Origin: Microbacterium aurugineum
GTDB lineage: Bacteria; Actinomycetota; Actinomycetes; Actinomycetales; Microbacteriaceae
Length of the DNA: 64,000 bases
Reading direction: 5' to 3'
Assembly: GCF_023101205.1 (NCBI RefSeq)
Contig: NZ_CP078078.1
Span: 310,001-374,000 of the forward strand
This document shows positions 1 to 64,000 of the stretch, piece after piece. Both the position numbers and the translations under genes were made by a program. The notes beneath the pieces are model-generated. The model was not told where the DNA came from. It saw nothing but the letters and a program-made list of their open reading frames with translations, and did no database searches. The number at the start of each line of letters is the position of its first letter. Positions within the stretch are counted from its first letter, which is position 1.

Positions 1-599
1 CGGAGCACGTCCTCCGGGATGACCACCAGAACGAGAGCGAGGCCGACGACGCCGAGCGCTGCCGCGAGCCAGAAGAGCATGTGCCAGTCGGCGTTCTGGG
101 CGAGGAGCGCGGCGACGGGCATCCCGATGGCGCCACCGACTCCCATGGTCGCGCTCATGAGGGCCACGGCCGTGCCGAGCCGCTCGGGCGGCAGCACGTC
201 GCGCATGATGGCGATGCCGAGGGGGACGACGCCCGTCACGGCCCCCTGCAGCGCGCGACCGATGATCACGCCGACGATCGAGCCGGACACCGCGGCGATC
301 ACGGAGCCGAGGATGAGGAGCGCGAGCAGGGCGATGACGACCCGGCGCTTGCCGTACATGTCACCCAGGCGGCCGGAGATGGGGGTGGCGACCGCGGCGA
401 CGAGCAGCGTGATCGTGACGACCCAGGTGGTGTCCTCGCGGGAGGCGTTCAGCAGTTGCGGCAGCTCGGCCTGCAACGGGACGACGAGCGTGAACATGAA
501 CGACGAGCACAGACCGGCGAACGCGAGGACCGCGACGATCGCCCACTTCGGCGGGGTGCGGGAGAGACGCTTCCTGGCTCTGTCGTCGCTCGCACCCAC
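1..599 (-). CDS. MFS multidrug-type transporter, N-terminal part (C-terminus beyond window)
   Basis: About 199 codons of an inner-membrane major facilitator superfamily transporter; the C-terminus lies beyond position 1. After a short basic N-terminus (DDRARKRLSRTPPKW) come alternating hydrophobic helices. The loop motif RLGDMYGKRRVV between TM2 and TM3 is the classical MFS signature A, and helices 4-6 carry GRALQGAVTG and MGVGGAIGMPVAALL. This pattern resembles drug:H+ antiporters of the DHA2 type; the substrate cannot be read. The GTG start at 599 is chosen because a -10 box TAGCCT (606-611) lies exactly at -12 to -7, so the mRNA is probably leaderless. It diverges from the lactate-oxidase-like gene. 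Confidence 0.85.
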   Translation of the reverse strand, partial: MGASDDRARKRLSRTPPKWAIVAVLAFAGLCSSFMFTLVVPLQAELPQLLNASREDTTWVVTITLLVAAVATPISGRLGDMYGKRRVVIALLALLILGSVIAAVSGSIVGVIIGRALQGAVTGVVPLGIAIMRDVLPPERLGTAVALMSATMGVGGAIGMPVAALLAQNADWHMLFWLAAALGVVGLALVLVVIPEDVL

Positions 600-660
600 C
601 GGCTCAGGCTATCGGCGATCGGACGATGCGGGGCCGTCCGGCGCTGGTTAGCATGTGGGC
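600..660. promoter_or_regulatory. Divergent leaderless promoters
   Basis: The 61-nt gap between the MFS gene and the flavoenzyme gene holds two -10 boxes facing apart: TAGCCT on the minus strand (606-611) and TAGCAT on the plus strand (649-654). Each sits exactly 6 nt before its start codon, which places transcription start at the first base of the coding region. No Shine-Dalgarno sequence is visible for either gene. I see no clear -35 boxes. Confidence 0.65.
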
Positions 661-1986
661 ATGGTCACGAGCAGCGTCGCTCCGGACGATCCCGCCGCCC
701 ACCGCGGCATCTCCCGGCGTACCCAGTCCGACATCTACCGCGCGGGCATCAGCGGGACGAAGCCCGCGGTGCCGATCGACCCCGTGGCCCTCAAGGCTGC
801 GGCCCGCAAGGCGCTGAGCGCCGAAGCGTTCGCGTACATCGCCGGTGGCGCGGGTTCCGAGCGCACCATGACGGCGAACCGTCGGGCGTTCGACCGCTGG
901 CAGGTCTGGCCGAGGCCGCTCCGTGACGTCTCGACCCGCGACCTCGGCGTGGAGTTCCTGGGGCGGATGCGCCCGACGCCCCTTCTGCTCGCCCCGCTCG
1001 GGGTGATGGAGATGGCCCACGCGGAGGCCGACCTCGCGGTCGGGCGTGCCGCGGCATCCCTCGGCGTCCCGTACACGCTCTCGAACCAGGCCTCCTTCCC
1101 GATGGAGGAGGTGGCGGATGCCGCACCGCACGGCTCCCGGCTGTTCCAGCTCTACTGGTCGGCGTCGGACGACCTCAACCGCTCGCTGCTCGCCCGCGCC
1201 GAGGAGTCCGGGTGCGAAGCGATCGTCATCACCCTCGACACGCACCTGCTCGGTTGGCGCACCCGCGACCTCGATCTCGCGTACCTGCCGTTCACCCGCG
1301 GGATGGGGATCGCGCAGTACACGAGTGATCCGGCGTTCCAGCAGCTGGTGCGCGAGCGCGCCGCCGCGCCGAAGGGCGATGCGCCCGGCGTCCGCGTCAC
1401 ACCTCGGGCGGTGGCCGCGGCCCTGATGATCGCCCGCAAGGGCGCGCCGCTCACCGGCGGAGCTTCGTTGCGCGACAACCTCCGCTCGCCCTTGCCGCGG
1501 GCTGCGGTCGAGACGTTCCTCGACGTGTTCTCCACTCCTGCCCTCACGGGGGAAGAGCTGGCGAAAGCACGCGAGTGGACGAGTCTGCCGATCATCCTCA
1601 AGGGGATCGTGCACCCCGACGATGCCCAGGCGGCGCTCGATGCGGGGATGGACGGGATCTGGATCTCGAACCACGGCGGCCGTCAGATCGACCGCTCGGT
1701 GCCGACGCTCGACGTGCTGCCCGAGATCGCGGAGCGTGTCGCGGGCCGGGTGCCGATCGTCTTCGACTCGGGGGTGCGGGGCGGCGCCGATGCCGTGATC
1801 GCCCTCGCCCTCGGCGCGACGGTCGTGGCTCTCGGCCGTCCCTACGCCTACGGCCTCGGCATCGCGGGGGAGGTGGGTGTGCGCGAGGTCATGCGGAACG
1901 TGCTCGCCGAGATCGACATCACCCTCGGGCTGGCGGGGCTCACCTCCGCCTCTCAACTCGATCGGGACGCGCTGAGGAAGGTGTGA
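661..1986 (+). CDS. FMN-dependent alpha-hydroxy-acid oxidizing protein (lactate 2-monooxygenase-like)
   Basis: 441 aa member of the FMN-dependent alpha-hydroxy-acid dehydrogenase family (TIM barrel), which oxidises L-2-hydroxy acids such as L-lactate in the cytoplasm or at the membrane. The family active-site signature SNHGGRQ is present at about residues 336-342, with the catalytic His and FMN/substrate-binding Arg. It is followed by the phosphate-binding part of the barrel, VFDSGVRGGADAV and ALGATVVALGRPYAYG. The length and the N-terminal segment fit lactate 2-monooxygenase-like proteins better than the shorter LldD; oxidase versus monooxygenase cannot be decided from sequence. A GTG two codons upstream is possible, but the -10 box TAGCAT at -12 to -7 favours ATG 661 and leaderless translation. 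Confidence 0.85.
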   Translation: MVTSSVAPDDPAAHRGISRRTQSDIYRAGISGTKPAVPIDPVALKAAARKALSAEAFAYIAGGAGSERTMTANRRAFDRWQVWPRPLRDVSTRDLGVEFLGRMRPTPLLLAPLGVMEMAHAEADLAVGRAAASLGVPYTLSNQASFPMEEVADAAPHGSRLFQLYWSASDDLNRSLLARAEESGCEAIVITLDTHLLGWRTRDLDLAYLPFTRGMGIAQYTSDPAFQQLVRERAAAPKGDAPGVRVTPRAVAAALMIARKGAPLTGGASLRDNLRSPLPRAAVETFLDVFSTPALTGEELAKAREWTSLPIILKGIVHPDDAQAALDAGMDGIWISNHGGRQIDRSVPTLDVLPEIAERVAGRVPIVFDSGVRGGADAVIALALGATVVALGRPYAYGLGIAGEVGVREVMRNVLAEIDITLGLAGLTSASQLDRDALRKV

Positions 1987-2018
1987 GCGCGCTCCGCCGT
2001 TCGTGATTGCATGGGCGG

Positions 2019-2639
2019 ATGAGCGATGACGCCGCCTTCGACCAGCACCCCGCCGACTCCGCATACCACCGCCGGCTCCCGATCGGCGAGGTGCTCGACG
2101 CCTCCGCGATCGCCGAGGGTCTGCCCTGGGCCTTCGAGTCGATCACGATGCGTCCGCTCGAACCGATGCTCGTGCCGGAGAAGCCGCGCGGAGGAGAGAT
2201 CGACCCGGCCGAGTGCGGGCACTGCGGTCCGAGCGTGCACACGATCTGGCACGACGAGCTGTGGCAAGTGCGTGCCGGATGGGACGTCGGCGGTCTGCCG
2301 TTCATCGGCGGGGTCGCGCCGCGCGAGCATTGGCTGCTCGAGAACGCCCCGCACGATGTGCTCGCCGCGCTGGGTCCGCTGATGCAGCGGGTCTCCCAGG
2401 CCGTCAAGAGCGTCCCCGGGGTCGCGCGCTGCCACTTCGGTCGCTGGAACGACGGCTCCGTGCACATGCATCTGTGGGCGATGGGACGCCCGGCGGGGAT
2501 GATGCAGGGCCGCGGCGCCGTGCTCGCCTTCTGGGACGAGATCCTGCCGCCGCTGCCGCCGGAGATGGCCGAAGCACACCTCCGGATCGTCGCGGAAGCG
2601 CTCGCGGCGGGTGGCGGGGAGGCCTTCCCTTATCGCTGA
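2019..2639 (+). CDS. HIT-like domain protein with altered histidine triad
   Basis: 206 aa cytoplasmic protein. A CxxC pair (C66, C69 in ECGHCGP) is followed by a HIT-type fold: substrate-facing strand HDELWQVRAG, the PREHWLLENAPHDV loop, an amphipathic helix and the triad region SVHMHLWAMG near residue 149. HIT hydrolases carry H-x-H-x-H; here the third position is Trp (W153), so the catalytic arrangement is altered. HIT proteins hydrolyse or transfer nucleotides, but that activity is not assured here. ATG 2019 is preferred over TTG 2007, because TTGCAT (2007-2012) is then a -10 box at -12 to -7. Function unknown. Confidence 0.7.
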   Translation: MSDDAAFDQHPADSAYHRRLPIGEVLDASAIAEGLPWAFESITMRPLEPMLVPEKPRGGEIDPAECGHCGPSVHTIWHDELWQVRAGWDVGGLPFIGGVAPREHWLLENAPHDVLAALGPLMQRVSQAVKSVPGVARCHFGRWNDGSVHMHLWAMGRPAGMMQGRGAVLAFWDEILPPLPPEMAEAHLRIVAEALAAGGGEAFPYR

Positions 2640-2689
2640 TCCGGGCCCGTCGATTCCTCGAACGGGCCGACGAGGGGCAGACTGGGTGC

Positions 2690-3379
2690 GTGCGAACCAT
2701 CCGTGACCTCGACACCGTTGAACTCATCCTCGACGCGCAGGGCCTGCTCGACTCCATCCGGGGTCCGCAGCGCGTGGTGGATGCCGGCACCCTGCGCGCC
2801 CTGCAGCAGTCGGGCAACTACGTCGTCGGCTTCTTCGACGGCGAGGGCGACGAGGAGCGCATGGTCGGGGCATCGATCGCGTTCTTCGGCGAACCCGCCC
2901 GGCGGGCGATGCACTCGCACATCACAGCTCTGCTCCCCGAGTATCGGGGGCGCGGCTGGGGGCGTGAGCTCAAGGAGCACCAGCGTCAGTGGGCGTTCTC
3001 CCGCGACGTCGGTCGGATCACCTGGGTGTTCGATCCGCTGGTCGCGCGCAACGCGCATTTCTTCTTCACGGTGCTCGGCGCACGCGCGACGGGATACTCG
3101 GTGAACCGCTACGGGATCTTCGGCGGCGGAGACGCGGGTGACGAGAGCGACCGGCTCGATGTCGAGTGGGCCCTCGCCGACATCGCCAAGCCACCGGCAG
3201 ACGACGAGGTCGTCGAGACCCTGGAGATCCCGGCGGACATCGAGGCGCTGCGCATCTCGGACCCGGTGGCCGCACACGAGTGGCGGCTCCGTCTGCGGGC
3301 CCAGATGGAAGGTCTGCTCGGCAGCGGACTGAAGGTCGCCGGCTACGACAACGCGCGCGGCTACCTCTTCACGGCCTGA
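2690..3379 (+). CDS. Predicted GNAT-superfamily acetyltransferase (COG3375-like)
   Basis: 229 aa. The central segment MHSHITALLPEYRGRGWGRELKEHQRQWAF holds the GNAT acetyl-CoA-binding motif (R/Q-x-x-G-x-G/A as YRGRGWG). The following helix and NAHFFFTVLGARATGYSVNRYG resemble the COG3375 branch of predicted acetyltransferases, which have a long C-terminal extension; substrate unknown. The GTG start at 2690 has a CAGACT -10 box at 2678-2683, exactly -12 to -7, so a leaderless message is likely. It lies 50 nt after the HIT-like gene and converges on the peptide transporter gene with a 21-nt gap. Confidence 0.75.
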   Translation: MRTIRDLDTVELILDAQGLLDSIRGPQRVVDAGTLRALQQSGNYVVGFFDGEGDEERMVGASIAFFGEPARRAMHSHITALLPEYRGRGWGRELKEHQRQWAFSRDVGRITWVFDPLVARNAHFFFTVLGARATGYSVNRYGIFGGGDAGDESDRLDVEWALADIAKPPADDEVVETLEIPADIEALRISDPVAAHEWRLRLRAQMEGLLGSGLKVAGYDNARGYLFTA

Positions 3380-3400
3380 CCGCCTTCCGCGAAGGTGCGA

Positions 3401-4870
3401 TCAGCGCACCCCGCGCATGAGCTTCAGGACGGGTTTCACGCTGAGCAGCAGGCCGATCCCGACGACGATGGCGATGCCACCGAGGATCGAGAAGTACGGT
3501 ACCTCGTCATCCGGGTTGTAGAACTGCACCAGCCATCCGGAGATCGCCGTGCCGAGGGCGATCGACAGGAAGAACAGCGCGACCATCTGCGTGTGGAACG
3601 CGGCGGGCGCGAGCTTGGTGGCCACCGAGAGCCCGACCGGTGACAGCAGCAGTTCGGCGACCGTGAAGACGAACAGGATCCCGACGATCGCCAGCAGCGG
3701 CGTGGAGTTCTCGCCCCCTCCGGCGAACGGCAGGAACAGCAGGAACGCCGATCCCATGATGATCGCGGCCAGTCCGAACTTCACCGGTGTCGAGGGCTGG
3801 CGCTTTCCGAGTCGGGTCCAGATCGCGGCGAACACTCCCGACAGGATGATGATGAAGACGGGGTTGATCGACTGCACCCACGAGACGGGCATCTCCCAGC
3901 CGAACAGGTTCCTGTCGAGGCGCTTGTCCGAGTAGACGGTCAGGACCGTGAACTGCTGCTGGTACAGCGACCAGAACGCGACACTGGTGACGAACAGCGG
4001 CAGGAACCCCCACACCCGCGAGCGCTCGGTGGTGTCGATGCGGCGGCTGGACAGGATCACGGTGAAATAGGCGACGGCGGCGATCGCAGTGCCGCCGATG
4101 ACCAGGGTCGCGAGGTTGTCTGCGCGGATCAGCCCGGTCAGGACCAGGACGGCGATGAGGGCGACGGCGACGACGGCGATGATCCCGACGAGAGGGTAGC
4201 GGGACGTCGGGAGCGGGTTCGGCACCTCGCGGACCGAGGCGGGCAGGGCGCGACGCCCGAACGAGTACTGGACGAGACCGAAGGTCATCCCCAGGGCCGC
4301 GAGTCCGAAACCGAAGTGGAAACCGAGGGAGGACTGCAGGATGCCGGTCAGGATCGGGCCCAGGAACGCGCCGAGGTTGATGCCCAGGTAGAACAGCGAG
4401 AAGCCCGCATCCCGGCGGGGATCCTCCGGGGTGTAGAGGCTGCCGACGACCGAGGTCGCGTTCGCCTTCAGGCCGCCGGAGCCGAGTGCGACGAGCACCA
4501 GGCCGACGCCCACGCCGACGAAGCCCGGGAGCAGGGCGAGGGCGACGTGGCCGGCCACGATCACCATCGCGCTGACGAAGAGCACCCGTTCGGACCCGAA
4601 CAGGCGGTCGGCGAGCCAGGCGCCCAGGATGGTCGACAGGTAGACCGCACCGCCGTACGCGCCGACGATCCCGCCGGCGACGGCTTCGGGGAGACCGAGG
4701 CCACCCTGCGAGACCGAGTAGTACAGGTAGATGAGCAGGATGCCCTGCATGCCGTAGAAGCTGAAGCGCTCCCACATCTCCACGCCGAAGATGTGCACCA
4801 GAGCCCACGGTTGGCCGAAGAAGCGGGTGTCGTCGTTGCGGGCCCGCTGATCTCGCGCTGCAGTGCTCAT
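3401..4870 (-). CDS. Proton-dependent di/tripeptide transporter (POT/PTR2 family)
   Basis: 489 aa inner-membrane protein with about 14 hydrophobic segments, typical of bacterial POT transporters that import di- and tripeptides with protons. The N-terminal PTR2 pattern is seen in EMWERFSFYGMQGILLIY (E and FYG of the ExxER-type proton-coupling motif). This is followed by AWLADRLFGSERVL and GSGGLKANATSVVGSLY. A longer reading frame starts at 4915, but ATG 4870 gives the usual length and has TACCGT (4877-4882) at -12 to -7, the leaderless arrangement seen throughout the window. It is monocistronic and divergent from glyS. Confidence 0.9.
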   Translation of the reverse strand: MSTAARDQRARNDDTRFFGQPWALVHIFGVEMWERFSFYGMQGILLIYLYYSVSQGGLGLPEAVAGGIVGAYGGAVYLSTILGAWLADRLFGSERVLFVSAMVIVAGHVALALLPGFVGVGVGLVLVALGSGGLKANATSVVGSLYTPEDPRRDAGFSLFYLGINLGAFLGPILTGILQSSLGFHFGFGLAALGMTFGLVQYSFGRRALPASVREVPNPLPTSRYPLVGIIAVVAVALIAVLVLTGLIRADNLATLVIGGTAIAAVAYFTVILSSRRIDTTERSRVWGFLPLFVTSVAFWSLYQQQFTVLTVYSDKRLDRNLFGWEMPVSWVQSINPVFIIILSGVFAAIWTRLGKRQPSTPVKFGLAAIIMGSAFLLFLPFAGGGENSTPLLAIVGILFVFTVAELLLSPVGLSVATKLAPAAFHTQMVALFFLSIALGTAISGWLVQFYNPDDEVPYFSILGGIAIVVGIGLLLSVKPVLKLMRGVR

Positions 4871-4926
4871 GTCAGGACGGTACTCCCGTGCGGCCGTCGG
4901 GGCCAGGGTCGCCACGGGGCGACGGA

Positions 4927-4983
4927 TAGAATGGGGTGCCCGTGTTCACGGGTCTCCTCCCGCATCCGACCATTGGAGCCACC
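4927..4983 (+). promoter_or_regulatory. Probable glyS promoter and leader
   Basis: A TAGAAT -10 box (4927-4932) is followed by a roughly 45-nt leader ending in the Shine-Dalgarno-like TTGGAGCCACC just before ATG 4984. The leader holds a short GTGTTCACGGGTC segment but is too short for a T-box. No convincing -35 box was found. Confidence 0.45.
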
Positions 4984-6369
4984 ATGGCCGAACAGTCCCG
5001 CCTCGACAAGGTCATCGCCCTCGCCCGCCACCGCGGGTTCGTGTTCCAAGCGGGTGAGATCTACGGCGGTTCCCGGTCGGCCTGGGACTACGGCCCCCTC
5101 GGGACGGAGCTCAAGGAGAACATCCGTCGTCAGTGGTGGCAGACGTTCGTGCGCGGCCGTGGCGACATGGTCGGCCTGGACTCCAGCATCATCCTCCCCA
5201 AGCGCGTGTGGGAGGCCTCGGGTCACGTCGCGACCTTCACCGACCCGCTGGTCGAGTGCCTGCAGTGCCACAAGCGCTTCCGTGCCGACAACCTCATCGA
5301 GGACTTCGAGGCGCGCAAGGGGCGCAAGGCCGAGAACGGCCTCGCCGACATCCCCTGCCCGAACTGCGGCACCAAGGGGCAGTACACGGAGCCCAAGGCG
5401 TTCTCCGGCCTGGTGAAGACCTACCTCGGCGTCGTGGACGATGAGTCGGGCCTGTACTTCCTGCGCCCCGAGACCGCGCAGGGCATCTTCGTGAACTTCT
5501 CGAACGTGCTCACCGCGAGTCGCAAGAAGCCGCCGTTCGGCATCGGCCAGGTGGGCAAGGCGTTCCGCAACGAGATCACGCCGGGCAACTTCATCTTCCG
5601 CACGCGCGAGTTCGAGCAGATGGAGATCGAGTTCTTCACGCCGCCCGCCGACGCACAGCAGTGGTTCGAGCACTGGGTCGAGGCCTGCTGGAACTGGTTC
5701 ATCGATCTGGGCATCGACCCCGAGAACATGCGCCAGTTCGACGTGCCGGAAGACGACCGCGCGCACTACTCGGCCGGCACGATCGACGTCGAGTACAAGT
5801 TCGGCTTCGCGGGCAAGGAGTGGGGCGAGCTCATGGGCGTCGCCAACCGCACCGACTACGACCTGTCCAGCCACAGCGAGGCGTCGGGGCAGAGCCTGAC
5901 CTACTTCGACCAGGCCACGGGCGAGCGCTACACCCCGTACGTGATCGAGCCGTCGTTCGGCCTCACCCGCGCGATGATGGCGTTCCTCGTCGATGCCTAC
6001 CGCGAGGAGCAGGTGCCCAACGCCAAGGGCGGCACCGACGTGCGCACCGTGCTCAAGCTCGACCCGCGCCTCGCGCCCGTCAAGGCCGCGGTGCTGCCGC
6101 TCTCGCGCAACGAGAAGCTGTCTCCTCTCGCGCGTGAGGTCGCCGACACGCTCCGCAGCTCCTGGGCCGTCGACTTCGACGATGCGGGGGCGATCGGTCG
6201 CCGCTACCGTCGTCAGGACGAGATCGGCACCCCGTTCTGCGTCACGGTCGACTTCGACTCGCTCGAGGACCGCGCCGTCACCGTGCGCGACCGCGACACC
6301 ATGGCGCAGGAGCGCGTCTCGATCGACCAGTTGCACGCGTACCTCGCGGAGCGTCTGCGCGGCGCCTGA
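4984..6369 (+). CDS. glyS: Glycine--tRNA ligase (dimeric class II type)
   Basis: 461 aa cytoplasmic aminoacyl-tRNA synthetase joining glycine to tRNA-Gly. The N-terminus [15 protein letters not shown] is typical of the alpha2 glycyl enzyme, and a zinc-type insertion has CLQC (about 91-94) and CPNC (about 125-128). Class II motifs follow: motif 2 region [28 protein letters not shown] and motif 3 with [14 protein letters not shown]. The C-terminal anticodon-binding domain includes [11 protein letters not shown] and [13 protein letters not shown]. Full length for the family. A GGAG sequence 6 nt upstream supports the start. Confidence 0.97.
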
Positions 6370-6425
6370 GCCTCGCGTCACCTGCCCTCCCGACCCCCGC
6401 CTGGTGGTCGAGACCCCCGCGCCGC

Positions 6426-6473
6426 GCCGAGACCCCCGCCTGCTGACTGACGTCAACAGGCGGGGGTCTCGGC
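6426..6473. terminator. Perfect 17-bp inverted repeat at convergent junction (GCCGAGACCCCC family)
   Basis: The arms GCCGAGACCCCCGCCTG (6426-6442) and its exact reverse complement (6457-6473) enclose a 14-nt loop. It lies between the converging glyS and WYL-regulator genes and could act as a bidirectional terminator, although no U-tract follows. Additional partial copies of the core lie on both sides: GAGACCCCCGC at about 6410 and GGCGGGGTCTCGGC at about 6479-6492. Thus the 138-nt gap is mostly repeat material. Confidence 0.75.
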
Positions 6474-6507
6474 AATCTGGCGGGGTCTCGGCACGGAGGG
6501 GGAGGGA

Positions 6508-7465
6508 TCAGCTGCCGGCCACCGCGCGCGCGTAGCGCTCGGACAACAGCTGGAGGCGGGGGATCAGCTCGGGTGGACTCTCGACCGTGAAGTCCATCAA
6601 GAGCATCCCGATGTAGGCGGCGACCGTGTCGAGGCTGTCCGCGCCGGTGACGAGGATGCAGTGCTCCTCATCGATCGGTTCGACCACACCGACCGCGGCA
6701 TGGATCCGGTCGAGCACGGCCTCCGCCGAAGCGTCGATCCGCAGCCGGGCGTGCACGATCCACCCGCTCACCGCGATGGTCCGCATCGCGAAGGCCGTGT
6801 AGTCGCCCCCCGGGCAGCGGCTGCGGGTCGAAGCGCCGGTGGGTCGGCATCCGCAGGTCCATCCAGTCGACGCGGTAGGTGCCCCACTCCGCGGTGTGCG
6901 GATCGCGCGCAACCAGGTACCAGCGCCGATGCCAGGTGAGCAGCCGATAGGGCTCGACCAGCACGGGCGCCCCTTCGTACTCGAAGCGCAGCCACTCCTC
7001 GTTGCGGATCGCGCGCGCGATGGCCTGCAGCGATGCGGCGTCGACCTCGGGATCCGGGGCGTCGGTGTCGTTGTTCTCCGGAGCGCGGTCGACGCTGGTG
7101 CGGAGGGCGTCCACCGTGGGACGCAGATGCGACGGCAGAACCTGCTCGAGCTTGGCGAGGGCCCGGGCGCCCGACTCCGAGACCCCCGCGATGCCGGCCG
7201 CGGCGCGAAGCCCGACCGTGACCGCCACCGCCTCTTCGTCGTCGAGGAGCAGCGGAGGAAGCTTCCCGCCGGCCCCCAGGCGGTATCCGCCGATGGATCC
7301 GCGCGTGGCGTCGACCGGATACCCGAGGTCACGCAGCCGCTCGATGTCGTGCCGGATGGTGCGCGCCGAGACGCCGAGGCGGTCGGCCAGGTCGGACCCG
7401 GAGCGCTCGGGGCCGGTCTGCAGCAGGGCCAGAAGGGCGAGCAGACGAGCGGTCGGATCGGCCAT
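6508..7465 (-). pseudogene. WYL-domain transcriptional regulator (DeoR/YafY type) split by a frameshift
   Basis: The N-terminal part is an HTH_11 domain (LGVSARTIRHDIERLRDLGYPVDATRGSIGGYRL), followed by the WYL core (LRFEYEGAPVLVEPYRLLTWHRRWYLVARD). The frame then runs into unrelated sequence after PQPLPGG. The natural continuation, DYTAFAMRTIAVSGW through the WYL C-terminal extension to RYARAVAGS, lies in another frame. The break is at a run of six C (6806-6811; six G in the coding strand); removing one base restores a full regulator of about 318 aa. It is either a true inactivation, a variable homopolymer or a sequencing error. ATG 7465 is preceded by CGGAG with 6-nt spacing. It is divergent from the epoxide hydrolase gene and probably regulates it. 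Confidence 0.85.
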
Positions 7466-7491
7466 CGGAACTCCGTGAAAGTCGTTCATTT

Positions 7492-7514
7492 ATTAGGAAC
7501 GAATCCAACCTAAT
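7492..7514. promoter_or_regulatory. Putative operator between WYL regulator and epoxide hydrolase
   Basis: The hexamer ATTAGG (7492-7497) and its reverse complement CCTAAT (7509-7514) flank an 11-nt centre. The site lies in the divergent intergenic region just upstream of the hydrolase -10 box TACCTT (7522-7527), so a bound regulator would cover both promoters. Assignment to the WYL protein is by proximity only. Confidence 0.5.
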
Positions 7515-7533
7515 GCCCTTCTACCTTCGAGAT

Positions 7534-8682
7534 ATGGAAAACACGACGCTCACCTTCCGCCCCTTCACCGTCTCGGTCTCCGCTGCCGAGGTCGCCGATC
7601 TCCAGGATCGCCTCGCCCGCACTCGTCTTCCGCAGCCGTCGCCGACGGATGACTGGGATGCCGGCACCCCCAACTCCTACCTGCGCGAGGCTGTCGCCGC
7701 CTGGCGTGACTTCGACTGGACCGCCGCCCAGGAGCGGATCAACGCCGTCCCGCACTTCACCACCGTGATCGACGGACAGACGATCCACTTCCTCCACGTG
7801 CGCTCGGCCCACGAGGGAGCGACACCCCTGCTGCTCGCCCACACTTACCCGGGCTCGTCGATCGACTACCTCGACCTGATCGACCGGCTCGTCGACCCGG
7901 TGGCGCACGGCGGCCGGGCGGAGGACGCCTTCGACGTCGTGATCCCGGATGCGCCCGGCTACGGCTTCTCACAGCCGCTCGCTTCGGCGGGGTGGACGAC
8001 CGCACGCGTCGCGGAGGCGTACGACCGCCTCATGCGGGGGCTCGGCTATGACAGCTACGGCATCCACGGATCCGACAACGGGGCGATGGTCGCCCGCGAG
8101 CTGGGGCTGCGCGAACCCGAAGGATTCCTCGGTCTGCACGTGCTGCAGTTGTTCTCGTTCCCCTCGGGCGACCCGGCGGAGTTCGAGAAGCTGGAGCCCG
8201 CGGACTACGCCGGCCTCGAGCACATGCAGTGGTTCCAGTCGGTCGGCGGGTACAACGCCATGAACTCCTCGCGCCCGCAGACCGTGTCGGTGGGGATCAG
8301 CGATTCTCCGGTCGGACTCCTCGCGTACAGCGAGCTGTTCAACTCGTTCGGCAACGGCACGTCGCTCGTGCCTCTCGAGAAGATCCTGCTCGAGGTCAGC
8401 GTGAACTGGTTCGCGAACGCGGCGTCCGGCATGTCGCGCAGCTACCTCGAGAACGCCAGGGCAGACGCCGCCGAGGAAGGGGTCGAGTCGCGCGTCAGCA
8501 CCGCCCGCACCGGAGTCGCCGTGTTCGCGGACGACTTCCAGACGATCCGGGTCTTCGCCGAGCGCGACAACGCGAACATCGTGCACTGGAGCCGCTTCGA
8601 CGATGGCGGGCACTTCGCCGCTCTGGAGCGCCCCGACCTGCTCGCCGCCGACCTCCGCGCGTTCTTCTCCCCGCACCCCTGA
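7534..8682 (+). CDS. Epoxide hydrolase (alpha/beta-hydrolase with EHN domain)
   Basis: 382 aa, cytoplasmic. The N-terminal epoxide hydrolase domain (RPFTVSVSAAEVADLQDRLARTRLP, then WRDFDWTAAQERINAVPHFTTVIDG) precedes an alpha/beta-hydrolase core. The oxyanion element is HTYPGS, where HGxPGS is usual. The nucleophile elbow is GIHGSDNGAM with D181, and the catalytic His lies in DDGGHFAALERP. This family opens epoxides to diols; the natural substrate is unknown. An earlier ATG at 7513 exists, but ATG 7534 has TACCTT exactly at -12 to -7 and gives the family-typical N-terminus. Control by the divergent, frameshifted WYL regulator is likely. Confidence 0.88.
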   Translation: MENTTLTFRPFTVSVSAAEVADLQDRLARTRLPQPSPTDDWDAGTPNSYLREAVAAWRDFDWTAAQERINAVPHFTTVIDGQTIHFLHVRSAHEGATPLLLAHTYPGSSIDYLDLIDRLVDPVAHGGRAEDAFDVVIPDAPGYGFSQPLASAGWTTARVAEAYDRLMRGLGYDSYGIHGSDNGAMVARELGLREPEGFLGLHVLQLFSFPSGDPAEFEKLEPADYAGLEHMQWFQSVGGYNAMNSSRPQTVSVGISDSPVGLLAYSELFNSFGNGTSLVPLEKILLEVSVNWFANAASGMSRSYLENARADAAEEGVESRVSTARTGVAVFADDFQTIRVFAERDNANIVHWSRFDDGGHFAALERPDLLAADLRAFFSPHP

Positions 8683-8725
8683 CCCCCCGCCCCGTCCCAC
8701 CCACGCGCCGAGACCCCCGTTCCGC

Positions 8726-8769
8726 GCCGAGACCCCCTCCTGCAGACGGCTGCAGGAGGGGGTCTCGGC
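8726..8769. terminator. Perfect 20-bp inverted repeat at convergent junction (GCCGAGACCCCC family)
   Basis: The arm GCCGAGACCCCCTCCTGCAG (8726-8745) and its exact reverse complement (8750-8769) enclose the 4-nt loop acgg. The first 12 bases are identical to the element near 6.43 kb, and a further partial copy GCGCCGAGACCCCCG precedes it at about 8705-8719. It lies between the epoxide hydrolase stop and the DUF1801 stop, where a bidirectional terminator would be expected. Confidence 0.8.
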
Positions 8770-8824
8770 GACGAGAGGGGGCGTCGACGATGAAGGGGGC
8801 ACCGCAGCACCGGGGCGGGGGGTG

Positions 8825-9250
8825 TCAGCCCGTGACGGTGAGCTGCACCTCGGAGGTGCCACCCGCCTCGACCCAGGCGAGCGAGCGTTCGAGGATGCCC
8901 CGCAGCACGTCGAGGTCGATCTGCTCCAGATCCTTGATGTACAGGCACCCGACGCCCGTGGTGTGCGGTCCGAGCTCGGCCAGGGCCTCGGCGTGCGCGG
9001 CCACTCCGTCGAACAGGTAGATCGTCGTCGCAGCCTTGCGCGGAGCGAAACCGAGCAGCCCGCTGTCACCCTCCGTGCCGGTGGGGTAGCGGTAGTGGCA
9101 GGAGCCGAACCCGATGATCGTGCCCCAGGTCTGCGGTTCGCGTCCGGTGATCTCCTGCATGAGCGCGGTCAGGGTCTCGGCGTCCCGACGGCGGACCGCG
9201 GGGGAGGAGCGGGCGATGAGCCCCGCGACGTCATCCCCGGTCGGCTTCAC
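8825..9250 (-). CDS. DUF1801 domain protein
   Basis: 141 aa soluble protein matching the DUF1801 (YdhG-like) pattern: an N-terminal helix RRRDAETLTALMQEITGREPQTWGTIIGFGSCHYRYPTG, then GDSGLLGFAPRKAATTIYLF and a C-terminal GVGCLYIKDLEQIDLDVLRGILERS. The biochemical role of the family is not established. The ATG overlaps the stop of the upstream HhH-GPD gene by 4 nt (9247-9250), so the two are translationally coupled. Confidence 0.8.
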   Translation of the reverse strand: MKPTGDDVAGLIARSSPAVRRRDAETLTALMQEITGREPQTWGTIIGFGSCHYRYPTGTEGDSGLLGFAPRKAATTIYLFDGVAAHAEALAELGPHTTGVGCLYIKDLEQIDLDVLRGILERSLAWVEAGGTSEVQLTVTG

Positions 9251-9819
9251 TTCGCTGCCTTGGCCGCGGCCTTCATGGCCTTCTTGTGCTCACGCACCTT
9301 CGTGAGCGAGTCGGGCGAGACGATGTCGGCGACGCTGCGGTAGGAGCCGTCCTCGCCGTAGGGGGCGGACGCCTCGCGCCAGCCCTCGCCCGTGAAGCCG
9401 TACTGCTTGCCCAGGAGCGCGAGGAAGATCTTGGCCTTCTGCTCGCCGAAGCCGGGGAGCGCCTTCAGGCGCTTCAGCACCTCGGGTCCCGACGGGTTTC
9501 CCTCGGTCCACAGCGCGGCGGCGTCTCCGTCCCAGTCGTCGACGAGGGTCTGGCACAGCGTCTGCACGCGGGTCGCCATCGATCCGGGGAACCGGTGCAC
9601 CGCGGGGGTCTGCCTGAAGGCCTCGAGGAACTCGTCCGGCGCCATGTGAGCGATCGTCGCGGCGTCGGCAGCTCCGGTGCGCTGCTCGATCTTGAGCGGA
9701 CCGGCGAATGCGGTCTCCATCGGAACCTGCTGGTCGAGCAGCATCCCCACCAGCAGGGCGAGCGGGTTGTTCGTGAGCAGGTCGTCGGCGGCGGTGTCTC
9801 CGGTGATGTGAAGGGCCAT
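9247..9819 (-). CDS. HhH-GPD-type base-excision DNA repair protein
   Basis: 190 aa. It starts ADDLLTNNPLALLVGMLLDQQVPMETAFAGP, as in the actinobacterial HhH-GPD family, and contains a helix-hairpin-helix LKALPGFGEQKAKIFLALLGK around residues 125-145. Such proteins are small DNA-glycosylase-like repair proteins, but I cannot point to a clear catalytic Asp. The Lys/Ala-rich C-terminus (EHKKAMKAAAKAAK) may aid DNA binding. The ATG has GACACT at -12 to -7, consistent with a leaderless start. It is first gene of a two-gene unit with the DUF1801 gene. Confidence 0.8.
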   Translation of the reverse strand: MALHITGDTAADDLLTNNPLALLVGMLLDQQVPMETAFAGPLKIEQRTGAADAATIAHMAPDEFLEAFRQTPAVHRFPGSMATRVQTLCQTLVDDWDGDAAALWTEGNPSGPEVLKRLKALPGFGEQKAKIFLALLGKQYGFTGEGWREASAPYGEDGSYRSVADIVSPDSLTKVREHKKAMKAAAKAAK

Positions 9820-9851
9820 GCCTCCAGTGTCCCACCCCGCGGCGGAGCGTG

Positions 9852-11153
9852 TCAGGCGGTCGCGGCGTCGTCCGCGGCGGAGGTGTCGGCCTCGGGCGCG
9901 ATGCCGTACAGCGCGGACAGCGCGGCGGTGAACTCGTCGGCGCGACCGGCGGCGGCGAGCTCGTGCGCGCGCACGGTCGGGGTGTGCAGCAGAACGCCGG
10001 AGAGGTGGCGCAGAGCCTGCTCGACCTTGCCGTCCTCGTCGCCGCGTGCGCGAGCACGATCGATCTCACGCTCGAGCAACTCGAAGATGTGCGAGCGGAA
10101 GGCCACGACCGAGGGGGTCACGCTCTGTCGTGCGCCCACCACGTGGAAGGTCTCGGCGGCTTCGCGGACGACCGTGCGCGCGGCATCCGTCGCCTGGAGC
10201 TCTTCGAGCGGTGCGTGGAGGCGGATGGTCTCGAGGTCGAGCAGGGCCACGCCCTCGAGCGAGGCGACGGCGGGGTCGACGTTGCGCGGCATGCCGAGGT
10301 CGACCACGAGCCGGCTGTGGGCGCCGACGGGGCAGCCGACAGCGGCGGGTCCGGTCGGAAGCTGCAGGTGCTCGGGGCCGAGCACAGGCTCCGTGGCGGT
10401 GGTGCACGTGATGAGCAGGCTCGAGCGTGCGGCGGTGCGGGCGTACTCGTCGGCGGCGATGGGACGGATGCCGTGCTTCGCGGCGAAGACCTCGGCGCGG
10501 CCCGAGGGCGAGTACACCGAGATGTTCACGGCACCGCGCTCACGAAGCGTGGCCAGGGTGACCGCGGCATAGGCTCCGGTGCCGACCAGCAGCACGCGCT
10601 CGGCGGCCCAGTCGGCGATGCGGCTGTCGGCGAGTTCCAAGGCGAGGCGCACGAGCGAGCGGCCCGCGCGGCCGAGGGCGGTGACGTTCTTGACCTTGCG
10701 CTGCGCCTGGCTCGCACGCTGGAAGAGGCGTTCGAGTTCGGGGGAGGTGGTGCCGTCCTTGCGCGCGGACGTGAGGGCGCGGCGGACCTGCCCGGCGATC
10801 TCGCCCTCGCCGGAGACGACGGATTCGAGACCGGAGGCGACCGAGAAGAGGTGTTCGGCGACGCGGCGTCCCGAGTGCACGGCGTAGGCACCGTCGAGCT
10901 CGGCGGCAGGGATGCCCGTCGCGGATTCGACCGCTTCGATGACGGCCTCGACGCCGATCGCACCGGCTGCGGTCACCGGTTCGTCCATTTCGACGTACGC
11001 CTCGAACCGGTTGCACGTCGCCAGGACCACGGCACCCTGCACACACGGCGTCATGCCCACGAGAGTGGGAGCGACGTCGTCGGGGGTGCGGCTCAGGCGT
11101 TCGAGCAGTTCGAAGGAGGCGGTCTTGTGACTCGCCGTCACACACAGCAGCAC
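9852..11153 (-). CDS. hemA: Glutamyl-tRNA reductase
   Basis: 433 aa cytoplasmic NADPH-dependent enzyme reducing glutamyl-tRNA to glutamate-1-semialdehyde, the committed step of the C5 heme pathway. The catalytic Cys is C47 in [12 protein letters not shown]. The catalytic domain continues with [17 protein letters not shown], followed by an NADP-binding Rossmann segment [23 protein letters not shown] and a C-terminal dimerisation helix domain. The GTG start at 11153 is supported by a TACAAT box at 11160-11165, exactly -12 to -7, indicating a leaderless mRNA. It is divergent from hemE. Confidence 0.96.
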
Positions 11154-11239
11154 GTTTCGATTGTACCGGAGCGCGGAGAGCGGGGAGTCGCACGGCCCGA
11201 CTCGGCGGCTCCATAAGGGCGGAATGCGAGGATGGGGAC
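11154..11239. promoter_or_regulatory. hemA-hemE divergent promoter region
   Basis: The minus strand carries TACAAT (11160-11165), 6 nt before the hemA GTG. The plus strand carries GAGGAT (11228-11233) at -12 to -7 of hemE ATG, which can equally be read as part of a weak Shine-Dalgarno (GAGGATGGGGAC). No riboswitch fold or heme-regulator site is recognisable. Confidence 0.5.
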
Positions 11240-12262
11240 ATGGCCCTCTCCGACGCCCCGCTTCTGCGCGCCCTCGCCGGCGACCGTCCCGCCCGCACCC
11301 CGGTCTGGTTCATGCGGCAGGCCGGCAGGTCGCTGCCCGAGTACCGTGACCTGCGCGTCGGGACCCGGATGCTCGACGCCTGCCTGACCCCGGATCTCGC
11401 TGCCGAGATCACGCTGCAGCCGGTGCGCCGCCACGGGGTGGACGCGGCGGTGTTCTTCAGCGACATCGTCATCCCGCTGCGACTGGCCGGGGTCGACGTC
11501 GAGATCGAGCCCGGGCGTGGCCCGGTGTTCGCGGACCCGGTGCGCACGGCATCCGACGTCGATCGTGTCACCGCCATCGATCCGGACGACCTGGACGGCA
11601 CGGCCATCGCGGAGGCGGTCGGCATCGTCACGGCGGAGCTGGGCGACACCCCGCTGATCGGCTTCGCCGGTGCGCCGTTCACGCTCGCGGCCTACCTCGT
11701 CGAGGGCGGCCCCTCCAAGGAGCATCTGCGTGCGCGGGCCATGATGCACTCCGACCCGGAATCGTGGAACCGGCTGGCCGGATGGCTGGCGCGTGTCTCC
11801 CGTCGCTTCCTGGAGACCCAGCGGGACGCGGGGGCCTCCGTCGTGCAGCTGTTCGACAGCTGGGCCGGATCGCTCAGCACCGCCGACTACCGCGCGTTCG
11901 TGGCTCCGCACTCCCACGCCGCGCTCGCAGACATCAGCCTTCCGACCATCCACTTCGGCGTCGGCACGGGGCCGTTCCTCGCCGACATGCGTCTCGACGG
12001 TGTGGCCGACGGGGTGGGCGTCGACTGGCGGCAGCCCCTCGATGAGGCGGCCGCGATCCTCGGACCGGACGTCACGGTGCAGGGCAACATCGATCCTGCG
12101 CTCCTCGCGGCCCCGTGGCCGGTGCTGGAGGCTCATGTGCGCGACGTGATCGATCGCGGTCGAGCGGCGCGAGCCCACATCCTCAACCTCGGACACGGCG
12201 TCCCGCCCGAGACGGACCCCGACCAGCTCACCCGCATCGTCGAGCTGGCGCACTCCCTCTGA
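11240..12262 (+). CDS. hemE: Uroporphyrinogen decarboxylase
   Basis: 340 aa TIM-barrel enzyme converting uroporphyrinogen III to coproporphyrinogen III. The two family signatures are clear: [16 protein letters not shown] near residue 22 (substrate-binding Arg residues) and [17 protein letters not shown] near 140. The invariant FSDIVIPL and the C-terminal [12 protein letters not shown] are also present. Full length. It is separated from the downstream heme genes by the epimerase/ArsR pair. Confidence 0.96.
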
Positions 12263-12278
12263 CGATCAGATCGGCTTT

Positions 12279-12333
12279 CGAGTCGCGTGAATGGTCGCAT
12301 CCGTGACCCGAAAGCGACCATTCACGCGATTCG
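12279..12333. terminator. 20-bp inverted repeat at convergent junction (GTGAATGGTCGC family)
   Basis: Arms CGAGTCGCGTGAATGGTCGC (12279-12298) and GCGACCATTCACGCGATTCG (12314-12333) pair with one G-T mismatch around a 15-nt loop. The repeat lies between hemE and the convergent epimerase gene, and its right arm includes the last codons and stop (12322-12324) of the epimerase. It is unrelated in sequence to the GCCGAGACCCCC elements. Confidence 0.7.
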
Positions 12334-13233
12334 AGGGCCAGCAGTCCGCCGCAGACGACGTATGATCCGCAGGTCGTCGAGAGTGAAGCCCCCGGCCGGG
12401 AGCGCCGCGCGGATGCGCTCGTCGTCGAACGCCCGGGCCGGGCGGATGCCGATCGGCGCCTCGGGGGCGAACGGTGCGGCCTCGCTCACGCCCTCCGCGA
12501 GCATCCGTGCCTGAGCCTTCGCCACGAGCGGGACGACCATCGTCCACTCGGTCGCCTGGGCCAGCGCCCGCACGACCCACGTCGGCACCGGGAGGAACGC
12601 GGGACGGCGTCCGGCGACACGGGCGATGCGACGGATCGCCTCGCCGAGTGTGACCTCATCCACACCCATGACCGCGATCGTCGGCTCCTCGATGCGGCCT
12701 TCGAGAGCGGCGACGAGGACGTCGACCGCGTCCTCCACGGGCACCGGTCGTGCCGTGCGTTCGCGGTAGCCGACGGTCCAGAAGAAGGGCAGTGTCCGCA
12801 CCGCCTTGGTCACGTGGTCGACCATGTGATCGCCGGGGCCGTAGATCATCCCGGACTTGAGGATGGTGTGCGGGATGCCGGAGGCGCGGACGATCTCCTC
12901 CGCCTCCCACTTCGACTCGTGGTATCCGGAGCCGCAGTCGGGCCGTGCTCGGAGGAAGCTGACGAGGACGATGCGCTGCACGCCGGCGCGGCGGGCTGCC
13001 TCCACCACGGCCCTCGTCCCGTCGACGTGCACGCGGCGGAACGTCTGTCCGTCTATCTCGCGGTTGATCCCGGCGCAGTGCGCCACGGCGTCGCACCCCT
13101 CAAAGGCTTTACTCAGGGCCTCCACGTCGGTGATCTCGATGCCGTTCCGGCGGGAGATCACGACCGCGTCGTCGAGGCGGTCGGCGAGGTTCCTGCCGAC
13201 GAATCCGGTGCCGCCCGTGATCGCTACCCGCAT
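12322..13233 (-). CDS. NAD(P)-binding atypical SDR / epimerase-family protein
   Basis: 303 aa Rossmann-fold protein. The nucleotide-binding loop is GGTGFVGRNLADRL at the N-terminus, followed by DAVAHCAGINR, a VLVSFLRA strand, YHESKWEAEE (the Y-x-x-x-K pair), then HTILKSGMIYGPGDHMVDHV. This order fits atypical SDRs of the NDUFA9/YwnB type, which often bind NAD(P) without known catalysis. A strong AAAGGAG precedes the ATG with 7-nt spacing. It is divergent from an ArsR regulator and shares its operator region. Confidence 0.8.
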   Translation of the reverse strand: MRVAITGGTGFVGRNLADRLDDAVVISRRNGIEITDVEALSKAFEGCDAVAHCAGINREIDGQTFRRVHVDGTRAVVEAARRAGVQRIVLVSFLRARPDCGSGYHESKWEAEEIVRASGIPHTILKSGMIYGPGDHMVDHVTKAVRTLPFFWTVGYRERTARPVPVEDAVDVLVAALEGRIEEPTIAVMGVDEVTLGEAIRRIARVAGRRPAFLPVPTWVVRALAQATEWTMVVPLVAKAQARMLAEGVSEAAPFAPEAPIGIRPARAFDDERIRAALPAGGFTLDDLRIIRRLRRTAGPRIA

Positions 13234-13247
13234 GGTGCTTCTCCTTT

Positions 13248-13294
13248 GCTAATTAGCTACGCGGCTACAGAGTATCTAGCAAAGGTGCTATATT
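13248..13294. promoter_or_regulatory. Tandem ArsR-type operator and leaderless -10 box
   Basis: Two identical half-site arrangements TAGC-N6-GCTA occur at 13254-13267 and 13277-13290, 23 bp apart (about two helical turns). A perfect 10-bp palindrome GCTAATTAGC (13248-13257) overlaps the first. TATATT (13289-13294) is exactly at -12 to -7 of the arsR ATG, so the second site overlaps the -10 box. This layout suggests autorepression and joint control of the divergent epimerase gene. Confidence 0.7.
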
Positions 13295-13300
13295 GCAACC

Positions 13301-13633
13301 ATGACCGACAGCGCGAGCGACATCTTCGCGGCGCTGGCGCACCCCACCCGGCGTCAGATCCTGCAGGATCTGAAAGAGGGGGAACTCGCGGCCGGCGAGA
13401 TCGCCTCGCGTTTCTCCGCGAGCGGGCCGACCATCTCCCGTCACCTGAGCGTGCTCCGCCAGGCCGGACTCGTCACCGAGCGCCGCGACGCCAACCGCAT
13501 CCTCTACTCGCTCGTCGGTGAACGGCTCGCGCTGTCCGTCGGCGACTTCCTCTCGACGGTGTGCCCCGAGCAGATCGTGCTGCGCGAGGTCCGCAAGCGT
13601 GGACGCGGCAGTTCTGAGCCCGTCGAGGCCTGA
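13301..13633 (+). CDS. ArsR-family winged-helix transcriptional regulator
   Basis: 110 aa. The typical ArsR opening SASDIFAALAHPTRRQILQDLKEGELAAGEIASRF is followed by the recognition helix SGPTISRHLSVLRQAGLVTERRDANRILYSL. The paired metal-binding cysteines (ELCVCDL type) of metal-sensing ArsR proteins are missing and only one Cys is present, so this is more likely a non-metal (SdpR-like) regulator. No Shine-Dalgarno is visible; the -10 box position implies a leaderless message. It ends 26 nt before hemY, so some read-through into hemY is possible. Confidence 0.88.
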   Translation: MTDSASDIFAALAHPTRRQILQDLKEGELAAGEIASRFSASGPTISRHLSVLRQAGLVTERRDANRILYSLVGERLALSVGDFLSTVCPEQIVLREVRKRGRGSSEPVEA

Positions 13634-13659
13634 TCCGCACCGGTGGGAGAATTGAGGGC

Positions 13660-15237
13660 ATGACGCCCGACCCCTCCTCTGCAGAGCCGTCCGATCTCGC
13701 CGCCCGCGCGGCGCAGAAGCACGTGGTCGTGATCGGTGGCGGCATCGGCGGCCTCGTCGCGGCGCGGGAATGCGCCAAGGTCGGCATGCGCGTCACCCTG
13801 CTCGAGTCCGCGGACGAACCGGGGGGCGCGATCCGTCGCATCGAGCTGGACGGCGTCGTCGTCGATGCCGGGGCCGAGAGCTATGCCACCAGGGGCGGAC
13901 ACGTGCGCGCCTTCGTCGAGGAGCTCGGCCTCGCAGATCGCATCGTGGCTCCGCAGGCGGGCGCCGCCTGGTTGGCCGGCATCCCCGGCGTGGGCGCGGC
14001 ACCGCTCCCGGTCGGAGGGATCCTGGGGATCCCCGCGAACCCGTTCCAGGACGACGTGCGTCGGATCATCGGATGGTCGGGCGTCTGGCGCGCCTACCTC
14101 GATCGTGTCCGGCCGCCCCTCACGATCGGCCACCAGCTCAGTCTCGGCAAGCTGGTCGCCTCGCGTATGGGACCCAAGGTGCGCGACCGTCTCGTCGCGC
14201 CCGTCACCACCGGCGTCTACTCCGCGTCTCCCGACGACGTCGACATCGACGTGGCGGCTCCGGGTCTCAACGCCGCGCTCACCCGCGTCGGCTCCCTCTC
14301 CGGTGCCGTGCAGTCGCTCCGTGACGAGGCGGCCACGGCGAGGGCGGCGACGGCGAGCGCGGAGGACAAGACGCCCGGAGCGGCGGTCGAAGGACTCTCC
14401 GGAGGCATGAGCGCCCTCGTCGACGCGCTCGCCGCCGATCTGGGACGCCTCGACGCCGACGTGCGGACGGGAGTGAGGGTGCGCAGCGTGCGCCGGGCCG
14501 GGGCGGCCTGGACGGTGGAGGTGGAGACCGCGCCCGTCGTCGACCTCCCCGCCGTCACCGACGACGAGGCCGCGGTCGTCACGGAGTTGCGTGCCGCCGC
14601 GGTGGAATCCGCTGCTCCGGTGGTCGAAGAGCTCGCCGCCGACGCCGTCATCATCGCGACGCCCGAGTCCACGGCGCGGGAACTCCTCTCCTCGGTGGTG
14701 CCCGATCTCCGGAAGACGGAGGCGGCGGCCTCGCCCGAGATCGAGATCGTCACCCTGATCCTCGACGCGCCCGCGTTGGATGCCACCCCGCGTGGCACCG
14801 GCGTACTCACGGTGCCGGGCAGCCACACGGCCAAGGCTCTGACACACTCGACCGCGAAGTGGGGGTGGGTGCGTGAAGCGGCAGGAGGTCGCCATGTCGT
14901 CCGCGTGTCGTTCGGCGCGCAGGGCGAACCGGCCGCCACTGCAGAGCTGAGCGATACCGATGCCGCGGACCTCGCCCGCAGGGAAGCCGCTGCTCTGCTC
15001 GGTGTCCCCCTCGCCCCCGCGGCCGTCCTCGCCTCCCATCGCGGCCGTTTCGTGCAGTCGCAGCCGGCGTCGATCATCGGATCCGGGGCCCGGCGTCGGG
15101 CCGCGCGGGCTGCGGTTCAGGCGGTTCCCGGCCTCGCTGCGGTCGGTGCCTGGCTCGCCGGAACAGGGCTCGCGCAGGTGATCCCGGATGCGCGGGACGA
15201 GGCGGACCGCTTGCGGCGCACCCTGTTGTGGGACTGA
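13660..15237 (+). CDS. hemY: Coproporphyrinogen III / protoporphyrinogen oxidase (FAD-dependent)
   Basis: 525 aa FAD enzyme of the HemY/CgoX family. The N-terminal dinucleotide motif is VVVIGGGIGGLVAARECAKVGMRVTLLESADEPGG, and the substrate-domain segment VDAGAESYATRGGHV and TTGVYSASPDDVDIDVAAP are typical. The C-terminal FAD motif is weakened but recognisable in PGLAAVGAWLAGTGLAQVIPDA. Because HemQ is encoded nearby, the likely role is oxidation of coproporphyrinogen III to coproporphyrin III (CgoX) in the coproporphyrin-dependent route. Residues about 220-250 and 300-330 are Ala/Glu-rich insertions. GAGAAT at -13 to -8 suggests its own leaderless promoter. Confidence 0.9.
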   Translation: MTPDPSSAEPSDLAARAAQKHVVVIGGGIGGLVAARECAKVGMRVTLLESADEPGGAIRRIELDGVVVDAGAESYATRGGHVRAFVEELGLADRIVAPQAGAAWLAGIPGVGAAPLPVGGILGIPANPFQDDVRRIIGWSGVWRAYLDRVRPPLTIGHQLSLGKLVASRMGPKVRDRLVAPVTTGVYSASPDDVDIDVAAPGLNAALTRVGSLSGAVQSLRDEAATARAATASAEDKTPGAAVEGLSGGMSALVDALAADLGRLDADVRTGVRVRSVRRAGAAWTVEVETAPVVDLPAVTDDEAAVVTELRAAAVESAAPVVEELAADAVIIATPESTARELLSSVVPDLRKTEAAASPEIEIVTLILDAPALDATPRGTGVLTVPGSHTAKALTHSTAKWGWVREAAGGRHVVRVSFGAQGEPAATAELSDTDAADLARREAAALLGVPLAPAAVLASHRGRFVQSQPASIIGSGARRRAARAAVQAVPGLAAVGAWLAGTGLAQVIPDARDEADRLRRTLLWD

Positions 15238-15270
15238 GACACCTCTCCGTGTCAACCCTCCGGCGCATAG

Positions 15271-15299
15271 ATGCCGAAATCGGCATACGGGGTTACGCT
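15271..15299. promoter_or_regulatory. Small palindrome and possible promoter before the membrane-protein operon
   Basis: ATGCCGAAATCGGCAT (15271-15286) has perfect 6-bp arms around a 4-nt loop. A TACGCT -10-like box follows at about 15294-15299, giving a leader of roughly 80 nt before ATG 15386. The palindrome could end hemY transcription or bind a regulator; neither is proven. Confidence 0.35.
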
Positions 15300-15385
15300 G
15301 GGAACCTGCCGCCGGGCGCGAAGCCTGCGGTCGATCCAAGCCGGGCGAAGCTGGCCGGACAACCGGAACAAGGTGAGGAGACCCC

Positions 15386-15817
15386 ATGAAGGGGAAGATC
15401 GGACTCGTCGTCGGACTCGGCGTGGGCTACGTCCTCGGCACCCGTGCCGGACGTGAGCGCTACGAACAGATCAAGACGCAGTGGCTGAAGGTGTGGAACC
15501 TCGATCCGGTGCAGGAGCAGGTCACCAAGGTCAAGGGCTTCGTCGGCGACAAGGCCGCTGCCGTGCCGGGAGCGCTCTGGACCGGCGTGGTGAAGGTCGC
15601 CAAGTCCGTCAGCGGCAACGGCACCCCGGGTCAGCGACTCGACTCCGCCATCGCCACCGGCCGCGAGGCGGCGGAAGACCTCGCCGAAGCCACCGAGGAA
15701 GCGGTCGAGGCCGCGAAGGCGACGGCGAGCACGCCCGCCAAGAAGCCCGCCGCCAAGAAGCCCGCGGCCAAGAAGCCCGCGGCGACCAAGTCCGCCCCCA
15801 AGAAGTCCGGCGCCTGA
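15386..15817 (+). CDS. YtxH-like small membrane protein with lysine/alanine-rich tail
   Basis: 143 aa. It begins with a glycine-rich hydrophobic segment KGKIGLVVGLGVGYVLGTRAGRERYEQ, the start typical of YtxH/GvpP-like proteins that sit in the inner membrane with a soluble helical domain. The C-terminal 30 residues are repeats of AKKPA, resembling histone-H1-like tails and possibly binding nucleic acid or the envelope surface. GAGGAGACCCC before the ATG is a good ribosome site. It is the first gene of a three-gene unit with the holin-X and DUF3618 genes. Function not established. Confidence 0.75.
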   Translation: MKGKIGLVVGLGVGYVLGTRAGRERYEQIKTQWLKVWNLDPVQEQVTKVKGFVGDKAAAVPGALWTGVVKVAKSVSGNGTPGQRLDSAIATGREAAEDLAEATEEAVEAAKATASTPAKKPAAKKPAAKKPAATKSAPKKSGA

Positions 15818-15818
15818 C

Positions 15819-16226
15819 ATGCCCCGCGGTTACCGTGATCGTGCCGACGACAGTCTGCTGACCCTGCTCGGGGATCTGCCGGAACTCGTCACGAATCTGG
15901 TCAAGGCCGAGATCGACGCCGCGAAGGCGTGGATCTCGCGGACCTCGAAGGACGCCGGTATCGGCTCCGTGTGGTTCCTCGTCGCGCTGTTCTTCCTGTT
16001 CTGGGCCGTGCCCGTGATCCTGGTCTTCGCGATCGCCGGACTCTCATCGTGGTGGCCCGTGTGGCTCTCGGCGATCGCCGTGTTCGGCATCCTGATCCTG
16101 GCCGTGCTGCTGTTCGCGCTGCTCGGCATCCTGAAGTTCCGCAAGGTCCTCGCGCGCCAGAACCCGGCGCAGGCCGTCGCGGAAGACATCCGACTCGTGA
16201 AGGAGGCCGGCGATGACGAATTCTGA
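15819..16226 (+). CDS. Phage-holin superfamily III (holin-X) membrane protein
   Basis: 135 aa. An amphipathic N-terminal helix (LLTLLGDLPELVTNLVKAEIDAAKAWI) precedes two long hydrophobic helices (about residues 50-72 and 78-104) and a charged C-terminal helix (KFRKVLARQNPAQAVAEDIRLVKE). This matches the actinobacterial putative holin-X family, which is chromosomal and not evidence of a prophage. It starts 1 nt after the preceding stop and overlaps the next gene by 14 nt. Confidence 0.75.
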   Translation: MPRGYRDRADDSLLTLLGDLPELVTNLVKAEIDAAKAWISRTSKDAGIGSVWFLVALFFLFWAVPVILVFAIAGLSSWWPVWLSAIAVFGILILAVLLFALLGILKFRKVLARQNPAQAVAEDIRLVKEAGDDEF

Positions 16227-16485
16227 GTCGATGCCGCGCACCGCCGTCCCCGCCGGGATCGTCGACCCCGTCGCCTCCGCGCGCGCTGAGCTGAAGGCCG
16301 CGCTCGCCGCCATCGAGGTCAAGGGCAACCTGCCGCGCCGTCTCGAGAAGGCCTCCACGCGCGCCGCCGCCAAGGCCCGGGTGTTCGCCGATCGCAACCC
16401 GATCGGTGCGATCGCCGCTGCTGTCGGCGTCGCTGCGGCCGTGGGCGGTGCGGTCTGGGCGATCGCGCGCGTGATCTCCCGCTGA
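16213..16485 (+). CDS. DUF3618-like small membrane protein
   Basis: 90 aa. The N-terminal half is a helical segment with ARAELKAALAAIEVKGNLPRRLEKA, followed by FADRNPIGAIAAAVGVAAAVGGAVWAIARVISR, a single Ala/Gly-rich membrane helix at the C-terminus. This is the DUF3618 layout. Together with the YtxH-like and holin-X genes it forms a compact operon common in actinobacteria, probably linked to the cell envelope; its role is unknown. Confidence 0.7.
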   Translation: MTNSESMPRTAVPAGIVDPVASARAELKAALAAIEVKGNLPRRLEKASTRAAAKARVFADRNPIGAIAAAVGVAAAVGGAVWAIARVISR

Positions 16486-16562
16486 CGCGCGGAGTTCCGA
16501 GAGGTCGGGACCGCTTCTGGGGTGATTAGCGGCTCCTGCACAAACGAGGCAGACTGGGGAGC

Positions 16563-17243
16563 ATGATGTCCGAAGAGAGCGCTGAGAACCCGTCCGGCTT
16601 CACACTCTGGGCCGTCTGGCGACGGAATCCCGATGTTCCCGTGACGGAGAGCGAGTCGACGGAGCTCGAGACGATCGTCGCGTACATCGAGGACTCCGGG
16701 GTGACCGTTCGTGGCTTCTACGACGTCTCCGGACTCAAGGCCGACGCCGATCTCATGGTGTGGCTGCACGGCGACACCGCGGAAGAGCTGCAGAAGGCCC
16801 TTCGACGCCTGCGCCGCACCGAGCTCCTGCGTCCGCTCCTCCCGGTGTGGAACGTCATGGGCGTCCATCGCGATGCCGAGTTCAACCGCGCACACGTCCC
16901 CGGATTCCTGCGCGGCATCGAGCCCAAGGACTGGCTGTGCCTGTACCCCTTCGTGCGCACGCCCGAGTGGTACCTCGCTCCGGAGGAGGAGCGGCGCACG
17001 ATGCTGGCCGACCACGGACGCCGGGGCGCGGCGTTCACCGGCGTCCTCGCCAACACGGTCGCGTCCTTCGCGCTCGGCGACTACGAGTGGCTGCTGCCGC
17101 TCGAGGCCGATGAGCTCACCGACCTCGTCGACCTCATGCGGGACCTGCGCTACACGGACGCGCGGATGTACGTGAAGGAGGAGGTGCCCTTCTACACGGG
17201 GCGCAGGCTCCGGTTCGACGAGATCGCGGACGTCCTCCAGTAA
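16563..17243 (+). CDS. hemQ: Coproheme decarboxylase (HemQ/ChdC)
   Basis: 226 aa member of the chlorite-dismutase-fold family. It removes two carboxyl groups from coproheme III with hydrogen peroxide to give heme b, the last step of the coproporphyrin-dependent pathway. The catalytic tyrosine is Y128 in LCLYPFVRTPEWY. The likely proximal heme ligand is H150 in MLADHGRRGAAF, and KEEVPFYTGRR forms the C-terminal substrate strand. The distal region AHVPGFLRG contains H111, as in actinobacterial enzymes. A CAGACT box at -13 to -8 suggests leaderless initiation. It lies 5 nt before hemC. Confidence 0.93.
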   Translation: MMSEESAENPSGFTLWAVWRRNPDVPVTESESTELETIVAYIEDSGVTVRGFYDVSGLKADADLMVWLHGDTAEELQKALRRLRRTELLRPLLPVWNVMGVHRDAEFNRAHVPGFLRGIEPKDWLCLYPFVRTPEWYLAPEEERRTMLADHGRRGAAFTGVLANTVASFALGDYEWLLPLEADELTDLVDLMRDLRYTDARMYVKEEVPFYTGRRLRFDEIADVLQ

Positions 17244-17248
17244 GCGCC

Positions 17249-18244
17249 ATGAGCACCCCCATCCGTCTGGGAACCCGTCGCAGCGCGCTCGCGCAGGCGC
17301 AGTCGGGCCATGTCGCGACCGCGCTCGAGAAGCTCTCCGGTCGCCCTGTCGAACTCGTCCCGATCACCAGCGAGGGCGACACGAACCGTGCCTCCCTGTC
17401 CGAGATCGGTGGCCAGGGCATCTTCGCCACGCGATTGCGCGAGGCGCTGCTCGCGGGGGAGTGCGACTTCCTCGTCCACTCGCTCAAGGACCTGCCGACG
17501 GCAGTCCCCGAGGGGCTCGTGATCGCCGCGACGCCGAAACGAGAGGATCCGCGAGACGTTGTCCTCACCCGCGACGGCGTCCCGCTCCACGAGCTGCGTT
17601 CCGGCAGCACGGTCGGCACCGGTTCTCCGCGGCGCATCGCCCAGGTCCACCGGCGCGCGCCGCGTGCGGAGGTCGTCGACATCCGGGGGAACGTGGATTC
17701 ACGTCTCGCGCGGGTCGTCTCGGGCGAGCTGGATGCCGTGATCCTCGCTGCGGCAGGGCTGTCGCGGCTCGATGCGAGGACTCCCCTCCAGCGCGAGGAG
17801 CTCGGGCTCGCCGAGTGGCCGACCGCTCCGGGGCAGGGTTCGCTCGCGGTGGAGACCCGTGCGGACGCGCCCCGGGAGCTGCTCGACGCCCTCGCCGGTC
17901 TCGATGACAGGGACACCCGGCTGGCCATCACGGTGGAGCGCGCGATCCTGCAAGGACTCGATGCGGGATGCCAGGCGCCGATGGCCGCGCACGCCGTCGT
18001 CGACGGCTCGTCGATCCGTGTCAGAACGGTGGTCTACGCGACGGACGGTGGGCGCCGGATCGGCCTCGACGTCACCGAAGACCTGAACGGGGAGTATATT
18101 CGTCGGAACGGCAGTGGCAATGGAGCGGATGCTGCCGATGGTGCAGACCCGATGCACGCAGCGCGCGAGCTCGGGTTCACTGTTGCCCGTCGGCTGCTCG
18201 ATCAAGGGGCGGCCGGCCTCGTATCCCGAGAGCAATCCTCATGA
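17249..18244 (+). CDS. hemC: Hydroxymethylbilane synthase (porphobilinogen deaminase)
   Basis: 331 aa cytoplasmic enzyme polymerising four porphobilinogens into hydroxymethylbilane. The N-terminus IRLGTRRSALAQAQSGHVATAL and the catalytic region HSLKDLPTAVPEG, with the conserved Asp, are typical. GSGSPRR appears here as GTGSPRRIAQ. The dipyrromethane cofactor attaches to C241 in LDAGCQAPMAAHA. The stop overlaps hemD by 4 nt (ATGA), indicating translational coupling. Confidence 0.96.
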   Translation: MSTPIRLGTRRSALAQAQSGHVATALEKLSGRPVELVPITSEGDTNRASLSEIGGQGIFATRLREALLAGECDFLVHSLKDLPTAVPEGLVIAATPKREDPRDVVLTRDGVPLHELRSGSTVGTGSPRRIAQVHRRAPRAEVVDIRGNVDSRLARVVSGELDAVILAAAGLSRLDARTPLQREELGLAEWPTAPGQGSLAVETRADAPRELLDALAGLDDRDTRLAITVERAILQGLDAGCQAPMAAHAVVDGSSIRVRTVVYATDGGRRIGLDVTEDLNGEYIRRNGSGNGADAADGADPMHAARELGFTVARRLLDQGAAGLVSREQSS

Positions 18245-19041
18245 CCACTTCCGAAGAAATCAAGCAGGACCGACCGCTGGACGGCTGGCGCATTCTGGTG
18301 CCCCGTGGCGGGCCGTGGGGCGACAGCGTCGCCGCGAGCCTTCGGGCGCTGGGCGCCGTCCCCGTCGTGGCGCCGCTGATCAACTTCGCCCCGACCACCG
18401 ACCAGGCGACGCTCGACACCGCGCTCGCGCAGCTCGCCGCCGGAGAGTTCGACTGGCTCACGATCACCAGTGCGACGACCGTGGACGTCCTCTTCGCCCA
18501 TCGGGCGATCGTGCCGCGATCGACCAAGATCGCCGCGGTCGGTGAGACGACGGCCGCTGCTCTGCAGGCCGTCGGCTACGAGGTCGCGCTCGTCCCCGAG
18601 CAGGACAACTCCGCCGAGGGGATGGCGCGGCAGCTCATCGGACTCGAGAAGGAACCGCGCCGCATCCTCGCCCTGCGCAGCGAGATCGCCAAGCCGGTGC
18701 TCAGCCGTCTGCTCTCCGAGGCGGGGCACGATGTCCACGGTGTCGTCGCGTACCGGACGGTCGGCGTCCCGGTGACGGAGCGCATCCGCCGCGATGTCGA
18801 GAACGGCCGCATCAACGCGATCCTCGTCACCAGCGGCTCGGTCGCCCAGCAGGTGCGCGAGCAGTTCCCGGAGATCCCGGATGAGACGCTGCTCGCCGCG
18901 ATCGGCCCACGGACGGCGAGGGATGCCCAGCTCGCAGGACTGCCCGTGTCGGTGGTCGCCGACCGGCAGACGATCGACGCACTGATCGACGCCGTCTCGC
19001 ACTTCACCCTTCCGCACGCGGCCGACGAGTTCGCACCGTGA
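18241..19041 (+). CDS. hemD: Uroporphyrinogen-III synthase
   Basis: 266 aa two-domain enzyme that cyclises hydroxymethylbilane with inversion of ring D. HemD sequences diverge strongly; the recognisable parts are [72 protein letters not shown] and [16 protein letters not shown]. Position between hemC and hemB supports the call. Both its ends overlap neighbours by 4 nt. Confidence 0.93.
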
Positions 19042-20015
19042 GCTACCCCGATGTTCGCCTGAGGCGGTTGCGCCGGTCTCGGGCCGTGCGCGACCTCGTG
19101 CGCGAGACCTCGCTGGAGCCGCGGCAGCTCGTGCTCCCGCTGTTCGTCCGCGAAGGACTCACCGAACCGGTGCAGATCGGCTCGATGCCCGGTGTCGCGC
19201 AGCACTCGATCGATTCCTTGCGCGCGGCGGCGGTGGAGGCGGCGGAAGCGGGTGTCGGTGGTGTGATGCTCTTCGGCGTCCCGGAGGTCCGCGACGCCCG
19301 CGGCTCCGGTGCCGACGACCCGCACGGCATCCTCAACCTCGCCACGGCGGCGCTCGCGGCCGAGGTCGGCGACGCACTCGTGGTCCAGACCGACCTCTGC
19401 CTCGACGAGTTCACCGACCACGGTCACTGCGGCGTGCTCGCGGCCGACGGCTCGGTCGACAACGACGCGACGCTGGAGCGGTACACCTCGATGGCGCTCG
19501 CACAGGCGCGGGCCGGGTCGCAGCTCCTCGGGCTCTCCGGCATGATGGACGGCCAGGTCGCGGTGATCCGCGCTGCCCTGGATGCCGAGGGCTTCACCGA
19601 CACGCTTCTCCTCGCCTACGCCGCGAAGTACGCGAGCGCCTTCTACGGACCGTTCCGTGAGGCTGTCGACTCGCAGCTGAAGGGTGACCGGCGCACGTAC
19701 CAGCTCGACCCCGGCAACCGCCGCGAGGGCGTGCGTGAGGCCGTCGTCGATGAGGCCGAGGGCGCCGACATCGTGATGGTCAAGCCGGCGATGGCGTTCC
19801 TCGACGTGCTGCGGGAGGTGCGCGACACCGTGAGCGTTCCGGTGTGGGCGTACCAGGTCTCCGGCGAGTACGCGATGATCGAGGCCGCCGGCGCGAACGG
19901 CTGGATCGACCGGCGGGCCGCCGTGCTCGAATCCCTGCTCTCGATCCGACGGGCGGGCGCGGATGCGGTGCTGACCTATTGGGCGACCGAGGCTGCGGGC
20001 TGGCTGCGCGACTGA
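19038..20015 (+). CDS. hemB: Porphobilinogen synthase (delta-aminolevulinic acid dehydratase)
   Basis: 325 aa TIM-barrel enzyme condensing two 5-aminolevulinate molecules. The two catalytic lysines are K197 ([14 protein letters not shown]) and K249 ([11 protein letters not shown]). The metal loop [15 protein letters not shown] holds C121, D123 and C131, so the three-cysteine zinc site has one Cys replaced by Asp, a mixed ligand set. The GTG start overlaps the hemD stop by 4 nt. Confidence 0.96.
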
Positions 20016-20041
20016 CGTCTTCGGAGCCCGTGCACGACGGT

Positions 20042-20090
20042 TAGCCTGGAAGGGATGCCGGGACGGCTCCGTGCATCGCAAGGAGCTTTC
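20042..20090 (+). promoter_or_regulatory. hemL promoter with possible second, leaderless start
   Basis: TAGCCT (20042-20047) is a -10 box. An in-frame ATG at 20055 lies at leaderless distance (-13 to -8) from it. Translation from 20055 would add 12 residues to HemL. The downstream ATG 20091 has AAGGAG 5 nt upstream and gives the canonical N-terminus. Both starts could be used. Confidence 0.5.
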
Positions 20091-21413
20091 ATGACCGACC
20101 GCAATGACGACCTGTTCTCCGCTGCCAGGGCGGTGATCCCCGGCGGCGTGAACTCGCCGGTGCGCGCCTACGGTTCGGTCGGGGGGACACCGCGTTTCCT
20201 GGCGTCGGCCACGGGCGCCACGGTGACGGATGCGGCGGGGCGCGAGTACGTCGACCTGGTGGCCTCGTGGGGGCCCGCGCTCCTCGGACACGCGCACCCG
20301 GAAGTCGTCGCGGCGGTGCAGGAGGCCGCGACCCGCGGACTGTCGTTCGGTGCTCCGACCGAGGGCGAGGTGGAACTCGCGGCGTTGATCGCCGACCGGG
20401 TCCGCTTCGGTGAGATCCGCCCGATCGAGCGCGTTCGACTGGTGTCCACCGGGACCGAGGCCACGATGACAGCGATCCGTCTCGCGCGCGGAGCCACCGG
20501 CCGCGACTTGCTCGTGAAGTTCGCCGGGCACTATCACGGCCACTCGGACGGTCTTCTCGCAGAAGCGGGTTCCGGTGTCGCGACCCTGGCGCTCCCCGGA
20601 TCGGCAGGGGTACCGGCTCCCATCGCTGCGCAGACGCTCGTGATCGGGTACAACGACCCCGAGGCGCTGGCCGCGGTGTTCGCCGAGCACGGACAGCGGA
20701 TCGCGGCCGTGATCGTCGAGGCGTCGGCCGCGAACATGGGCGTCGTCCCGCCGTTGCCGGGATTCAACCGTCTGATCGCCGAGACCGCGCACGCGCACGG
20801 TGCGCTGATGATCCTCGACGAGGTGCTCACCGGGTTCCGCGTGCACCCCGCAGGCTTCTGGGGACTGCAGGCCTCGGAGGGCGAGGACTACCTGCCCGAC
20901 ATCGTCACCTTCGGCAAGGTCGTCGGCGGGGGGATGCCGCTGGCCGCGCTCGGTGGGCGGGCCGAGGTCATGGACCTGCTGGCTCCCTTGGGGCCGGTGT
21001 ATCAGGCGGGGACGCTCTCGGGGAATCCGCTGTCGGTCGCGGCGGGCCTCGCGACGTTGCGGCTCGCGACGCCCGAGGTCTATGCAACCATCGATGCCGC
21101 CTCCGCTCGGCTCTCCGCGGCGCTGGACGCCGCGCTCACATCTGCCGGGGTCACTCACGCGGTCGCGCGGGCGGGCAACCTGTTCAGCGCCTCGTTCCGC
21201 GCTTCCGTGCCGCGGAACTACGCCGAGGCCCAGGCGCAGGAGTCGTTCCGCTATGCGCCGTTCTTCCACACGCTGCGGGAGCAGGGCGTGGCCCTGCCGC
21301 CGAGTGTCTTCGAGGCCTGGTTCCTGACCGCCGCGCACGGCGACGAGGAGCTCGGGCTCATCGAAGCGGCGCTGCCGGCTGCCGCGGAGGCCGCGGCGGC
21401 GGCTCGCCCGTAG
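20091..21413 (+). CDS. hemL: Glutamate-1-semialdehyde 2,1-aminomutase
   Basis: 440 aa PLP enzyme converting glutamate-1-semialdehyde to 5-aminolevulinate; with HemA it supplies the heme pathway. The N-terminus [24 protein letters not shown] is diagnostic. The PLP lysine is K276 in [18 protein letters not shown], and the cofactor-binding [11 protein letters not shown] and DEVLTGFRV are present. ATG 20091 was chosen for its AAGGAG ribosome site; an in-frame ATG at 20055 remains possible. It lies 75 nt after hemB with its own promoter. Confidence 0.96.
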
Positions 21414-21508
21414 TGTGCCGGGGAATGGCGTGACCCCACAAGGGATCGTTGCGTTCCTGTGAGCAACTTCCAGACAACTGGCAGGGCGGCGCTGGCAGAC
21501 TAAGTGTC

Positions 21509-21958
21509 ATGGTGACGTTGCTGCTGGACCAGACGCAACTCGAAGTCGTGCTCTCGCCGCTGGAACGAGCCGCGACATTCCACCGCGAGAACCTCCGGAT
21601 CGTGCGCGACACCATCACCAAGGTCCAGCTGACCGACGACGCGTGGACCTGGCTGCGAGGGGTGCCGAATCCCGGCACGCACATCCCCGGCGTCCTGGCC
21701 GCGGGAAGCTGGAAGGCCGCGGGCAGCCTCGACTTCGTGCTCATCCGCCGCCGTCGCCCGAGCGTCGTCATCGACCTCGAGGGCGACGATCAGTACCGCC
21801 GCCTGATCCTCACGACCCGGCACGGCCTCGCGCTCACGCAGGCGCTCCGACTCGACGTGTCCTCGGAGCCCGCGAACGTCGAGGAGATCGTCGCCACGGC
21901 GCCGACCCCCGTGACGAAGGGGAGCCGCCGACCGGTCATCCGCCCCCGGCCCGCCTGA
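21509..21958 (+). CDS. Uncharacterised protein with probable PH-like beta-fold
   Basis: 149 aa. The alternation of strands (TKVQLTDDAWTWLRGVPNPGTHIPGVLAAGSWKAAG, then LDFVLIRRRRPSVVIDLEG and DQYRRLILTTRHGLALTQALR) resembles bacterial PH-like proteins seen in Microbacteriaceae as hypothetical proteins. No signal peptide or membrane helix. CAGACT at -13 to -8 of ATG 21509 suggests leaderless translation. It follows hemL by about 95 nt, and a terminator follows it. No function can be assigned. Confidence 0.6.
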   Translation: MVTLLLDQTQLEVVLSPLERAATFHRENLRIVRDTITKVQLTDDAWTWLRGVPNPGTHIPGVLAAGSWKAAGSLDFVLIRRRRPSVVIDLEGDDQYRRLILTTRHGLALTQALRLDVSSEPANVEEIVATAPTPVTKGSRRPVIRPRPA

Positions 21959-21999
21959 GCACAGGGCGACCGACGCGCGAATCCGCGCCCCACGACAGG

Positions 22000-22036
22000 G
22001 AACGCCCTCCGCAGCCGTCAGGCTGGGAGGGCGTTC
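22000..22036. terminator. Bidirectional hairpin terminator
   Basis: Arms GAACGCCCTCC (22000-22010) and GGAGGGCGTTC (22026-22036) pair perfectly. The stem continues with CAGCC/GGCTG after a one-base bulge (G22011) around a gtca loop, giving 16 bp in all. It lies between the converging PH-like and ABC-ATPase genes, with a short T-rich TTCTGCTGC after it on the plus strand. Confidence 0.85.
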
Positions 22037-22055
22037 TGCTGCATGAGCGGGCGGG

Positions 22056-24077
22056 TCACCCGTGGTGGGTCTCGCCGTGATGGTTCTGGCCGTCGTGGTT
22101 CTCGCCGTCGTGATCCTGGCCGTCGGTGGCCTCGGCGTCGCCGGATTCCTCGAGGCTCGATTCCTCGGACTCGGACTCGGACTCGGCCAGCGGAACGGTG
22201 TCGATCACGCCGGTGGAGGCGACGCTCCAGTGGGCACCGTCCTGGACGGGGGCGTCGTCGGTGGCCTCGGCGTCCTGCCCCAGCGGGTAGTCCTTCGGCT
22301 CGTCCTCGTAGTACGCGCGTGCGGCCGCGGCGAGCATCGAGCTGACGGCTGCCGACCGCGGATCGGCGTCCTCCTCGGTCTCGGCAGTGTCCTCGCCGCC
22401 GTCGACGTCCGCGGCGGTGTCGAGGTCGGCGAAGATCTCGACACCGGCGGGGGCATCATCCTCCGCTGCGTCGTCCTCGTGGGCGTCGGCGCCGTCCGTG
22501 CTGACGATCTGCTCGTCTCCGGCGGTGTCGTCTCCGGCGGTGTCGTCTCCGGCGGTGTCGTCTCCGGCGGTGTCGTCCGCGACGGTGTCGTCTGTGGCGG
22601 TGCCGTCGTGCTCAGAGGTCTGTGCGGGAGTGTCCGTCTCGGGGTCGTCACTCGTCGTGAAGACCTCGGCGACGTCGTGCCGCGGCGATTCCCGGTCAGC
22701 CGTGGCCGCGGGGGAGGCGACGGGGGCTGCCGCGCCGAACAGGATCTCGTCGAATGACCGCGCCGGGGGCTCCTCGGCCTGGTCGGTCTCGTCGTCCCGG
22801 CTCGTGTCGCCGTGGTCCTCGTCGCCGTGACGATCTTCGGGGTCTTCGTGGGGGAGCGGTTCGTCCGCCTCGTATCCGGGTGCAGCGACGGGAGCGGCAT
22901 CCACCGGCGTCTCGTCGTCCGCCTCGGGGGTGAACAGCTCGGAGACGCCATCGTTCGAATCCTCGTCGGCGGTCGCCGACGCGGAAGCCGCTGCGGCCAG
23001 GTCATCACCAACGGCTTCACCGGCGGGTGCGGCGGCGGCCTCGGCGGCCCAGGCCGCGGCGGCGGCTACCGGGATGGCGACCGTGGACTCGGCGTCAGCG
23101 GCGTCGGTGGCAGCGGCGTCGGGCGTGGCGGCGAGCACCGGCGCGTCGAGCGGCGGCGTGTTCGTGTCTGCGCGGGGCGCGAGTCGGCCGCCGCGCATGA
23201 GGTCGATGAAGACGTCTTCCAGGGTCGGGCCGCGCTGCACGAGCGTGCTCAGGGCGATTCCGGCCTCCGCGGCGACAGCTCCGACGGTCCCGGCGTCGCC
23301 GCCGCGCACGGTCAGGCCGGAGCGCAGGACCTCGATGTCGAATCCTGCCGCGTCGAGCGCGACACGAAGCGCACCACGATCCGCGGCATCCACGATGACG
23401 GAGCCGCCTTGCGGGTCGGCGAGCGTCTCGATACCGCTCGCCAGCACCAACCGGCCCTTCGAGAGGACCAGGACGTTGTCGGCGACCTGCTCCACCTCGC
23501 TGAGGACGTGCGAGGACACGAGTACCGTGCGTCCTTCGTCGGCGAGGCGGCGCATCAGCAGGCGCATCCAGCGGATGCCCTCGGGGTCGAGCCCGTTGGC
23601 CGGCTCGTCGAAGACGAGCGCACCCGGGTCGCCGAGAAGGGCGTGCGCGACGCTCAGCCTCTGACGCATGCCGAGCGAGAAGCCGCCGATCCGGGAGTCG
23701 CCTTCGGAGTCCAAGCCGACGAGGGACAGAACCTCTCCGACGCGGGCCAGCGGGATGCCGTTCGCCTTGGCGGCGATCGTCAGCTGACGTTCGGCGGTGC
23801 GCCGAGGGCGATAGACGGTCTCTTCCAGGACGGCACCGATGGTGCGCAGCGGCTGGCGGAGCTCCGCGTAGGCCGTCCCGCCGATCGTGGCCGTTCCGGA
23901 GGTGGCGCGCACCTGACCGAGGAGGATTCGCAGGGTGGTGGTCTTGCCGGCTCCGTTCGGGCCGAGGAAGGCGGTGACGGCGCCGGGCTCGACGCGCGCG
24001 GAGAAGTCCGAGACGGCGGTCACCTCATTGAAGCGCTTCGTCACGTGCGTGAACTCCAGCACCTGTCCTTCAGGCAT
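22056..24077 (-). CDS. ABC transporter ATPase with long acidic, histidine-ended tail
   Basis: 673 aa, more than twice the normal length. Residues 1-300 are a canonical CcmA-type ATPase: Walker A GPNGAGKTT (39-47), signature FSLGMRQR, Walker B ALVFDEPANGLDP, and H-loop VSSHVLSE. From about residue 305 the protein is a low-complexity tail of some 370 residues, rich in Asp, Glu and Ala. It holds four to six repeats of DDTAG (about 493-520) and ends in a cluster of alternating His, Asp, Gly and Asn with nine His in the last 22 residues. The tail could bind divalent metals or act as a disordered spacer. No permease gene is adjacent. A GAGAGG ribosome site precedes the ATG. Confidence 0.85.
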   Translation of the reverse strand: MPEGQVLEFTHVTKRFNEVTAVSDFSARVEPGAVTAFLGPNGAGKTTTLRILLGQVRATSGTATIGGTAYAELRQPLRTIGAVLEETVYRPRRTAERQLTIAAKANGIPLARVGEVLSLVGLDSEGDSRIGGFSLGMRQRLSVAHALLGDPGALVFDEPANGLDPEGIRWMRLLMRRLADEGRTVLVSSHVLSEVEQVADNVLVLSKGRLVLASGIETLADPQGGSVIVDAADRGALRVALDAAGFDIEVLRSGLTVRGGDAGTVGAVAAEAGIALSTLVQRGPTLEDVFIDLMRGGRLAPRADTNTPPLDAPVLAATPDAAATDAADAESTVAIPVAAAAAWAAEAAAAPAGEAVGDDLAAAASASATADEDSNDGVSELFTPEADDETPVDAAPVAAPGYEADEPLPHEDPEDRHGDEDHGDTSRDDETDQAEEPPARSFDEILFGAAAPVASPAATADRESPRHDVAEVFTTSDDPETDTPAQTSEHDGTATDDTVADDTAGDDTAGDDTAGDDTAGDEQIVSTDGADAHEDDAAEDDAPAGVEIFADLDTAADVDGGEDTAETEEDADPRSAAVSSMLAAAARAYYEDEPKDYPLGQDAEATDDAPVQDGAHWSVASTGVIDTVPLAESESESEESSLEESGDAEATDGQDHDGENHDGQNHHGETHHG
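22513..22602. repeat. In-frame 15-bp tandem repeat encoding (DDTAG)n
   Basis: Four perfect copies of TCGTCTCCGGCGGTG (22513-22572) are followed by two degenerate copies (to 22602). The unit is five codons long, so copy-number changes would keep the ABC ATPase frame open and only alter the length of its acidic tail. Confidence 0.85.
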
Positions 24078-24189
24078 CCGTGACCTCTCGTCGCAGTGAA
24101 CAGTTCCTCCCTATCCTGCCGGAAAAGCCTGTCGGATCCCGCATTTCGCGCGGATTCTCCGCCCTCGGCGAAGCGGTAACCTGGCACGC

Positions 24190-25251
24190 GTGACCGAATC
24201 CCAGGCTGCATCCCGTGTCCTCATCCGCACCGAAGGAGCACTCGGGCGGCTCACCCTCAATCGTCCGGAGGCGATCAACGCGCTCGACGAGGGGATGATC
24301 GAGACGCTCACCGAGGCGCTCGACGCCTGGCGCGACGACACCGACGTGCAGATCGTGCTGATCGACGGGGCGGGGGAACGCGGCATGTGCGCCGGCGGAG
24401 ACGTGCGTGCGCTGCACGCGCAGATCGTCGCCGGGGAGTCCGAGCGCACCGCCGAGTTCTTCCGCGCGGAGTATGCGTTGAACGCGATGATCGCGGAGTA
24501 TCCGAAGCCGGTCGTGGCGTTCGCCGACGGCATCACGATGGGCGGGGGGATCGGCCTGGCTGGTCATGCGGCGATCCGCATCGTCACGGAGCGCTCGAAG
24601 CTGGCGATGCCCGAGACCCGGATCGGGTTCACGCCCGATGTCGGCGGCACCTGGCTGCTCGGACGAGCGCCCGGCCGATTCGGGGAGTATTTCGGGCTGA
24701 CCGGCGCGACGATGAGCGGAGCGGATGCCGTCTACCTGGGGTTCGCCGACCACTTCGTGCCGTCTGATCGTCTGGACGCGCTGCGGGAGGCCCTGGCGTT
24801 CCGTGCGGATCCGACCGGCCCGAGCGAGATCGTCCTGCTCTTCGACGAGACGCCGGAGCCCACGCAGCTGCCCGCATCGAAGGCGTGGGTCGACGAAGCG
24901 TTCTCGGCCGCGACCGTGAGCGAGATCATCGACCGCCTGCAGGCGCAGGGCACCGCGGAGGCCGCCGCCACGGCTGAGCTCTTGGCGGGCCTCGCCCCCA
25001 CCGGCCTCACGGTCACGCTCGATGCCGTGCGCGAAGCGCGCGAGCTCCCGGGGTTGCGGGCTGCCCTCGAGGGCGAGTACCGGCGGGTGCTGTGGTTCGT
25101 CAACGAGCACCCGGACCTCGTCGAGGGTATCCGCGCGCAGCTCGTCGACAAGGACCGCAACCCGAAGTGGGACCCGCCGACGCTGGCCGAGCTCGCCCCG
25201 GATGCGGGTGCCCCGGCGCGGGCGTACGTGCCCCGGCCGCCGCTGTTCTGA
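24190..25251 (+). CDS. Enoyl-CoA hydratase/isomerase family protein, 3-hydroxyisobutyryl-CoA hydrolase type
   Basis: 353 aa crotonase-fold enzyme. The oxyanion-hole parts are MCAGGDVRALHAQI and FADGITMGGGIGLAGHAAIRIVTERSKLAMPETRIGFTPDVGGTWLLGR. The MPET-IGF-PDVGG block and the extended C-terminal domain (LWFVNEHPDLVEGIRAQLVDKDRNPKWDP) distinguish hydroxyisobutyryl-CoA hydrolases (valine breakdown) from simple hydratases. GTG 24190 has TAACCT at -13 to -8, so the mRNA is probably leaderless. It is a single gene convergent with the GntR operon. Confidence 0.88.
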   Translation: MTESQAASRVLIRTEGALGRLTLNRPEAINALDEGMIETLTEALDAWRDDTDVQIVLIDGAGERGMCAGGDVRALHAQIVAGESERTAEFFRAEYALNAMIAEYPKPVVAFADGITMGGGIGLAGHAAIRIVTERSKLAMPETRIGFTPDVGGTWLLGRAPGRFGEYFGLTGATMSGADAVYLGFADHFVPSDRLDALREALAFRADPTGPSEIVLLFDETPEPTQLPASKAWVDEAFSAATVSEIIDRLQAQGTAEAAATAELLAGLAPTGLTVTLDAVREARELPGLRAALEGEYRRVLWFVNEHPDLVEGIRAQLVDKDRNPKWDPPTLAELAPDAGAPARAYVPRPPLF

Positions 25252-25274
25252 CGCTGCGCGGTGTGCGGGGCCGC

Positions 25275-25353
25275 CGGGAGCGTGCCCGCGTGCGGTGCAC
25301 ACCCGTCGGGAGCGTGCCCGCGTGCGGTGCACACCCGTCGGGAGTGTGCCCGC
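25275..25353. repeat. 32-bp tandem repeat, about 2.5 copies
   Basis: Two perfect 32-nt units (25275-25306 and 25307-25338), each beginning CGGGAGCGTGCCCGCG and ending GCACACCCGT, are followed by a partial third unit (25339-25353). They lie between the converging hydrolase and GntR genes and contain the palindrome GTGCAC. Confidence 0.85.
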
Positions 25354-25413
25354 TTGTCGGACGGTTTCGGCCGTTTCCAGTCGGTTCGGCCCAGAACTCC
25401 CGACAGGCGGGCA
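25347..25413. terminator. Long-loop inverted repeat in convergent gap
   Basis: TGCCCGCTTGTCGG (25347-25360) pairs with CCGACAGGCGGGCA (25400-25413) with one mismatch, across a 39-nt loop. A second copy, CCCGACAGGTGGGC, follows at about 25421-25434. The 203-nt gap 25252-25454 therefore consists mainly of repeats; I see no gene in it. A terminator role is possible but the loop is long. Confidence 0.5.
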
Positions 25414-25454
25414 GGGAGTCCCCGACAGGTGGGCCGGGCCGGAGCGGGATCGGG

Positions 25455-25844
25455 CTACTCCCCGGCGTCCTCTGGCGTCGTCCGCGACTGCCAGATCGTC
25501 CGCAGCACATCGACGATGTCGTCGAGCTCGGCGCCGAGGGGGTCGGCCTCGTCGACCAGGTCGCGGAGGCGGCGGATCACTGAGGCCGGGAGGACCCCGG
25601 CCGACTCGGAGACACGCGTGCCGGCGGCGGTCCGCGAAATCACCAGTCCGTCCGCCTCGAGCATCTTGTAGGCGCGTGCGGCGGTGCCGGGAGCGACGCC
25701 CAGATCGCTCGCCGTCTGGCGGACGGTCGGCAGTCGTTCGCCGGCACCGAGCTGGCCCGAGACGATGAGGCCGCGCAACTGCCGGTAGATGTCGAGCGCA
25801 GGATTGGTCTCATCTGCCGCCGAGAGCTTCGGATTCGGGCTCAT
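25455..25844 (-). CDS. GntR-family regulator, YtrA subfamily
   Basis: 129 aa, too short for an effector-binding domain. The winged helix is IYRQLRGLIVSGQLGAGERLPTVRQTASDLGVAPGTAARAYKMLEADGLVISRTAAGTRV, followed by a short helical dimerisation region. This size and opening (NPALDIYRQL) fit YtrA-type regulators, which usually control an adjacent transporter operon. The ATG overlaps the stop of the upstream membrane-protein gene by 1 nt (TGATG). The inverted repeat at 26945-26966 upstream of that gene is the probable operator. Confidence 0.88.
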   Translation of the reverse strand: MSPNPKLSAADETNPALDIYRQLRGLIVSGQLGAGERLPTVRQTASDLGVAPGTAARAYKMLEADGLVISRTAAGTRVSESAGVLPASVIRRLRDLVDEADPLGAELDDIVDVLRTIWQSRTTPEDAGE

Positions 25845-26905
25845 CACACGGCCTCGCTGTCGGCGGGGCTCTCGGCCTCGGTGCCCGTACGCGCGCCGTG
25901 ATCGCGCGGGTACAGCTGCGCGATCACCAGGAAGAGGAGCACGAAGGCGGCGATCTCCAGCAACGGTGCCAGACCGCCTCCGACACCTGCGATCTCGCCG
26001 TATCGCCAGAATGCCGTGTAGGAGTCCGAGCCGCCGTCGCGCTGGACGGTCAGACCGACGACCGATCCGGCATCGGCGATGAACCGCCACGCCCCCGCAA
26101 GGGAGAGGAGGAGTGCCGACGTCGCCGTCCGGGTGATCGCCGTCGCGACATCGCGGCGTTCCCGCTGCTCTGCGGCCACCGTCTCCGGGCGCAGGAACGG
26201 GCGGACGGCGCTCGCGTGGAGCGCGGCCACCATGACTGCCAGGAGGACCGCGGTGCAGATCAGCACGGGGATGCCGTACGCCCAGCCGTAGAACCAGGGT
26301 CGGAGCGGGTCGATCTGCTCGTTGTTGATCTCGATCTCGAGGAAGACATAGGGACCCCCGTTGATGTTCGACGAAGCGAGACCGGCCAGGACCGTGGTCG
26401 CCGTGAGAGCAAGCACTGCGAGGGCGGCTCCCGCCGTTCCTGCGCGCGGACTGAAGGTCAGCCACGTGCGGCGGGGAACGGCGACCGGTCGTTCCGGGGG
26501 TGTGCTCCCGAGGGTCGCGACGATCGCGAGCAGGAGTCCGATGCCGACGGACGCCGTGAACACCGGCATCGCGTACCGCCACCAGGAGATGACGCCGTTG
26601 AGATCGAGCACGTATCCGGTGATCAGATTGTCGGCGAGGAAGACGACGACCACTCCGATCGCCGTCAGACCGATCGTGCGGTGCTCTCGCGAGTAGCGGG
26701 CGACGACGCCGCCGGCTGTGGCCGCCCCGAGCCGCATCCGGCTCTCCCTCTGCACGCGCCTTCCGGGGAACACGCAGATGCCGCACGCGATGACCGCCGC
26801 GACGACCAGAGAGACCCACGGCATCGTGAAGAGCGCGCCGAGCATCTGCCAGCCATCCAGGCGCCACAGAGCGGAGGCGAGCGGGGAGGTGAAAAGGTCA
26901 GGCAT
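25844..26905 (-). CDS. Polytopic membrane protein of unknown function in YtrA operon
   Basis: 353 aa with about eight hydrophobic helices, separated by short basic loops (PGRRVQRESR, ARYSREHRTI, RRDVATAITR). No ATPase motif or known transporter signature is seen. The final helix pair ends in a charged C-terminus. Several upstream in-frame starts exist (26932, 26989); ATG 26905 places the protein start after the operator. As the partner of a YtrA regulator it may sense or export an envelope-active compound, but this is inference. Confidence 0.7.
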   Translation of the reverse strand: MPDLFTSPLASALWRLDGWQMLGALFTMPWVSLVVAAVIACGICVFPGRRVQRESRMRLGAATAGGVVARYSREHRTIGLTAIGVVVVFLADNLITGYVLDLNGVISWWRYAMPVFTASVGIGLLLAIVATLGSTPPERPVAVPRRTWLTFSPRAGTAGAALAVLALTATTVLAGLASSNINGGPYVFLEIEINNEQIDPLRPWFYGWAYGIPVLICTAVLLAVMVAALHASAVRPFLRPETVAAEQRERRDVATAITRTATSALLLSLAGAWRFIADAGSVVGLTVQRDGGSDSYTAFWRYGEIAGVGGGLAPLLEIAAFVLLFLVIAQLYPRDHGARTGTEAESPADSEAV

Positions 26906-26944
26906 GCGCAGTCCGTTCTCTTTGTACTGCATGTCTATCACAAG

Positions 26945-26966
26945 TTGTATCAGTGCGTAAATACAA
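26945..26966. promoter_or_regulatory. Probable YtrA/GntR operator
   Basis: TTGTAT (26945-26950) and ATACAA (26961-26966) form a perfect 6-bp inverted repeat with a 10-nt centre. It lies upstream of the membrane protein/GntR operon and also upstream of the divergent leader peptide and ABC exporter, so it could control both directions. Confidence 0.6.
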
Positions 26967-27039
26967 GCTCGGACCGAACCGCTGATCATACGGGAAACCG
27001 GTTCGCTGTCAGCGAAGGTCCATCCAAAGGGGGATACGA

Positions 27040-27126
27040 ATGTCCGCGGATCGTGGCACTCTGTCTTGTGGCCGGTTGTCGGTCGGCATCCGTCTGCCGA
27101 GAAACCCGCCGCTTCATCCTTCCTAG
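27040..27126 (+). CDS. 28-codon leader peptide upstream of ABC exporter
   Basis: ATG 27040 is preceded by AAAGGGGG with 6-nt spacing, the best ribosome site in this region. The frame stays open for 28 codons (MSADRGTLSCGRLSVGIRLP, then RNPPLHPS) and stops at TAG 27124-27126, 11 nt before the exporter GTG and in a different frame. The strong ribosome site, short length and position suggest a regulatory leader peptide controlling exporter expression by attenuation or reinitiation. The C-terminal RLPRNPPL segment has the Arg/Pro-rich character of some stalling peptides; this is inference. Confidence 0.55.
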   Translation: MSADRGTLSCGRLSVGIRLPRNPPLHPS

Positions 27127-27137
27127 AAAGTCCGCCT

Positions 27138-28865
27138 GTGCTGGGAAAAATCCTCTTCCGCTATCTCTCTCGATACCGGTGGCTGTTGCTCGCGGTGCTG
27201 GTCTTCCAGCTCGCCAGCGTGGCAGGCACCCTCTACCTCCCGAGTCTGAACGCCGACATCATCGACAACGGCGTCGCCCGCGGTGACACCGCCTACATCT
27301 GGCGTACCGGCCTGTTCATGCTCGCGGTCTCGCTCGGGCAGATCGTCGCGTCGGTCACCGCGACCTACTTCGCCGCGCGCGCCGCGATGGGCGCCGGACG
27401 CGACATCCGTTCCGACGTGTTCGGCAAGGTCAGTGGCTTCTCTGAGCGCGAGGTCTCGCAGTTCGGCGCCGGCTCGCTCATCACGCGCAACACGAACGAC
27501 GTTCAGCAGGTGCAGATGCTCGCGATGATGGGCGCGACCATGCTCGTCACGGCGCCGCTGCTCGCGATCGGCGGCATCATCTTCGCCGTGCGTACCGAGG
27601 TGACACTCAGCTGGCTGATCGCGATCTCGGTGCCGCTGCTGCTGATCCTCGCCGCACTCGTGATCGGTCGCATGGTCCCGCTGTTCCGCAGCTACCAGGG
27701 CAAGCTCGACAACGTGAACCGCATCATGCGGGAGCAGCTCACCGGTGTCCGCGTCGTCCGTGCGTTCGTGCGCGAGGGCATCGAAGAGGAGCGCTTCCGC
27801 GGGGCGAACACCGACATCATGGTCGTCGGTCGCAAGGTCGGCTCGTTGTTCGTGCTGCTCTTCCCCCTGTTCATGCTCATCCTCAACGTCACCGTCGTCT
27901 CGGTCATCTGGTTCGGCGGCATCGAGGTGAACAACGGCACGGTGCAGGTCGGCACGCTGTTCGCCTTCATGCAGTACATCGGCCAGATCATGGGCGGCGT
28001 GATCATGGCGAGCTTCATGGCGATGATGATCCCGCGCGCTGCGGTCTCGGCCGAGCGCATCGGCGAGGTGCTCGACTCCGAATCCACGCTGATCCGTCCC
28101 GAGAACGGCGTCACCGAGTTCCCGGTACCGGGATCCGTGGCGCTCGACGACGTCGAGTTCACCTACCCCGGAGCCGATTCGCCGGTCCTCACCGGCATCA
28201 GCTTCGCAGCGCAGCCGGGTGAGACCGTCGCGATCGTCGGTTCGACCGGATCGGGCAAGACGACGCTCGTGTCGCTCATCCCGCGTCTCTTCGACGTCTC
28301 GGGCGGCGCGGTGCACGTCGGCGGCACGGACGTGCGCGAGGCCGACGTCGAGGCGCTGTGGGACAGCATCGGACTGGTGCCGCAGCGTCCTTTCCTCTTC
28401 ACCGGAACCGTCGCATCGAACCTGCGCTACGGGCGTGAAGATGCGACCGACGAAGAACTCTGGCATGCGCTCGACATCGCGCAGGGTCGCGACTTCGTCG
28501 AGGAGATGCCGGACGGACTCGATTCGCGGATCGCGCAGGGTGGTACGAACGTCTCGGGCGGTCAGCGCCAGCGTCTCGCGATCGCGCGTGCGATCGTGCA
28601 CCAGCCGCAGATCCTCGTCTTCGACGACTCGTTCTCTGCACTCGATCTGACCACCGATGCCCGGCTCCGCCAGGCGTTGTGGAGGGAGCTCCCGCATGTG
28701 ACGAAGATCGTGGTCGCCCAGCGCATCTCCACCATCACGGACGCCGACCGCATCGTCGTCCTCGACGGCGGCACGATGGTGGGCGTCGGCACGCACGAGG
28801 AACTGCTCGAGACGAGCGAGACCTACCGCGAGATCGTCGAGTCGCAGCTGGGGGTGGACGCATGA
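27138..28865 (+). CDS. Heterodimeric ABC exporter, subunit with degenerate ATP site
   Basis: 575 aa, a six-helix exporter transmembrane domain fused to an ATPase domain. Walker A is VGSTGSGKTTL, the signature is the canonical NVSGGQRQRLAIARA, and Walker B is ILVFDDSFSALD. The residue after the Walker B Asp is Asp instead of the catalytic Glu, as in the degenerate half of heterodimeric exporters (TM287 or BmrC type). GTG 27138 is preferred because the sequence then starts VLGKILFRYLSRYRW with a weak AGAAAG ribosome site. The 28-codon leader peptide lies directly upstream, and the stop overlaps the partner gene by 4 nt. Confidence 0.92.
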   Translation: MLGKILFRYLSRYRWLLLAVLVFQLASVAGTLYLPSLNADIIDNGVARGDTAYIWRTGLFMLAVSLGQIVASVTATYFAARAAMGAGRDIRSDVFGKVSGFSEREVSQFGAGSLITRNTNDVQQVQMLAMMGATMLVTAPLLAIGGIIFAVRTEVTLSWLIAISVPLLLILAALVIGRMVPLFRSYQGKLDNVNRIMREQLTGVRVVRAFVREGIEEERFRGANTDIMVVGRKVGSLFVLLFPLFMLILNVTVVSVIWFGGIEVNNGTVQVGTLFAFMQYIGQIMGGVIMASFMAMMIPRAAVSAERIGEVLDSESTLIRPENGVTEFPVPGSVALDDVEFTYPGADSPVLTGISFAAQPGETVAIVGSTGSGKTTLVSLIPRLFDVSGGAVHVGGTDVREADVEALWDSIGLVPQRPFLFTGTVASNLRYGREDATDEELWHALDIAQGRDFVEEMPDGLDSRIAQGGTNVSGGQRQRLAIARAIVHQPQILVFDDSFSALDLTTDARLRQALWRELPHVTKIVVAQRISTITDADRIVVLDGGTMVGVGTHEELLETSETYREIVESQLGVDA

Positions 28866-31114
28866 GCGAGCAGAACAAGGAACAGGGCAAGCCCACGCGT
28901 AGCCGCCGCAAGGCCACGGCTCCCGTGGCCGAGGTCGAACTGACGGCGGAGGAGAAGTACGAGGCCGAGCTCGCGGAGCAGGCCCGACAGAACTCCGGCG
29001 ACTGGGACAGCGTCGCGCCGGGCAAGGCCGACAACTTCGGGCCGAGCTTCGCGCGCATGATCGGGTTGCTGAAGCCCTCGGCACTCTGGTTCGTCTTCGT
29101 GTCGATCCTGGGTGCGCTGGGCGTCGTGCTGACGGTCGCCGCGCCCAAGGTGCTCGCCGAGGCGACGAACCTCGTCTACAAGGGGTTCATCTCCATCCAA
29201 CTCGGGCAGCCGAACGGCGACTCCCCGGGGTTCCCGGCAGGAACATCGCAGGACGTCGTGGTCGAGGCGCTGCGAGGCGCGGGTCAGGACGACTTCGCGA
29301 ATCAGATCGGCGCGCTGGGTGACTTCACCGTCGGTCAGGGTGTCGACTTCGGCGCGCTGCGCCTGGTCATCGCCGCTGTCCTCGCCATCTATGTCGCCGC
29401 GGCGTTCCTCACCTGGATCCAGGGGTACGTCATCAACGTGATCATGGTGCGCACCATGTGGCGTCTGCGCGAGGCGGTCGAGGCGAAGATCAACCGTCTG
29501 CCCCTGTCGTACTTCGACAAGGTGCAGCGCGGTGAGCTGATCTCGCGCGTCACGAACGACATCGACAACATCACCCAGACGATGCAGCAATCGCTGTCCG
29601 GTGCGCTCACCTCCGTGCTCACCGTGATCGGCGTGCTCGTGATGATGTTCTCGATCTCCTGGCAGCTCGCGCTCGTCGCCCTCATCACGCTGCCGCTGAT
29701 GGGTGTGATCTTCGGCATCATCGGTCCGCGCTCGCAGAAGGCCTTCGGCACGCAGTGGCGCAAGGTCGGACGGCTCAACGCCCGCGTCGAGGAGGCGTTC
29801 TCCGGCCACGCGCTGGTGAAGGTCTTCGGACGTGAGAAAGACGCGCTCGACAAGTTCCAGGCCGAGAACGAAGAGCTGTTCCAGGCCAGCTTCAAGGCGC
29901 AGTTCCTGTCCGGCATCATCATGCCGGCGATGATGTTCGTCGGAAACCTCAGCTACGTGGGCATCGCGGTGCTCGGTGGTCTGATGGTCGCGAACGGACA
30001 GCTCCGTCTCGGCGATGTGCAGGCGTTCATCCAGTACTCGCAGCAGTTCACGCAGCCGCTCTCCGAGCTCGGCGGCATGGCTGCGGTGGTCCAGTCGGGT
30101 ACGGCGTCGGCGGAGCGCGTGTTCCAGCTCCTCGATGCGGACGAGCAGGAGGCGGACGATGCCGATGCTCCGGAGCTCGTCGAGGGCAAGGGCGTCATCG
30201 AGTTCGAGAACGTCGCATTCTCGTACACGCCGGATCGTCCGCTGATCAAAGACCTGTCGTTCCGGGTGGAGCCGGGGCAGACCGTCGCGATCGTGGGGCC
30301 GACCGGAGCGGGGAAGACGACTCTGGTCAACCTGATCATGCGCTTCTACGAGCTCAGCGGCGGACGCATCATGCTCGACGGTCAGGACATCGCCGAGGTG
30401 ACCCGGGATGAGCTGCGGTCGCGCACCGGCATGGTGCTGCAGGATCCGTGGCTGTTCGCGGGGAGCATCCGCGAGAACATCCGCTACGGCCGCTCCACCG
30501 CGACCGACGACGAGGTCCTCGCCGCGGCGAAGGCGACCTACGTCGACCGCTTCGTCCACGCCCTCCCCGAGGGCTACGACACGGTGCTCGACGAGGATGC
30601 CGCGAACGTCTCCGCGGGCGAGCGTCAGCTCATCACCATCGCGCGCGCGTTCGTCGCACAGCCGTCGATCCTCATCCTCGATGAGGCCACGTCGGCCGTC
30701 GACACCCGCACCGAGTTGTTGCTGCAGCACGCGATGGCCGCCCTTCGCAAGGGACGTACGTCCTTCGTGATCGCGCACCGTCTGTCGACCATTCGCGATG
30801 CCGACCTCATCCTCGTGATGGAGCACGGCGACATCGTGGAGAAGGGCACGCACGACGAGCTGATCGCCGCGCAGGGAGCCTACTGGCGCCTGTACCAGTC
30901 GCAGTTCGAGCAGGCGGCCACAGACATCGACGCCGAAGAGGCCCTCACCGGCTCGACGCCCGTCGTGGTCACCGGTGACGCGGACGAGGAGAGCGTGCAC
31001 GCGGCTGCGGCCGTCGCCGGCGCGTCGGTGGGGGCGCAGGTTCCTGCCGCCGAGACGGCTGCTGCCCAGGCGCTTCTCGAGGAGGGGGCCGACGGCTCCG
31101 CCTCTCGCGACTGA
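28862..31114 (+). CDS. Heterodimeric ABC exporter, catalytic subunit
   Basis: 750 aa, including a charged 60-residue N-terminal extension and a 70-residue acidic/alanine C-terminal extension. The transmembrane domain is followed by an ATPase domain with Walker A VGPTGAGKTTL and canonical Walker B/catalytic Glu ILILDEATSAVD. The signature is altered, NVSAGERQLITIARA in place of LSGGQ. Paired with the upstream subunit this gives one complete and one degenerate ATP site. An insertion of about 70 residues rich in Gly and Asp lies between TM1 and TM2 (about residues 100-160), probably extracellular. A multidrug or lipid export role is likely, substrate unknown. Confidence 0.92.
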   Translation: MSEQNKEQGKPTRSRRKATAPVAEVELTAEEKYEAELAEQARQNSGDWDSVAPGKADNFGPSFARMIGLLKPSALWFVFVSILGALGVVLTVAAPKVLAEATNLVYKGFISIQLGQPNGDSPGFPAGTSQDVVVEALRGAGQDDFANQIGALGDFTVGQGVDFGALRLVIAAVLAIYVAAAFLTWIQGYVINVIMVRTMWRLREAVEAKINRLPLSYFDKVQRGELISRVTNDIDNITQTMQQSLSGALTSVLTVIGVLVMMFSISWQLALVALITLPLMGVIFGIIGPRSQKAFGTQWRKVGRLNARVEEAFSGHALVKVFGREKDALDKFQAENEELFQASFKAQFLSGIIMPAMMFVGNLSYVGIAVLGGLMVANGQLRLGDVQAFIQYSQQFTQPLSELGGMAAVVQSGTASAERVFQLLDADEQEADDADAPELVEGKGVIEFENVAFSYTPDRPLIKDLSFRVEPGQTVAIVGPTGAGKTTLVNLIMRFYELSGGRIMLDGQDIAEVTRDELRSRTGMVLQDPWLFAGSIRENIRYGRSTATDDEVLAAAKATYVDRFVHALPEGYDTVLDEDAANVSAGERQLITIARAFVAQPSILILDEATSAVDTRTELLLQHAMAALRKGRTSFVIAHRLSTIRDADLILVMEHGDIVEKGTHDELIAAQGAYWRLYQSQFEQAATDIDAEEALTGSTPVVVTGDADEESVHAAAAVAGASVGAQVPAAETAAAQALLEEGADGSASRD

Positions 31115-31127
31115 GCGGCATCACGCA

Positions 31128-31161
31128 GACGCCCCATCCTGCTCACGCGGGATGGGGCGTC
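31128..31161. terminator. Bidirectional hairpin terminator
   Basis: GACGCCCCATCC (31128-31139) pairs perfectly with GGATGGGGCGTC (31150-31161) around a 10-nt loop. It lies between the converging exporter operon and the serine peptidase gene. No U-tract follows, as is common in high-GC actinobacteria. Confidence 0.85.
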
Positions 31162-31186
31162 GTGCTGTACTCGGCCGAGCGAAGTG

Positions 31187-33025
31187 TCAGGACCCGTCGT
31201 CTGTGATCCCGAGCAGTTCCAGGGGGTGGGTCAGGCGCCACCACGGGCTCGGCCCTTCGACGTCATCGGCCAGGACCAGGGGAACCGTCACGGTGTTGAG
31301 TGGTCCGGCCGCGGTCAAGGTGCCCACGGTGGCGTCCTCGTCCCGCTTTTCGCCGAGATCGAAGGCCGTGGTCGCAGTGGCGACAGCACCGTTCCACAGC
31401 ACGACATCGGCATCGGATTCGGTGACCACGTCGACCTTCTCGCCCCAGTCGGTCGTGACCTGTCCGACGACCGTGCCCTTCGCGACCGCTGCCTCCTGTG
31501 CATCCAGGGCGGCCTCCGTCTCGGCGAACAGCGAACGGGTGAGAGCGAGGCGCTCGTCGTCGCCCGCCTGATTCAGCGCCGCCGCGAACAGGTGCACCGT
31601 GGTGTCCCCGATCGTCAGGTCTTTCGCCGTCAGCAGGTTCCAGCCGACCAGCGTGCCGGTCTTGATGCCGACGACGCCCGGATCGGCGAGCATCCCGTTG
31701 GTGTTGACGACCGTGCCCGCACCCGGGAGGTCCACTGACCGGGTGCCGACGATCTCCGCGAACACGGGGTTCTGCATGGCCAGCTCGCCGAGCTTGATCA
31801 GGGCCGCAGGGGTCGCCACATTGCGCTCGTCGAACCCGGAGGGGGTGACCACCGTGATGTCGGTGAGCGCACGATCGCGCAGCCACACCTCGGCGGCGGC
31901 CGCGAACTCCTGGTCCGAGCCCCAGATCTCGGAGGCCAGCCGGTCGATGTAGTTGTTCGCCGACCCGAGGAGGGTGCCCTGGAGCATCTGGTACTCGGTG
32001 AGGACGCCGTCGACGGGGACATCCAGTGCGGACTGATCGCTGCGCCGGTAGTTCCAGTAGTCCACGCTGTCGCGGTAACTGAAGCCGAACTCCGGCCCCT
32101 GCTCGCCGAGGGCGAGGGGCATGCGGTCGAGAACCATCAAGCTGCTCACGACCTTGGTGATGCTCGCGATGCTCACCGGATCGGTGATCGACGCCGCGGT
32201 GGTGAGCCCGGCGATGCCGACGGACGCGCTGCCCTCACTCGGCCAGGTGATCGTCGCGGCGGGAGCGGGAACCGTGTCGAACTCGACGGACTGCGCCGTC
32301 GGCGGCACCTCGTGCAGCGGCCAGAGCAACGTCGTGCCCGCATAGCCGGCGACCAGCGCGGTGAGCGCGACGAGCGGCACCAGGATTCCCGGGCGAGCGA
32401 TGGCCGGCCGCAAGCGAGCCCCACGGAGGAGCCCGCCGTTCTGTTCGGTTTCCGGGGTCTGCTCGAACGTCGCCGTGGCCGTGTGCGCACCGACGGCGGC
32501 GGCATCGACCCAGGTCAGTGCGGTCGCGCCCGTCGTGCCGTCGGCCCACTGCACGGCCGCGCCGTCGACGAGCGCCTCGGCCTCATCGGGCTCCTGCGCC
32601 TCCTCACCCTCGCCGCGTCGGCGGGGGTGGAAGGGCGGCTTCGTGAGTGGCGGAGTCGCGGGACCATCCGCCGGTTCCGGGTCGTGCACGGGCTCCGGGT
32701 CGAGCACGGGCTCCGGATCGGACGCCGACGCGGGGTCGTCCGACGAAGCCGTGCCGCGACGTCGTGCGGGCGTCCGGTCGACCGTGAACAGCGCGCCGAT
32801 CGCGGCGGCGTCGACCGGGACAGCGGAGACGACGGAGGGATCCGACGGGGGCGTGTCGCCGGCGAAGAGTCGATCGGCGGCGAAGGGTGCGGCGCTCTCC
32901 GATGCGGGGGCGGCGGGGTCCGACGCGATCGCCAGGTCGTCCACGGGCCCGGAGGGGGCGGCCGTCCGCGAGCCGTCGTCGCTGACGACGCCCGTCGCCT
33001 CGTCGGCGGGATCTGAAGCGGTCAC
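31187..33025 (-). CDS. Membrane-anchored D-alanyl-D-alanine carboxypeptidase-like serine peptidase (S11)
   Basis: 612 aa. A cytoplasmic N-terminal region of about 210 residues rich in Asp, Ala and Pro, with repeated DPEPV units near residues 100-115 and a basic patch HPRRR, is followed by one membrane helix (ILVPLVALTALVAGYAGTTLLW). The extracytoplasmic peptidase has the active-site triad of penicillin-binding enzymes: SITK at about 287-290, SAN in GSANNY near 355, and KTG in GIKTGTL near 454. It probably trims peptidoglycan stem peptides. GTG 33025 is preferred: TACCGT (33032-33037) sits exactly at -12 to -7, making it leaderless, while the longer frame to 33094 would run into the riboswitch promoter region. 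Confidence 0.87.
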   Translation of the reverse strand: MTASDPADEATGVVSDDGSRTAAPSGPVDDLAIASDPAAPASESAAPFAADRLFAGDTPPSDPSVVSAVPVDAAAIGALFTVDRTPARRRGTASSDDPASASDPEPVLDPEPVHDPEPADGPATPPLTKPPFHPRRRGEGEEAQEPDEAEALVDGAAVQWADGTTGATALTWVDAAAVGAHTATATFEQTPETEQNGGLLRGARLRPAIARPGILVPLVALTALVAGYAGTTLLWPLHEVPPTAQSVEFDTVPAPAATITWPSEGSASVGIAGLTTAASITDPVSIASITKVVSSLMVLDRMPLALGEQGPEFGFSYRDSVDYWNYRRSDQSALDVPVDGVLTEYQMLQGTLLGSANNYIDRLASEIWGSDQEFAAAAEVWLRDRALTDITVVTPSGFDERNVATPAALIKLGELAMQNPVFAEIVGTRSVDLPGAGTVVNTNGMLADPGVVGIKTGTLVGWNLLTAKDLTIGDTTVHLFAAALNQAGDDERLALTRSLFAETEAALDAQEAAVAKGTVVGQVTTDWGEKVDVVTESDADVVLWNGAVATATTAFDLGEKRDEDATVGTLTAAGPLNTVTVPLVLADDVEGPSPWWRLTHPLELLGITDDGS

Positions 33026-33111
33026 TCGTTTACGGTACCCAATCCCCGGCGTGTTCCGCGGCGCGAAGCCCTGTCGCCACGCCGGTGTCGCCACCGGGTA
33101 AGATCATCAGC

Positions 33112-33202
33112 ACAACCACGGGAGTCCGGCGAGCCGGGCTGAGAGGGAGCGAATCGCGCTTCGACCGTCGAACCTGATCTGGGTCATGCCAGCGCAGGGA
33201 GG
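33112..33202 (+). promoter_or_regulatory. TPP riboswitch (THI element)
   Basis: The conserved thi-box parts are in order: CACGGGAGTCC, the pyrimidine-sensing CTGAGAGGGAGC, a variable hairpin, then the pyrophosphate-sensing GAACCTGATCTGGGTCATGCC with the closing AGCGCAGGGA. The element ends directly at the GGAGG ribosome site of ykoE (start 33210). Control is therefore probably translational: TPP binding would hide the ribosome site and switch off thiamine-precursor uptake. A TAAGAT -10-like box lies at 33099-33104. Confidence 0.92.
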
Positions 33203-33209
33203 AGTTCAG

Positions 33210-33863
33210 ATGAGTACGTCCACGTCCGCATCCGCGAAGCAGGCATCCGCCGCGAACGGTCTGCGACCCACGTCGATCTGGCGCTGGCGCGTCGTCGACA
33301 TCGTCGTCGCCGCCGTCCTCGGCGTCGCGATCGGCCTCGTCTTCTGGGGCTGGAACACCATCGGGTACGCCTGGTTCGGCGCCGCTGACGCCCTGACGCC
33401 GGGTCTCGGCGGCATCGCCGTCGGCATCTGGCTGCTCGGCGGCGTCGTCGGCGGCCTCGTGATCCGCAAGCCGGGCGCCGCGCTGGTGGTCGAGCTGGTC
33501 GCGGCGATCGTGTCGATGCTGATCGGCAACGTGTGGGGCGTCTCGACCGTACTGTCCGGCATCGTGCAGGGCCTCGGTGCGGAGATCATCTTCGCGCTCT
33601 TCTTCTATCGTCGTTTCGGCATCGTGGTCGCCGCGCTCGCGGGTGTCGGCGCAGCGGTCGCCGCCTGGGTGTTCGAGCTGTTCTACGGCAGCTCGCCGAA
33701 CATCCTGAAGTCGCTCGAGTTCAACACCATCTATCTGGTCAGCGTCGTCATCTCGGGCGCGATCCTCGCGGGCGTGGTCGGGTGGCTGCTCGTGCGCGCC
33801 CTCGCCGTCACCGGCGCACTCAACCGCTTCGCCGTCGGGCGAGAGCACGTGCGCGAGGTCTGA
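33210..33863 (+). CDS. ykoE: ECF transporter substrate-binding membrane protein (YkoE family)
   Basis: 217 aa with about six membrane helices. WRWRVVDIVVAAVLGVAIGLVFWGWNTI and the later GGLVIRKPGAALVVELVAAIVSMLIGNVWGVSTVLSGIVQGLGAE are characteristic of YkoE, the S component thought to capture hydroxymethylpyrimidine or another thiamine precursor. ATG 33210 is preceded by GGAGG with 6-nt spacing and by the TPP riboswitch. It is the first gene of ykoE-ykoD-ykoC. Confidence 0.92.
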   Translation: MSTSTSASAKQASAANGLRPTSIWRWRVVDIVVAAVLGVAIGLVFWGWNTIGYAWFGAADALTPGLGGIAVGIWLLGGVVGGLVIRKPGAALVVELVAAIVSMLIGNVWGVSTVLSGIVQGLGAEIIFALFFYRRFGIVVAALAGVGAAVAAWVFELFYGSSPNILKSLEFNTIYLVSVVISGAILAGVVGWLLVRALAVTGALNRFAVGREHVREV

Positions 33864-33865
33864 GC

Positions 33866-35317
33866 GTGAGCTTCGCCGCCCCGGCCCGCGTGCAGGCTGC
33901 GGGCTGGGGCTGGCGGTATGCCGGTCGAAAGCGCCCCGCCGTCGCCGACGTCTCGTTCACGATCGAACCGGGCGAGCGGGTGCTGCTTCTCGGCGCATCG
34001 GGCGCGGGCAAGTCGACTCTGCTCGCCGGTCTCGCCGGCGTCCTGGGCGGCGATGACGAGGGGGAGCGCACCGGTGCCCTGCGCATCGACGGCGCGTCCC
34101 CGGAATCGCGGCACGGTCGTGTGGGGCTCGTCCTCCAGGACCCCGATGCCGGAATCGTGCTGTCGAAAGTCGGCGATGATGTGGCGTTCGGCTGCGAGAA
34201 TCTCGGTGTCGCGGCATCCGAGATCCCGGACCGAGTCGCGGAGGCTCTCGACGCCGTGGGCCTCGACGTCTCGCCGCAGCGTCCCACGAAGGCGCTCTCG
34301 GGCGGCCAGAAGCAGCGACTGGTGCTGGCCGGCGTGCTCGCGATGCGTCCGGGCCTGCTGCTGCTCGACGAGCCGACCGCGAACCTCGACCCCGAGGGCG
34401 TGCGCGAGGTGCGGGCGAGCGTCGAGCGGGCCGTGGTCTCCTCGGGTGCGACACTGATCGTCGTCGAGCATCGCACGCCGGTCTGGGTCGATCTGATGAC
34501 GCGTGTGATCGTGCTGGCGGCCGACGGCGGGCTGCTCGCGGACGGACCGCCCGAGCACGTGTTCGCGGTCCACGGCGATGTGCTCGCCGATGCGGGGGTG
34601 TGGGTGCCCGAGCGGGGCGTCGACCTGCCCGTGCTGGAGCGGGTGACGGCAGCCGATGCGCTCTCCGCCTCCGGGCTCGCGATTGCGAGGGAAGCGGGCG
34701 TCGTCGTGCAGGCGGGACTCGACCTGCACGTACCGCGGGCGAACGCGACCGTGATCACCGGGCCCAACGGGGCGGGCAAATCGACCCTTGCGCTCACGCT
34801 CGCCGGACTCATCCCCGAAGAGGCAGGAGAGGTGCGGTCGGCACCCGAGTTGGCGGGGCGCAAAGGCACCCGCCCGATCCGGTGGACGTCGCGCGAGTTG
34901 CTCACGCGCATCGGCATGGTCTTCCAGGAGCCGGAGCACCAGTTCCTCACCCAGACGCTGCGTGACGAGCTCGCTGTCGGGCCGCGCGCGCTCGGCTGGG
35001 ACCGTGCGAGGACGGACGCCGTGGTCGACGATCTCCTCGAGCGACTCGGCCTCGCGCCACTCGCGCTGGCCAACCCGTTCACGCTCTCCGGCGGCCAGAA
35101 GCGGCGGCTGTCCGTCGCGACAGCGTTGGCGGGTGCACCGGAAGTGATCGTGCTCGACGAGCCGACGTTCGGTCAGGACCGGCGTGGATGGATCTCCCTC
35201 GTCGCGCTCCTGCAGGAGGAGATCACGCGTGGACGGTCGATCATCGCGGTGACGCACGACGATGCCGTGGTCCGACATCTGGGTGGTCATCGCATCGAGT
35301 TGGGGGCGGCAGCGTGA
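33866..35317 (+). CDS. ykoD: ECF transporter duplicated ATPase (YkoD type)
   Basis: 483 aa with two ABC ATPase domains in one chain. Domain 1: Walker A GASGAGKSTLL, signature LSGGQKQR, Walker B LLLLDEPTANLDP. Domain 2: Walker A GPNGAGKSTL, signature LSGGQKRR, Walker B VIVLDEPTFGQD. It energises YkoE-mediated uptake. The GTG at 33866 starts 2 nt after the ykoE stop; its own stop overlaps ykoC by 4 nt. Confidence 0.92.
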   Translation: MSFAAPARVQAAGWGWRYAGRKRPAVADVSFTIEPGERVLLLGASGAGKSTLLAGLAGVLGGDDEGERTGALRIDGASPESRHGRVGLVLQDPDAGIVLSKVGDDVAFGCENLGVAASEIPDRVAEALDAVGLDVSPQRPTKALSGGQKQRLVLAGVLAMRPGLLLLDEPTANLDPEGVREVRASVERAVVSSGATLIVVEHRTPVWVDLMTRVIVLAADGGLLADGPPEHVFAVHGDVLADAGVWVPERGVDLPVLERVTAADALSASGLAIAREAGVVVQAGLDLHVPRANATVITGPNGAGKSTLALTLAGLIPEEAGEVRSAPELAGRKGTRPIRWTSRELLTRIGMVFQEPEHQFLTQTLRDELAVGPRALGWDRARTDAVVDDLLERLGLAPLALANPFTLSGGQKRRLSVATALAGAPEVIVLDEPTFGQDRRGWISLVALLQEEITRGRSIIAVTHDDAVVRHLGGHRIELGAAA

Positions 35318-36093
35318 CGGCGATCGAGACCGCACGGCCGGTATGGCTCGACGGGGTGAACCCGGTGACGAAGCTGGTGCTCGCCGTGCTGCTGTCGGTG
35401 CCGTTGTTCGCGTCCATCGACATCACGAGCGCGCTGGCCGCGATCGTCCTGCAGCTGCTGTGCCTGCCGCTGACCGGACTGCGTCCCTCGACGGTCCTGA
35501 GGAGGCTGCTCCCGATCATGATCTTCGCGCCGATCGCCGGCGTGAGCATGCTGCTGTACGCCGAACCGGCCGGACGGATCTACTGGACCTTCGGGTTCGC
35601 GACGATCAGCGAGGACTCCATCACCCTCGCGATCGCGGTGAGCCTGCGCGTGGTCGCGCTCGGGCTGCCCACGATCCTGCTCTTCGGCGGCACCGACCCG
35701 ACCGAACTCGCCGATGCGCTGGCCCAGGTCGCCAAGCTCCCGAGTCGCTTCGTGCTGGGCATCCTGGCCGGTACGCGGATGCTGGGCCTGTTCCTGGATG
35801 ACTGGCGCACCATGAGCCTGGCTCGTCGTGCGCGCGGTGTGGGGGACCGGGGCGTGCTCCGACGGTTCTTTTCCATGGCCTTCGTGCTGCTCGTGTTCGC
35901 CGTGAGGCGCGGCTCCAAACTGGCGCTCGCGATGGAAGCGCGCGGATTCGGCTCGGACATCCCCCGTACCTGGTCGCGTCCGTCGCGGCTGCACCCGAGA
36001 GATGCGGTGGCGCTGGTCGGCGGCATCGCGATCATGGCGCTCGCGCTCGCCGCTGCTGTCGTCGTGGGGACGTTCCGCTTCGTGTGGAGCTAG
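35314..36093 (+). CDS. ykoC: ECF transporter transmembrane coupling protein EcfT (YkoC type)
   Basis: 259 aa membrane protein with about five to six helices. The cytoplasmic coupling helices carry the two Ala-Arg-Gly motifs of EcfT, seen in LARRARGVG and ALAMEARGFG. It joins the YkoD ATPase to YkoE. GTG start with a 4-nt overlap to ykoD; operon under TPP control. Confidence 0.9.
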   Translation: MTAIETARPVWLDGVNPVTKLVLAVLLSVPLFASIDITSALAAIVLQLLCLPLTGLRPSTVLRRLLPIMIFAPIAGVSMLLYAEPAGRIYWTFGFATISEDSITLAIAVSLRVVALGLPTILLFGGTDPTELADALAQVAKLPSRFVLGILAGTRMLGLFLDDWRTMSLARRARGVGDRGVLRRFFSMAFVLLVFAVRRGSKLALAMEARGFGSDIPRTWSRPSRLHPRDAVALVGGIAIMALALAAAVVVGTFRFVWS

Positions 36094-36182
36094 GGTCTGT
36101 CGCGAACCGGTCGATACGTCGGCGCGATCTCGCTACGGTGGGCGGCAAGGCCGCAAGGACGCCTCCACCGAAAGGTTCTCGC

Positions 36183-37556
36183 ATGAGCAGTTCGCCCTCC
36201 TCCGACTACGAGCCGATGTTCACGCGCCCGGGGGAGGCGTCGGTCGCCCCGCGCCATCTGATCCCGCCCCAGGGTTCGCTCCCTGCCACGGCGAGGCAGA
36301 TCGTCGAGGACGAGACGATCCTCGACGGCAACGCGCGCCTCAACCTGGCGACGTTCGTCAGCACGTGGATGGATGACGACGCCAAGCAGGTGTACACCTC
36401 GTCTTTCGACAAGAACATGATCGACAAGGACGAGTACCCGCAGACGGCGGCGATCGAGGACAACTGCTGGCACATGCTGGCGAACCTCTGGAACGCGCCG
36501 GACGCCTCGGGTGCCATCGGTACCTCGACGGTCGGTTCGTCCGAGGCGTGCATGCTGGGCGGCCTCGCCTTCAAGCGTCGCTGGCAGCAGGCGCGACGTG
36601 CCGCGGGAAAGGACACGTCGACGCCGAACCTGGTGATGTCGTCCGCCGTGCAGGTGTGCTGGGAGAAGTTCTGCAACTACTTCGACGTCGAGCCGCGCTA
36701 CGTCCCCATCTCCGAGGAGCACAAGACGCTCGACGGTCACGACCTGGCGACGTACGTCGATGAGAACACGATCGGCGTCGTCGCGATCATGGGCGTCACC
36801 TATACCGGGATGTACGAGCCGGTGGCGGCGATCGCTGCGGCGCTCGACGAGATCCAGAAGGACACCGGGCTCGACATCCCCATCCACGTCGACGGTGCCT
36901 CCGGGGCGATGATCGCGCCGTTCCTGCAACCCGATCTCGTGTGGGACTTCCGTCTCGAGCGCGTGCACTCGATCAGTACGTCCGGCCACAAGTACGGTCT
37001 CGTGTACCCGGGTCTCGGATGGGTGGTCTGGCGCGAGGAGAAGTGGCTGCCGGAGGATCTCGTGTTCAAGGTCAGTTACCTCGGTGGCGAGATGCCCACG
37101 TTCGCGCTGAACTTCTCGCGTCCGGGGGCGCAGGTGCTGTTGCAGTACTACCTGTTCCTCCGGCTGGGGTTCGAGGGCTACCGTGCCGTGCAGCAGGAGT
37201 CGCAGGACGTCGCGAAGTACCTGTCGGCCGGGATCGCGGGGCTCGACGCCTTCGAGCTCTGGAACGACGGCAGCGACATCCCGGTGTTCGCCTGGCGCCT
37301 CAAGGACGGCCATACGAAGAACTGGACGCTGTACCACCTGCAGGACCGGCTCCGGATGCGCGGATGGCTCGTGCCGGCGTACCCGATGCCCGCGGATCTC
37401 GAGCAGATCACGGTGCAGCGGATCGTCGTGCGCAACGGGCTGAGCATGGACCTGGCCGCCGACCTGCTGGACGCGATCACGGCGGAAGTCGCCCACCTCG
37501 ACGCCCTCACCGCGCCGATGCCATCCGATCACCCCGACTCGGCGTTCCACCACTAG
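36183..37556 (+). CDS. gad: Glutamate decarboxylase
   Basis: 457 aa PLP enzyme of the GadB type, converting glutamate to GABA with proton consumption. The PLP-binding lysine lies in HSISTSGHKYGLVYPGLGWVVWR. The substrate/cofactor region IPIHVDGASGAMIAPF and the early TSTVGSSEACMLGGLAFKRRW are clear. No GABA/glutamate antiporter gene is adjacent, so a complete acid-resistance pair is not evident here. The ATG is preceded by GAAAGG with 8-nt spacing; the 89-nt leader has only weak hairpins. Confidence 0.94.
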   Translation: MSSSPSSDYEPMFTRPGEASVAPRHLIPPQGSLPATARQIVEDETILDGNARLNLATFVSTWMDDDAKQVYTSSFDKNMIDKDEYPQTAAIEDNCWHMLANLWNAPDASGAIGTSTVGSSEACMLGGLAFKRRWQQARRAAGKDTSTPNLVMSSAVQVCWEKFCNYFDVEPRYVPISEEHKTLDGHDLATYVDENTIGVVAIMGVTYTGMYEPVAAIAAALDEIQKDTGLDIPIHVDGASGAMIAPFLQPDLVWDFRLERVHSISTSGHKYGLVYPGLGWVVWREEKWLPEDLVFKVSYLGGEMPTFALNFSRPGAQVLLQYYLFLRLGFEGYRAVQQESQDVAKYLSAGIAGLDAFELWNDGSDIPVFAWRLKDGHTKNWTLYHLQDRLRMRGWLVPAYPMPADLEQITVQRIVVRNGLSMDLAADLLDAITAEVAHLDALTAPMPSDHPDSAFHH

Positions 37557-37562
37557 GGGCGC

Positions 37563-38297
37563 TCAGGTCGCGTTCCAGAGGTCGCGATAGAAGGCGAGAC
37601 GCTCGCGGTCGGGTTCGACTCCGTAGGCCTCGATCAGAGCGTCCTCCCACCCGGGGCCGAAGTTCCACTCGGTGCTCATGGAGGCGACGGCGATGTCGGC
37701 CCAGCGGTCGGCCACGCCCAGCAGAGCCAGGTCGACGTGCGCGAGCCAGCGGCCGTCGTCTCCCACCAGGGTGTTGGGGCAGCAGGCATCGCCGTGACTG
37801 ACGACGAGGCGGTCGACCGCGGGAGCGGTCCGGAGGCTTTCCGGCACGGCGATCCCGCGTCGTTCCGCGTTCGCGATGCGCGAAGGCACGCTCCACTCCC
37901 AGGGGCACTCCCGCACGGGGAGGGCTTCATGCATCGCGCGGAGCCCTTCGCCGACTGCTCGCACTGCGGTCGCGGGCTCTGCGACCCATCGCGGGTCCAC
38001 GGCGCTGAGGCCGTCGAGGGCGGCAGTGATCATCCACTCGTGCGTGTCGTCCGCCCCGCTGTCGAGCACGGTCGGCACAGTGATCCAGCCCGACGCCCAC
38101 CTCATCCGTTCGGCCTCGTCGCTCAACGTGAACTCGAGGTTCCGAGGCCCCCACTTGATGTAGAACGGCTCTGCGGTGCCGGTGGCGCGGAAGGTGAGTC
38201 CGCCGTAGTCGTTGCGCCAGACACATTCGAGGTCGGCTCCCCGGGCGAGCAGGCGGACGTGTTCGGGGACGACGACGTCTTCGGCGGGGATCGACAT
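37563..38297 (-). CDS. Aminoglycoside-phosphotransferase-like kinase (APH(3') type)
   Basis: 244 aa. The catalytic loop VVSHGDACCPNTLV (H-G-D-x4-N) and the metal-binding HVDLALLGVADRWADIAVA match APH(3')-type kinases, and WGPRNLEFTLSDEAERMRWASGWITVP is the N-lobe. Such kinases phosphorylate aminoglycosides or other small molecules; whether this one confers resistance cannot be told from sequence. A longer frame starts at 38387, but ATG 38297 fits the family and has CAGGAT at -12 to -7. Convergent with gad (6-nt gap). Confidence 0.82.
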   Translation of the reverse strand: MSIPAEDVVVPEHVRLLARGADLECVWRNDYGGLTFRATGTAEPFYIKWGPRNLEFTLSDEAERMRWASGWITVPTVLDSGADDTHEWMITAALDGLSAVDPRWVAEPATAVRAVGEGLRAMHEALPVRECPWEWSVPSRIANAERRGIAVPESLRTAPAVDRLVVSHGDACCPNTLVGDDGRWLAHVDLALLGVADRWADIAVASMSTEWNFGPGWEDALIEAYGVEPDRERLAFYRDLWNAT

Positions 38298-38448
38298 CAA
38301 TCCATCCTGCCCGACGGCGCGTGAGGAGTGATGTCGTAGGCTCGCTTTCGACGCCGTACCTCCGTTCGTGATGACACCAAGAACCACGTAGGCTGGGACC
38401 GCGTTCCATCACAGCAGCCGCACGACGACGTTCGAGGGAGAACATCAG

Positions 38449-39207
38449 ATGCAGATCAGCGGACAGGGTGCACTCATCACCGGCGGAGCCTCGGGGCTCG
38501 GCCTGGCGACCGCACGTCGCCTCGTCGCCGCGGGCGCCCACGTCACGATCATCGACCTCGCTTCGTCGAAGGGCGCGGAGGTGGCCGACGAGATCGGCGG
38601 ACTGTTCGTCGCCGCCGACGTCACGAGCGCCGAGGAGGTACAGGCGGCCGTCGCGGCCGCGCAGTCCGCCGCGCCGCTGCGTGTGGTGGTGAACTGTGCG
38701 GGCATCGCGCCGCCGGCCAAGGTGCTCGACCGCGAAGGCAACCCGGCCGTGCTCGCCGACTTCGAACGGGTGATCCGCATCAACCTCGTCGGCACGTTCA
38801 ACGTCGTCTCGCAGGCATCCGCTGTGATCGCCAAGAACGAGCTCCACGACGACGAACGCGGCGTCATCGTCAACACCGCGAGCGTGGCCGCCTTCGACGG
38901 ACAGATCGGCCAGCCCGCGTACTCGGCGTCGAAGGGCGGCGTGCACGCGATGACCCTTCCGATCGCGCGCGAGCTCGCGCGCCACGGCATCAGGGTCTGC
39001 ACGATCGCGCCCGGCATCATGGAGACGCCGATGCTGATGGGGCTGCCGCAGGAGGCACAGGACTCCCTCGGCCAGCAGGTGCCGTTCCCCGCCCGCCTCG
39101 GCCGACCCGACGAATACGCCGCTCTCGTGGAGCAGATCGTCGAGAACGGCTACCTCAACGGCGAGACCATCCGCCTCGACGGCGCGATCCGCATGGCCCC
39201 GCGCTGA
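38449..39207 (+). CDS. Short-chain dehydrogenase (3-hydroxyacyl-CoA dehydrogenase type-2-like)
   Basis: 252 aa classical SDR: TGGASGLGLATARRL cofactor loop, NCAGIAP, catalytic Ser in NTASVAAFDG and YSASKGG with the Tyr-Lys pair. The TLPIARELARHGIRVCTIAPGIMETPML segment and overall spacing resemble 17-beta-HSD10/3-hydroxyacyl-CoA dehydrogenases of fatty or branched-acid oxidation. A GGGAG ribosome site precedes the ATG. It lies 40 nt upstream of a second SDR gene, probably in one operon. Confidence 0.88.
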   Translation: MQISGQGALITGGASGLGLATARRLVAAGAHVTIIDLASSKGAEVADEIGGLFVAADVTSAEEVQAAVAAAQSAAPLRVVVNCAGIAPPAKVLDREGNPAVLADFERVIRINLVGTFNVVSQASAVIAKNELHDDERGVIVNTASVAAFDGQIGQPAYSASKGGVHAMTLPIARELARHGIRVCTIAPGIMETPMLMGLPQEAQDSLGQQVPFPARLGRPDEYAALVEQIVENGYLNGETIRLDGAIRMAPR

Positions 39208-39247
39208 CCCCGCCCTCTGAACCGCGATCGAGAACCCAGGAGAATCC

Positions 39248-40078
39248 ATGACACTGGCAGGCAAGACCATCCTGATGTCGGGCGGCAGCCGTGGCATCGG
39301 CCTCGCGATCGCGCTGCGGGCTGCGGCTGACGGCGCGAACATCGCGATGCTCGCGAAGACCGACACCCCGCATCCCAAGCTCGAGGGCACGATCCACACC
39401 GCAGCGGAGCAGATCCGTGCGGCCGGGGGCAATGCCCTGCCGATCGTGGGCGATGTCCGCGATGACGACGACATCACCGAGGCGGTCCTGAAGACGCAGG
39501 GCGAGTTCGGTGGCATCGACATCGTCATCAACAACGCCAGCGTCATCGACCTCTCGCGCTCGCTCGACCTCGAGGCGAAGAAGTACGACCTGATGCAGGA
39601 CGTCAACGTGCGCGGCACGTTCATGCTGTCCCGCGCGGCGGTGCCGATCCTGAAGGATGCCGAGAACCCGCACATCCTCTCGCTGTCGCCGCCCCTGAAC
39701 CCCACGCCGAAGTGGCTCGGCGCGCACACCGGCTACACGCTCGCGAAGTTCGGCATGACGCTGGCCACGCTCGGCCTCGCGGCGGAGTTCGCGCGCGACG
39801 GCATCGCTGCCAACACGCTGTGGCCCCGCACCACCATCGCCACGGCCGCCGTGCAGAACCTCCTCGGCGGCGACAAGGTGATGGCCGCGAGCCGCACGCC
39901 CGCCATCTACGCCGACGCCGCCTACGCCGTGCTGCTCAAGCCCGCGGGCTCCTACACCGGGCAGTCGCTCATCGTCGAGGATGTGCTCGAAGGTGAGGGC
40001 GTGACCGATTTCTCCGGGTACGCAGCGATCCCCGGCACTCCCGACAGCGCGCTCTTCCCGGACATCTTCCTCGACTGA
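39248..40078 (+). CDS. SDR oxidoreductase (HSDL2-like)
   Basis: 276 aa. The cofactor loop is SGGSRGIGLAIALRAAADGANIAMLAKTD; INNASVIDLS follows, with YTLAKFGMT as the catalytic Tyr/Lys segment. HILSLSPPLNPTPKWLGAHTGYTLAKFGM and NTLWPRTTIATAAVQNLLGG are typical of HSDL2-like proteins, which are linked to lipid metabolism. AGGAG lies 6 nt before the ATG. Probably co-transcribed with the preceding SDR. Confidence 0.88.
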   Translation: MTLAGKTILMSGGSRGIGLAIALRAAADGANIAMLAKTDTPHPKLEGTIHTAAEQIRAAGGNALPIVGDVRDDDDITEAVLKTQGEFGGIDIVINNASVIDLSRSLDLEAKKYDLMQDVNVRGTFMLSRAAVPILKDAENPHILSLSPPLNPTPKWLGAHTGYTLAKFGMTLATLGLAAEFARDGIAANTLWPRTTIATAAVQNLLGGDKVMAASRTPAIYADAAYAVLLKPAGSYTGQSLIVEDVLEGEGVTDFSGYAAIPGTPDSALFPDIFLD

Positions 40079-40139
40079 CCCCCGCCTCCCCACCTCATTC
40101 GGGCAGGGCGCTTTGGCCTCGCCGATAGGGAGACCCGGG

Positions 40140-40931
40140 TCAGATCAGGAGGTAGGCCGCGCCGAGGATCGTGAGGATGATCACGAGGCGGTCGAACACG
40201 CGCTGGTTCAGGCGTCGCGCGACGCGCAGGCCGAGGAGCGCGCCGATCACCACGAGCGGCGCGAGGACGGCATCCATCAGCAGCACCGGAGTGGGGAACA
40301 AGCCGAGACCGGCGAGGAACGGCACCTTGAGCACGTTGATGATCGCGAAGAACCAGGCGGAGGTGCCGAGGAAGACCTGCACCGGCGTCCGGGTGGCCAG
40401 GAAGTACATCGACATCACGGGGCCGCCGGCGTTGGCGACCATCGTGGTGAAGCCACCGAGCGTGCCGTAGGCACCGGCGAGCACGATGCCGCCGGAGGAG
40501 GGCGGGACCGCTGCGTGCGCACGGTCTTGCCGCCATCGCCGCCAGAGGGTCACGCCGATCATCAGCAGCAGGATCACGCCGATCGCCCGGCGGACGATGC
40601 CGTCGCCGGCGAGCGCGAGGAACGCGAATCCGGCAAGGAGCCCGAGGACGACGGCCGGTGCGAGGCGCAGCAGCGTCGGCCAATGGGCGTGGCGGCGGTA
40701 GGCGATCAACGCGAACACGTCGCCGACCATCAGCAGGAGCAGCATCGCGGCCGTGGACGTGCGTGCGGGCAGGACGGCCGCGAACAGCGCGATCGCCAGG
40801 ATGCTGCCGCCCGGGAGAGCCGTCTTGGAGATGCCGATCGTCACCGCGGCCACGGCGAGTGCGGCCCACGCCCAGGGGTCGAGCGCGATCACCGTTGCCG
40901 CCCGATCACCGTTCGAGCTCGGTACCCGCAT
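40140..40931 (-). CDS. TSUP-family (TauE/SafE) membrane transporter
   Basis: 263 aa with about eight hydrophobic helices. The duplicated TSUP motif is seen as ISKTALPGGSILAIALFAAVLPARTSTAAMLLLLMVGDVF in the N-half and GTLGGFTTMVANAGGPVMSMYFLATR in the C-half. These proteins export or import sulfite, sulfoacetate or similar organic anions; the substrate is unknown. It lies downstream of the KDPG aldolase gene on the same strand with a 60-nt gap. The start is uncertain (ATG 40931 or GTG 40892). Confidence 0.82.
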   Translation of the reverse strand: MRVPSSNGDRAATVIALDPWAWAALAVAAVTIGISKTALPGGSILAIALFAAVLPARTSTAAMLLLLMVGDVFALIAYRRHAHWPTLLRLAPAVVLGLLAGFAFLALAGDGIVRRAIGVILLLMIGVTLWRRWRQDRAHAAVPPSSGGIVLAGAYGTLGGFTTMVANAGGPVMSMYFLATRTPVQVFLGTSAWFFAIINVLKVPFLAGLGLFPTPVLLMDAVLAPLVVIGALLGLRVARRLNQRVFDRLVIILTILGAAYLLI

Positions 40932-40991
40932 CGCCGGCCGCGGCGGAGGCGAGCAGATCAGTGGTGGCGTCGGTCATCGTGTGTGGTGCGA

Positions 40992-41630
40992 TCAGCCCCG
41001 CGCGGCCGAGAGTGCGGTGGTGAAGCGTGCGGCGCGCTGCTCGATGTCGGACCAGTCGGCTGCGGCGATCGATGCGCCGTTCGCGAGGTCTCCGCCCGCA
41101 CCGACGGCGACAGCGCCGGCCGCGAACCACGCAGCGAGGTTGTCCGGATTCACGCCGCCGGTCGGCATCAGGGGTGCGGTGGGGAACGGGCCCCGCAACG
41201 CGCCGAGGTACGACGGGCCGCCCAGCGACGCCGGGAAGATCTTGACGACGTCGACGCCCAGCTCCAGCGCGCCCATGACCTCGGTGGGGGTCATCGCTCC
41301 GGTCATCACGACGCGGCCGGTGTCGAGCATCGACCGGGTCAGATGGGGCAGGGTGCCGGGGCTGACGAGGAACTCCGCGCCCGCATCAGCGGCCTGAGTG
41401 GCCTGGGCCGCGGTGGTCACCGTGCCGGCACCGATGTACGCGGCGTCGCCGTGACGCGCGACCAGTTCGCGGATCACCGCCGGCGCATCGGGTGTCGAGA
41501 AGGTGACTTCGATGCCGGTCACGCCACCGCGGATGATCGCTTCGGACGCCTCCAGGGCCAGCTCAGGGGAGGGGGCGCGGAGGACGGCGAGGATGCCGGT
41601 GCTGCGGGCGCGGTCGAGGCGGTCGGACAT
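40992..41630 (-). CDS. eda: 2-keto-3-deoxy-6-phosphogluconate aldolase
   Basis: 212 aa class I aldolase. The N-terminal active-site strand GGVTGIEVTFSTPDA holds the catalytic Glu, and the Schiff-base lysine is in VVKIFPASLGGPSYL; PTGGVNPDNL binds phosphate. It splits KDPG (or the galactonate analogue) to pyruvate and glyceraldehyde 3-phosphate. No edd or sugar kinase is adjacent, so the physiological substrate is open. The AAGGAGCC ribosome site is preceded by a run of nine C on the coding strand (41643-41651). Confidence 0.9.
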   Translation of the reverse strand: MSDRLDRARSTGILAVLRAPSPELALEASEAIIRGGVTGIEVTFSTPDAPAVIRELVARHGDAAYIGAGTVTTAAQATQAADAGAEFLVSPGTLPHLTRSMLDTGRVVMTGAMTPTEVMGALELGVDVVKIFPASLGGPSYLGALRGPFPTAPLMPTGGVNPDNLAAWFAAGAVAVGAGGDLANGASIAAADWSDIEQRAARFTTALSAARG

Positions 41631-41718
41631 GAGGCTCCTTGCGGGGGGGGGATCCCTCCATTCTCCCGGGCGTCCCCTGTAATGACAACTCGGCCAGAAG
41701 ACGGACGTATGCGCCGGA

Positions 41719-42480
41719 CTACTTCGCGACGAGCGTGGTCTCGAAGCGATACAGGTCGGGGCGGTAGCAGTGGTGGCCGAGCTCGATCGCAGCGCCTGAC
41801 TGGTCGAACGAGATGCGCTCCATGGTCAGCAGCGGACCGCCCGCCTCGATCTCCAGCAGTTCTGGTTCATCGGCCTCTGCGCGGCGTGCGCCGATCTTCT
41901 GCTTGGCGACCCGGATGGCGATGCCTCGGGCGCGGAGAGCCTGATAGAGACCTCGGGACTCGAGTTGTTCGGCGGAGATGTCCGCGAACTCGCGAGGGAG
42001 GTAGTTCTCGAGAACGGCGACGGGAACGCCGTCGGTGCTCCGTCGGCGTCGCAGGTGGAGGACCTCCGCACCGGGGGGCAGGGCGAGTGCCGTCGCCACT
42101 TCTTCCGAAGCCGGGATCACCTCGTGCGTCAGCACCTGCGTGCCCGGTTCGTGGTGGGCGCTCTGCAGGTCTTCGAAGAGACTGGTGAGTTCGACCTGGC
42201 GGGTGACGGAACCCTGCACGACCTGGGTGCCGATGCCCCGTCGGCGCACGAGGAGTCCCTTGTCGACGAGTTCCTGGATCGCTCGTCGGATGGTGGGTCG
42301 GGAGAGGCCCAGCTGCTCGGCGATCGACACCTCGTTCTCGAGGCGGGCGCCGGCGGGGATCGCTCCGGATTGGATCGCGCTCTGCAGGCGCGTGGAGACC
42401 TGGAAGTAGAGCGGGACCGGACCCGTGCGGTCGATGTCCGCGAAGAGATCGTTCGGCCACGGGGTGACGAGATCGGCCAT
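41719..42480 (-). CDS. GntR/HutC-family regulator with UTRA domain
   Basis: 253 aa. An N-terminal winged helix (LYFQVSTRLQSAIQSGAIPAGARLENEVSIAEQLGLSRPTIRRAIQELVDKGLLVRRRGIGTQVV) is followed by a UTRA ligand-binding domain (VLHLRRRRSTDGVPVAVLENYLP and RISFDQSGAAIELGHHCYRPDLYRFE). UTRA domains bind sugars or related metabolites. GGAGG precedes ATG 42480. It lies between the KDPG aldolase gene and the inositol island; either could be its target. Because actinobacterial inositol repressors are also GntR proteins, it is a candidate IolR. Confidence 0.87.
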   Translation of the reverse strand: MADLVTPWPNDLFADIDRTGPVPLYFQVSTRLQSAIQSGAIPAGARLENEVSIAEQLGLSRPTIRRAIQELVDKGLLVRRRGIGTQVVQGSVTRQVELTSLFEDLQSAHHEPGTQVLTHEVIPASEEVATALALPPGAEVLHLRRRRSTDGVPVAVLENYLPREFADISAEQLESRGLYQALRARGIAIRVAKQKIGARRAEADEPELLEIEAGGPLLTMERISFDQSGAAIELGHHCYRPDLYRFETTLVAK

Positions 42481-42507
42481 GGTCCTCCGCTTTCTGTGGG
42501 GAGTCAT

Positions 42508-42521
42508 ATTGTAGCGACAAT
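42508..42521. promoter_or_regulatory. Putative GntR operator over the gntR -10 box
   Basis: ATTGT-AGCG-ACAAT is a perfect 5-bp inverted repeat. On the minus strand it contains TACAAT (42508-42513), the likely -10 box of the GntR gene, so binding would give autorepression. Confidence 0.55.
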
Positions 42522-42623
42522 CATACGATCCACCCCAGACCCGACTTTCCGGGAACTTCGAGCGGCGATGCGTGGCGAGGGGCGGCGCTGAGCAGCGAAA
42601 AGTCCTGAGGATGCTTAAAGTGT

Positions 42624-42653
42624 TATTGTGCTGACATGAAGGAGTCGGCGTGA
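42624..42653 (+). promoter_or_regulatory. Leaderless five-codon minigene (MKESA) overlapping the mgtC-like start
   Basis: TATTGT (42624-42629) is exactly at -12 to -7 of ATG 42636. That ATG opens the frame ATG AAG GAG TCG GCG TGA, whose stop (42651-42653) overlaps the GTG start of the mgtC-like gene. The AAGGAG ribosome site for that gene is inside the minigene. If transcription starts at 42636, ribosomes could translate MKESA and reinitiate on the main gene. Confidence 0.45.
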
Positions 42654-43351
42654 GCTACGTGTGGGATCCGCACCTGTTCGTGGAGCTCGGTCTCCTCGCC
42701 TTGGCCTTCGTGCTCTCGGTGGCGGTCGGTGTCGAGCGCTCCCGGAAGCTCAAGAGCGCGGGGCTGCGCACCCACGTCCTCGTCGGGATCGGTTCCGCCA
42801 TCTTCACCCTGATCTCGGCGTACGGATTCGAGGGGGTCCTCGGGCCTGACGTGGCCGTCGACCCCTCCCGCATCGCGGCGCAGGTCGTGTCCGGGATCGG
42901 GTTCCTCGGGGCCGGCGTGATCTTCGTGCGCAACAATGCCGTGTCGGGGCTGACGTCGGCGGCGACCATCTGGGTCGTGGCGGCGATCGGCATGGCCTGC
43001 GGTGCCAACATGCCTCTCCTGGCGATCGCCGGCACCGGGCTGCATCTGCTCACCGTCGGTCCGCTCTCCCGTGTGCGCGATCGTCTGCGCCCGGAGCCCG
43101 AGAGGCTACGGGTCACCGTCCAGTACGAGGCCGATCGGGGTGCTCTCCGTGAGGCGCTCGCGGCCGCCGAGCGACGCGGTCTGCCGGGCACCCTTCTCGG
43201 AGCGGCCCGGATCCACGGCGATTCCGACATGCGCGCGACCCTCGAGTTCGTCGAGGCCTCTCCCGACAAGCGCTCGGACCTGATCGACGCGATCGCGCGG
43301 CTCGATGGCGTGCGTTCGGTCGCCGTCCAGGGAGCCTCCGATGATGATTGA
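42650..43351 (+). CDS. MgtC/SapB-family inner-membrane protein
   Basis: 233 aa. Residues 1-140 hold four to five membrane helices with the MgtC signature GVERSRKLKSAGLRTHVLVGIGSAIFTLIS and VVSGIGFLGAGVIFVRNNAVSGLTSAATIWVVAAIGMACG. The C-terminal 85 residues form an ACT-like soluble domain. MgtC-like proteins affect growth at low magnesium and ATP synthase activity; the exact role here is unknown. AAGGAG lies 6 nt before GTG 42650. The -35 box of the inositol island overlaps its stop codon. Confidence 0.9.
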   Translation: MSYVWDPHLFVELGLLALAFVLSVAVGVERSRKLKSAGLRTHVLVGIGSAIFTLISAYGFEGVLGPDVAVDPSRIAAQVVSGIGFLGAGVIFVRNNAVSGLTSAATIWVVAAIGMACGANMPLLAIAGTGLHLLTVGPLSRVRDRLRPEPERLRVTVQYEADRGALREALAAAERRGLPGTLLGAARIHGDSDMRATLEFVEASPDKRSDLIDAIARLDGVRSVAVQGASDDD

Positions 43352-43376
43352 TGCATATGTAATTACCTGCTAACAT
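43348..43376 (+). promoter_or_regulatory. Promoter of inositol island unit 1, with spacer palindrome
   Basis: A -35 box TTGATG (43348-43353) and a -10 box TAACAT (43371-43376) are separated by the ideal 17 bp. The palindrome GTAATTAC (43359-43366) lies in the spacer and may bind a regulator. Transcription would begin near 43383, giving a 40-nt leader ending in AAAGGA 6 nt before GTG 43423. Confidence 0.65.
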
Positions 43377-43422
43377 TTTTACTGGGCTTCGGTCCGACCG
43401 TTCAATGGAGAAAGGAAATCGA

Positions 43423-44331
43423 GTGATCCGTATCGCGAATGCGCCGGTGAGCTACGGGGTCTTCGAGCTCGCACGCCCGGACCTCGTCGCACTTCCCGAA
43501 GGCGAGGAACTTGCGCGCTGGATCAGCGAGGCCGGCTACCAGGGCATCGATCTCGGACCGGTCGGACTTCTCGGACGAGGCGCGGAGCTGACGGATCGCC
43601 TGCGGCGCCACGGCCTCGAACTCGCGGGCGGATGGGTGGACCTTCCGTTCGCCGGTGCCGACGACGACTTCGCCCGCGCGATGGCGAACCTCGATGACAT
43701 CCTCGACGTGTTCGTCGCTGCGGCGGAGACCGGGCCGCCCCTTGCTCCTCTGCCCACGCTCGCCGACTCGGGCAGCGCGGCACGCAAGGCGCGTCCTGGT
43801 GGCGCTCCCGAACTCACGCTCCGTGGGGACGACTGGGCGCGGTTCGCCGATCGCGTCAACATCGCGACGGCGCGTGTCCGCGATCGCGGGCTCGAGCCGA
43901 CCTTCCACCACCACGCGTGCACGTATGTCGAGACGCCCGAAGAGGTCGACGCGCTGCTGGCATCGACCGACGTCGGTCTCACCTTCGACTCCGGTCACCT
44001 CCTCATCGGGGGCGGCGACCCGCTGCCCGACTTCCGCCGGTGGCGTGACCGCATCAATCACCTGCACCTCAAGGACGCGCGCACGCGGATCCTGCACGAG
44101 GCGTTGCAGGCCGATGACCCGATGCGCTCGGTCTGGGAGAAGCGCGTCTTCGTCCCGCTGGGGCAGGGGGATCTCGCCGTCACCGAACTCGTGGACGAGA
44201 TCATCGGCAGCGGATACAGCGGCTGGCTCATCGTCGAGCAGGACGTCGTGCCGCGCTCGACCGCTGAGGTCGAGCGGGCCAAGGCCGAGCAGGTCGCCAA
44301 CCGTGACGCCTTGCGGGCGTGGTTCGCGTGA
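43423..44331 (+). CDS. IolE-like inosose dehydratase / sugar phosphate isomerase-epimerase family
   Basis: 302 aa TIM barrel of the AP endonuclease 2 family. The opening IRIANAPVSYGVFEL matches the N-A-P-x-S-W-G-V group found with inositol genes. FHHHACTYVETPEEVDALL, LTFDSGHLLIGGGDPLPDF and NHLHLKDAR carry the metal ligands (Glu, Asp, His) of IolE. The expected reaction is dehydration of scyllo-inosose to the trihydroxycyclohexanedione that IolD cleaves. GTG 43423 has an AAAGGA site; ATG 43405 has none. The related fold also includes keto-glycoside lyases and epimerases. It overlaps the next gene by 4 nt. Confidence 0.78.
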   Translation: MIRIANAPVSYGVFELARPDLVALPEGEELARWISEAGYQGIDLGPVGLLGRGAELTDRLRRHGLELAGGWVDLPFAGADDDFARAMANLDDILDVFVAAAETGPPLAPLPTLADSGSAARKARPGGAPELTLRGDDWARFADRVNIATARVRDRGLEPTFHHHACTYVETPEEVDALLASTDVGLTFDSGHLLIGGGDPLPDFRRWRDRINHLHLKDARTRILHEALQADDPMRSVWEKRVFVPLGQGDLAVTELVDEIIGSGYSGWLIVEQDVVPRSTAEVERAKAEQVANRDALRAWFA

Positions 44332-45491
44332 GCGTCACCCGCGTCGCCGTCATCGGGTTGGGGGCGATCAGCCAGAGCGTGCACCTGCCGATGCTGCGCA
44401 GGAACGCGGAGGGCTTCGAGATCGCCGCACTCGTCGATCTCTCCGCCGAGCGCACCGCCGACATGGGAGCCCGCTACGGCGTCGCCGCGGACCGCCGGTT
44501 CTCGTCGGTCGATGCCCTCGTCGCTGCGAAGGACGACGGTGTGCTCGCGATCGACGCCGCCATCCTCGCCACCACCGGCTCCCACGCCGGCGACACGCTG
44601 CGGCTCGTGAAGGCCGGCATCCGTGTGCTCGCCGAGAAGCCCCTCGCCTACTCGATCGCCGAGCTCGACGCCCTTGCCGCCTACGCCGTGGACGCCGGGA
44701 TCGACCTGCGTGACTGGGTGCGCGTCGGCTACATGAAGGAGTACGACCTCGCGTCGCAGCACGCGAAGCGCCTCCTCGCCGACGTCGACCTGCGTGCGAT
44801 CAGCGTGCAGGTGATGCACCCGCTGGACGGCTCGCAACTGGAGTACGCCCGCCTCGCGGCGCGCACCCACGACGTCTCCGCGGAGGTGCTCGCCCCGCTG
44901 ATCGCAGCGACGGGGACGATCGTGGACTCGGCCGTCGGCGCCGACCTCCCGACCGACCTGCGCACGCTCTACACGAACGTCGTGCTGGGTTCCATCGTCC
45001 ACGACGTCGGACTGCTCCGTATGCTCGTCGGCGGTCTGGGCGATGTCGACTTCGCCCAGCACTGGGGTCCGAAGATGCCGGGATCGGTGCACCTGCGGGG
45101 CACGCTCGCTCGTGACGATACCCCGTGGACCCTCGATTGGCACTACATCGACGGTTACCCCGACTACCAGGAGACCGTCACCTTCCATCACGAGACCGGA
45201 ACCGTCGAACTGCTCTTCGGTGTTCCGTACGTGACCAATCTCCCCACCGTCCTCCGCGTGACGGAGAGTCACCCGGAGCTCGGCATCCGCGTGAGCGAGT
45301 CGCGGTGGATGCAGCAAGAGGCTTTCGAGAACGAACTGTTCGCGCTGGCGGCACTGGTCCGCGGCGAGCGTCCCGACGGGGCGAGCGTCGAGGAATCGAT
45401 GGCCGACGTGCGGGTCGGGCAGCGGATGATCCGCGCGCTCGCGCTCTCGAAGGGCGTCACGCTCGACCTGGGCGTCGAAGCCGCGCAGTAG
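44328..45491 (+). CDS. Gfo/Idh/MocA-family NAD(P)-dependent dehydrogenase (possible inositol dehydrogenase)
   Basis: 387 aa. The N-terminal Rossmann domain starts VAVIGLGAISQSVHLPML and has the family lysine motif LAEKPLAYSIAELD. The C-terminal beta-sheet domain includes VGYMKEYD and NVVLGSIVHDVGLLRML. It is the only candidate for the IolG step (inositol to scyllo-inosose). The active-site motif normally seen in IolG (GFNRRYD-like) is replaced by VGYMKEYDLAS, so the substrate may be a glycoside or another cyclitol. GTG overlaps the stop of the IolE-like gene (GTGA). Confidence 0.78.
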   Translation: MSVTRVAVIGLGAISQSVHLPMLRRNAEGFEIAALVDLSAERTADMGARYGVAADRRFSSVDALVAAKDDGVLAIDAAILATTGSHAGDTLRLVKAGIRVLAEKPLAYSIAELDALAAYAVDAGIDLRDWVRVGYMKEYDLASQHAKRLLADVDLRAISVQVMHPLDGSQLEYARLAARTHDVSAEVLAPLIAATGTIVDSAVGADLPTDLRTLYTNVVLGSIVHDVGLLRMLVGGLGDVDFAQHWGPKMPGSVHLRGTLARDDTPWTLDWHYIDGYPDYQETVTFHHETGTVELLFGVPYVTNLPTVLRVTESHPELGIRVSESRWMQQEAFENELFALAALVRGERPDGASVEESMADVRVGQRMIRALALSKGVTLDLGVEAAQ

Positions 45492-45508
45492 TTCACCCAC
45501 ATCCGCGA

Positions 45509-45526
45509 CCGAGCGCATCCGCTCGG
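45509..45526 (+). other. Intercistronic hairpin before the solute-binding protein gene
   Basis: CCGAGCG (45509-45515) pairs with CGCTCGG (45520-45526) around a 4-nt loop, in the only sizeable gap (61 nt) of unit 1. Such stems often protect the 5' end of binding-protein mRNA or reduce read-through, so the lipoprotein is made in excess over the permeases. Confidence 0.6.
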
Positions 45527-45552
45527 CGTTCAGCGATACAGAAAGGTCAGAA

Positions 45553-46962
45553 ATGGTCACGTACGGAAAGCGCCGCCTGCTTGCGGCGTTCGCCCTCACC
45601 ACTGTCGGTGCGGTCGTCCTGGCTGGCTGCTCCGGTGGATCGGAGCCGGAGACCGAGGACGAATCCGGGCCGGTCACCCTCACCCTCACCACCAACTCCA
45701 TCACCGGCGGCAAGAACAGTGCCGAAGCGGACTGGATCGCGGACTGGGTCATCCCCGAGTTCGAGAAGGCCATGGACGCGGAAGGCAAGGACGTCACCGT
45801 CGAGTTCCAGCCGCAGGGCGTCGACGATGAGGACTACAAGACCAAGATCGCCCTCGATCTGCAGTCCGGCAAGGGCGCCGACATCATCGGGATGGACGGC
45901 ATCTGGGTCGGCGAGTTCGCCGAGGCCGGATACATCAAGCCGCTCTCCGACGTCGGCGGCAAGGCGGTCGACGACTGGGACGGCTGGGCGCAGATCCCCG
46001 ACGCCGTGCAGAACGCCCTCTCGTTCGACGGCGACCGCTATGGCGTCCCGCAGGGCGCCGACGGTCGCGTGCTGTACTACAACAAGGACCTCTTCGCCCA
46101 GGCGGGGCTCGATGAGGACTGGGCTCCGGAGAGCTGGGACGACATCCTCGACGCGGCGCGCGACCTCAAGGACCTCGACGGCGTCACCCCGATCCAGCTG
46201 AACGCCGGTACGGCGATGGGCGAGGCGACGACGATGCAGGGTCTGCTTCCGATGCTGGTCGGCACCGGAGAGCAGGTGTACGAGGACGGCAAGTGGATCG
46301 GTGCCACCGACGGCATGGAGAAGACGCTCGACCTGTACGAGACGATCTACGTCGACGAGGGGCTCGGTGACCCGGTCCTCCAGCAGGAGGCGTCGGGACG
46401 CGACACCTCGTTCCAGCTCTTCGCCGAGGGCAAGATCGGCATCCTGCTCGAGGGCGACTACTTCTGGCGTTCCGTGATCAACCCCGCGGAGGGTGTGGGC
46501 ACGGCGCCGATGGCCGATCGCGACACCACCGTCGGGTACGCCAAGATCCCGGCGATCGAGCCGGGCGACGGCATCAACGATCAGGACTACGTCTCGATGT
46601 CCGGGGGTACCGGGCGTGTGCTCAACCCCAACTCGAAGCACGCCGCGCTCGCCTGGGAGCTGCTCGCCTTCATGAACTCGCCGGAAGCCTACGAGGCGCG
46701 TGCCGCCGGCACGCTCTCGATCTCCCCGCGCAACGACGTGAACGAGAAGCTCCTGTCGTCCGACCCCATGCTGACGTTCGTCAGCGAAGAGGTCCTGCCG
46801 ATCACCGCCTACCGTCCCGGCCTGGCCGCCTACCCGCAGGTGTCCGTGCTGCTCCAGCAGGCCACGCTCGACGTCGCCACCGGGACGTCGGTCGATGACG
46901 CCCTGGAGACCTACGTCCGTGGTCTCGAAGGCGTCGTGGGCCCGGACGCGATCTCCGAGTGA
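45553..46962 (+). CDS. Sugar ABC transporter solute-binding lipoprotein (CUT1 type)
   Basis: 469 aa. The signal peptide ends in the lipobox VLAGC (Cys about residue 26), so the mature protein is lipid-anchored outside the membrane. The family 1 binding-protein pattern is evident in DIIGMDGIWVGEFAEAGYIKPL, VPQGADGRVLYYNKDLFAQAGLD, ESWDDILDAARDL and FAEGKIGILLEGDYFW. CUT1 binding proteins usually take di- or oligosaccharides and glycosides rather than free polyols. AGAAAGG precedes the ATG. Confidence 0.93.
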   Translation: MVTYGKRRLLAAFALTTVGAVVLAGCSGGSEPETEDESGPVTLTLTTNSITGGKNSAEADWIADWVIPEFEKAMDAEGKDVTVEFQPQGVDDEDYKTKIALDLQSGKGADIIGMDGIWVGEFAEAGYIKPLSDVGGKAVDDWDGWAQIPDAVQNALSFDGDRYGVPQGADGRVLYYNKDLFAQAGLDEDWAPESWDDILDAARDLKDLDGVTPIQLNAGTAMGEATTMQGLLPMLVGTGEQVYEDGKWIGATDGMEKTLDLYETIYVDEGLGDPVLQQEASGRDTSFQLFAEGKIGILLEGDYFWRSVINPAEGVGTAPMADRDTTVGYAKIPAIEPGDGINDQDYVSMSGGTGRVLNPNSKHAALAWELLAFMNSPEAYEARAAGTLSISPRNDVNEKLLSSDPMLTFVSEEVLPITAYRPGLAAYPQVSVLLQQATLDVATGTSVDDALETYVRGLEGVVGPDAISE

Positions 46963-47909
46963 CCATGACGCAAGCAACGATGCCGGCGGGGAGCGTCACC
47001 GCTCCCCGCCGGCGCCGCGCGGAGGATGTCGCCGGTCTCGGCCGGGCGAGGGCGACCCTGTTCGCGGCGCCCGGTCTGCTCCTGATCGGCCTGTTCCTCC
47101 TCTTCCCGGCGCTCTGGACCGTCTACCTCGGGATGACCAACTACCGGCTCACCGGCTTCGCCGCCGCCAACCCGGAGTTCGTCGGACTCGAGAACTTCTC
47201 CACGGCGCTCAACGACCCGCGGTTCTGGAACTCGCTGTGGCTGACGCTGGTGTTCGTGCTGGTGTCGGGGATCATCGGGCAGACCGTCCTCGGCTTCGCG
47301 CTCGCCTGGATGCTGCGCAACGTGCGGGCCGGCGTCAAGACCTTCGTCGAGACGCTCGTCCTCGCGGCCTGGGTGATCCCCGCATCGGTCGCCTCGTTCC
47401 TCTGGCTCGCGCTCCTCGACCGGCGCACGGGCACTCTGAACTCCCTTCTCGGGACAGAGGGGGCGGCCTGGCTCATCGAGCATCCGATGGAGTGCATCAT
47501 CATCTTCAACATCTGGGTCGGGACGGCGTTCTCGATGCAGTTGTTCTCCTCGGCGATCAGCGCTGTCCCGCCGTCGCAGCTTGAGAGCGCCCGCATGGTC
47601 GGGGCCAACACGTGGCAGCAGCTGCGTGATGTGATCCTCCCCAACATCAAGGGGCACCTGCTGACCAATACGTTGCTGATCACGCTGTGGACCTTCAACA
47701 CCTTCACCCCCTACCTGCTCACCGCGGGCGGGCCGAACGGTCAGACCGACATCCTGTCGGTGTACATCTACCAGACCGCCATCCCCGGCGGGCAGCTGGG
47801 ACTCGGAGCGGCGATCTCGTTGATCATGCTCCTCATCAACCTCGTGATCGCGCTGATGTACACGCGCGTCTCGCGAGGGAAGAGCTCGAAGAAGAAGGTG
47901 CGCTCATGA
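46959..47909 (+). CDS. Sugar ABC transporter permease (MalF-like)
   Basis: 316 aa with six membrane helices. The EAA loop contacting the ATPase is seen as SQLESARMVGANTWQQLRDVILPNIKGHL. TMs begin with LFAAPGLLLIGLFLLFPALWTVYLGMTNY, typical of MalF-like CUT1 permeases. GTG 46959 overlaps the binding-protein stop by 4 nt and the stop overlaps the next permease by 4 nt. Confidence 0.93.
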   Translation: MTMTQATMPAGSVTAPRRRRAEDVAGLGRARATLFAAPGLLLIGLFLLFPALWTVYLGMTNYRLTGFAAANPEFVGLENFSTALNDPRFWNSLWLTLVFVLVSGIIGQTVLGFALAWMLRNVRAGVKTFVETLVLAAWVIPASVASFLWLALLDRRTGTLNSLLGTEGAAWLIEHPMECIIIFNIWVGTAFSMQLFSSAISAVPPSQLESARMVGANTWQQLRDVILPNIKGHLLTNTLLITLWTFNTFTPYLLTAGGPNGQTDILSVYIYQTAIPGGQLGLGAAISLIMLLINLVIALMYTRVSRGKSSKKKVRS

Positions 47910-48760
47910 TGACCACCATCAAGACCGTCGTGCGCGACCGGTCGGTGACCCATTTCGTGTCGCGGATCCTCTTCACGATCGTGATCGTGCTCGTGTCCCT
48001 GTTCTTCGCGCTGCCGATGGTGTGGCTGGTCCTGGCTCCGTTCGACGCGACGCCGTCGCTGACGGTGTCGTGGCCGGACTGGACGCTCGACAACTTCGCC
48101 CGCCTGGCGGAGAACCCGTACGCCCTGAAGTCGATCCTCAACTCCTTGATCCTCGGCATCGGGACCATGGCGCTCGTGATCGTGCTCGGAGCCCTGGCCT
48201 CGTACGCGATGAGCCGGATCAGCATCCCAGGGCGCGACGGCATCCTCTACGGGCTGCTGCTCCTGTCGTCCATCGTGACGGGGACGGCCGCGATGGTCCC
48301 GACCTTCCAGCTCATCAATCAGCTGCAGCTGATCAACACCCACGTCGGCGTCATCCTCGTGCTGGCCGGCGGGATCCTCCCGACGGTCATCTTCATCCTC
48401 AAGGACTTCATGGATTCCATCCCGAAGTCGTACGAGGAATCGGCACGGCTCTACGGTGCGGGCCCCTTCCGCATCCTCAAGGACGTCGTGGTGCCGATCG
48501 CCCGTCCGGGCCTCGCGTTCATCGCGATCTGGACGATCGTGCAGGTGTGGGGCAACTTCCTCGTGCCGTTCCTGCTTCTACGCACGCCCGACATGCAGCC
48601 GGCCGCCGTGCTCATGTACACCTTCTACACCGAGAGCGGCCAGGCCGATCTCCGACTGATCTCGGCGTTCTCGCTGGTGTTCTCGGTGCCCGTCCTTCTC
48701 ATCTACTTCTTTGTGAACCGCCGCTACGGTTTCCGCTTCCACGGAGGGATCAAGTCCTGA
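47906..48760 (+). CDS. Sugar ABC transporter permease (MalG-like)
   Basis: 284 aa, six membrane helices. The EAA loop is KSYEESARLYGAGPFRILKDVVVPIARPGL, and LILGIGTMALVIVLGALASYAMSRISIPGRD is a typical MalG segment. It pairs with the MalF-like permease. ATG overlaps upstream by 4 nt; the stop overlaps the ATPase start by 1 nt (TGATG). Confidence 0.93.
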   Translation: MMTTIKTVVRDRSVTHFVSRILFTIVIVLVSLFFALPMVWLVLAPFDATPSLTVSWPDWTLDNFARLAENPYALKSILNSLILGIGTMALVIVLGALASYAMSRISIPGRDGILYGLLLLSSIVTGTAAMVPTFQLINQLQLINTHVGVILVLAGGILPTVIFILKDFMDSIPKSYEESARLYGAGPFRILKDVVVPIARPGLAFIAIWTIVQVWGNFLVPFLLLRTPDMQPAAVLMYTFYTESGQADLRLISAFSLVFSVPVLLIYFFVNRRYGFRFHGGIKS

Positions 48761-49833
48761 TGGCCGCCATCATTGCAACCGAACTCGTCAAGGAGTACCC
48801 CGGCGGGGTGCGCGGCGTCGACAGCGTCGACGTCGAGATCGCGGACGGCGAGTTCTTCGCGCTGCTCGGTCCTTCCGGGTGTGGGAAGACCACGCTGCTG
48901 AGGTCGATCGCGGGCCTGGAGAGCATCACCTCCGGAAAGCTCACGATCGGCGAGAAGGACGTGACCAATGCCGAGCCGGGTGAGCGCGGCGTGGCGATGG
49001 TGTTCCAGGACTACGCGCTGTTCCCGCACATGGACGTCGGCGACAACATCGCCTACCCGCTCCGGATCCGCCGAGTGGGCAAGGGAGAGCGTCGCACCAC
49101 CGCGGAATCCGTCGCGAACGGTCTGTCGCTCAACGGCCTGATCGAGCGCCGACCCGGTCAGCTCTCCGGTGGCCAGCAGCAGCGCGTGGCCCTCGCTCGC
49201 GCCGTCGCGACCCGGCCCGATGTACTGCTGTTGGACGAGCCGCTGTCGAACCTCGATGCGCGTCTGCGGCTCGAGGCGCGGACCTTCCTGAAGGAGTTGC
49301 AGCGCGACCTCGGTGTCACCACCGTGTTCGTGACGCACGACCAGGCGGAGGCTCTCGCTCTCGCGGATCGGATCGCCGTCATGAAGGCGGGGAAGCTCCA
49401 GCAGATCGGCTCTCCGCGGGAGATCTTCCACCGTCCGAACAACACCTTCGTCGCCGGGTTCATCGGCTCCGTGCCGATGAACCTCCTCGAGACGACGGTC
49501 GCGGCCGGTCATGTCCGCATCGGCGACGCGGATGTCCCGGTCCCGCCGGAAGCCGCCGCGGCGGTGAGGGATGGGCAGACCGTGAGCTGGGGCATCCGTC
49601 CCGAGTACCTGCGCTGGTCGGCCGAACCCGTCGCGGACGGAATCGCGGCGGAGGTCGTCGTGACCGAAACCCTCGGTGCGACGAGCCTCGTGCTCGTGAG
49701 CGCGGGGGAGCACAAGCTCCAGGTCGTCGTTCCCGAGGAACAGGAGCCCGCCGCGGGCGACCGTGGCTGGATCGTCCCGCAGCTCAACCGCGCGCTGCTG
49801 TTCGACGCCGAGAGCACCGAGCGGATCGGCTGA
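48760..49833 (+). CDS. Sugar ABC transporter ATPase (MsmK/UgpC/MalK type)
   Basis: 357 aa. Walker A GPSGCGKTTLLR, signature LSGGQQQRVALARA, Walker B VLLLDEPLSNLDARLR and H-loop VFVTHDQAEAL. A C-terminal TOBE/OB domain (about 240-357) is present with SWGIRPEYLR and VVTETLGATSLVLV. Most actinobacteria share one MsmK among importers, so a dedicated ATPase in the operon is notable. TGATG overlaps at both ends couple it to its neighbours. Confidence 0.93.
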   Translation: MAAIIATELVKEYPGGVRGVDSVDVEIADGEFFALLGPSGCGKTTLLRSIAGLESITSGKLTIGEKDVTNAEPGERGVAMVFQDYALFPHMDVGDNIAYPLRIRRVGKGERRTTAESVANGLSLNGLIERRPGQLSGGQQQRVALARAVATRPDVLLLDEPLSNLDARLRLEARTFLKELQRDLGVTTVFVTHDQAEALALADRIAVMKAGKLQQIGSPREIFHRPNNTFVAGFIGSVPMNLLETTVAAGHVRIGDADVPVPPEAAAAVRDGQTVSWGIRPEYLRWSAEPVADGIAAEVVVTETLGATSLVLVSAGEHKLQVVVPEEQEPAAGDRGWIVPQLNRALLFDAESTERIG

Positions 49834-51089
49834 TGGGCACCGTCCGCACCACCCTCCATCTCACGCACGACATCCAGAACGCCGATCGCTACGTGCGGGT
49901 GCCGTTCGACGTGCCCTCGGGCACGGATTCGCTCGAGGTGCGCATCTCCTACGACACCGAGGCGGCCGTGATCGACCTCGGCTGCGAGGGGGCGGCAGGG
50001 TGGCGCGGATGGTCCGGCGGCGCGCGGACCACGTACGTGATCCGCACGGACGACGCCACCCCGGGGTACCTTCCCGGGCGCCCGGAAGAGGGCGAGTGGA
50101 ACGTGATCCTCGGGGTGCACCGACTGAGCGCCGGTGGCGCCGACGTCATGGTCGAGATCCTCCTGCCCGCGGAATCGACGATCGACCACGGCCCGGTCGT
50201 CGCCCCCGTGGCGGGGGTGCCCCGCGGAAGCTCGAGGAACCTCCCCGCCTCCGCAGGTCTGCGGTGGTTCGCCGGCGACTTCCACGCGCACACCCTCCAT
50301 TCGGACGGCCGCGAGAGCATCTCCGGCCTGGCGGCACTCGGGGTGAGCGCCGGACTCGACTTCCTGGCCGTCACCGACCACAACACCACGAGCCACCACG
50401 CGCATCTCCCCGGGATCGGGGAGCAGCATGCGATCACGCTGCTGCCCGGCCAGGAGGTGACCACGCACCGTGGTCATGCGAACGCCTTCGGGGACATCGG
50501 CTGGATCGACTTCCGCCGCCCCGCGCAGGAATGGGTCGACGAGGTCGAGCGCCGTGGCGGCGTCCTGAGCGTGAACCACCCGATCTCGGGGGACTGCTCG
50601 TGGCTGCACCCGCTCTCGCGCCTGCCGCGTGCCATCGAGCTCTGGCATTCGACGTGGTACCGCGAGCTCATCGCCACGTCGCCGCTCGCGTTCCACGAGC
50701 GCTGGGGCAAGGACGCCGTCCTCCTCGGCGGTGCCGACTTCCACATGCAGAGCCAGGGCATCGGGCCCGGTACGCCGACCACCTGGGTTGCCGCGGAAGA
50801 CGCCTCGCCCGAGGCGATCCTCGCCGGAGTCGCTGCGGGGAGGACCGCGATCATGGGCGGGGTCACCGTGCGGGACGGACTCAGCGCACCCGACCTCTTC
50901 ACCGCCCCGGTCCTTCTGCGCGTCGATGACGAACTGCTCGCCGTCGACGCCGACGGTCTGATCCTCGTCGACGGTGCCGGTGAACGCCGCTCGGTGCACG
51001 GAGACCTCGCCTCTTTCGCCGCCGATCGGGCCGCCGGCCCCTACTACCTGCTGCATCCCGACCGCAGCATCGCCGCCCTGTGCGCCTGA
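49833..51089 (+). CDS. PHP-domain metallohydrolase, CehA/McbA-like
   Basis: 418 aa. An N-terminal beta-rich domain of about 140 residues (TLHLTHDIQNADRYVRVPFDVPSG) precedes a PHP domain. The metal ligands are visible in FHAHTLHSDGR, FLAVTDHNTTSHH, LPGQEVTTHRGHANAFG, NHP and GGADFHMQ. CehA/McbA-family proteins are metal-dependent esterases or phosphoesterases. No signal peptide, so it is cytoplasmic. Its place between the importer ATPase and the GH38 gene, coupled by a 1-nt overlap, suggests it removes a phosphate or ester from the imported compound. Confidence 0.8.
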   Translation: MGTVRTTLHLTHDIQNADRYVRVPFDVPSGTDSLEVRISYDTEAAVIDLGCEGAAGWRGWSGGARTTYVIRTDDATPGYLPGRPEEGEWNVILGVHRLSAGGADVMVEILLPAESTIDHGPVVAPVAGVPRGSSRNLPASAGLRWFAGDFHAHTLHSDGRESISGLAALGVSAGLDFLAVTDHNTTSHHAHLPGIGEQHAITLLPGQEVTTHRGHANAFGDIGWIDFRRPAQEWVDEVERRGGVLSVNHPISGDCSWLHPLSRLPRAIELWHSTWYRELIATSPLAFHERWGKDAVLLGGADFHMQSQGIGPGTPTTWVAAEDASPEAILAGVAAGRTAIMGGVTVRDGLSAPDLFTAPVLLRVDDELLAVDADGLILVDGAGERRSVHGDLASFAADRAAGPYYLLHPDRSIAALCA

Positions 51090-51132
51090 CCGGCCGCACG
51101 CATCTTCCGCAGAGAATCAGGAGTCCCCGCCC

Positions 51133-53817
51133 GTGACCAGTGAGATCGTCGTCGTTCCCCACACCCACTGGGACCGCGAATGGTATGAGCCGCACGATGT
51201 CTTCCGCCTGCGCCTGGTGCACATGCTCGACCGGCTGATCGGGATCCTGGAGGCCGAGCCGGAGTACCGGTTCACGCTCGACGGACAGGCCGCGGCGATC
51301 GAGGACTACCTCGAGATGCGTCCGGAGATGCGGGACCGGGTCATGGCTCTGGTGCAGCGGGAGCAGCTGAGTGTGGGCCCGTTCCTCATCCTGCTCGACG
51401 AGTTCGGCTGCGACGGCGAGACCATCATCCGCAACCTCGAGCTCGGTCGCGCCGCGAGCGCGCGTCTGGGCCGCACCATGCCGGTCGGCTACCTCCCGGA
51501 CATGTTCGGCCATGCGGCGCAGATGCCGCAGATCCTGGCCGGGTTCGGCATCCGTCACAGCGCGCTCTGGCGGGGTGTGCCCGCTGACGTCGCTGAGCAC
51601 GCGTTCGCATGGGTCGCCCCGAACGGCGATGCCGTGCGCTGCGAGTACCTCTTCGACGGCTACGGCAACGGGCTCGACATGTTCGCTCTGCCGGGTCAGC
51701 TCCCCGCGCTCGCCCCCGACTACGCCGCCCGCACCGCGTCCTGGTACGGCGACGACCCGGTGCTCGCGATGCTGGGCACCGATCACTCCGCACCTCCCGA
51801 AGACCTCGCCGAGGTCATCCGGGACTACGACGCGACGGGCCGCGAACCGCACCTGTCGATCGCGACCCTCGACGGGCACCTCTCGCGCTATGCGACGGAT
51901 GCCGCGGCGCTGGCCGTTCTTCCGCAGGTGCACGGCGAGATGCGCTCGCACGCCCGCGGCAACCTGCTGCCCGGGGTGTTCTCGATCCGCACGAACCTCA
52001 AGCGCGAGATGGCACGTTCGGAGCAGGCGCTCACGGCCGCCGAACGACTCGACCTGATGTTCGGATCCCGCGACCACCGCTCCTTCTTCGACACCGCCTG
52101 GTACCGCCTGGTGGAGAGCACGGCGCACGACTCCGTGACCGGCTGTGGCGTCGACGCGACGGCTGAGCAGGTCGGGACCCGCATCCACACCGCGGGGCAC
52201 ATCGCCCGTGGGGTCATCGACACCGTCCTCCGTGACGTGTCGGCGGCAGTGTCGCCTGCGCAGCACCTCGTGTTCAACCCCTCGGGCTTCGCTCGGCGTG
52301 CGCAGGTGGAGGTCACTCTGCACGGGGTGGATGCGGCGGCGCTCCCGGCGGGCGTGCAACTGCTGGACCCGCTGCCCACCGTGCTCGGCGACGAGCGGAT
52401 GCGCAGCGCCGATCTGCCCAAGATCCTCCGCCGCATCCACGGGCGTGAGCTCTTCGGGCAGCAGATCAACGGGTACGAGTGGGGCGAGCAGTCGCTCCGC
52501 TTCCAGGTGGCGGAGAGCCCTGAGGGTGTCTGGGACCTGGCGGCTTTCACCGTGGAACTGGAGGAGCGCGTGGCGGCGGATGCCGGCGGCGACGACCTCT
52601 GGCATGTCGAGACGATCGCCGATGCGCGCCACCGTGCCCTGCTGGCGGTGGACGTCGACGGTCTCGCGCTCGCCGCGGTGGCCGAGGCGACGGCGGCGGT
52701 TTCCGATGACCCGGTCACGGTGACCACCGGATCGCTCTCGAACGCCGCGCTCACCGTGACCGTGAACGCCGATGGCACCGTGCGCATCGACGGGGCGGAC
52801 GGCTCCTCGATCGACGGCGCCCTCGCCCTCGTCGATGACGGCGACTGCGGCGACTCCTACAACTACGGCCCGGTCGATCCGGCCTCCGCGGTGAGGAATG
52901 CGTCCTCCGTCGACGTCGCCGTGATCGAGGAGGGGCCGCTGCGCGGACGCCTCCGCATCCGTCGGGTCTACGACCTACCGGTGGGGCTGACCGAAGACCG
53001 GACACGTTCGAGTGAGACCGTGCCGCTGGTGACCGAGACCACGATCGAACTGCGCGAGGGGGAGGGCTTCCTGCGTGTCGGCATCGACTACGTGAACACG
53101 GCCTCCGACCACCGGCTCCGGGTGCTCGTCCCCGTCGGGGGTGCGGAGCTCGACGCCTCTCGGAGCGCCGGACAGTACGCGACGACCGTCCGTGGTCGCG
53201 AGGCGGAGGGTGGCTGGGGCGAGTTCCCGTTGCCGACCTACCCGGCGTACCGCTTCGCCGCGGCGGGTTCGACCGCGGTTCTCGTGCAGAAGCTGTCGGA
53301 GTACGAACTCGTGTCGACTCCGGGCGCATCCGACGCCCTCGCGGTCACCCTGTCCCGCTCCGTCGGCATGATGAGCGTCAACGTGCATCCGCTGCGTGAC
53401 GAGCCCGCCGGTTCCGAGATCCCCGTTCCCGGTGCGCAGTACCTCGGAGTGGCCGTGCACACGGACCTGGCGATCCTGGTCGGCGCGGATGATGCGACGG
53501 CCGTGCGCGCCGCCGACCTCTTCCGGCACGACCCGCTCGTGGTCCGCGGTTCGGGCGAGACCGACGGTCCGGTGCCCGAGGCAGCCTTCCCGGTCGAGCT
53601 CTCGGGCGACGTCGTGCTGGAGTCGGCGCGACGGGTCGGTGATGCCGCTGAGCTCCGATTCGTGAACTACCTGTCCGACGCACGCGACGTGGCGTTCTCG
53701 GCGCCGGGGTCCTGGACGCGGGTCGACCTGGCCGGTGAGGTTCAGGAGGCCGCGTTCGACGCGTCCTCCGCGCGCACGGACGCGGGCGCGATGCTCAGCA
53801 TCCGACGATCGCTCTGA
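51133..53817 (+). CDS. Glycoside hydrolase family 38 alpha-mannosidase
   Basis: 894 aa. The GH38 zinc and catalytic residues are present: HTHWDREW (H10, H12, D14) and the nucleophile D123 in VGYLPDMFGHAAQMPQIL. AHDSVTGCGVD supplies a further zinc-binding His, followed by the middle three-helix bundle and the C-terminal beta-sandwich domains. It cleaves terminal alpha-mannosides. No signal peptide is seen, so the enzyme acts on imported substrate. GTG 51133 has AGGAG upstream. Part of unit 1, 43 nt after the PHP gene. Confidence 0.92.
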   Translation: MTSEIVVVPHTHWDREWYEPHDVFRLRLVHMLDRLIGILEAEPEYRFTLDGQAAAIEDYLEMRPEMRDRVMALVQREQLSVGPFLILLDEFGCDGETIIRNLELGRAASARLGRTMPVGYLPDMFGHAAQMPQILAGFGIRHSALWRGVPADVAEHAFAWVAPNGDAVRCEYLFDGYGNGLDMFALPGQLPALAPDYAARTASWYGDDPVLAMLGTDHSAPPEDLAEVIRDYDATGREPHLSIATLDGHLSRYATDAAALAVLPQVHGEMRSHARGNLLPGVFSIRTNLKREMARSEQALTAAERLDLMFGSRDHRSFFDTAWYRLVESTAHDSVTGCGVDATAEQVGTRIHTAGHIARGVIDTVLRDVSAAVSPAQHLVFNPSGFARRAQVEVTLHGVDAAALPAGVQLLDPLPTVLGDERMRSADLPKILRRIHGRELFGQQINGYEWGEQSLRFQVAESPEGVWDLAAFTVELEERVAADAGGDDLWHVETIADARHRALLAVDVDGLALAAVAEATAAVSDDPVTVTTGSLSNAALTVTVNADGTVRIDGADGSSIDGALALVDDGDCGDSYNYGPVDPASAVRNASSVDVAVIEEGPLRGRLRIRRVYDLPVGLTEDRTRSSETVPLVTETTIELREGEGFLRVGIDYVNTASDHRLRVLVPVGGAELDASRSAGQYATTVRGREAEGGWGEFPLPTYPAYRFAAAGSTAVLVQKLSEYELVSTPGASDALAVTLSRSVGMMSVNVHPLRDEPAGSEIPVPGAQYLGVAVHTDLAILVGADDATAVRAADLFRHDPLVVRGSGETDGPVPEAAFPVELSGDVVLESARRVGDAAELRFVNYLSDARDVAFSAPGSWTRVDLAGEVQEAAFDASSARTDAGAMLSIRRSL

Positions 53818-53828
53818 GCAGATCACCG

Positions 53829-53842
53829 CATTAGTGCTAATG
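53829..53842. promoter_or_regulatory. Putative operator upstream of iolC
   Basis: CATTAG-TG-CTAATG has perfect 6-bp arms. It lies in the 57-nt gap before iolC, in an AT-rich stretch that also holds TAATGT and TAAGAC, either of which could be a -10 box. A similar TTAG/TAAT spacing occurs in the spacer of the unit 1 promoter read on the other strand, but the match is loose. Confidence 0.5.
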
Positions 53843-53874
53843 TTAAGACAAATGCGCGAAGGAGTGGAGGGGTG

Positions 53875-54831
53875 ATGTCGGAGGAACGATCGGTCGCGGA
53901 GATCCTGGCCATCGGGCGCCTGGGCGTCGACCTGTACCCGCTGCAGGACGGCGTCGGTCTCGGTGACGTCACCAGTTTCGGAAAGTACCTCGGTGGAAGT
54001 GCGGCCAACGTGGCCGTCGCCGCTGCTCGCTACGGGCACGACACCGCTCTGCTCTCCCGGGTGGGAGACGACCCCTTCGGGCGGTACCTTCGCGAGGAGC
54101 TGGAGCGTCTCGGGGTGCGGAGCGACTTCGTCGCGACCGATCCGAGCTACAAGACGCCGATCACGTTCTGCGAAATCTTCCCGCCGGACGACTTCCCCCT
54201 GTACTTCTATCGCGAGCCCACTGCTCCCGACCTGCAGATCCGCCCCGGCGACGTCGATGCGCAGACCGTGCGGGAAGCGACGCTCCTCTGGTTCACGGCG
54301 ACAGGCCTGAGCGAGGAGCCGAGTAGACAGACCCACCTCGACCTCCTCGCGTCGCGGGGACGCCGTGCGCACACCGTGTTCGACCTGGACTACCGACCGA
54401 TGTTCTGGGAGGCGCCGGAGGCCGCGCGCACGCAGATCCAGCGTGCGCTCGAGTTCGCCACCGTCGCCGTCGGCAACCGCGAGGAGTGTGAGGTCGCGGT
54501 CGGCGAGACCGAACCGCAGCGTGCCGCGGACGCGCTCCTGGAGCGCGGCGTGGAACTGGCGATCGTCAAGCAGGGGCCGCGCGGTGTGCTCGCCAAGACG
54601 CGGTCGACGCAGGTGGAGATTCCGGCCACCCCGGTCGAGGTCGTCAACGGGCTCGGTGCCGGCGATGCGTTCGGTGGCGCGCTCTGCCACGGCCTGCTGG
54701 CGGGATGGGAACTGGAGAAGACGTTGATCTATGCGAACGCGGCGGGCGGCATCGTGGCCGGCCGCCGGGAATGTTCGACCGCGATGCCGACGGAGCGCGA
54801 GGTCGCCGAGGTCGTGAACGGAGATGCATGA
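53875..54831 (+). CDS. iolC: 5-dehydro-2-deoxygluconokinase
   Basis: 318 aa PfkB-family kinase phosphorylating 2-deoxy-5-keto-D-gluconate in myo-inositol breakdown. The N-terminal sugar-binding GKYLGGSAANVAVAAARYG and the catalytic GLGAGDAFGGALCHG (base D264) are clear. FDLDYRPMFWEAPE is a segment characteristic of IolC. A GTG at 53872 directly precedes ATG 53875; GGAGG upstream fits either. First gene of unit 2. Confidence 0.92.
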   Translation: MSEERSVAEILAIGRLGVDLYPLQDGVGLGDVTSFGKYLGGSAANVAVAAARYGHDTALLSRVGDDPFGRYLREELERLGVRSDFVATDPSYKTPITFCEIFPPDDFPLYFYREPTAPDLQIRPGDVDAQTVREATLLWFTATGLSEEPSRQTHLDLLASRGRRAHTVFDLDYRPMFWEAPEAARTQIQRALEFATVAVGNREECEVAVGETEPQRAADALLERGVELAIVKQGPRGVLAKTRSTQVEIPATPVEVVNGLGAGDAFGGALCHGLLAGWELEKTLIYANAAGGIVAGRRECSTAMPTEREVAEVVNGDA

Positions 54832-54832
54832 G

Positions 54833-55732
54833 ATGACAGCACTGACCGAGGACGACTTCCACCGGCTCCGGACGGTGCGTGCGGAGTCGCCGCGAGCGAT
54901 CCGCGAGACGCTGGCCGGGCGACGTCGTCGCGAGATCATCCGCGGCGACGGGCGGCTGTTCATCATCGCGGCCGACCATCCTGCGCGCGGTGCGCTCGCC
55001 GTCGGCGGCTCGCCGTTCGCGATGGCCGACCGCTACGAGCTGCTCGACCGCCTCGCGATCGCCCTGCGGCACCCGGGCGTCGACGGCGTGCTGGGAACCC
55101 CCGACATCATCGACGACCTCGCCGTGCTCGGTCTGCTCGACGACAAGATCGTGGTCGGCTCGATGAACCGCGGTGGCCTGCGGGGGGCGAGCTTCGAGAT
55201 GGACGACCGCTACACAGGGTACGACGTGCCGGCGATGGTGGACTCGGGAATCGACTTCGCCAAAGCGCTCCTGCGGGTGAACCTCGACGACGACGGGACG
55301 GCACCCACGCTGGCCTCGACGGCGGAAGCGGTCACGGCGGCCGCACGCGCGGATCTGCCGATCATGCTGGAGCCGTTCCTGAGTCGACGCGTGGACGGCC
55401 GGGTCGTCAACGATCTGAGTCCGGATGCCGTGATGCTGTCGATCGCCATCGCCAGCGGTCTGGGCGCGAGCAGCGCCAGCTCCTGGCTGAAGCTGCCGGT
55501 GGTCGAAGACATGGAGCGGGTGCTGGCGGCGACGACGTTGCCGGTGCTGCTCCTCGGCGGAGACGCGGGCGCCGACCCCGACGACACGTTCTCGACCTGG
55601 GAGGATGCTCTCTCGCTGCCAGGAGTGCGCGGACTGACGGTCGGACGCACGCTCCTGTACTCCTCCGACATCGACGTCGCGTCCGCCATCGATGTCGCCG
55701 CCTCTCTGGTCCACCCCGGGCTCACCGCCTGA
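54833..55732 (+). CDS. Cgl0159-type (beta/alpha)8 aldolase of the inositol pathway
   Basis: 299 aa. RLFIIAADHPARGALAVGG, GVDGVLGTPDIIDDLAVLGLL and the Schiff-base type segments LPIMLEPFLSRR and WLKLPVVEDMERVLAATTLPVLLLGGDAG match the family found next to iolC in Corynebacterium. By position it fills the IolJ role, splitting 2-deoxy-5-keto-gluconate 6-phosphate to dihydroxyacetone phosphate and malonate semialdehyde. ATG 54833 is preferred for its GGAG at 9-nt spacing; ATG 54824 would overlap iolC more. Confidence 0.82.
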   Translation: MTALTEDDFHRLRTVRAESPRAIRETLAGRRRREIIRGDGRLFIIAADHPARGALAVGGSPFAMADRYELLDRLAIALRHPGVDGVLGTPDIIDDLAVLGLLDDKIVVGSMNRGGLRGASFEMDDRYTGYDVPAMVDSGIDFAKALLRVNLDDDGTAPTLASTAEAVTAAARADLPIMLEPFLSRRVDGRVVNDLSPDAVMLSIAIASGLGASSASSWLKLPVVEDMERVLAATTLPVLLLGGDAGADPDDTFSTWEDALSLPGVRGLTVGRTLLYSSDIDVASAIDVAASLVHPGLTA

Positions 55733-55774
55733 ACGCCTCTTCCCGCCTGAACGCCACTTCGCCGAAGGATACGT

Positions 55775-57298
<1,524 letters not shown>

Positions 57299-57322
57299 GC
57301 TTCGGATCGGGCAGAAGGCGTC

Positions 57323-58231
57323 ATGACCGAGCAGGGGCAATGGTTCCACCGCCGAGGGACGATCGGCCGCGACGGGTGGGAGAGCGTCGTCGACGCTGCG
57401 ATCCCGGGATGGACGCACACCGGCATCCGCATCGGAGCGCTCGCCGCGGGGGAGACCCTCGCGCTCGCCGAGGACGGGGTCGAGCGGATCATCGTGCCGC
57501 TCGCGGGTTCCTTCACGGTGCAGCACACCGAGCAGGGCGCGACCTCGGAGACGACGCTCGCCGGCCGCCGGTCGGTCTTCGACGGGCCCAGCGACGTGCT
57601 CTACCTGTCGTCCGTAGCCTCCGCGGTCATCACGGGAGTCGGTCGGGTGGCGGTGGCCTCCGCGCCCGCATCGGCCGTGCATCCGACCCGGCACATCCGC
57701 GCCGCCGAGATCCCGATCGAGCTCCGCGGAGCCGGCACCTCCAGCCGGCAGGTGCACAACTTCGGCACGCCGGAAGCGCTCGACGCCGAGCGCCTCATCG
57801 TCTGCGAGGTCATCACGCCCGCGGGGAACTGGTCGTCGTATCCGCCGCACAAGCACGATGAGCACGTGTCGGGACGGGAATCCCGGCTCGAGGAGATCTA
57901 CTACTTCGAGGCGGCCCCCACGCGTGCCGGCGGCGATGCCGGTGCCGCCGAGGCCGCGTTCGGGATGTTTGCGACCTATTCCTCGGACGCGGGCGCGATC
58001 GACATCGCCGAGCGGGTGGGCACGGGTGATATCGCGCTGGTCCCGTTCGGATTCCACGGACCCGCTGTCGCCGCACCGGGCTACGACCTCTACTACCTGA
58101 ACGTCATGGCCGGCCCCGATCCGGAGCGGGTGTGGCTGATCACCGACGACCCGGCGCACGCGTGGGTGCGCGACAACTGGAGCGGGCAGGACATCGATTC
58201 CCGGCTTCCCTACGGACATGGAGATCACTGA
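57323..58231 (+). CDS. iolB: 5-deoxy-glucuronate isomerase
   Basis: 302 aa two-cupin enzyme. The metal ligands appear in SSYPPHKHDEH (His, His) with the following Glu in RLEEIYYFE, and the final His in PFGFHGPAVAAPGYDLYYLNVMAG. It converts 5-deoxy-glucuronate to 2-deoxy-5-keto-gluconate. Its stop overlaps iolD by 1 nt. Confidence 0.94.
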   Translation: MTEQGQWFHRRGTIGRDGWESVVDAAIPGWTHTGIRIGALAAGETLALAEDGVERIIVPLAGSFTVQHTEQGATSETTLAGRRSVFDGPSDVLYLSSVASAVITGVGRVAVASAPASAVHPTRHIRAAEIPIELRGAGTSSRQVHNFGTPEALDAERLIVCEVITPAGNWSSYPPHKHDEHVSGRESRLEEIYYFEAAPTRAGGDAGAAEAAFGMFATYSSDAGAIDIAERVGTGDIALVPFGFHGPAVAAPGYDLYYLNVMAGPDPERVWLITDDPAHAWVRDNWSGQDIDSRLPYGHGDH

Positions 58232-60141
58232 TGCAGACGAAGCGGATGACGGTCGGCCAGGCCCTGGTCGAGTTCCTCTCGCGGCAATGGACCGTCGACG
58301 GCACCATCCGTGAGCGCACCGTGCCCGGTATGTTCGGGATCTTCGGCCACGGGAACGTCGCGGGTCTCGGTCAGGCGCTGCAGCAGTACAACCTCGAGCA
58401 GCCCGATCTGATGCCCTACCGCCAGGCCCGCAACGAACAGGCGATGGTGCACCAGGCGGTGGGCTTCGCGCGGATGCACCGGCGTAGGGCCACGTTCGCG
58501 AGTGCGGCCTCAGTGGGGCCGGGCGCGACGAACATGCTCACCGGTGCGGCCCTCGCGACGACCAACCGGCTCCCGGCGCTGCTGTTGCCGAGTGACACCT
58601 TCGCCACCCGAGTCGCCGATCCCGTCCTGCAGCAGCTGGAGCGCCCGCACGACATCGGGCTCACGGTGAACGATGCGTTCCGCCCGCTCTCGGTGTTCTT
58701 CGACCGGGTGCAGCGCCCCGAGCAGCTCTTCTCGATCGCGCTCGCGGCGATGCGCGTGCTCACCGATCCGGCGGAGACGGGGGCGGTGACGATCGCCCTC
58801 CCCGAAGACGTGCAGGCCGAGGCTGTGGACGTCCCGCTCGAATTCCTCCAGGAGCGTGAATGGCACATCCGCCGGCCACTGCCCGAACGCGGACCGCTCG
58901 AGCGTGCCGTGGCCGCGATCCGCGGCGCGAAGCAGCCGCTCATCGTCGCCGGTGGGGGGGTGATCTATTCGGAAGCGGAGCAGGCACTCCGTGCGTTCGC
59001 CGAGGCCACCGGCATCCCGGTCGGCACCACGCAGGCGGGCGGTGGCGCATTGCCCTGGGACCACCCGCAGAATCTCGGCGGGATCGGTGCGACGGGAACC
59101 ACCGCCGCGAACCGGATCGCCGCCGACGCCGATGTGATCATCGGTATCGGCACGCGCTACAGCGATTTCACCACCGCGTCGCGTACCGCCTTCCAGAACC
59201 CGGATGCGGTGTTCGTGAACGTCAACGTCGCCGCCCTCGACGCCTACAAGCACGGCTCGCAGCTCCCGCTCATCGCCGATGCCAGGGAAGCGCTGGTCGC
59301 GCTCACGGGCATGCTCGGGGACTTCCGGATCGCGACCGATCTGAGCGCGCGGATCGCCGACGAGAAGCGGCGATGGGATGCGGTGGTCGACCACGCTCTC
59401 GCGCCCACGGGTGGCGAACTGCCGGGGCAGCCCGAGATCATCGGCGCCGTGCGCGGGTCGGTGGCCGATGCGGACGTCATCGTGCAGGCGGCCGGCTCGC
59501 TCCCCGGAGATCTGCACAAGCTGTGGCGGGTGAGCGACCCGCTCGGCTACCACGTCGAGTACGCCTACTCCTGCATGGGGTATGAGATCGCGGGAGGCCT
59601 CGGCGTCAAACGGGGGCTCCTCGCATCCGGTGACGAGCGGGACGTGATCGTCATGGTCGGCGACGGTTCGTACCTGATGTTGAGCTCCGAACTCGCGACG
59701 GCCGTGGCCGAGGGCATCAAGATCATCGTCGTGCTCGTCCAGAACCAGGGATACGCCTCGATCGGGCATCTCTCGGAGACGGTGGGCACGGAGCGCTTCG
59801 GCACGAAGTACCGGAGCTACGACGAGGAGACGCGGAGCTTCCAGCACGGTGACGTGCTCCCGGTCGACCTCGCGATGAACGCTCGCAGCTACGGCGTCGA
59901 CGTCATCGAGATCGCACGGGGGTCTGCGGCGATCGATGACCTGCGTGCTGCGGTCGCCACGGCGAAGGCCTCGGAGCGGTCGACGCTCATCCACATCGAC
60001 AGTGACCCGACGGTCTACGGTCCGGACGGGGAGGGTTGGTGGGACGTGCCGGTGGCGGCGGTCTCGACCACGGACACCGCACAGCGGGCCCTCGACGAGT
60101 ACGTGCAGCAGCGTGCTGCACAGCGTCCCCTGCTGGGCTGA
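58231..60141 (+). CDS. iolD: 3D-(3,5/4)-trihydroxycyclohexane-1,2-dione acylhydrolase
   Basis: 636 aa thiamine diphosphate enzyme, acetolactate-synthase fold, opening the inositol ring. The N-terminal [17 protein letters not shown] and [19 protein letters not shown] hold the catalytic Glu region. ThDP binding is seen in [18 protein letters not shown] (GDGS start) ending near [10 protein letters not shown]. Full length for IolD. ATG overlaps the iolB stop (TGATG). Last gene of unit 2; rlmN follows after 58 nt with its own promoter. Confidence 0.95.
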
Positions 60142-60199
60142 CGTCACGGAAGCACCGCACCCCAGGGCCTTCCCATCCGTCACCGCGTACCCTGGAGGT

Positions 60200-61489
60200 A
60201 TGACGGAGAATCCCCGCACGCGCGAGACGCGCCCCCAGGCAGCGCCCGCGTCGTCCCGTTCGGGGGCGGTCCGCGAGACGCGCACGGCACAGGTGCGCCC
60301 CCGGACCGAGGGGTGGACGCAGCAGAAGGATGCCGAGGGGCGCCCGCTGCTGCAGTTCGCGAGCCCCAAGCGCGGCAAGCCGCCGGTGCATCTGGCCGAC
60401 CTCACGCCGGCCGAGCGCACCGAGAAGGTCAAGGAGCTCGGGCTCCCCGGCTTCCGCGCGAAGCAGCTGTCGACGCACTACTTCCGCCACTACACGTCCG
60501 ACCCCGAGCAGATGACGGACCTCCCGGCCGACACCCGGGAGCAGCTCGTCGCCGGGATGCTGCCGTCGCTGCTCACCGAGGTGCGACGCCTCGAGACCGA
60601 CCGCGGCGACACGATCAAATTCCTGTGGCGTCTGCACGACGGCGCGCTGGTCGAGTCGGTGCTCATGCGCTACCCCGGCCGCATCACGCTGTGCGTGTCG
60701 AGCCAGGCCGGCTGCGGCATGAACTGCCCGTTCTGCGCGACCGGCCAGGCGGGGTTGACCCGCAACATGTCGACCGCCGAGATCATCGAGCAGATCGTTC
60801 GTGCCAACCGGCTGATCGCCGACGGCGGCCTCGGTGGCAAGAAGGCCGACGACCACAGCATGGAGCGCGTGTCGAACATCGTGTTCATGGGCATGGGTGA
60901 GCCGCTCGCGAACTACAAGCGCGTGATGGATGCGGTCCGCTCGATGGTGGCTCCGCAGCCCGACGGTCTGGGCATGAGCGCGCGCGGCATCACCGTGTCC
61001 ACCGTGGGTCTCGTGCCGGCGATCAAGAAGCTCGCCGACGAGAACATCCCCGTGACCTTCGCGCTGTCGCTGCACGCCCCGGACGATCACCTCCGCGACG
61101 AGCTCATCCCGGTGAACTCCCGCTGGAAGGTCGATGAGGCCCTCGACGCCGCGTACGAGTACTACGCCAAGACCGGTCGTCGCGTCTCGATCGAGTACGC
61201 GCTCATCAAGGACATGAACGACCACGCGTGGCGCGCCGACCTGCTCGCGGAGAAGCTCAATCAGCGCGGACGCGGCTGGGTCCACGTGAACCCGATCCCG
61301 CTCAACCCGACGCCCGGTTCGGTCTGGACCTCGTCGGAGATCCCGGTGCAGAACGAGTTCGTCCGGCGACTCAATGACGCCGGCATCCCGACGACCCTCC
61401 GCGACACCCGCGGCAAGGAGATCGACGGCGCCTGCGGTCAGCTGGTCGCCACGACCGAGGACGAGGCCGCCTCCGCAGCGATGAGCTGA
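60200..61489 (+). CDS. rlmN: 23S rRNA (adenine-2503-C2)-methyltransferase
   Basis: 429 aa radical-SAM enzyme methylating A2503 of 23S rRNA and A37 of some tRNAs. The iron-sulfur motif CGMNCPFC (C172, C176, C179) is followed by [29 protein letters not shown] and the C-terminal catalytic Cys in GACGQLVA. About 70 extra residues precede the core and are disordered and basic. TACCCT at exactly -12 to -7 of ATG 60200 indicates leaderless translation, although GGAGG is also close by. Its last 52 nt overlap the convergent oxidoreductase gene. Confidence 0.95.
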
Positions 61490-62064
61490 GGCGTCACGCC
61501 CGCTCGGCGACCGTCGAGCGTGCCGAGGTGTTCGGCGCGGTCGAGCCACCGTGCGATCGTCGCGGTGTCGGCGTCCTTGACGTCGAGCATGCGGTGGACG
61601 CGTACGGACCTCACGCCGCACAGGCGCAGGGTGTTGCGGGCCACCTGGGTCTGCGCGGGCAGCCCGGTGAACGGCACCGCGAACCACGGGGTGTCCGCGA
61701 GCAGGAGCAGTCGGCCGCGGCGTGCGGGCAGCAGCCCCTCGGGGAGGCCGAGCTTCGTGTAGCGGTACTCCTGCTGCGGCAGCAGGGCGCGGTCGAAGAA
61801 GCCCTTGAGCACCGCGGGGACCGAACCCCACCAGAGCGGCGTGGCGACGACGATCGTGTCGGCGTCGTGCAGTGCCTGTTTCGCGTCGACGAGGTCGGGC
61901 TCGAGGGTCATGCGCTCCCGGTAGCCGAAGCGCAGGTGGGGATCGAAGTCCAGGTCACGCAGTGCGAGCACCCGGGCGTCTCCGTGTCCGTCGGCGTACC
62001 GCTGGGCCAGCGAAGCGGTCAGGGAGCGGGCGTCGGGGTGGCCGTCGATCACGAGAGCAGGCAT
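61438..62064 (-). CDS. Flavodoxin-fold NAD(P)H dehydrogenase (quinone) family protein
   Basis: 208 aa. [22 protein letters not shown] is the FMN-phosphate loop, and [28 protein letters not shown] is the conserved P-L-W-W-x-S-x-P-A-x-L-K active-site strand of the MdaB/KefF group. It probably reduces quinones or other electrophiles. It is divergent from a TetR gene, with a 41-bp operator between them, so likely induced by the TetR ligand. The 3' end overlaps rlmN on the opposite strand. Confidence 0.88.
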
Positions 62065-62073
62065 GTCAGGTTC

Positions 62074-62114
62074 CTATCTGGACAGTGTCAAGGTGGTGGA
62101 CACTGTCAAGATAG
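62074..62114. promoter_or_regulatory. Long TetR-type operator between oxidoreductase and tetR
   Basis: CTATCTGGACAGTGTC (62074-62089) and GACACTGTCAAGATAG (62099-62114) are inverted repeats matching at 15 of 16 positions around a 9-nt centre. On the minus strand it contains two TTGACA sequences usable as -35 boxes. It fills most of the 53-nt divergent gap, so one dimer or two could shut both promoters. Confidence 0.85.
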
Positions 62115-62117
62115 GAG

Positions 62118-62702
62118 ATGATGTTGCTCATGTCAAGTTCGAAGGACGGCTACCACCACGGCGATCTCGCCCGGGCGCTGGAGGATGCCGCCATGCAGCT
62201 GCTGGAGCGGATGCCTGCGGCGGAGATCAGCCTCCGCGAGGTCGCCCGCGCCGCGAACGTCAGCCACAACGCGCCGTATCACCACTTCTCGGACCGGCTC
62301 GGGCTGCTCAAGGTGCTCGCCGAGCGGAGCATGGCCGACCTCCTGACGCAGGTCCGCACCGACGCGGAGAAGGCGTCGACCCCGCGCGCGGCGCTCACGG
62401 ACGCCGGTTCCGCCTATATCCGCTTCGCTGTGGAACATCCGCACGCGTTCGATGCGGTGTACGACCCGACGGTCTGCGTCCCCGGATCCCCGACCGCGAC
62501 CATGGCGCCGCTGATCGACGGGCTTGAGACAGTGCTCGCAGAGGGAGTCGCCGCGGCAGGCCTGGACCGGCCGACCGATGCCGTCGTGGTGTGGGGGCTG
62601 ATCCATGGACTCGGCACGCTCGCCGCTGCGGGGCACTTCACCCTCGACGATGCCCTCGTGGCCTACGCGGCGGCGCTCGATCGGCTGCTCCCGTCCCCCT
62701 GA
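62118..62702 (+). CDS. TetR-family transcriptional regulator
   Basis: 194 aa. The YHHGDLARALEDAAMQLLERMPAAEISLREVARAANVSHNAPYHHFSDRLGLLKVLAERSM segment is a standard TetR helix-turn-helix domain; the rest is a helical ligand-binding domain with a WG-type C-terminal (TetR_C_33-like) pattern. Three close ATG codons (62118, 62121, 62130) are possible starts; AGGAG is adjacent to the first. Probably represses itself and the divergent oxidoreductase. Confidence 0.87.
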   Translation: MMLLMSSSKDGYHHGDLARALEDAAMQLLERMPAAEISLREVARAANVSHNAPYHHFSDRLGLLKVLAERSMADLLTQVRTDAEKASTPRAALTDAGSAYIRFAVEHPHAFDAVYDPTVCVPGSPTATMAPLIDGLETVLAEGVAAAGLDRPTDAVVVWGLIHGLGTLAAAGHFTLDDALVAYAAALDRLLPSP

Positions 62703-62762
62703 CGCTGCTCCCGTCTCCCTGACCCTGCTCCGGTCCCCCTGACCCCTGACTCTGCTCCGGTC
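62685..62762. repeat. 20-bp tandem repeat, about 3.5 copies, spanning the tetR stop
   Basis: Units beginning CTGCTCC start at 62685, 62705, 62725 and 62752. The first two are exactly 20 bp; the third has a 7-bp insertion (CCCTGAC). The first unit includes the last codons and stop of tetR, so the repeat grew from the gene end. Confidence 0.8.
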
Positions 62763-62807
62763 GCGATATGGCAGCCAATCGCGGCTCGGAAGCTGACATA
62801 TCGCGAC
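62760..62807. repeat. 16-bp inverted repeat in intergenic region (GTCGCGATATG element)
   Basis: GTCGCGATATGGCAGC (62760-62775) and GCTGACATATCGCGAC (62792-62807) pair at 15 of 16 positions around a 16-nt loop. It lies between tetR and the DUF4407 gene, which point the same way, so it is not simply a convergent terminator. The remaining gap to 62868 shows no gene. Confidence 0.75.
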
Positions 62808-62880
62808 GGGAACGTGGGATTCCGGAGGTTCCGAGGAATCTTCCACGCTATCCACAGGCGAGGTTTCGTAGATTATCGGG

Positions 62881-64000
62881 ATGCCCTATTCCGCCCATCG
62901 ACCGGGTCGCTACGACTCGCAGGGTCGGATCATCCTCGACAGCGAACCCGACGCCGTCACGGATGACCTCGACTTCCTGCGCGAGTTCGAGCCCACCGGC
63001 ACCGAAGACGCCGCAGGCGACGCGTCGGTCGCAGCTTCCGCCGAGCAGACCCCGATCGCCGATGCGGTCGCTGCGGACGAGTCCGCCCCGGTGAAGACTC
63101 CGCGTGCGCCTCGTGTCCCGAAGGAACGGAAGAAGCGCGTGCCGCGGGCTCCCGGTTCGCGCGCGCGGACCCTGGCGATCCTCGGCGGCGCGGAGGGTGA
63201 GATCCTCGACCGCGTCCCGGGCGAGACCCCCCGCTTCGTCCAGATGTTCTTCGTGCTCGCCGGCACCGCGCTCGTCTCGGCGATCTCGATGCTCTTCGCC
63301 CTCACCACCGGTGTGCAGGCGGCGCTGTGGCTGGCCGTGCCCCTGGCTCTCGTGTGGGCGCTCATCATCTTCAACCTCGATCGGTTCCTGACCTCGACCA
63401 TGAGCTCGACGAGGAGCGTCTGGCGGCTCATCGGCCTGGCGATCCCGCGAGTGATCATGGCGGCGATCATCGGTTTCGTGGTGGCGGAGCCGCTCGTGCT
63501 CCAGATCTTCCACAACGACATCGCCCGTGAGGTCGCGTCGACCAACATCACGCAGTCGCAGTCCGATCAGGAGGCCCTTGAGTCGGGGCCGGAGAAGATC
63601 GCGCTGGACGCGGCCTCCGCCAAGGTCGCCGAGCTCGAGAACCAGGCGGCGACCGGGATCGTGGCGGGAACGGACTCGTCGTCTGCGACGGAGTCGGCCG
63701 CACAGGCCACCGTCGACGACGTCACCGCGAAGATGACCGCGCAGCAGGAGGTCATCGACCAGGCGCGCGTGCTGTACCAGTGCGAGCTGACCGGCGAAGG
63801 CGCAGGCACGGTCCCCGGGTGCACCGGGGTCAACGGAGAGGGTGCGAGCTCGGATGCCGCGAAGGCACAGCTCGCCGAGGCCCAGCAGACGTACGACGCG
63901 CTCGCCGCCCAGCTGCGCACCGCCAACGAGGAGCTCGCTGCGGCCGGCACCGCCGCCAAGGAGAACACCTCCACGTCCGAGGCGCAGAACCGGGAGCAGG
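62881..64000 (+). CDS. DUF4407 membrane protein, N-terminal part
   Basis: At least 373 codons; the C-terminus is beyond the window. A 90-residue acidic then basic N-terminus (VPKERKKRVPRAPGSRARTL) precedes paired membrane helices, FVQMFFVLAGTALVSAISMLFALTTGVQAALWLAVPLALVWALIIFNLDRFL, and a third at RVIMAAIIGFVVAEPLVLQIF. A long Ala/Gln/Glu-rich coiled-coil with two Cys follows. This fits DUF4407. TAGATT at exactly -12 to -7 of ATG 62881 supports leaderless translation and the start. Confidence 0.8.
   Translation, partial: MPYSAHRPGRYDSQGRIILDSEPDAVTDDLDFLREFEPTGTEDAAGDASVAASAEQTPIADAVAADESAPVKTPRAPRVPKERKKRVPRAPGSRARTLAILGGAEGEILDRVPGETPRFVQMFFVLAGTALVSAISMLFALTTGVQAALWLAVPLALVWALIIFNLDRFLTSTMSSTRSVWRLIGLAIPRVIMAAIIGFVVAEPLVLQIFHNDIAREVASTNITQSQSDQEALESGPEKIALDAASAKVAELENQAATGIVAGTDSSSATESAAQATVDDVTAKMTAQQEVIDQARVLYQCELTGEGAGTVPGCTGVNGEGASSDAAKAQLAEAQQTYDALAAQLRTANEELAAAGTAAKENTSTSEAQNREQ

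Follow-up and report, generated by a model that had tools for sequence, protein, structure and literature searches.

Gene content of the island

The window analyzed here, 64,000 nucleotides of contig NZ_CP078078.1 of the soil bacterium Microbacterium aurugineum, carries 13 tightly spaced genes on the + strand between positions 43423 and 60141, separated by gaps of −8 to +61 bases. A scan of positions 42400 to 60400 found no terminator-like and no sigma-70 promoter-like site, and thus a single transcript for the 13 genes is plausible. The series opens with an IolE homologue of the 2-keto-myo-inositol dehydratase family (43423..44331; the reading frame opens at 43405, and the GTG at 43423 is the likelier start) and a Gfo/Idh/MocA oxidoreductase (44328..45491). 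It continues with a CUT1 solute-binding lipoprotein (45553..46962), CUT1 permeases A (46959..47909) and B (47906..48760), an ATPase of the UgpC/MalK type (48760..49833), a PHP metallohydrolase of the CehA/McbA type with an N-terminal beta-sandwich (49833..51089), and a GH38 alpha-mannosidase (51133..53817). The remaining genes are iolC, for 5-dehydro-2-deoxygluconokinase (53872..54831), a Cgl0159-like gene (PF22649; 54824..55732) whose product is presumed to be the 6-phospho-5-dehydro-2-deoxygluconate aldolase, iolA/MMSDH, for the CoA-acylating (methyl)malonate-semialdehyde dehydrogenase (55775..57298), iolB, for 5-deoxy-glucuronate isomerase (57323..58231), and iolD, for trihydroxycyclohexane-1,2-dione hydrolase (58231..60141). 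All the genes named in the original prediction are therefore present, open and on the + strand, and iolC, iolA, iolB and iolD each scored above the curated NCBIfam cut-offs, as expected for members of an inositol cluster. Upstream, on the − strand, lies a GntR/HutC-family regulator (41719..42507), presumably the inositol repressor, adjoined by the candidate GntR operator ATTGTAGCGACAAT (42508..42521), with one mismatch to the consensus ATTGTCnnGACAAT.

The five downstream genes are common to the window and the actinobacterial iol cluster of the Corynebacterium glutamicum type (iolC/aldolase/iolA/iolB/iolD/iolE/iolG), as are an adjoining GntR gene, a candidate operator-like palindrome and the IolE family. 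The window differs in having no iolE-iolG after iolD, in its CUT1 importer, PHP and GH38 genes, and in a Gfo protein distant by score from IolG and devoid of the IolG aspartate. Set against ordinary iol loci of Microbacterium, the window lacks their iolE-iolG tail and gains the eight-gene module. The window GntR is 66-74% identical to that of 11 fetched Microbacterium iol loci with a common layout. The locus looks like a variant of the inositol catabolic cluster, in which a putative mannoside-import module replaces the usual inositol-uptake genes.

The importer, the PHP protein and the GH38 enzyme

The importer contains the parts of the Ugp and Mal CUT1 systems: an SBP_bac_1 lipoprotein with a lipobox-like LAGC motif, two BPD_transp_1 permeases and an ATPase with MalK OB/TOBE domains. 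The ATPase was closest to UgpC, of glycerophosphodiester uptake, with a score below the UgpC cut-off, and in contrast to the Ugp and Mal systems, neither it nor the permeases exceeded the cut-off of any NCBIfam model listed (the best 25 for the ATPase). No ligand could be inferred from the sequence of the binding lipoprotein.

The PHP protein scored 127.4 bits against NF038032 (CehA/McbA; cut-off 80). In an alignment of 42 rows, comprising the window protein and 41 of the 120 homologues listed, H151, H153, D158, H183, E208, H215, H249, D302 and H304 were invariant, and we take these to be the PHP metal ligands. No signal peptide was seen by eye, and the solved folds nearest to its predicted model were mostly phosphoesterases, suggesting that it may be a cytoplasmic phosphoesterase. 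A search of PHROGs returned nothing for this protein. When compared with CehA/McbA-type hydrolases and PHP phosphoesterases (3e38, 2anu, 3o0f and 2yb1), it adds the N-terminal beta-sandwich and the inositol context. The predicted fold is compatible with the earlier idea that phosphate is released inside the cell.

The GH38 protein scored 103.4 bits against PF01074 (cut-off 25), and H12, D14, D123 and H332, presumably metal or nucleophile residues, were among the conserved positions of 80 rows. The N-terminal domain and the catalytic and metal-site residues are shared with GH38 enzymes (3lvt and 2wyh), among them MngB, the mannosylglycerate hydrolase. The window protein differs from MngB in its score, 306 bits against NF007331 and far below the cut-off of 1138, and in standing among iol genes and the genes of an ABC importer.

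The kinship of the ATPase with UgpC and the phosphoesterase-like model of the PHP protein would also suit an inositol module with another substrate, such as glycerophospho-inositol, an inositol phosphate, an O-methyl or other isomer, or glucosaminyl-inositol, with GH38 acting on a second moiety or being incidental. We regard this as possible but doubtful, and the relatives bear on it in both directions.

Linkage among relatives and a palindrome common to some operons

The original prediction was to fall if the GH38/ABC half and the iol half were never linked in relatives; on the contrary, the halves are adjacent in several genera. Among 80 loci selected by GH38, 34 contained the binding protein, the ATPase and the PHP gene together, and of these core loci 29 also had IolE and Gfo, and 18 had at least two iol genes inside the fetched stretch; iolB and iolD were both found in 19 of the 22 module genomes tested. 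The IolE-Gfo pair directly adjoins iolA in three loci (L040, L248 and L262). In the order sample, iolD was present in all 21 genomes with importer and PHP, which span 10 genera, versus 162 of 396 overall (Fisher 3e-9, uncorrected for kinship). The genus sample gave 10 of 11 PHP genomes versus 65 of 284, the exception (G004) being of the MFS-YdjC type; the same PHP family also occurs in unrelated MFS-YdjC operons with neither GH38 nor operator.

The palindrome TTGTCnnGACAA, seen upstream of ordinary iol operons, also precedes some operons that carry the importer or IolE separately. Outside Microbacterium, 58 loci (55 distinct) contained 26 near-matches, of which 20 preceded module, iol or GntR operons (one site counted twice), with the scored upstream regions making up 2.5% of the sequence, while 319 other half-sites used as a control averaged 0.43, with highest counts of 13 (a one-letter relative) and 8. 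Such matches were present in only 7 of the 20 order loci with importer and PHP. Within Microbacterium, the same candidate site as in the window preceded GntR in 7 of the 10 module loci scanned, the window included; L025 had none, and the sites of L027 and L028 were unplaced. The single site of the window, beside GntR, is not significant alone, as at least one such match occurred in 44 of 100 window shuffles. We presume that the C. glutamicum IolR operator is similar to the palindrome, and it was left out of the evidence. The neighbourhood analysis called for by the original prediction thus yielded, besides adjacency, an operator-like palindrome common to some separate operons, and chance adjacency of the module and the iol genes is unlikely given this palindrome and the iolD co-occurrence.

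A different reading takes the module for the uptake of alpha-mannosides or mannan fragments, metabolically uncoupled from the iol genes at its side. The genomes that fit it include two of Actinomyces (L039, a single contig, and L042, a draft), which hold all eight module genes and neither iolB nor iolD, and a further locus (L094) with importer, PHP and GH38 where both iol genes are absent; in addition, 16 of the 34 core loci had fewer than two iol genes in the fetched stretch. The two Actinomyces genomes, from the species A. provencensis and A. dentalis, complicate the predicted coupling to iol genes. Against uncoupled mannoside use speak the universal iolD co-occurrence in the order sample, the palindrome common to separate operons and the sister relationship, described below, of module-type and iol-operon IolE, and we consider it clearly improbable. 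A Streptomyces-type SBP-PerA-PerB-GH38-GH2 operon also lies beside iol genes (L065, L078, L082, L084, L088, L089 and L096), and it was not taken as support because the upstream sites differ in some of these loci (TTGTCCTCACAA and similar).

With regard to the GH38 gene itself, the expected co-occurrence with PHP and iol genes was borne out in part. Outside the window, the order sample has 20 loci with importer and PHP, and in 12 of these a GH38 stands alongside. It is of the module type in 7, and in 5 an unrelated GH38 follows ABC-PHP (L256 and L258-L261; Pfam-checked in L256), which argues against a module serving some other inositol compound. In the other 8 (L239, L240, L242, L243, L245, L246, L255 and L265), no GH38 was seen among the labelled genes of the fetched stretch, yet iolD is present in all eight genomes and four of the loci (L239, L245, L246 and L255) have operator matches, as that alternative would predict; one PHP clade sitting with YdjC points the same way. 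The 80 GH38-selected loci give no evidence on this question, since they were chosen by GH38. Overall, we have good confidence that the module belongs to inositol catabolism.

The IolE and Gfo proteins and a candidate pathway

The IolE homologue scored 135.7 bits against TIGR04379, under the cut-off of 290; this threshold does not discriminate here, since two ordinary Microbacterium iol-operon IolE proteins also fell below it, with 147 and 128.5 bits. In the tree, 36 module-type rows were sister to 6 Microbacterium iol-operon rows (joint support 100/99), making it unlikely that the protein is a mere unrelated sugar isomerase.

The Gfo protein departs from IolG both in score and in the catalytic triad. 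It reached 47.5 bits against TIGR04380 (IolG; cut-off 355), while five IolG-type proteins of iol loci scored 164-368 bits, one of them above the cut-off, and at the triad positions Lys and His were kept in 36 of 36 rows, with Gly in place of Asp (Asp172 of IolG) in all 36. The triad of IolG is described as Lys, Asp and His in a report in which two C. glutamicum homologues without the Asp were inactive on inositols, and restoring it in one of them did not cure the activity (PMC9603128). The absence of this residue complicates the original prediction and counts against the reading preferred below. By sequence, the PDB relatives of the Gfo protein include glucose-fructose oxidoreductase and DgpA, and also inositol dehydrogenases.

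In 3-keto-glycoside lyase pathways, a glycoside is oxidized and the substituent is then lost by beta-elimination. Gfo and IolE could act in this manner before or instead of hydrolysis, on a substituted inositol, and the lost Asp with Lys and His retained, together with the relationship to glucose-fructose oxidoreductase and DgpA, would agree with this. The likeness extends to the LgdA/DgpA-type systems, in which a Gfo dehydrogenase adjoins a TIM-barrel eliminase-like protein; in the window, the partner is an IolE homologue and a GH38 is present. However, a GH38 with conserved catalytic residues makes elimination unnecessary, the IolE homologue is close to ordinary IolE, and IolE and Gfo lie within the fetched stretch in only 6 of the 20 order loci with importer and PHP, so that loci lacking the adjoining pair exist, which fits the release of free inositol. 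We hold the elimination route to be very improbable.

Our preferred, still tentative, reading is that the added module feeds an inositol operon with an inositol that bears alpha-mannose and probably phosphate. Both soil and hosts commonly contain phosphatidylinositol mannosides and the mannosyl-inositol lipids of fungi. We infer the substrate, each catalytic step of the module and the binding of the repressor as follows. The lipoprotein and the CUT1 permeases would import a headgroup that phosphatidylinositol mannosides, or the mannosyl-inositol-phosphoryl lipids of fungi, have shed; in the cytoplasm, the PHP protein would remove the phosphate or open a phosphodiester, and GH38 would strip the alpha-mannose. 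The Gfo protein might then convert the inositol ring to the inosose, to be dehydrated by the IolE homologue, and IolD, IolB, IolC, the aldolase and IolA would complete the known pathway, with the GntR repressor holding the module and the iol genes in one regulon. A bolder version, which we find rather unlikely, is an actinobacterial regulon for consuming inositol-glycolipid headgroups, where the Asp-less Gfo and a specialised IolE oxidize an inositol substituted with mannose or phosphate instead of free myo-inositol.

Among the literature matches listed, no title or abstract opening pointed to a paper on bacterial catabolism of the headgroups of these lipids. The locus may represent a new bacterial route to feed on inositol-containing membrane lipids, and for such a headgroup pathway in several actinobacterial genera the module supplies specific genes, together with an importer and a regulator that can be tested. 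It also suggests what a CehA/McbA-type PHP family and a divergent GH38 clade may act on. A related arrangement is the Salmonella inositol cluster with srfJ, whose authors suggest inositol release from sphingolipids: there, too, a glycosidase-like gene is tied to inositol genes, and it differs in that SrfJ is glycosylceramidase-like and not GH38, with no CUT1 importer or PHP protein mentioned in the part of the report consulted (PMC9430895).

In the window genome as a whole, the palindrome had 12 near-matches versus 17 for the reversed pattern; half of the 12 lay upstream of called genes, two secreted proteins among them, and none was convincing as a further regulon member. A profile search with TIGR04380 gave no match above the cut-off in this genome, and a second inositol dehydrogenase may nevertheless be encoded elsewhere, since ordinary Microbacterium IolG proteins mostly score below the cut-off too. 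The best match outside the island, with 136.6 bits, sits in another sugar cluster and, as judged by eye, keeps Lys, Asp and His at an IolG-like spacing.

The operon of the window and the ordinary iol locus

The genome containing the window is a single contig of 3.63 Mb, and a locus of Microbacterium sp. CBA3102 matches the window locus gene by gene at 99-100% identity. The candidate operon consists of 13 open genes on the + strand (43423 to 60141), separated by -8 to +61 bases, and no terminator-like or sigma-70-like sites were found across 42400-60400. Curated models confirmed iolC, iolA, iolB and iolD, the Cgl0159-like aldolase, the CUT1 importer with its own ATPase, the GH38 N-terminal domain and the CehA/McbA metallohydrolase (PHP). 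Upstream, a GntR regulator is encoded on the opposite strand (41719-42507), and a MgtC/SapB-like gene, below the cut-off of its model, lies between it and the operon (42650-43351); such a gene is found there in several Microbacterium species and is absent from this position in loci L024 and L026. A second GH38 gene is present elsewhere in the genome (G000:C1:226062-226811, 315 bits).

Of 295 genomes sampled from the genus, 75 carry iolD and 11 the PHP gene. We compared the window with 15 Microbacterium iol loci lacking the module, drawn from 14 of the sampled genomes. The layout GntR / iolC-aldolase-iolA-iolB-iolD-IolE was observed in 11 of the 15, usually with an IolG-type gene next, and importer genes read from their sequences as CUT2-like were near four of these 11 (L182, L184, L188 and L199). 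In the window, by contrast, neither IolE nor the IolG-type gene follows iolD, and an eight-gene feeder (IolE, Gfo, SBP, two permeases, ATPase, PHP and GH38) stands between GntR and iolC.

Conservation of the module and its association with iol genes

When species genomes were scanned with the GH38 protein, SBP, ATPase and PHP genes were present in 34 of the 80 loci analyzed, the best 80 of 468. IolE and Gfo were also found in 29 of these 34 core loci; Ruania L064, one of the other five, carries the pair elsewhere, adjoining iolA. At least two iol genes lay within the fetched stretch in 18/34 core loci versus 8/46 others. Genera with module loci include Microbacterium, Agromyces, Actinotalea, Jiangella, Haloactinopolyspora, Actinomyces, Scrofimicrobium, Arachnia, Arthrobacter, Paenarthrobacter, Ruania and Planotetraspora. 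Gene order differs: in L040, [SBP-PerA-PerB-ATP-PHP-GH38] is convergent with [iolC-iolB-iolD-iolA-IolE-Gfo], and in Jiangella [IolE-Gfo-GH38] is separate from [SBP...PHP].

In the genomes of 22 of the 34 core loci, iolD and iolB were each over the cut-off in 19, and IolE additionally in four. Both iolB and iolD were missing from the same three, L039 (A. provencensis), L042 (A. dentalis) and L094 (A. glycerinitolerans). The last lacks IolE and Gfo; L039 and L042 retain all eight module genes, and this is evidence against a strict dependence of the module on inositol breakdown.

Among the 396 genomes of the order sample, the PHP gene was present in 31 and iolD in 162; iolD was found in 28 of the 31. 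Sorted by gene context, PHP accompanied the importer in 21 genomes of 10 genera, window included (iolD in 21/21), a MFS_2 transporter in seven, six with YdjC (iolD in 5/7), and neither in three (iolD in 2/3). The Fisher test for the importer and PHP genomes of the order gave 3e-9, and that for PHP genomes of the genus, with one broken copy (G301) counted, gave 6e-6, both uncorrected for kinship. Outside the window, GH38 adjoined 12 of the 20 importer and PHP loci (seven of module type, five of another type) and not the other eight, and IolE and Gfo were within the fetched stretch in six, and elsewhere in two more genomes (L248 and L262). Such loose linkage suggests that free inositol may be what importer and PHP supply, usable by any IolG/IolE pair.

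We consider it well supported that the module serves inositol catabolism. That the imported compound bears alpha-mannose is likely, if by a modest margin, and a phosphate on it is plausible, with the two sides about balanced. The combined reading, an inositol compound carrying both groups and imported to feed the iol pathway, is tentative, at slightly less than even odds. Among the literature matches listed, with subscription papers mostly outside their scope, no described locus joins importer, PHP and GH38 to iol genes; the nearest case there is srfJ of Salmonella, which is glycosylceramidase-like and linked to inositol genes (PMC9430895).

Microbacterium sp. Se63.02b has disrupted PHP and GH38 copies, with stops and in several pieces (L034, G301:C1:3645981-3647126), and an iolB split in two, reflecting either decay or assembly errors. 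An operon SBP-PerA-PerB-GH38-GH2 (LacZ-like) with a LacI or ROK regulator was also observed (L048, L049, L056, L061, L065, L078, L082, L084, L088, L089 and L096), sometimes adjoining iol genes, with an alpha-galactosidase-like gene nearby in L082 (Pfam-checked), L088 and L089.

IolE and the Gfo dehydrogenase

In a tree of 63 IolE-type sequences, with long branches flagged by the program elsewhere, 36 module-type proteins grouped beside six IolE of Microbacterium iol operons (joint support 100/99). The window IolE scored 135.7 bits, similar to the 147 and 128.5 bits of two common-layout loci. Scores of 164-368 bits were obtained for IolG-type proteins, four from Microbacterium and one from Haloactinopolyspora. 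Of the inositol dehydrogenase triad, Gfo keeps Lys and His in 36/36 rows, and Asp is replaced by Gly in all 36; in 29 IolG-type rows, typed by similarity, this position holds Asp (26), Glu (2) or Gly (1). Gly is also found there in L199:15716-16759, an IolG-type protein from an ordinary iol locus. According to PMC9603128, C. glutamicum OxiC and IdhA3, also without this Asp, are inactive on inositols, and introducing Asp into IdhA3 still did not restore growth. Gfo may thus have a substrate different from free myo-inositol, or rely on another residue for catalysis.

A genome-wide profile search found no gene over the IolE or IolG cut-off in the window's genome. Since ordinary Microbacterium copies can also score below these cut-offs, a second inositol dehydrogenase may be encoded elsewhere. 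The genome's best IolG match (136.6 bits) is a Gfo/Idh protein in another sugar cluster (G000:C1:170099-171106, L008), in which Lys, Asp and His were seen by eye with a spacing like that of IolG.

A candidate GntR operator

The pattern ATTGTCnnGACAAT was suggested by a palindrome that recurs upstream of GntR in the ordinary iol loci L182, L184, L187, L194 and L199 of Microbacterium. With at most one mismatch in the 12-base core, 26 matches were found in 58 non-Microbacterium loci (55 distinct; 1.18 Mb), eight of these loci having been part of a previous scan. Twenty matches, one counted twice through overlapping loci, lay at most 250 bases upstream of a module, iol or GntR operon, regions that add up to 29.8 kb; four lay upstream of other genes and two elsewhere. 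The 319 other half-sites with two G/C gave a mean of 0.43 such matches, the highest being ATGTC (13), a one-letter relative, and CTGTA (8). The sites precede iolC, iolA-IolE-Gfo, IolE-Gfo-GH38 (Jiangella) and the importer operon (L046, L239, L245, L246, L260 and L261); L255 has three, and in Agromyces the sites precede only iolC. Of the 20 importer and PHP loci of the order, seven have a counted match and 13 none. Actinomyces loci, with a ROK-type regulator (Pfam-checked in L038, otherwise by clustering), showed no site upstream of the module. The only site in the window, with one mismatch, adjoins GntR and is non-significant taken alone.

A separate PHP clade occurs in a MFS_2-YdjC-PHP operon (L195, L247, L249, L251, L252, L254, L263 and L266), where no ABC genes, GH38 or operator match were found; L247 lacks YdjC. 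In L195, YdjC (10190-11020) lies with PHP and MFS_2, and in L041 MFS_2 and YdjC adjoin the module itself, these two being the loci with YdjC confirmed by Pfam.
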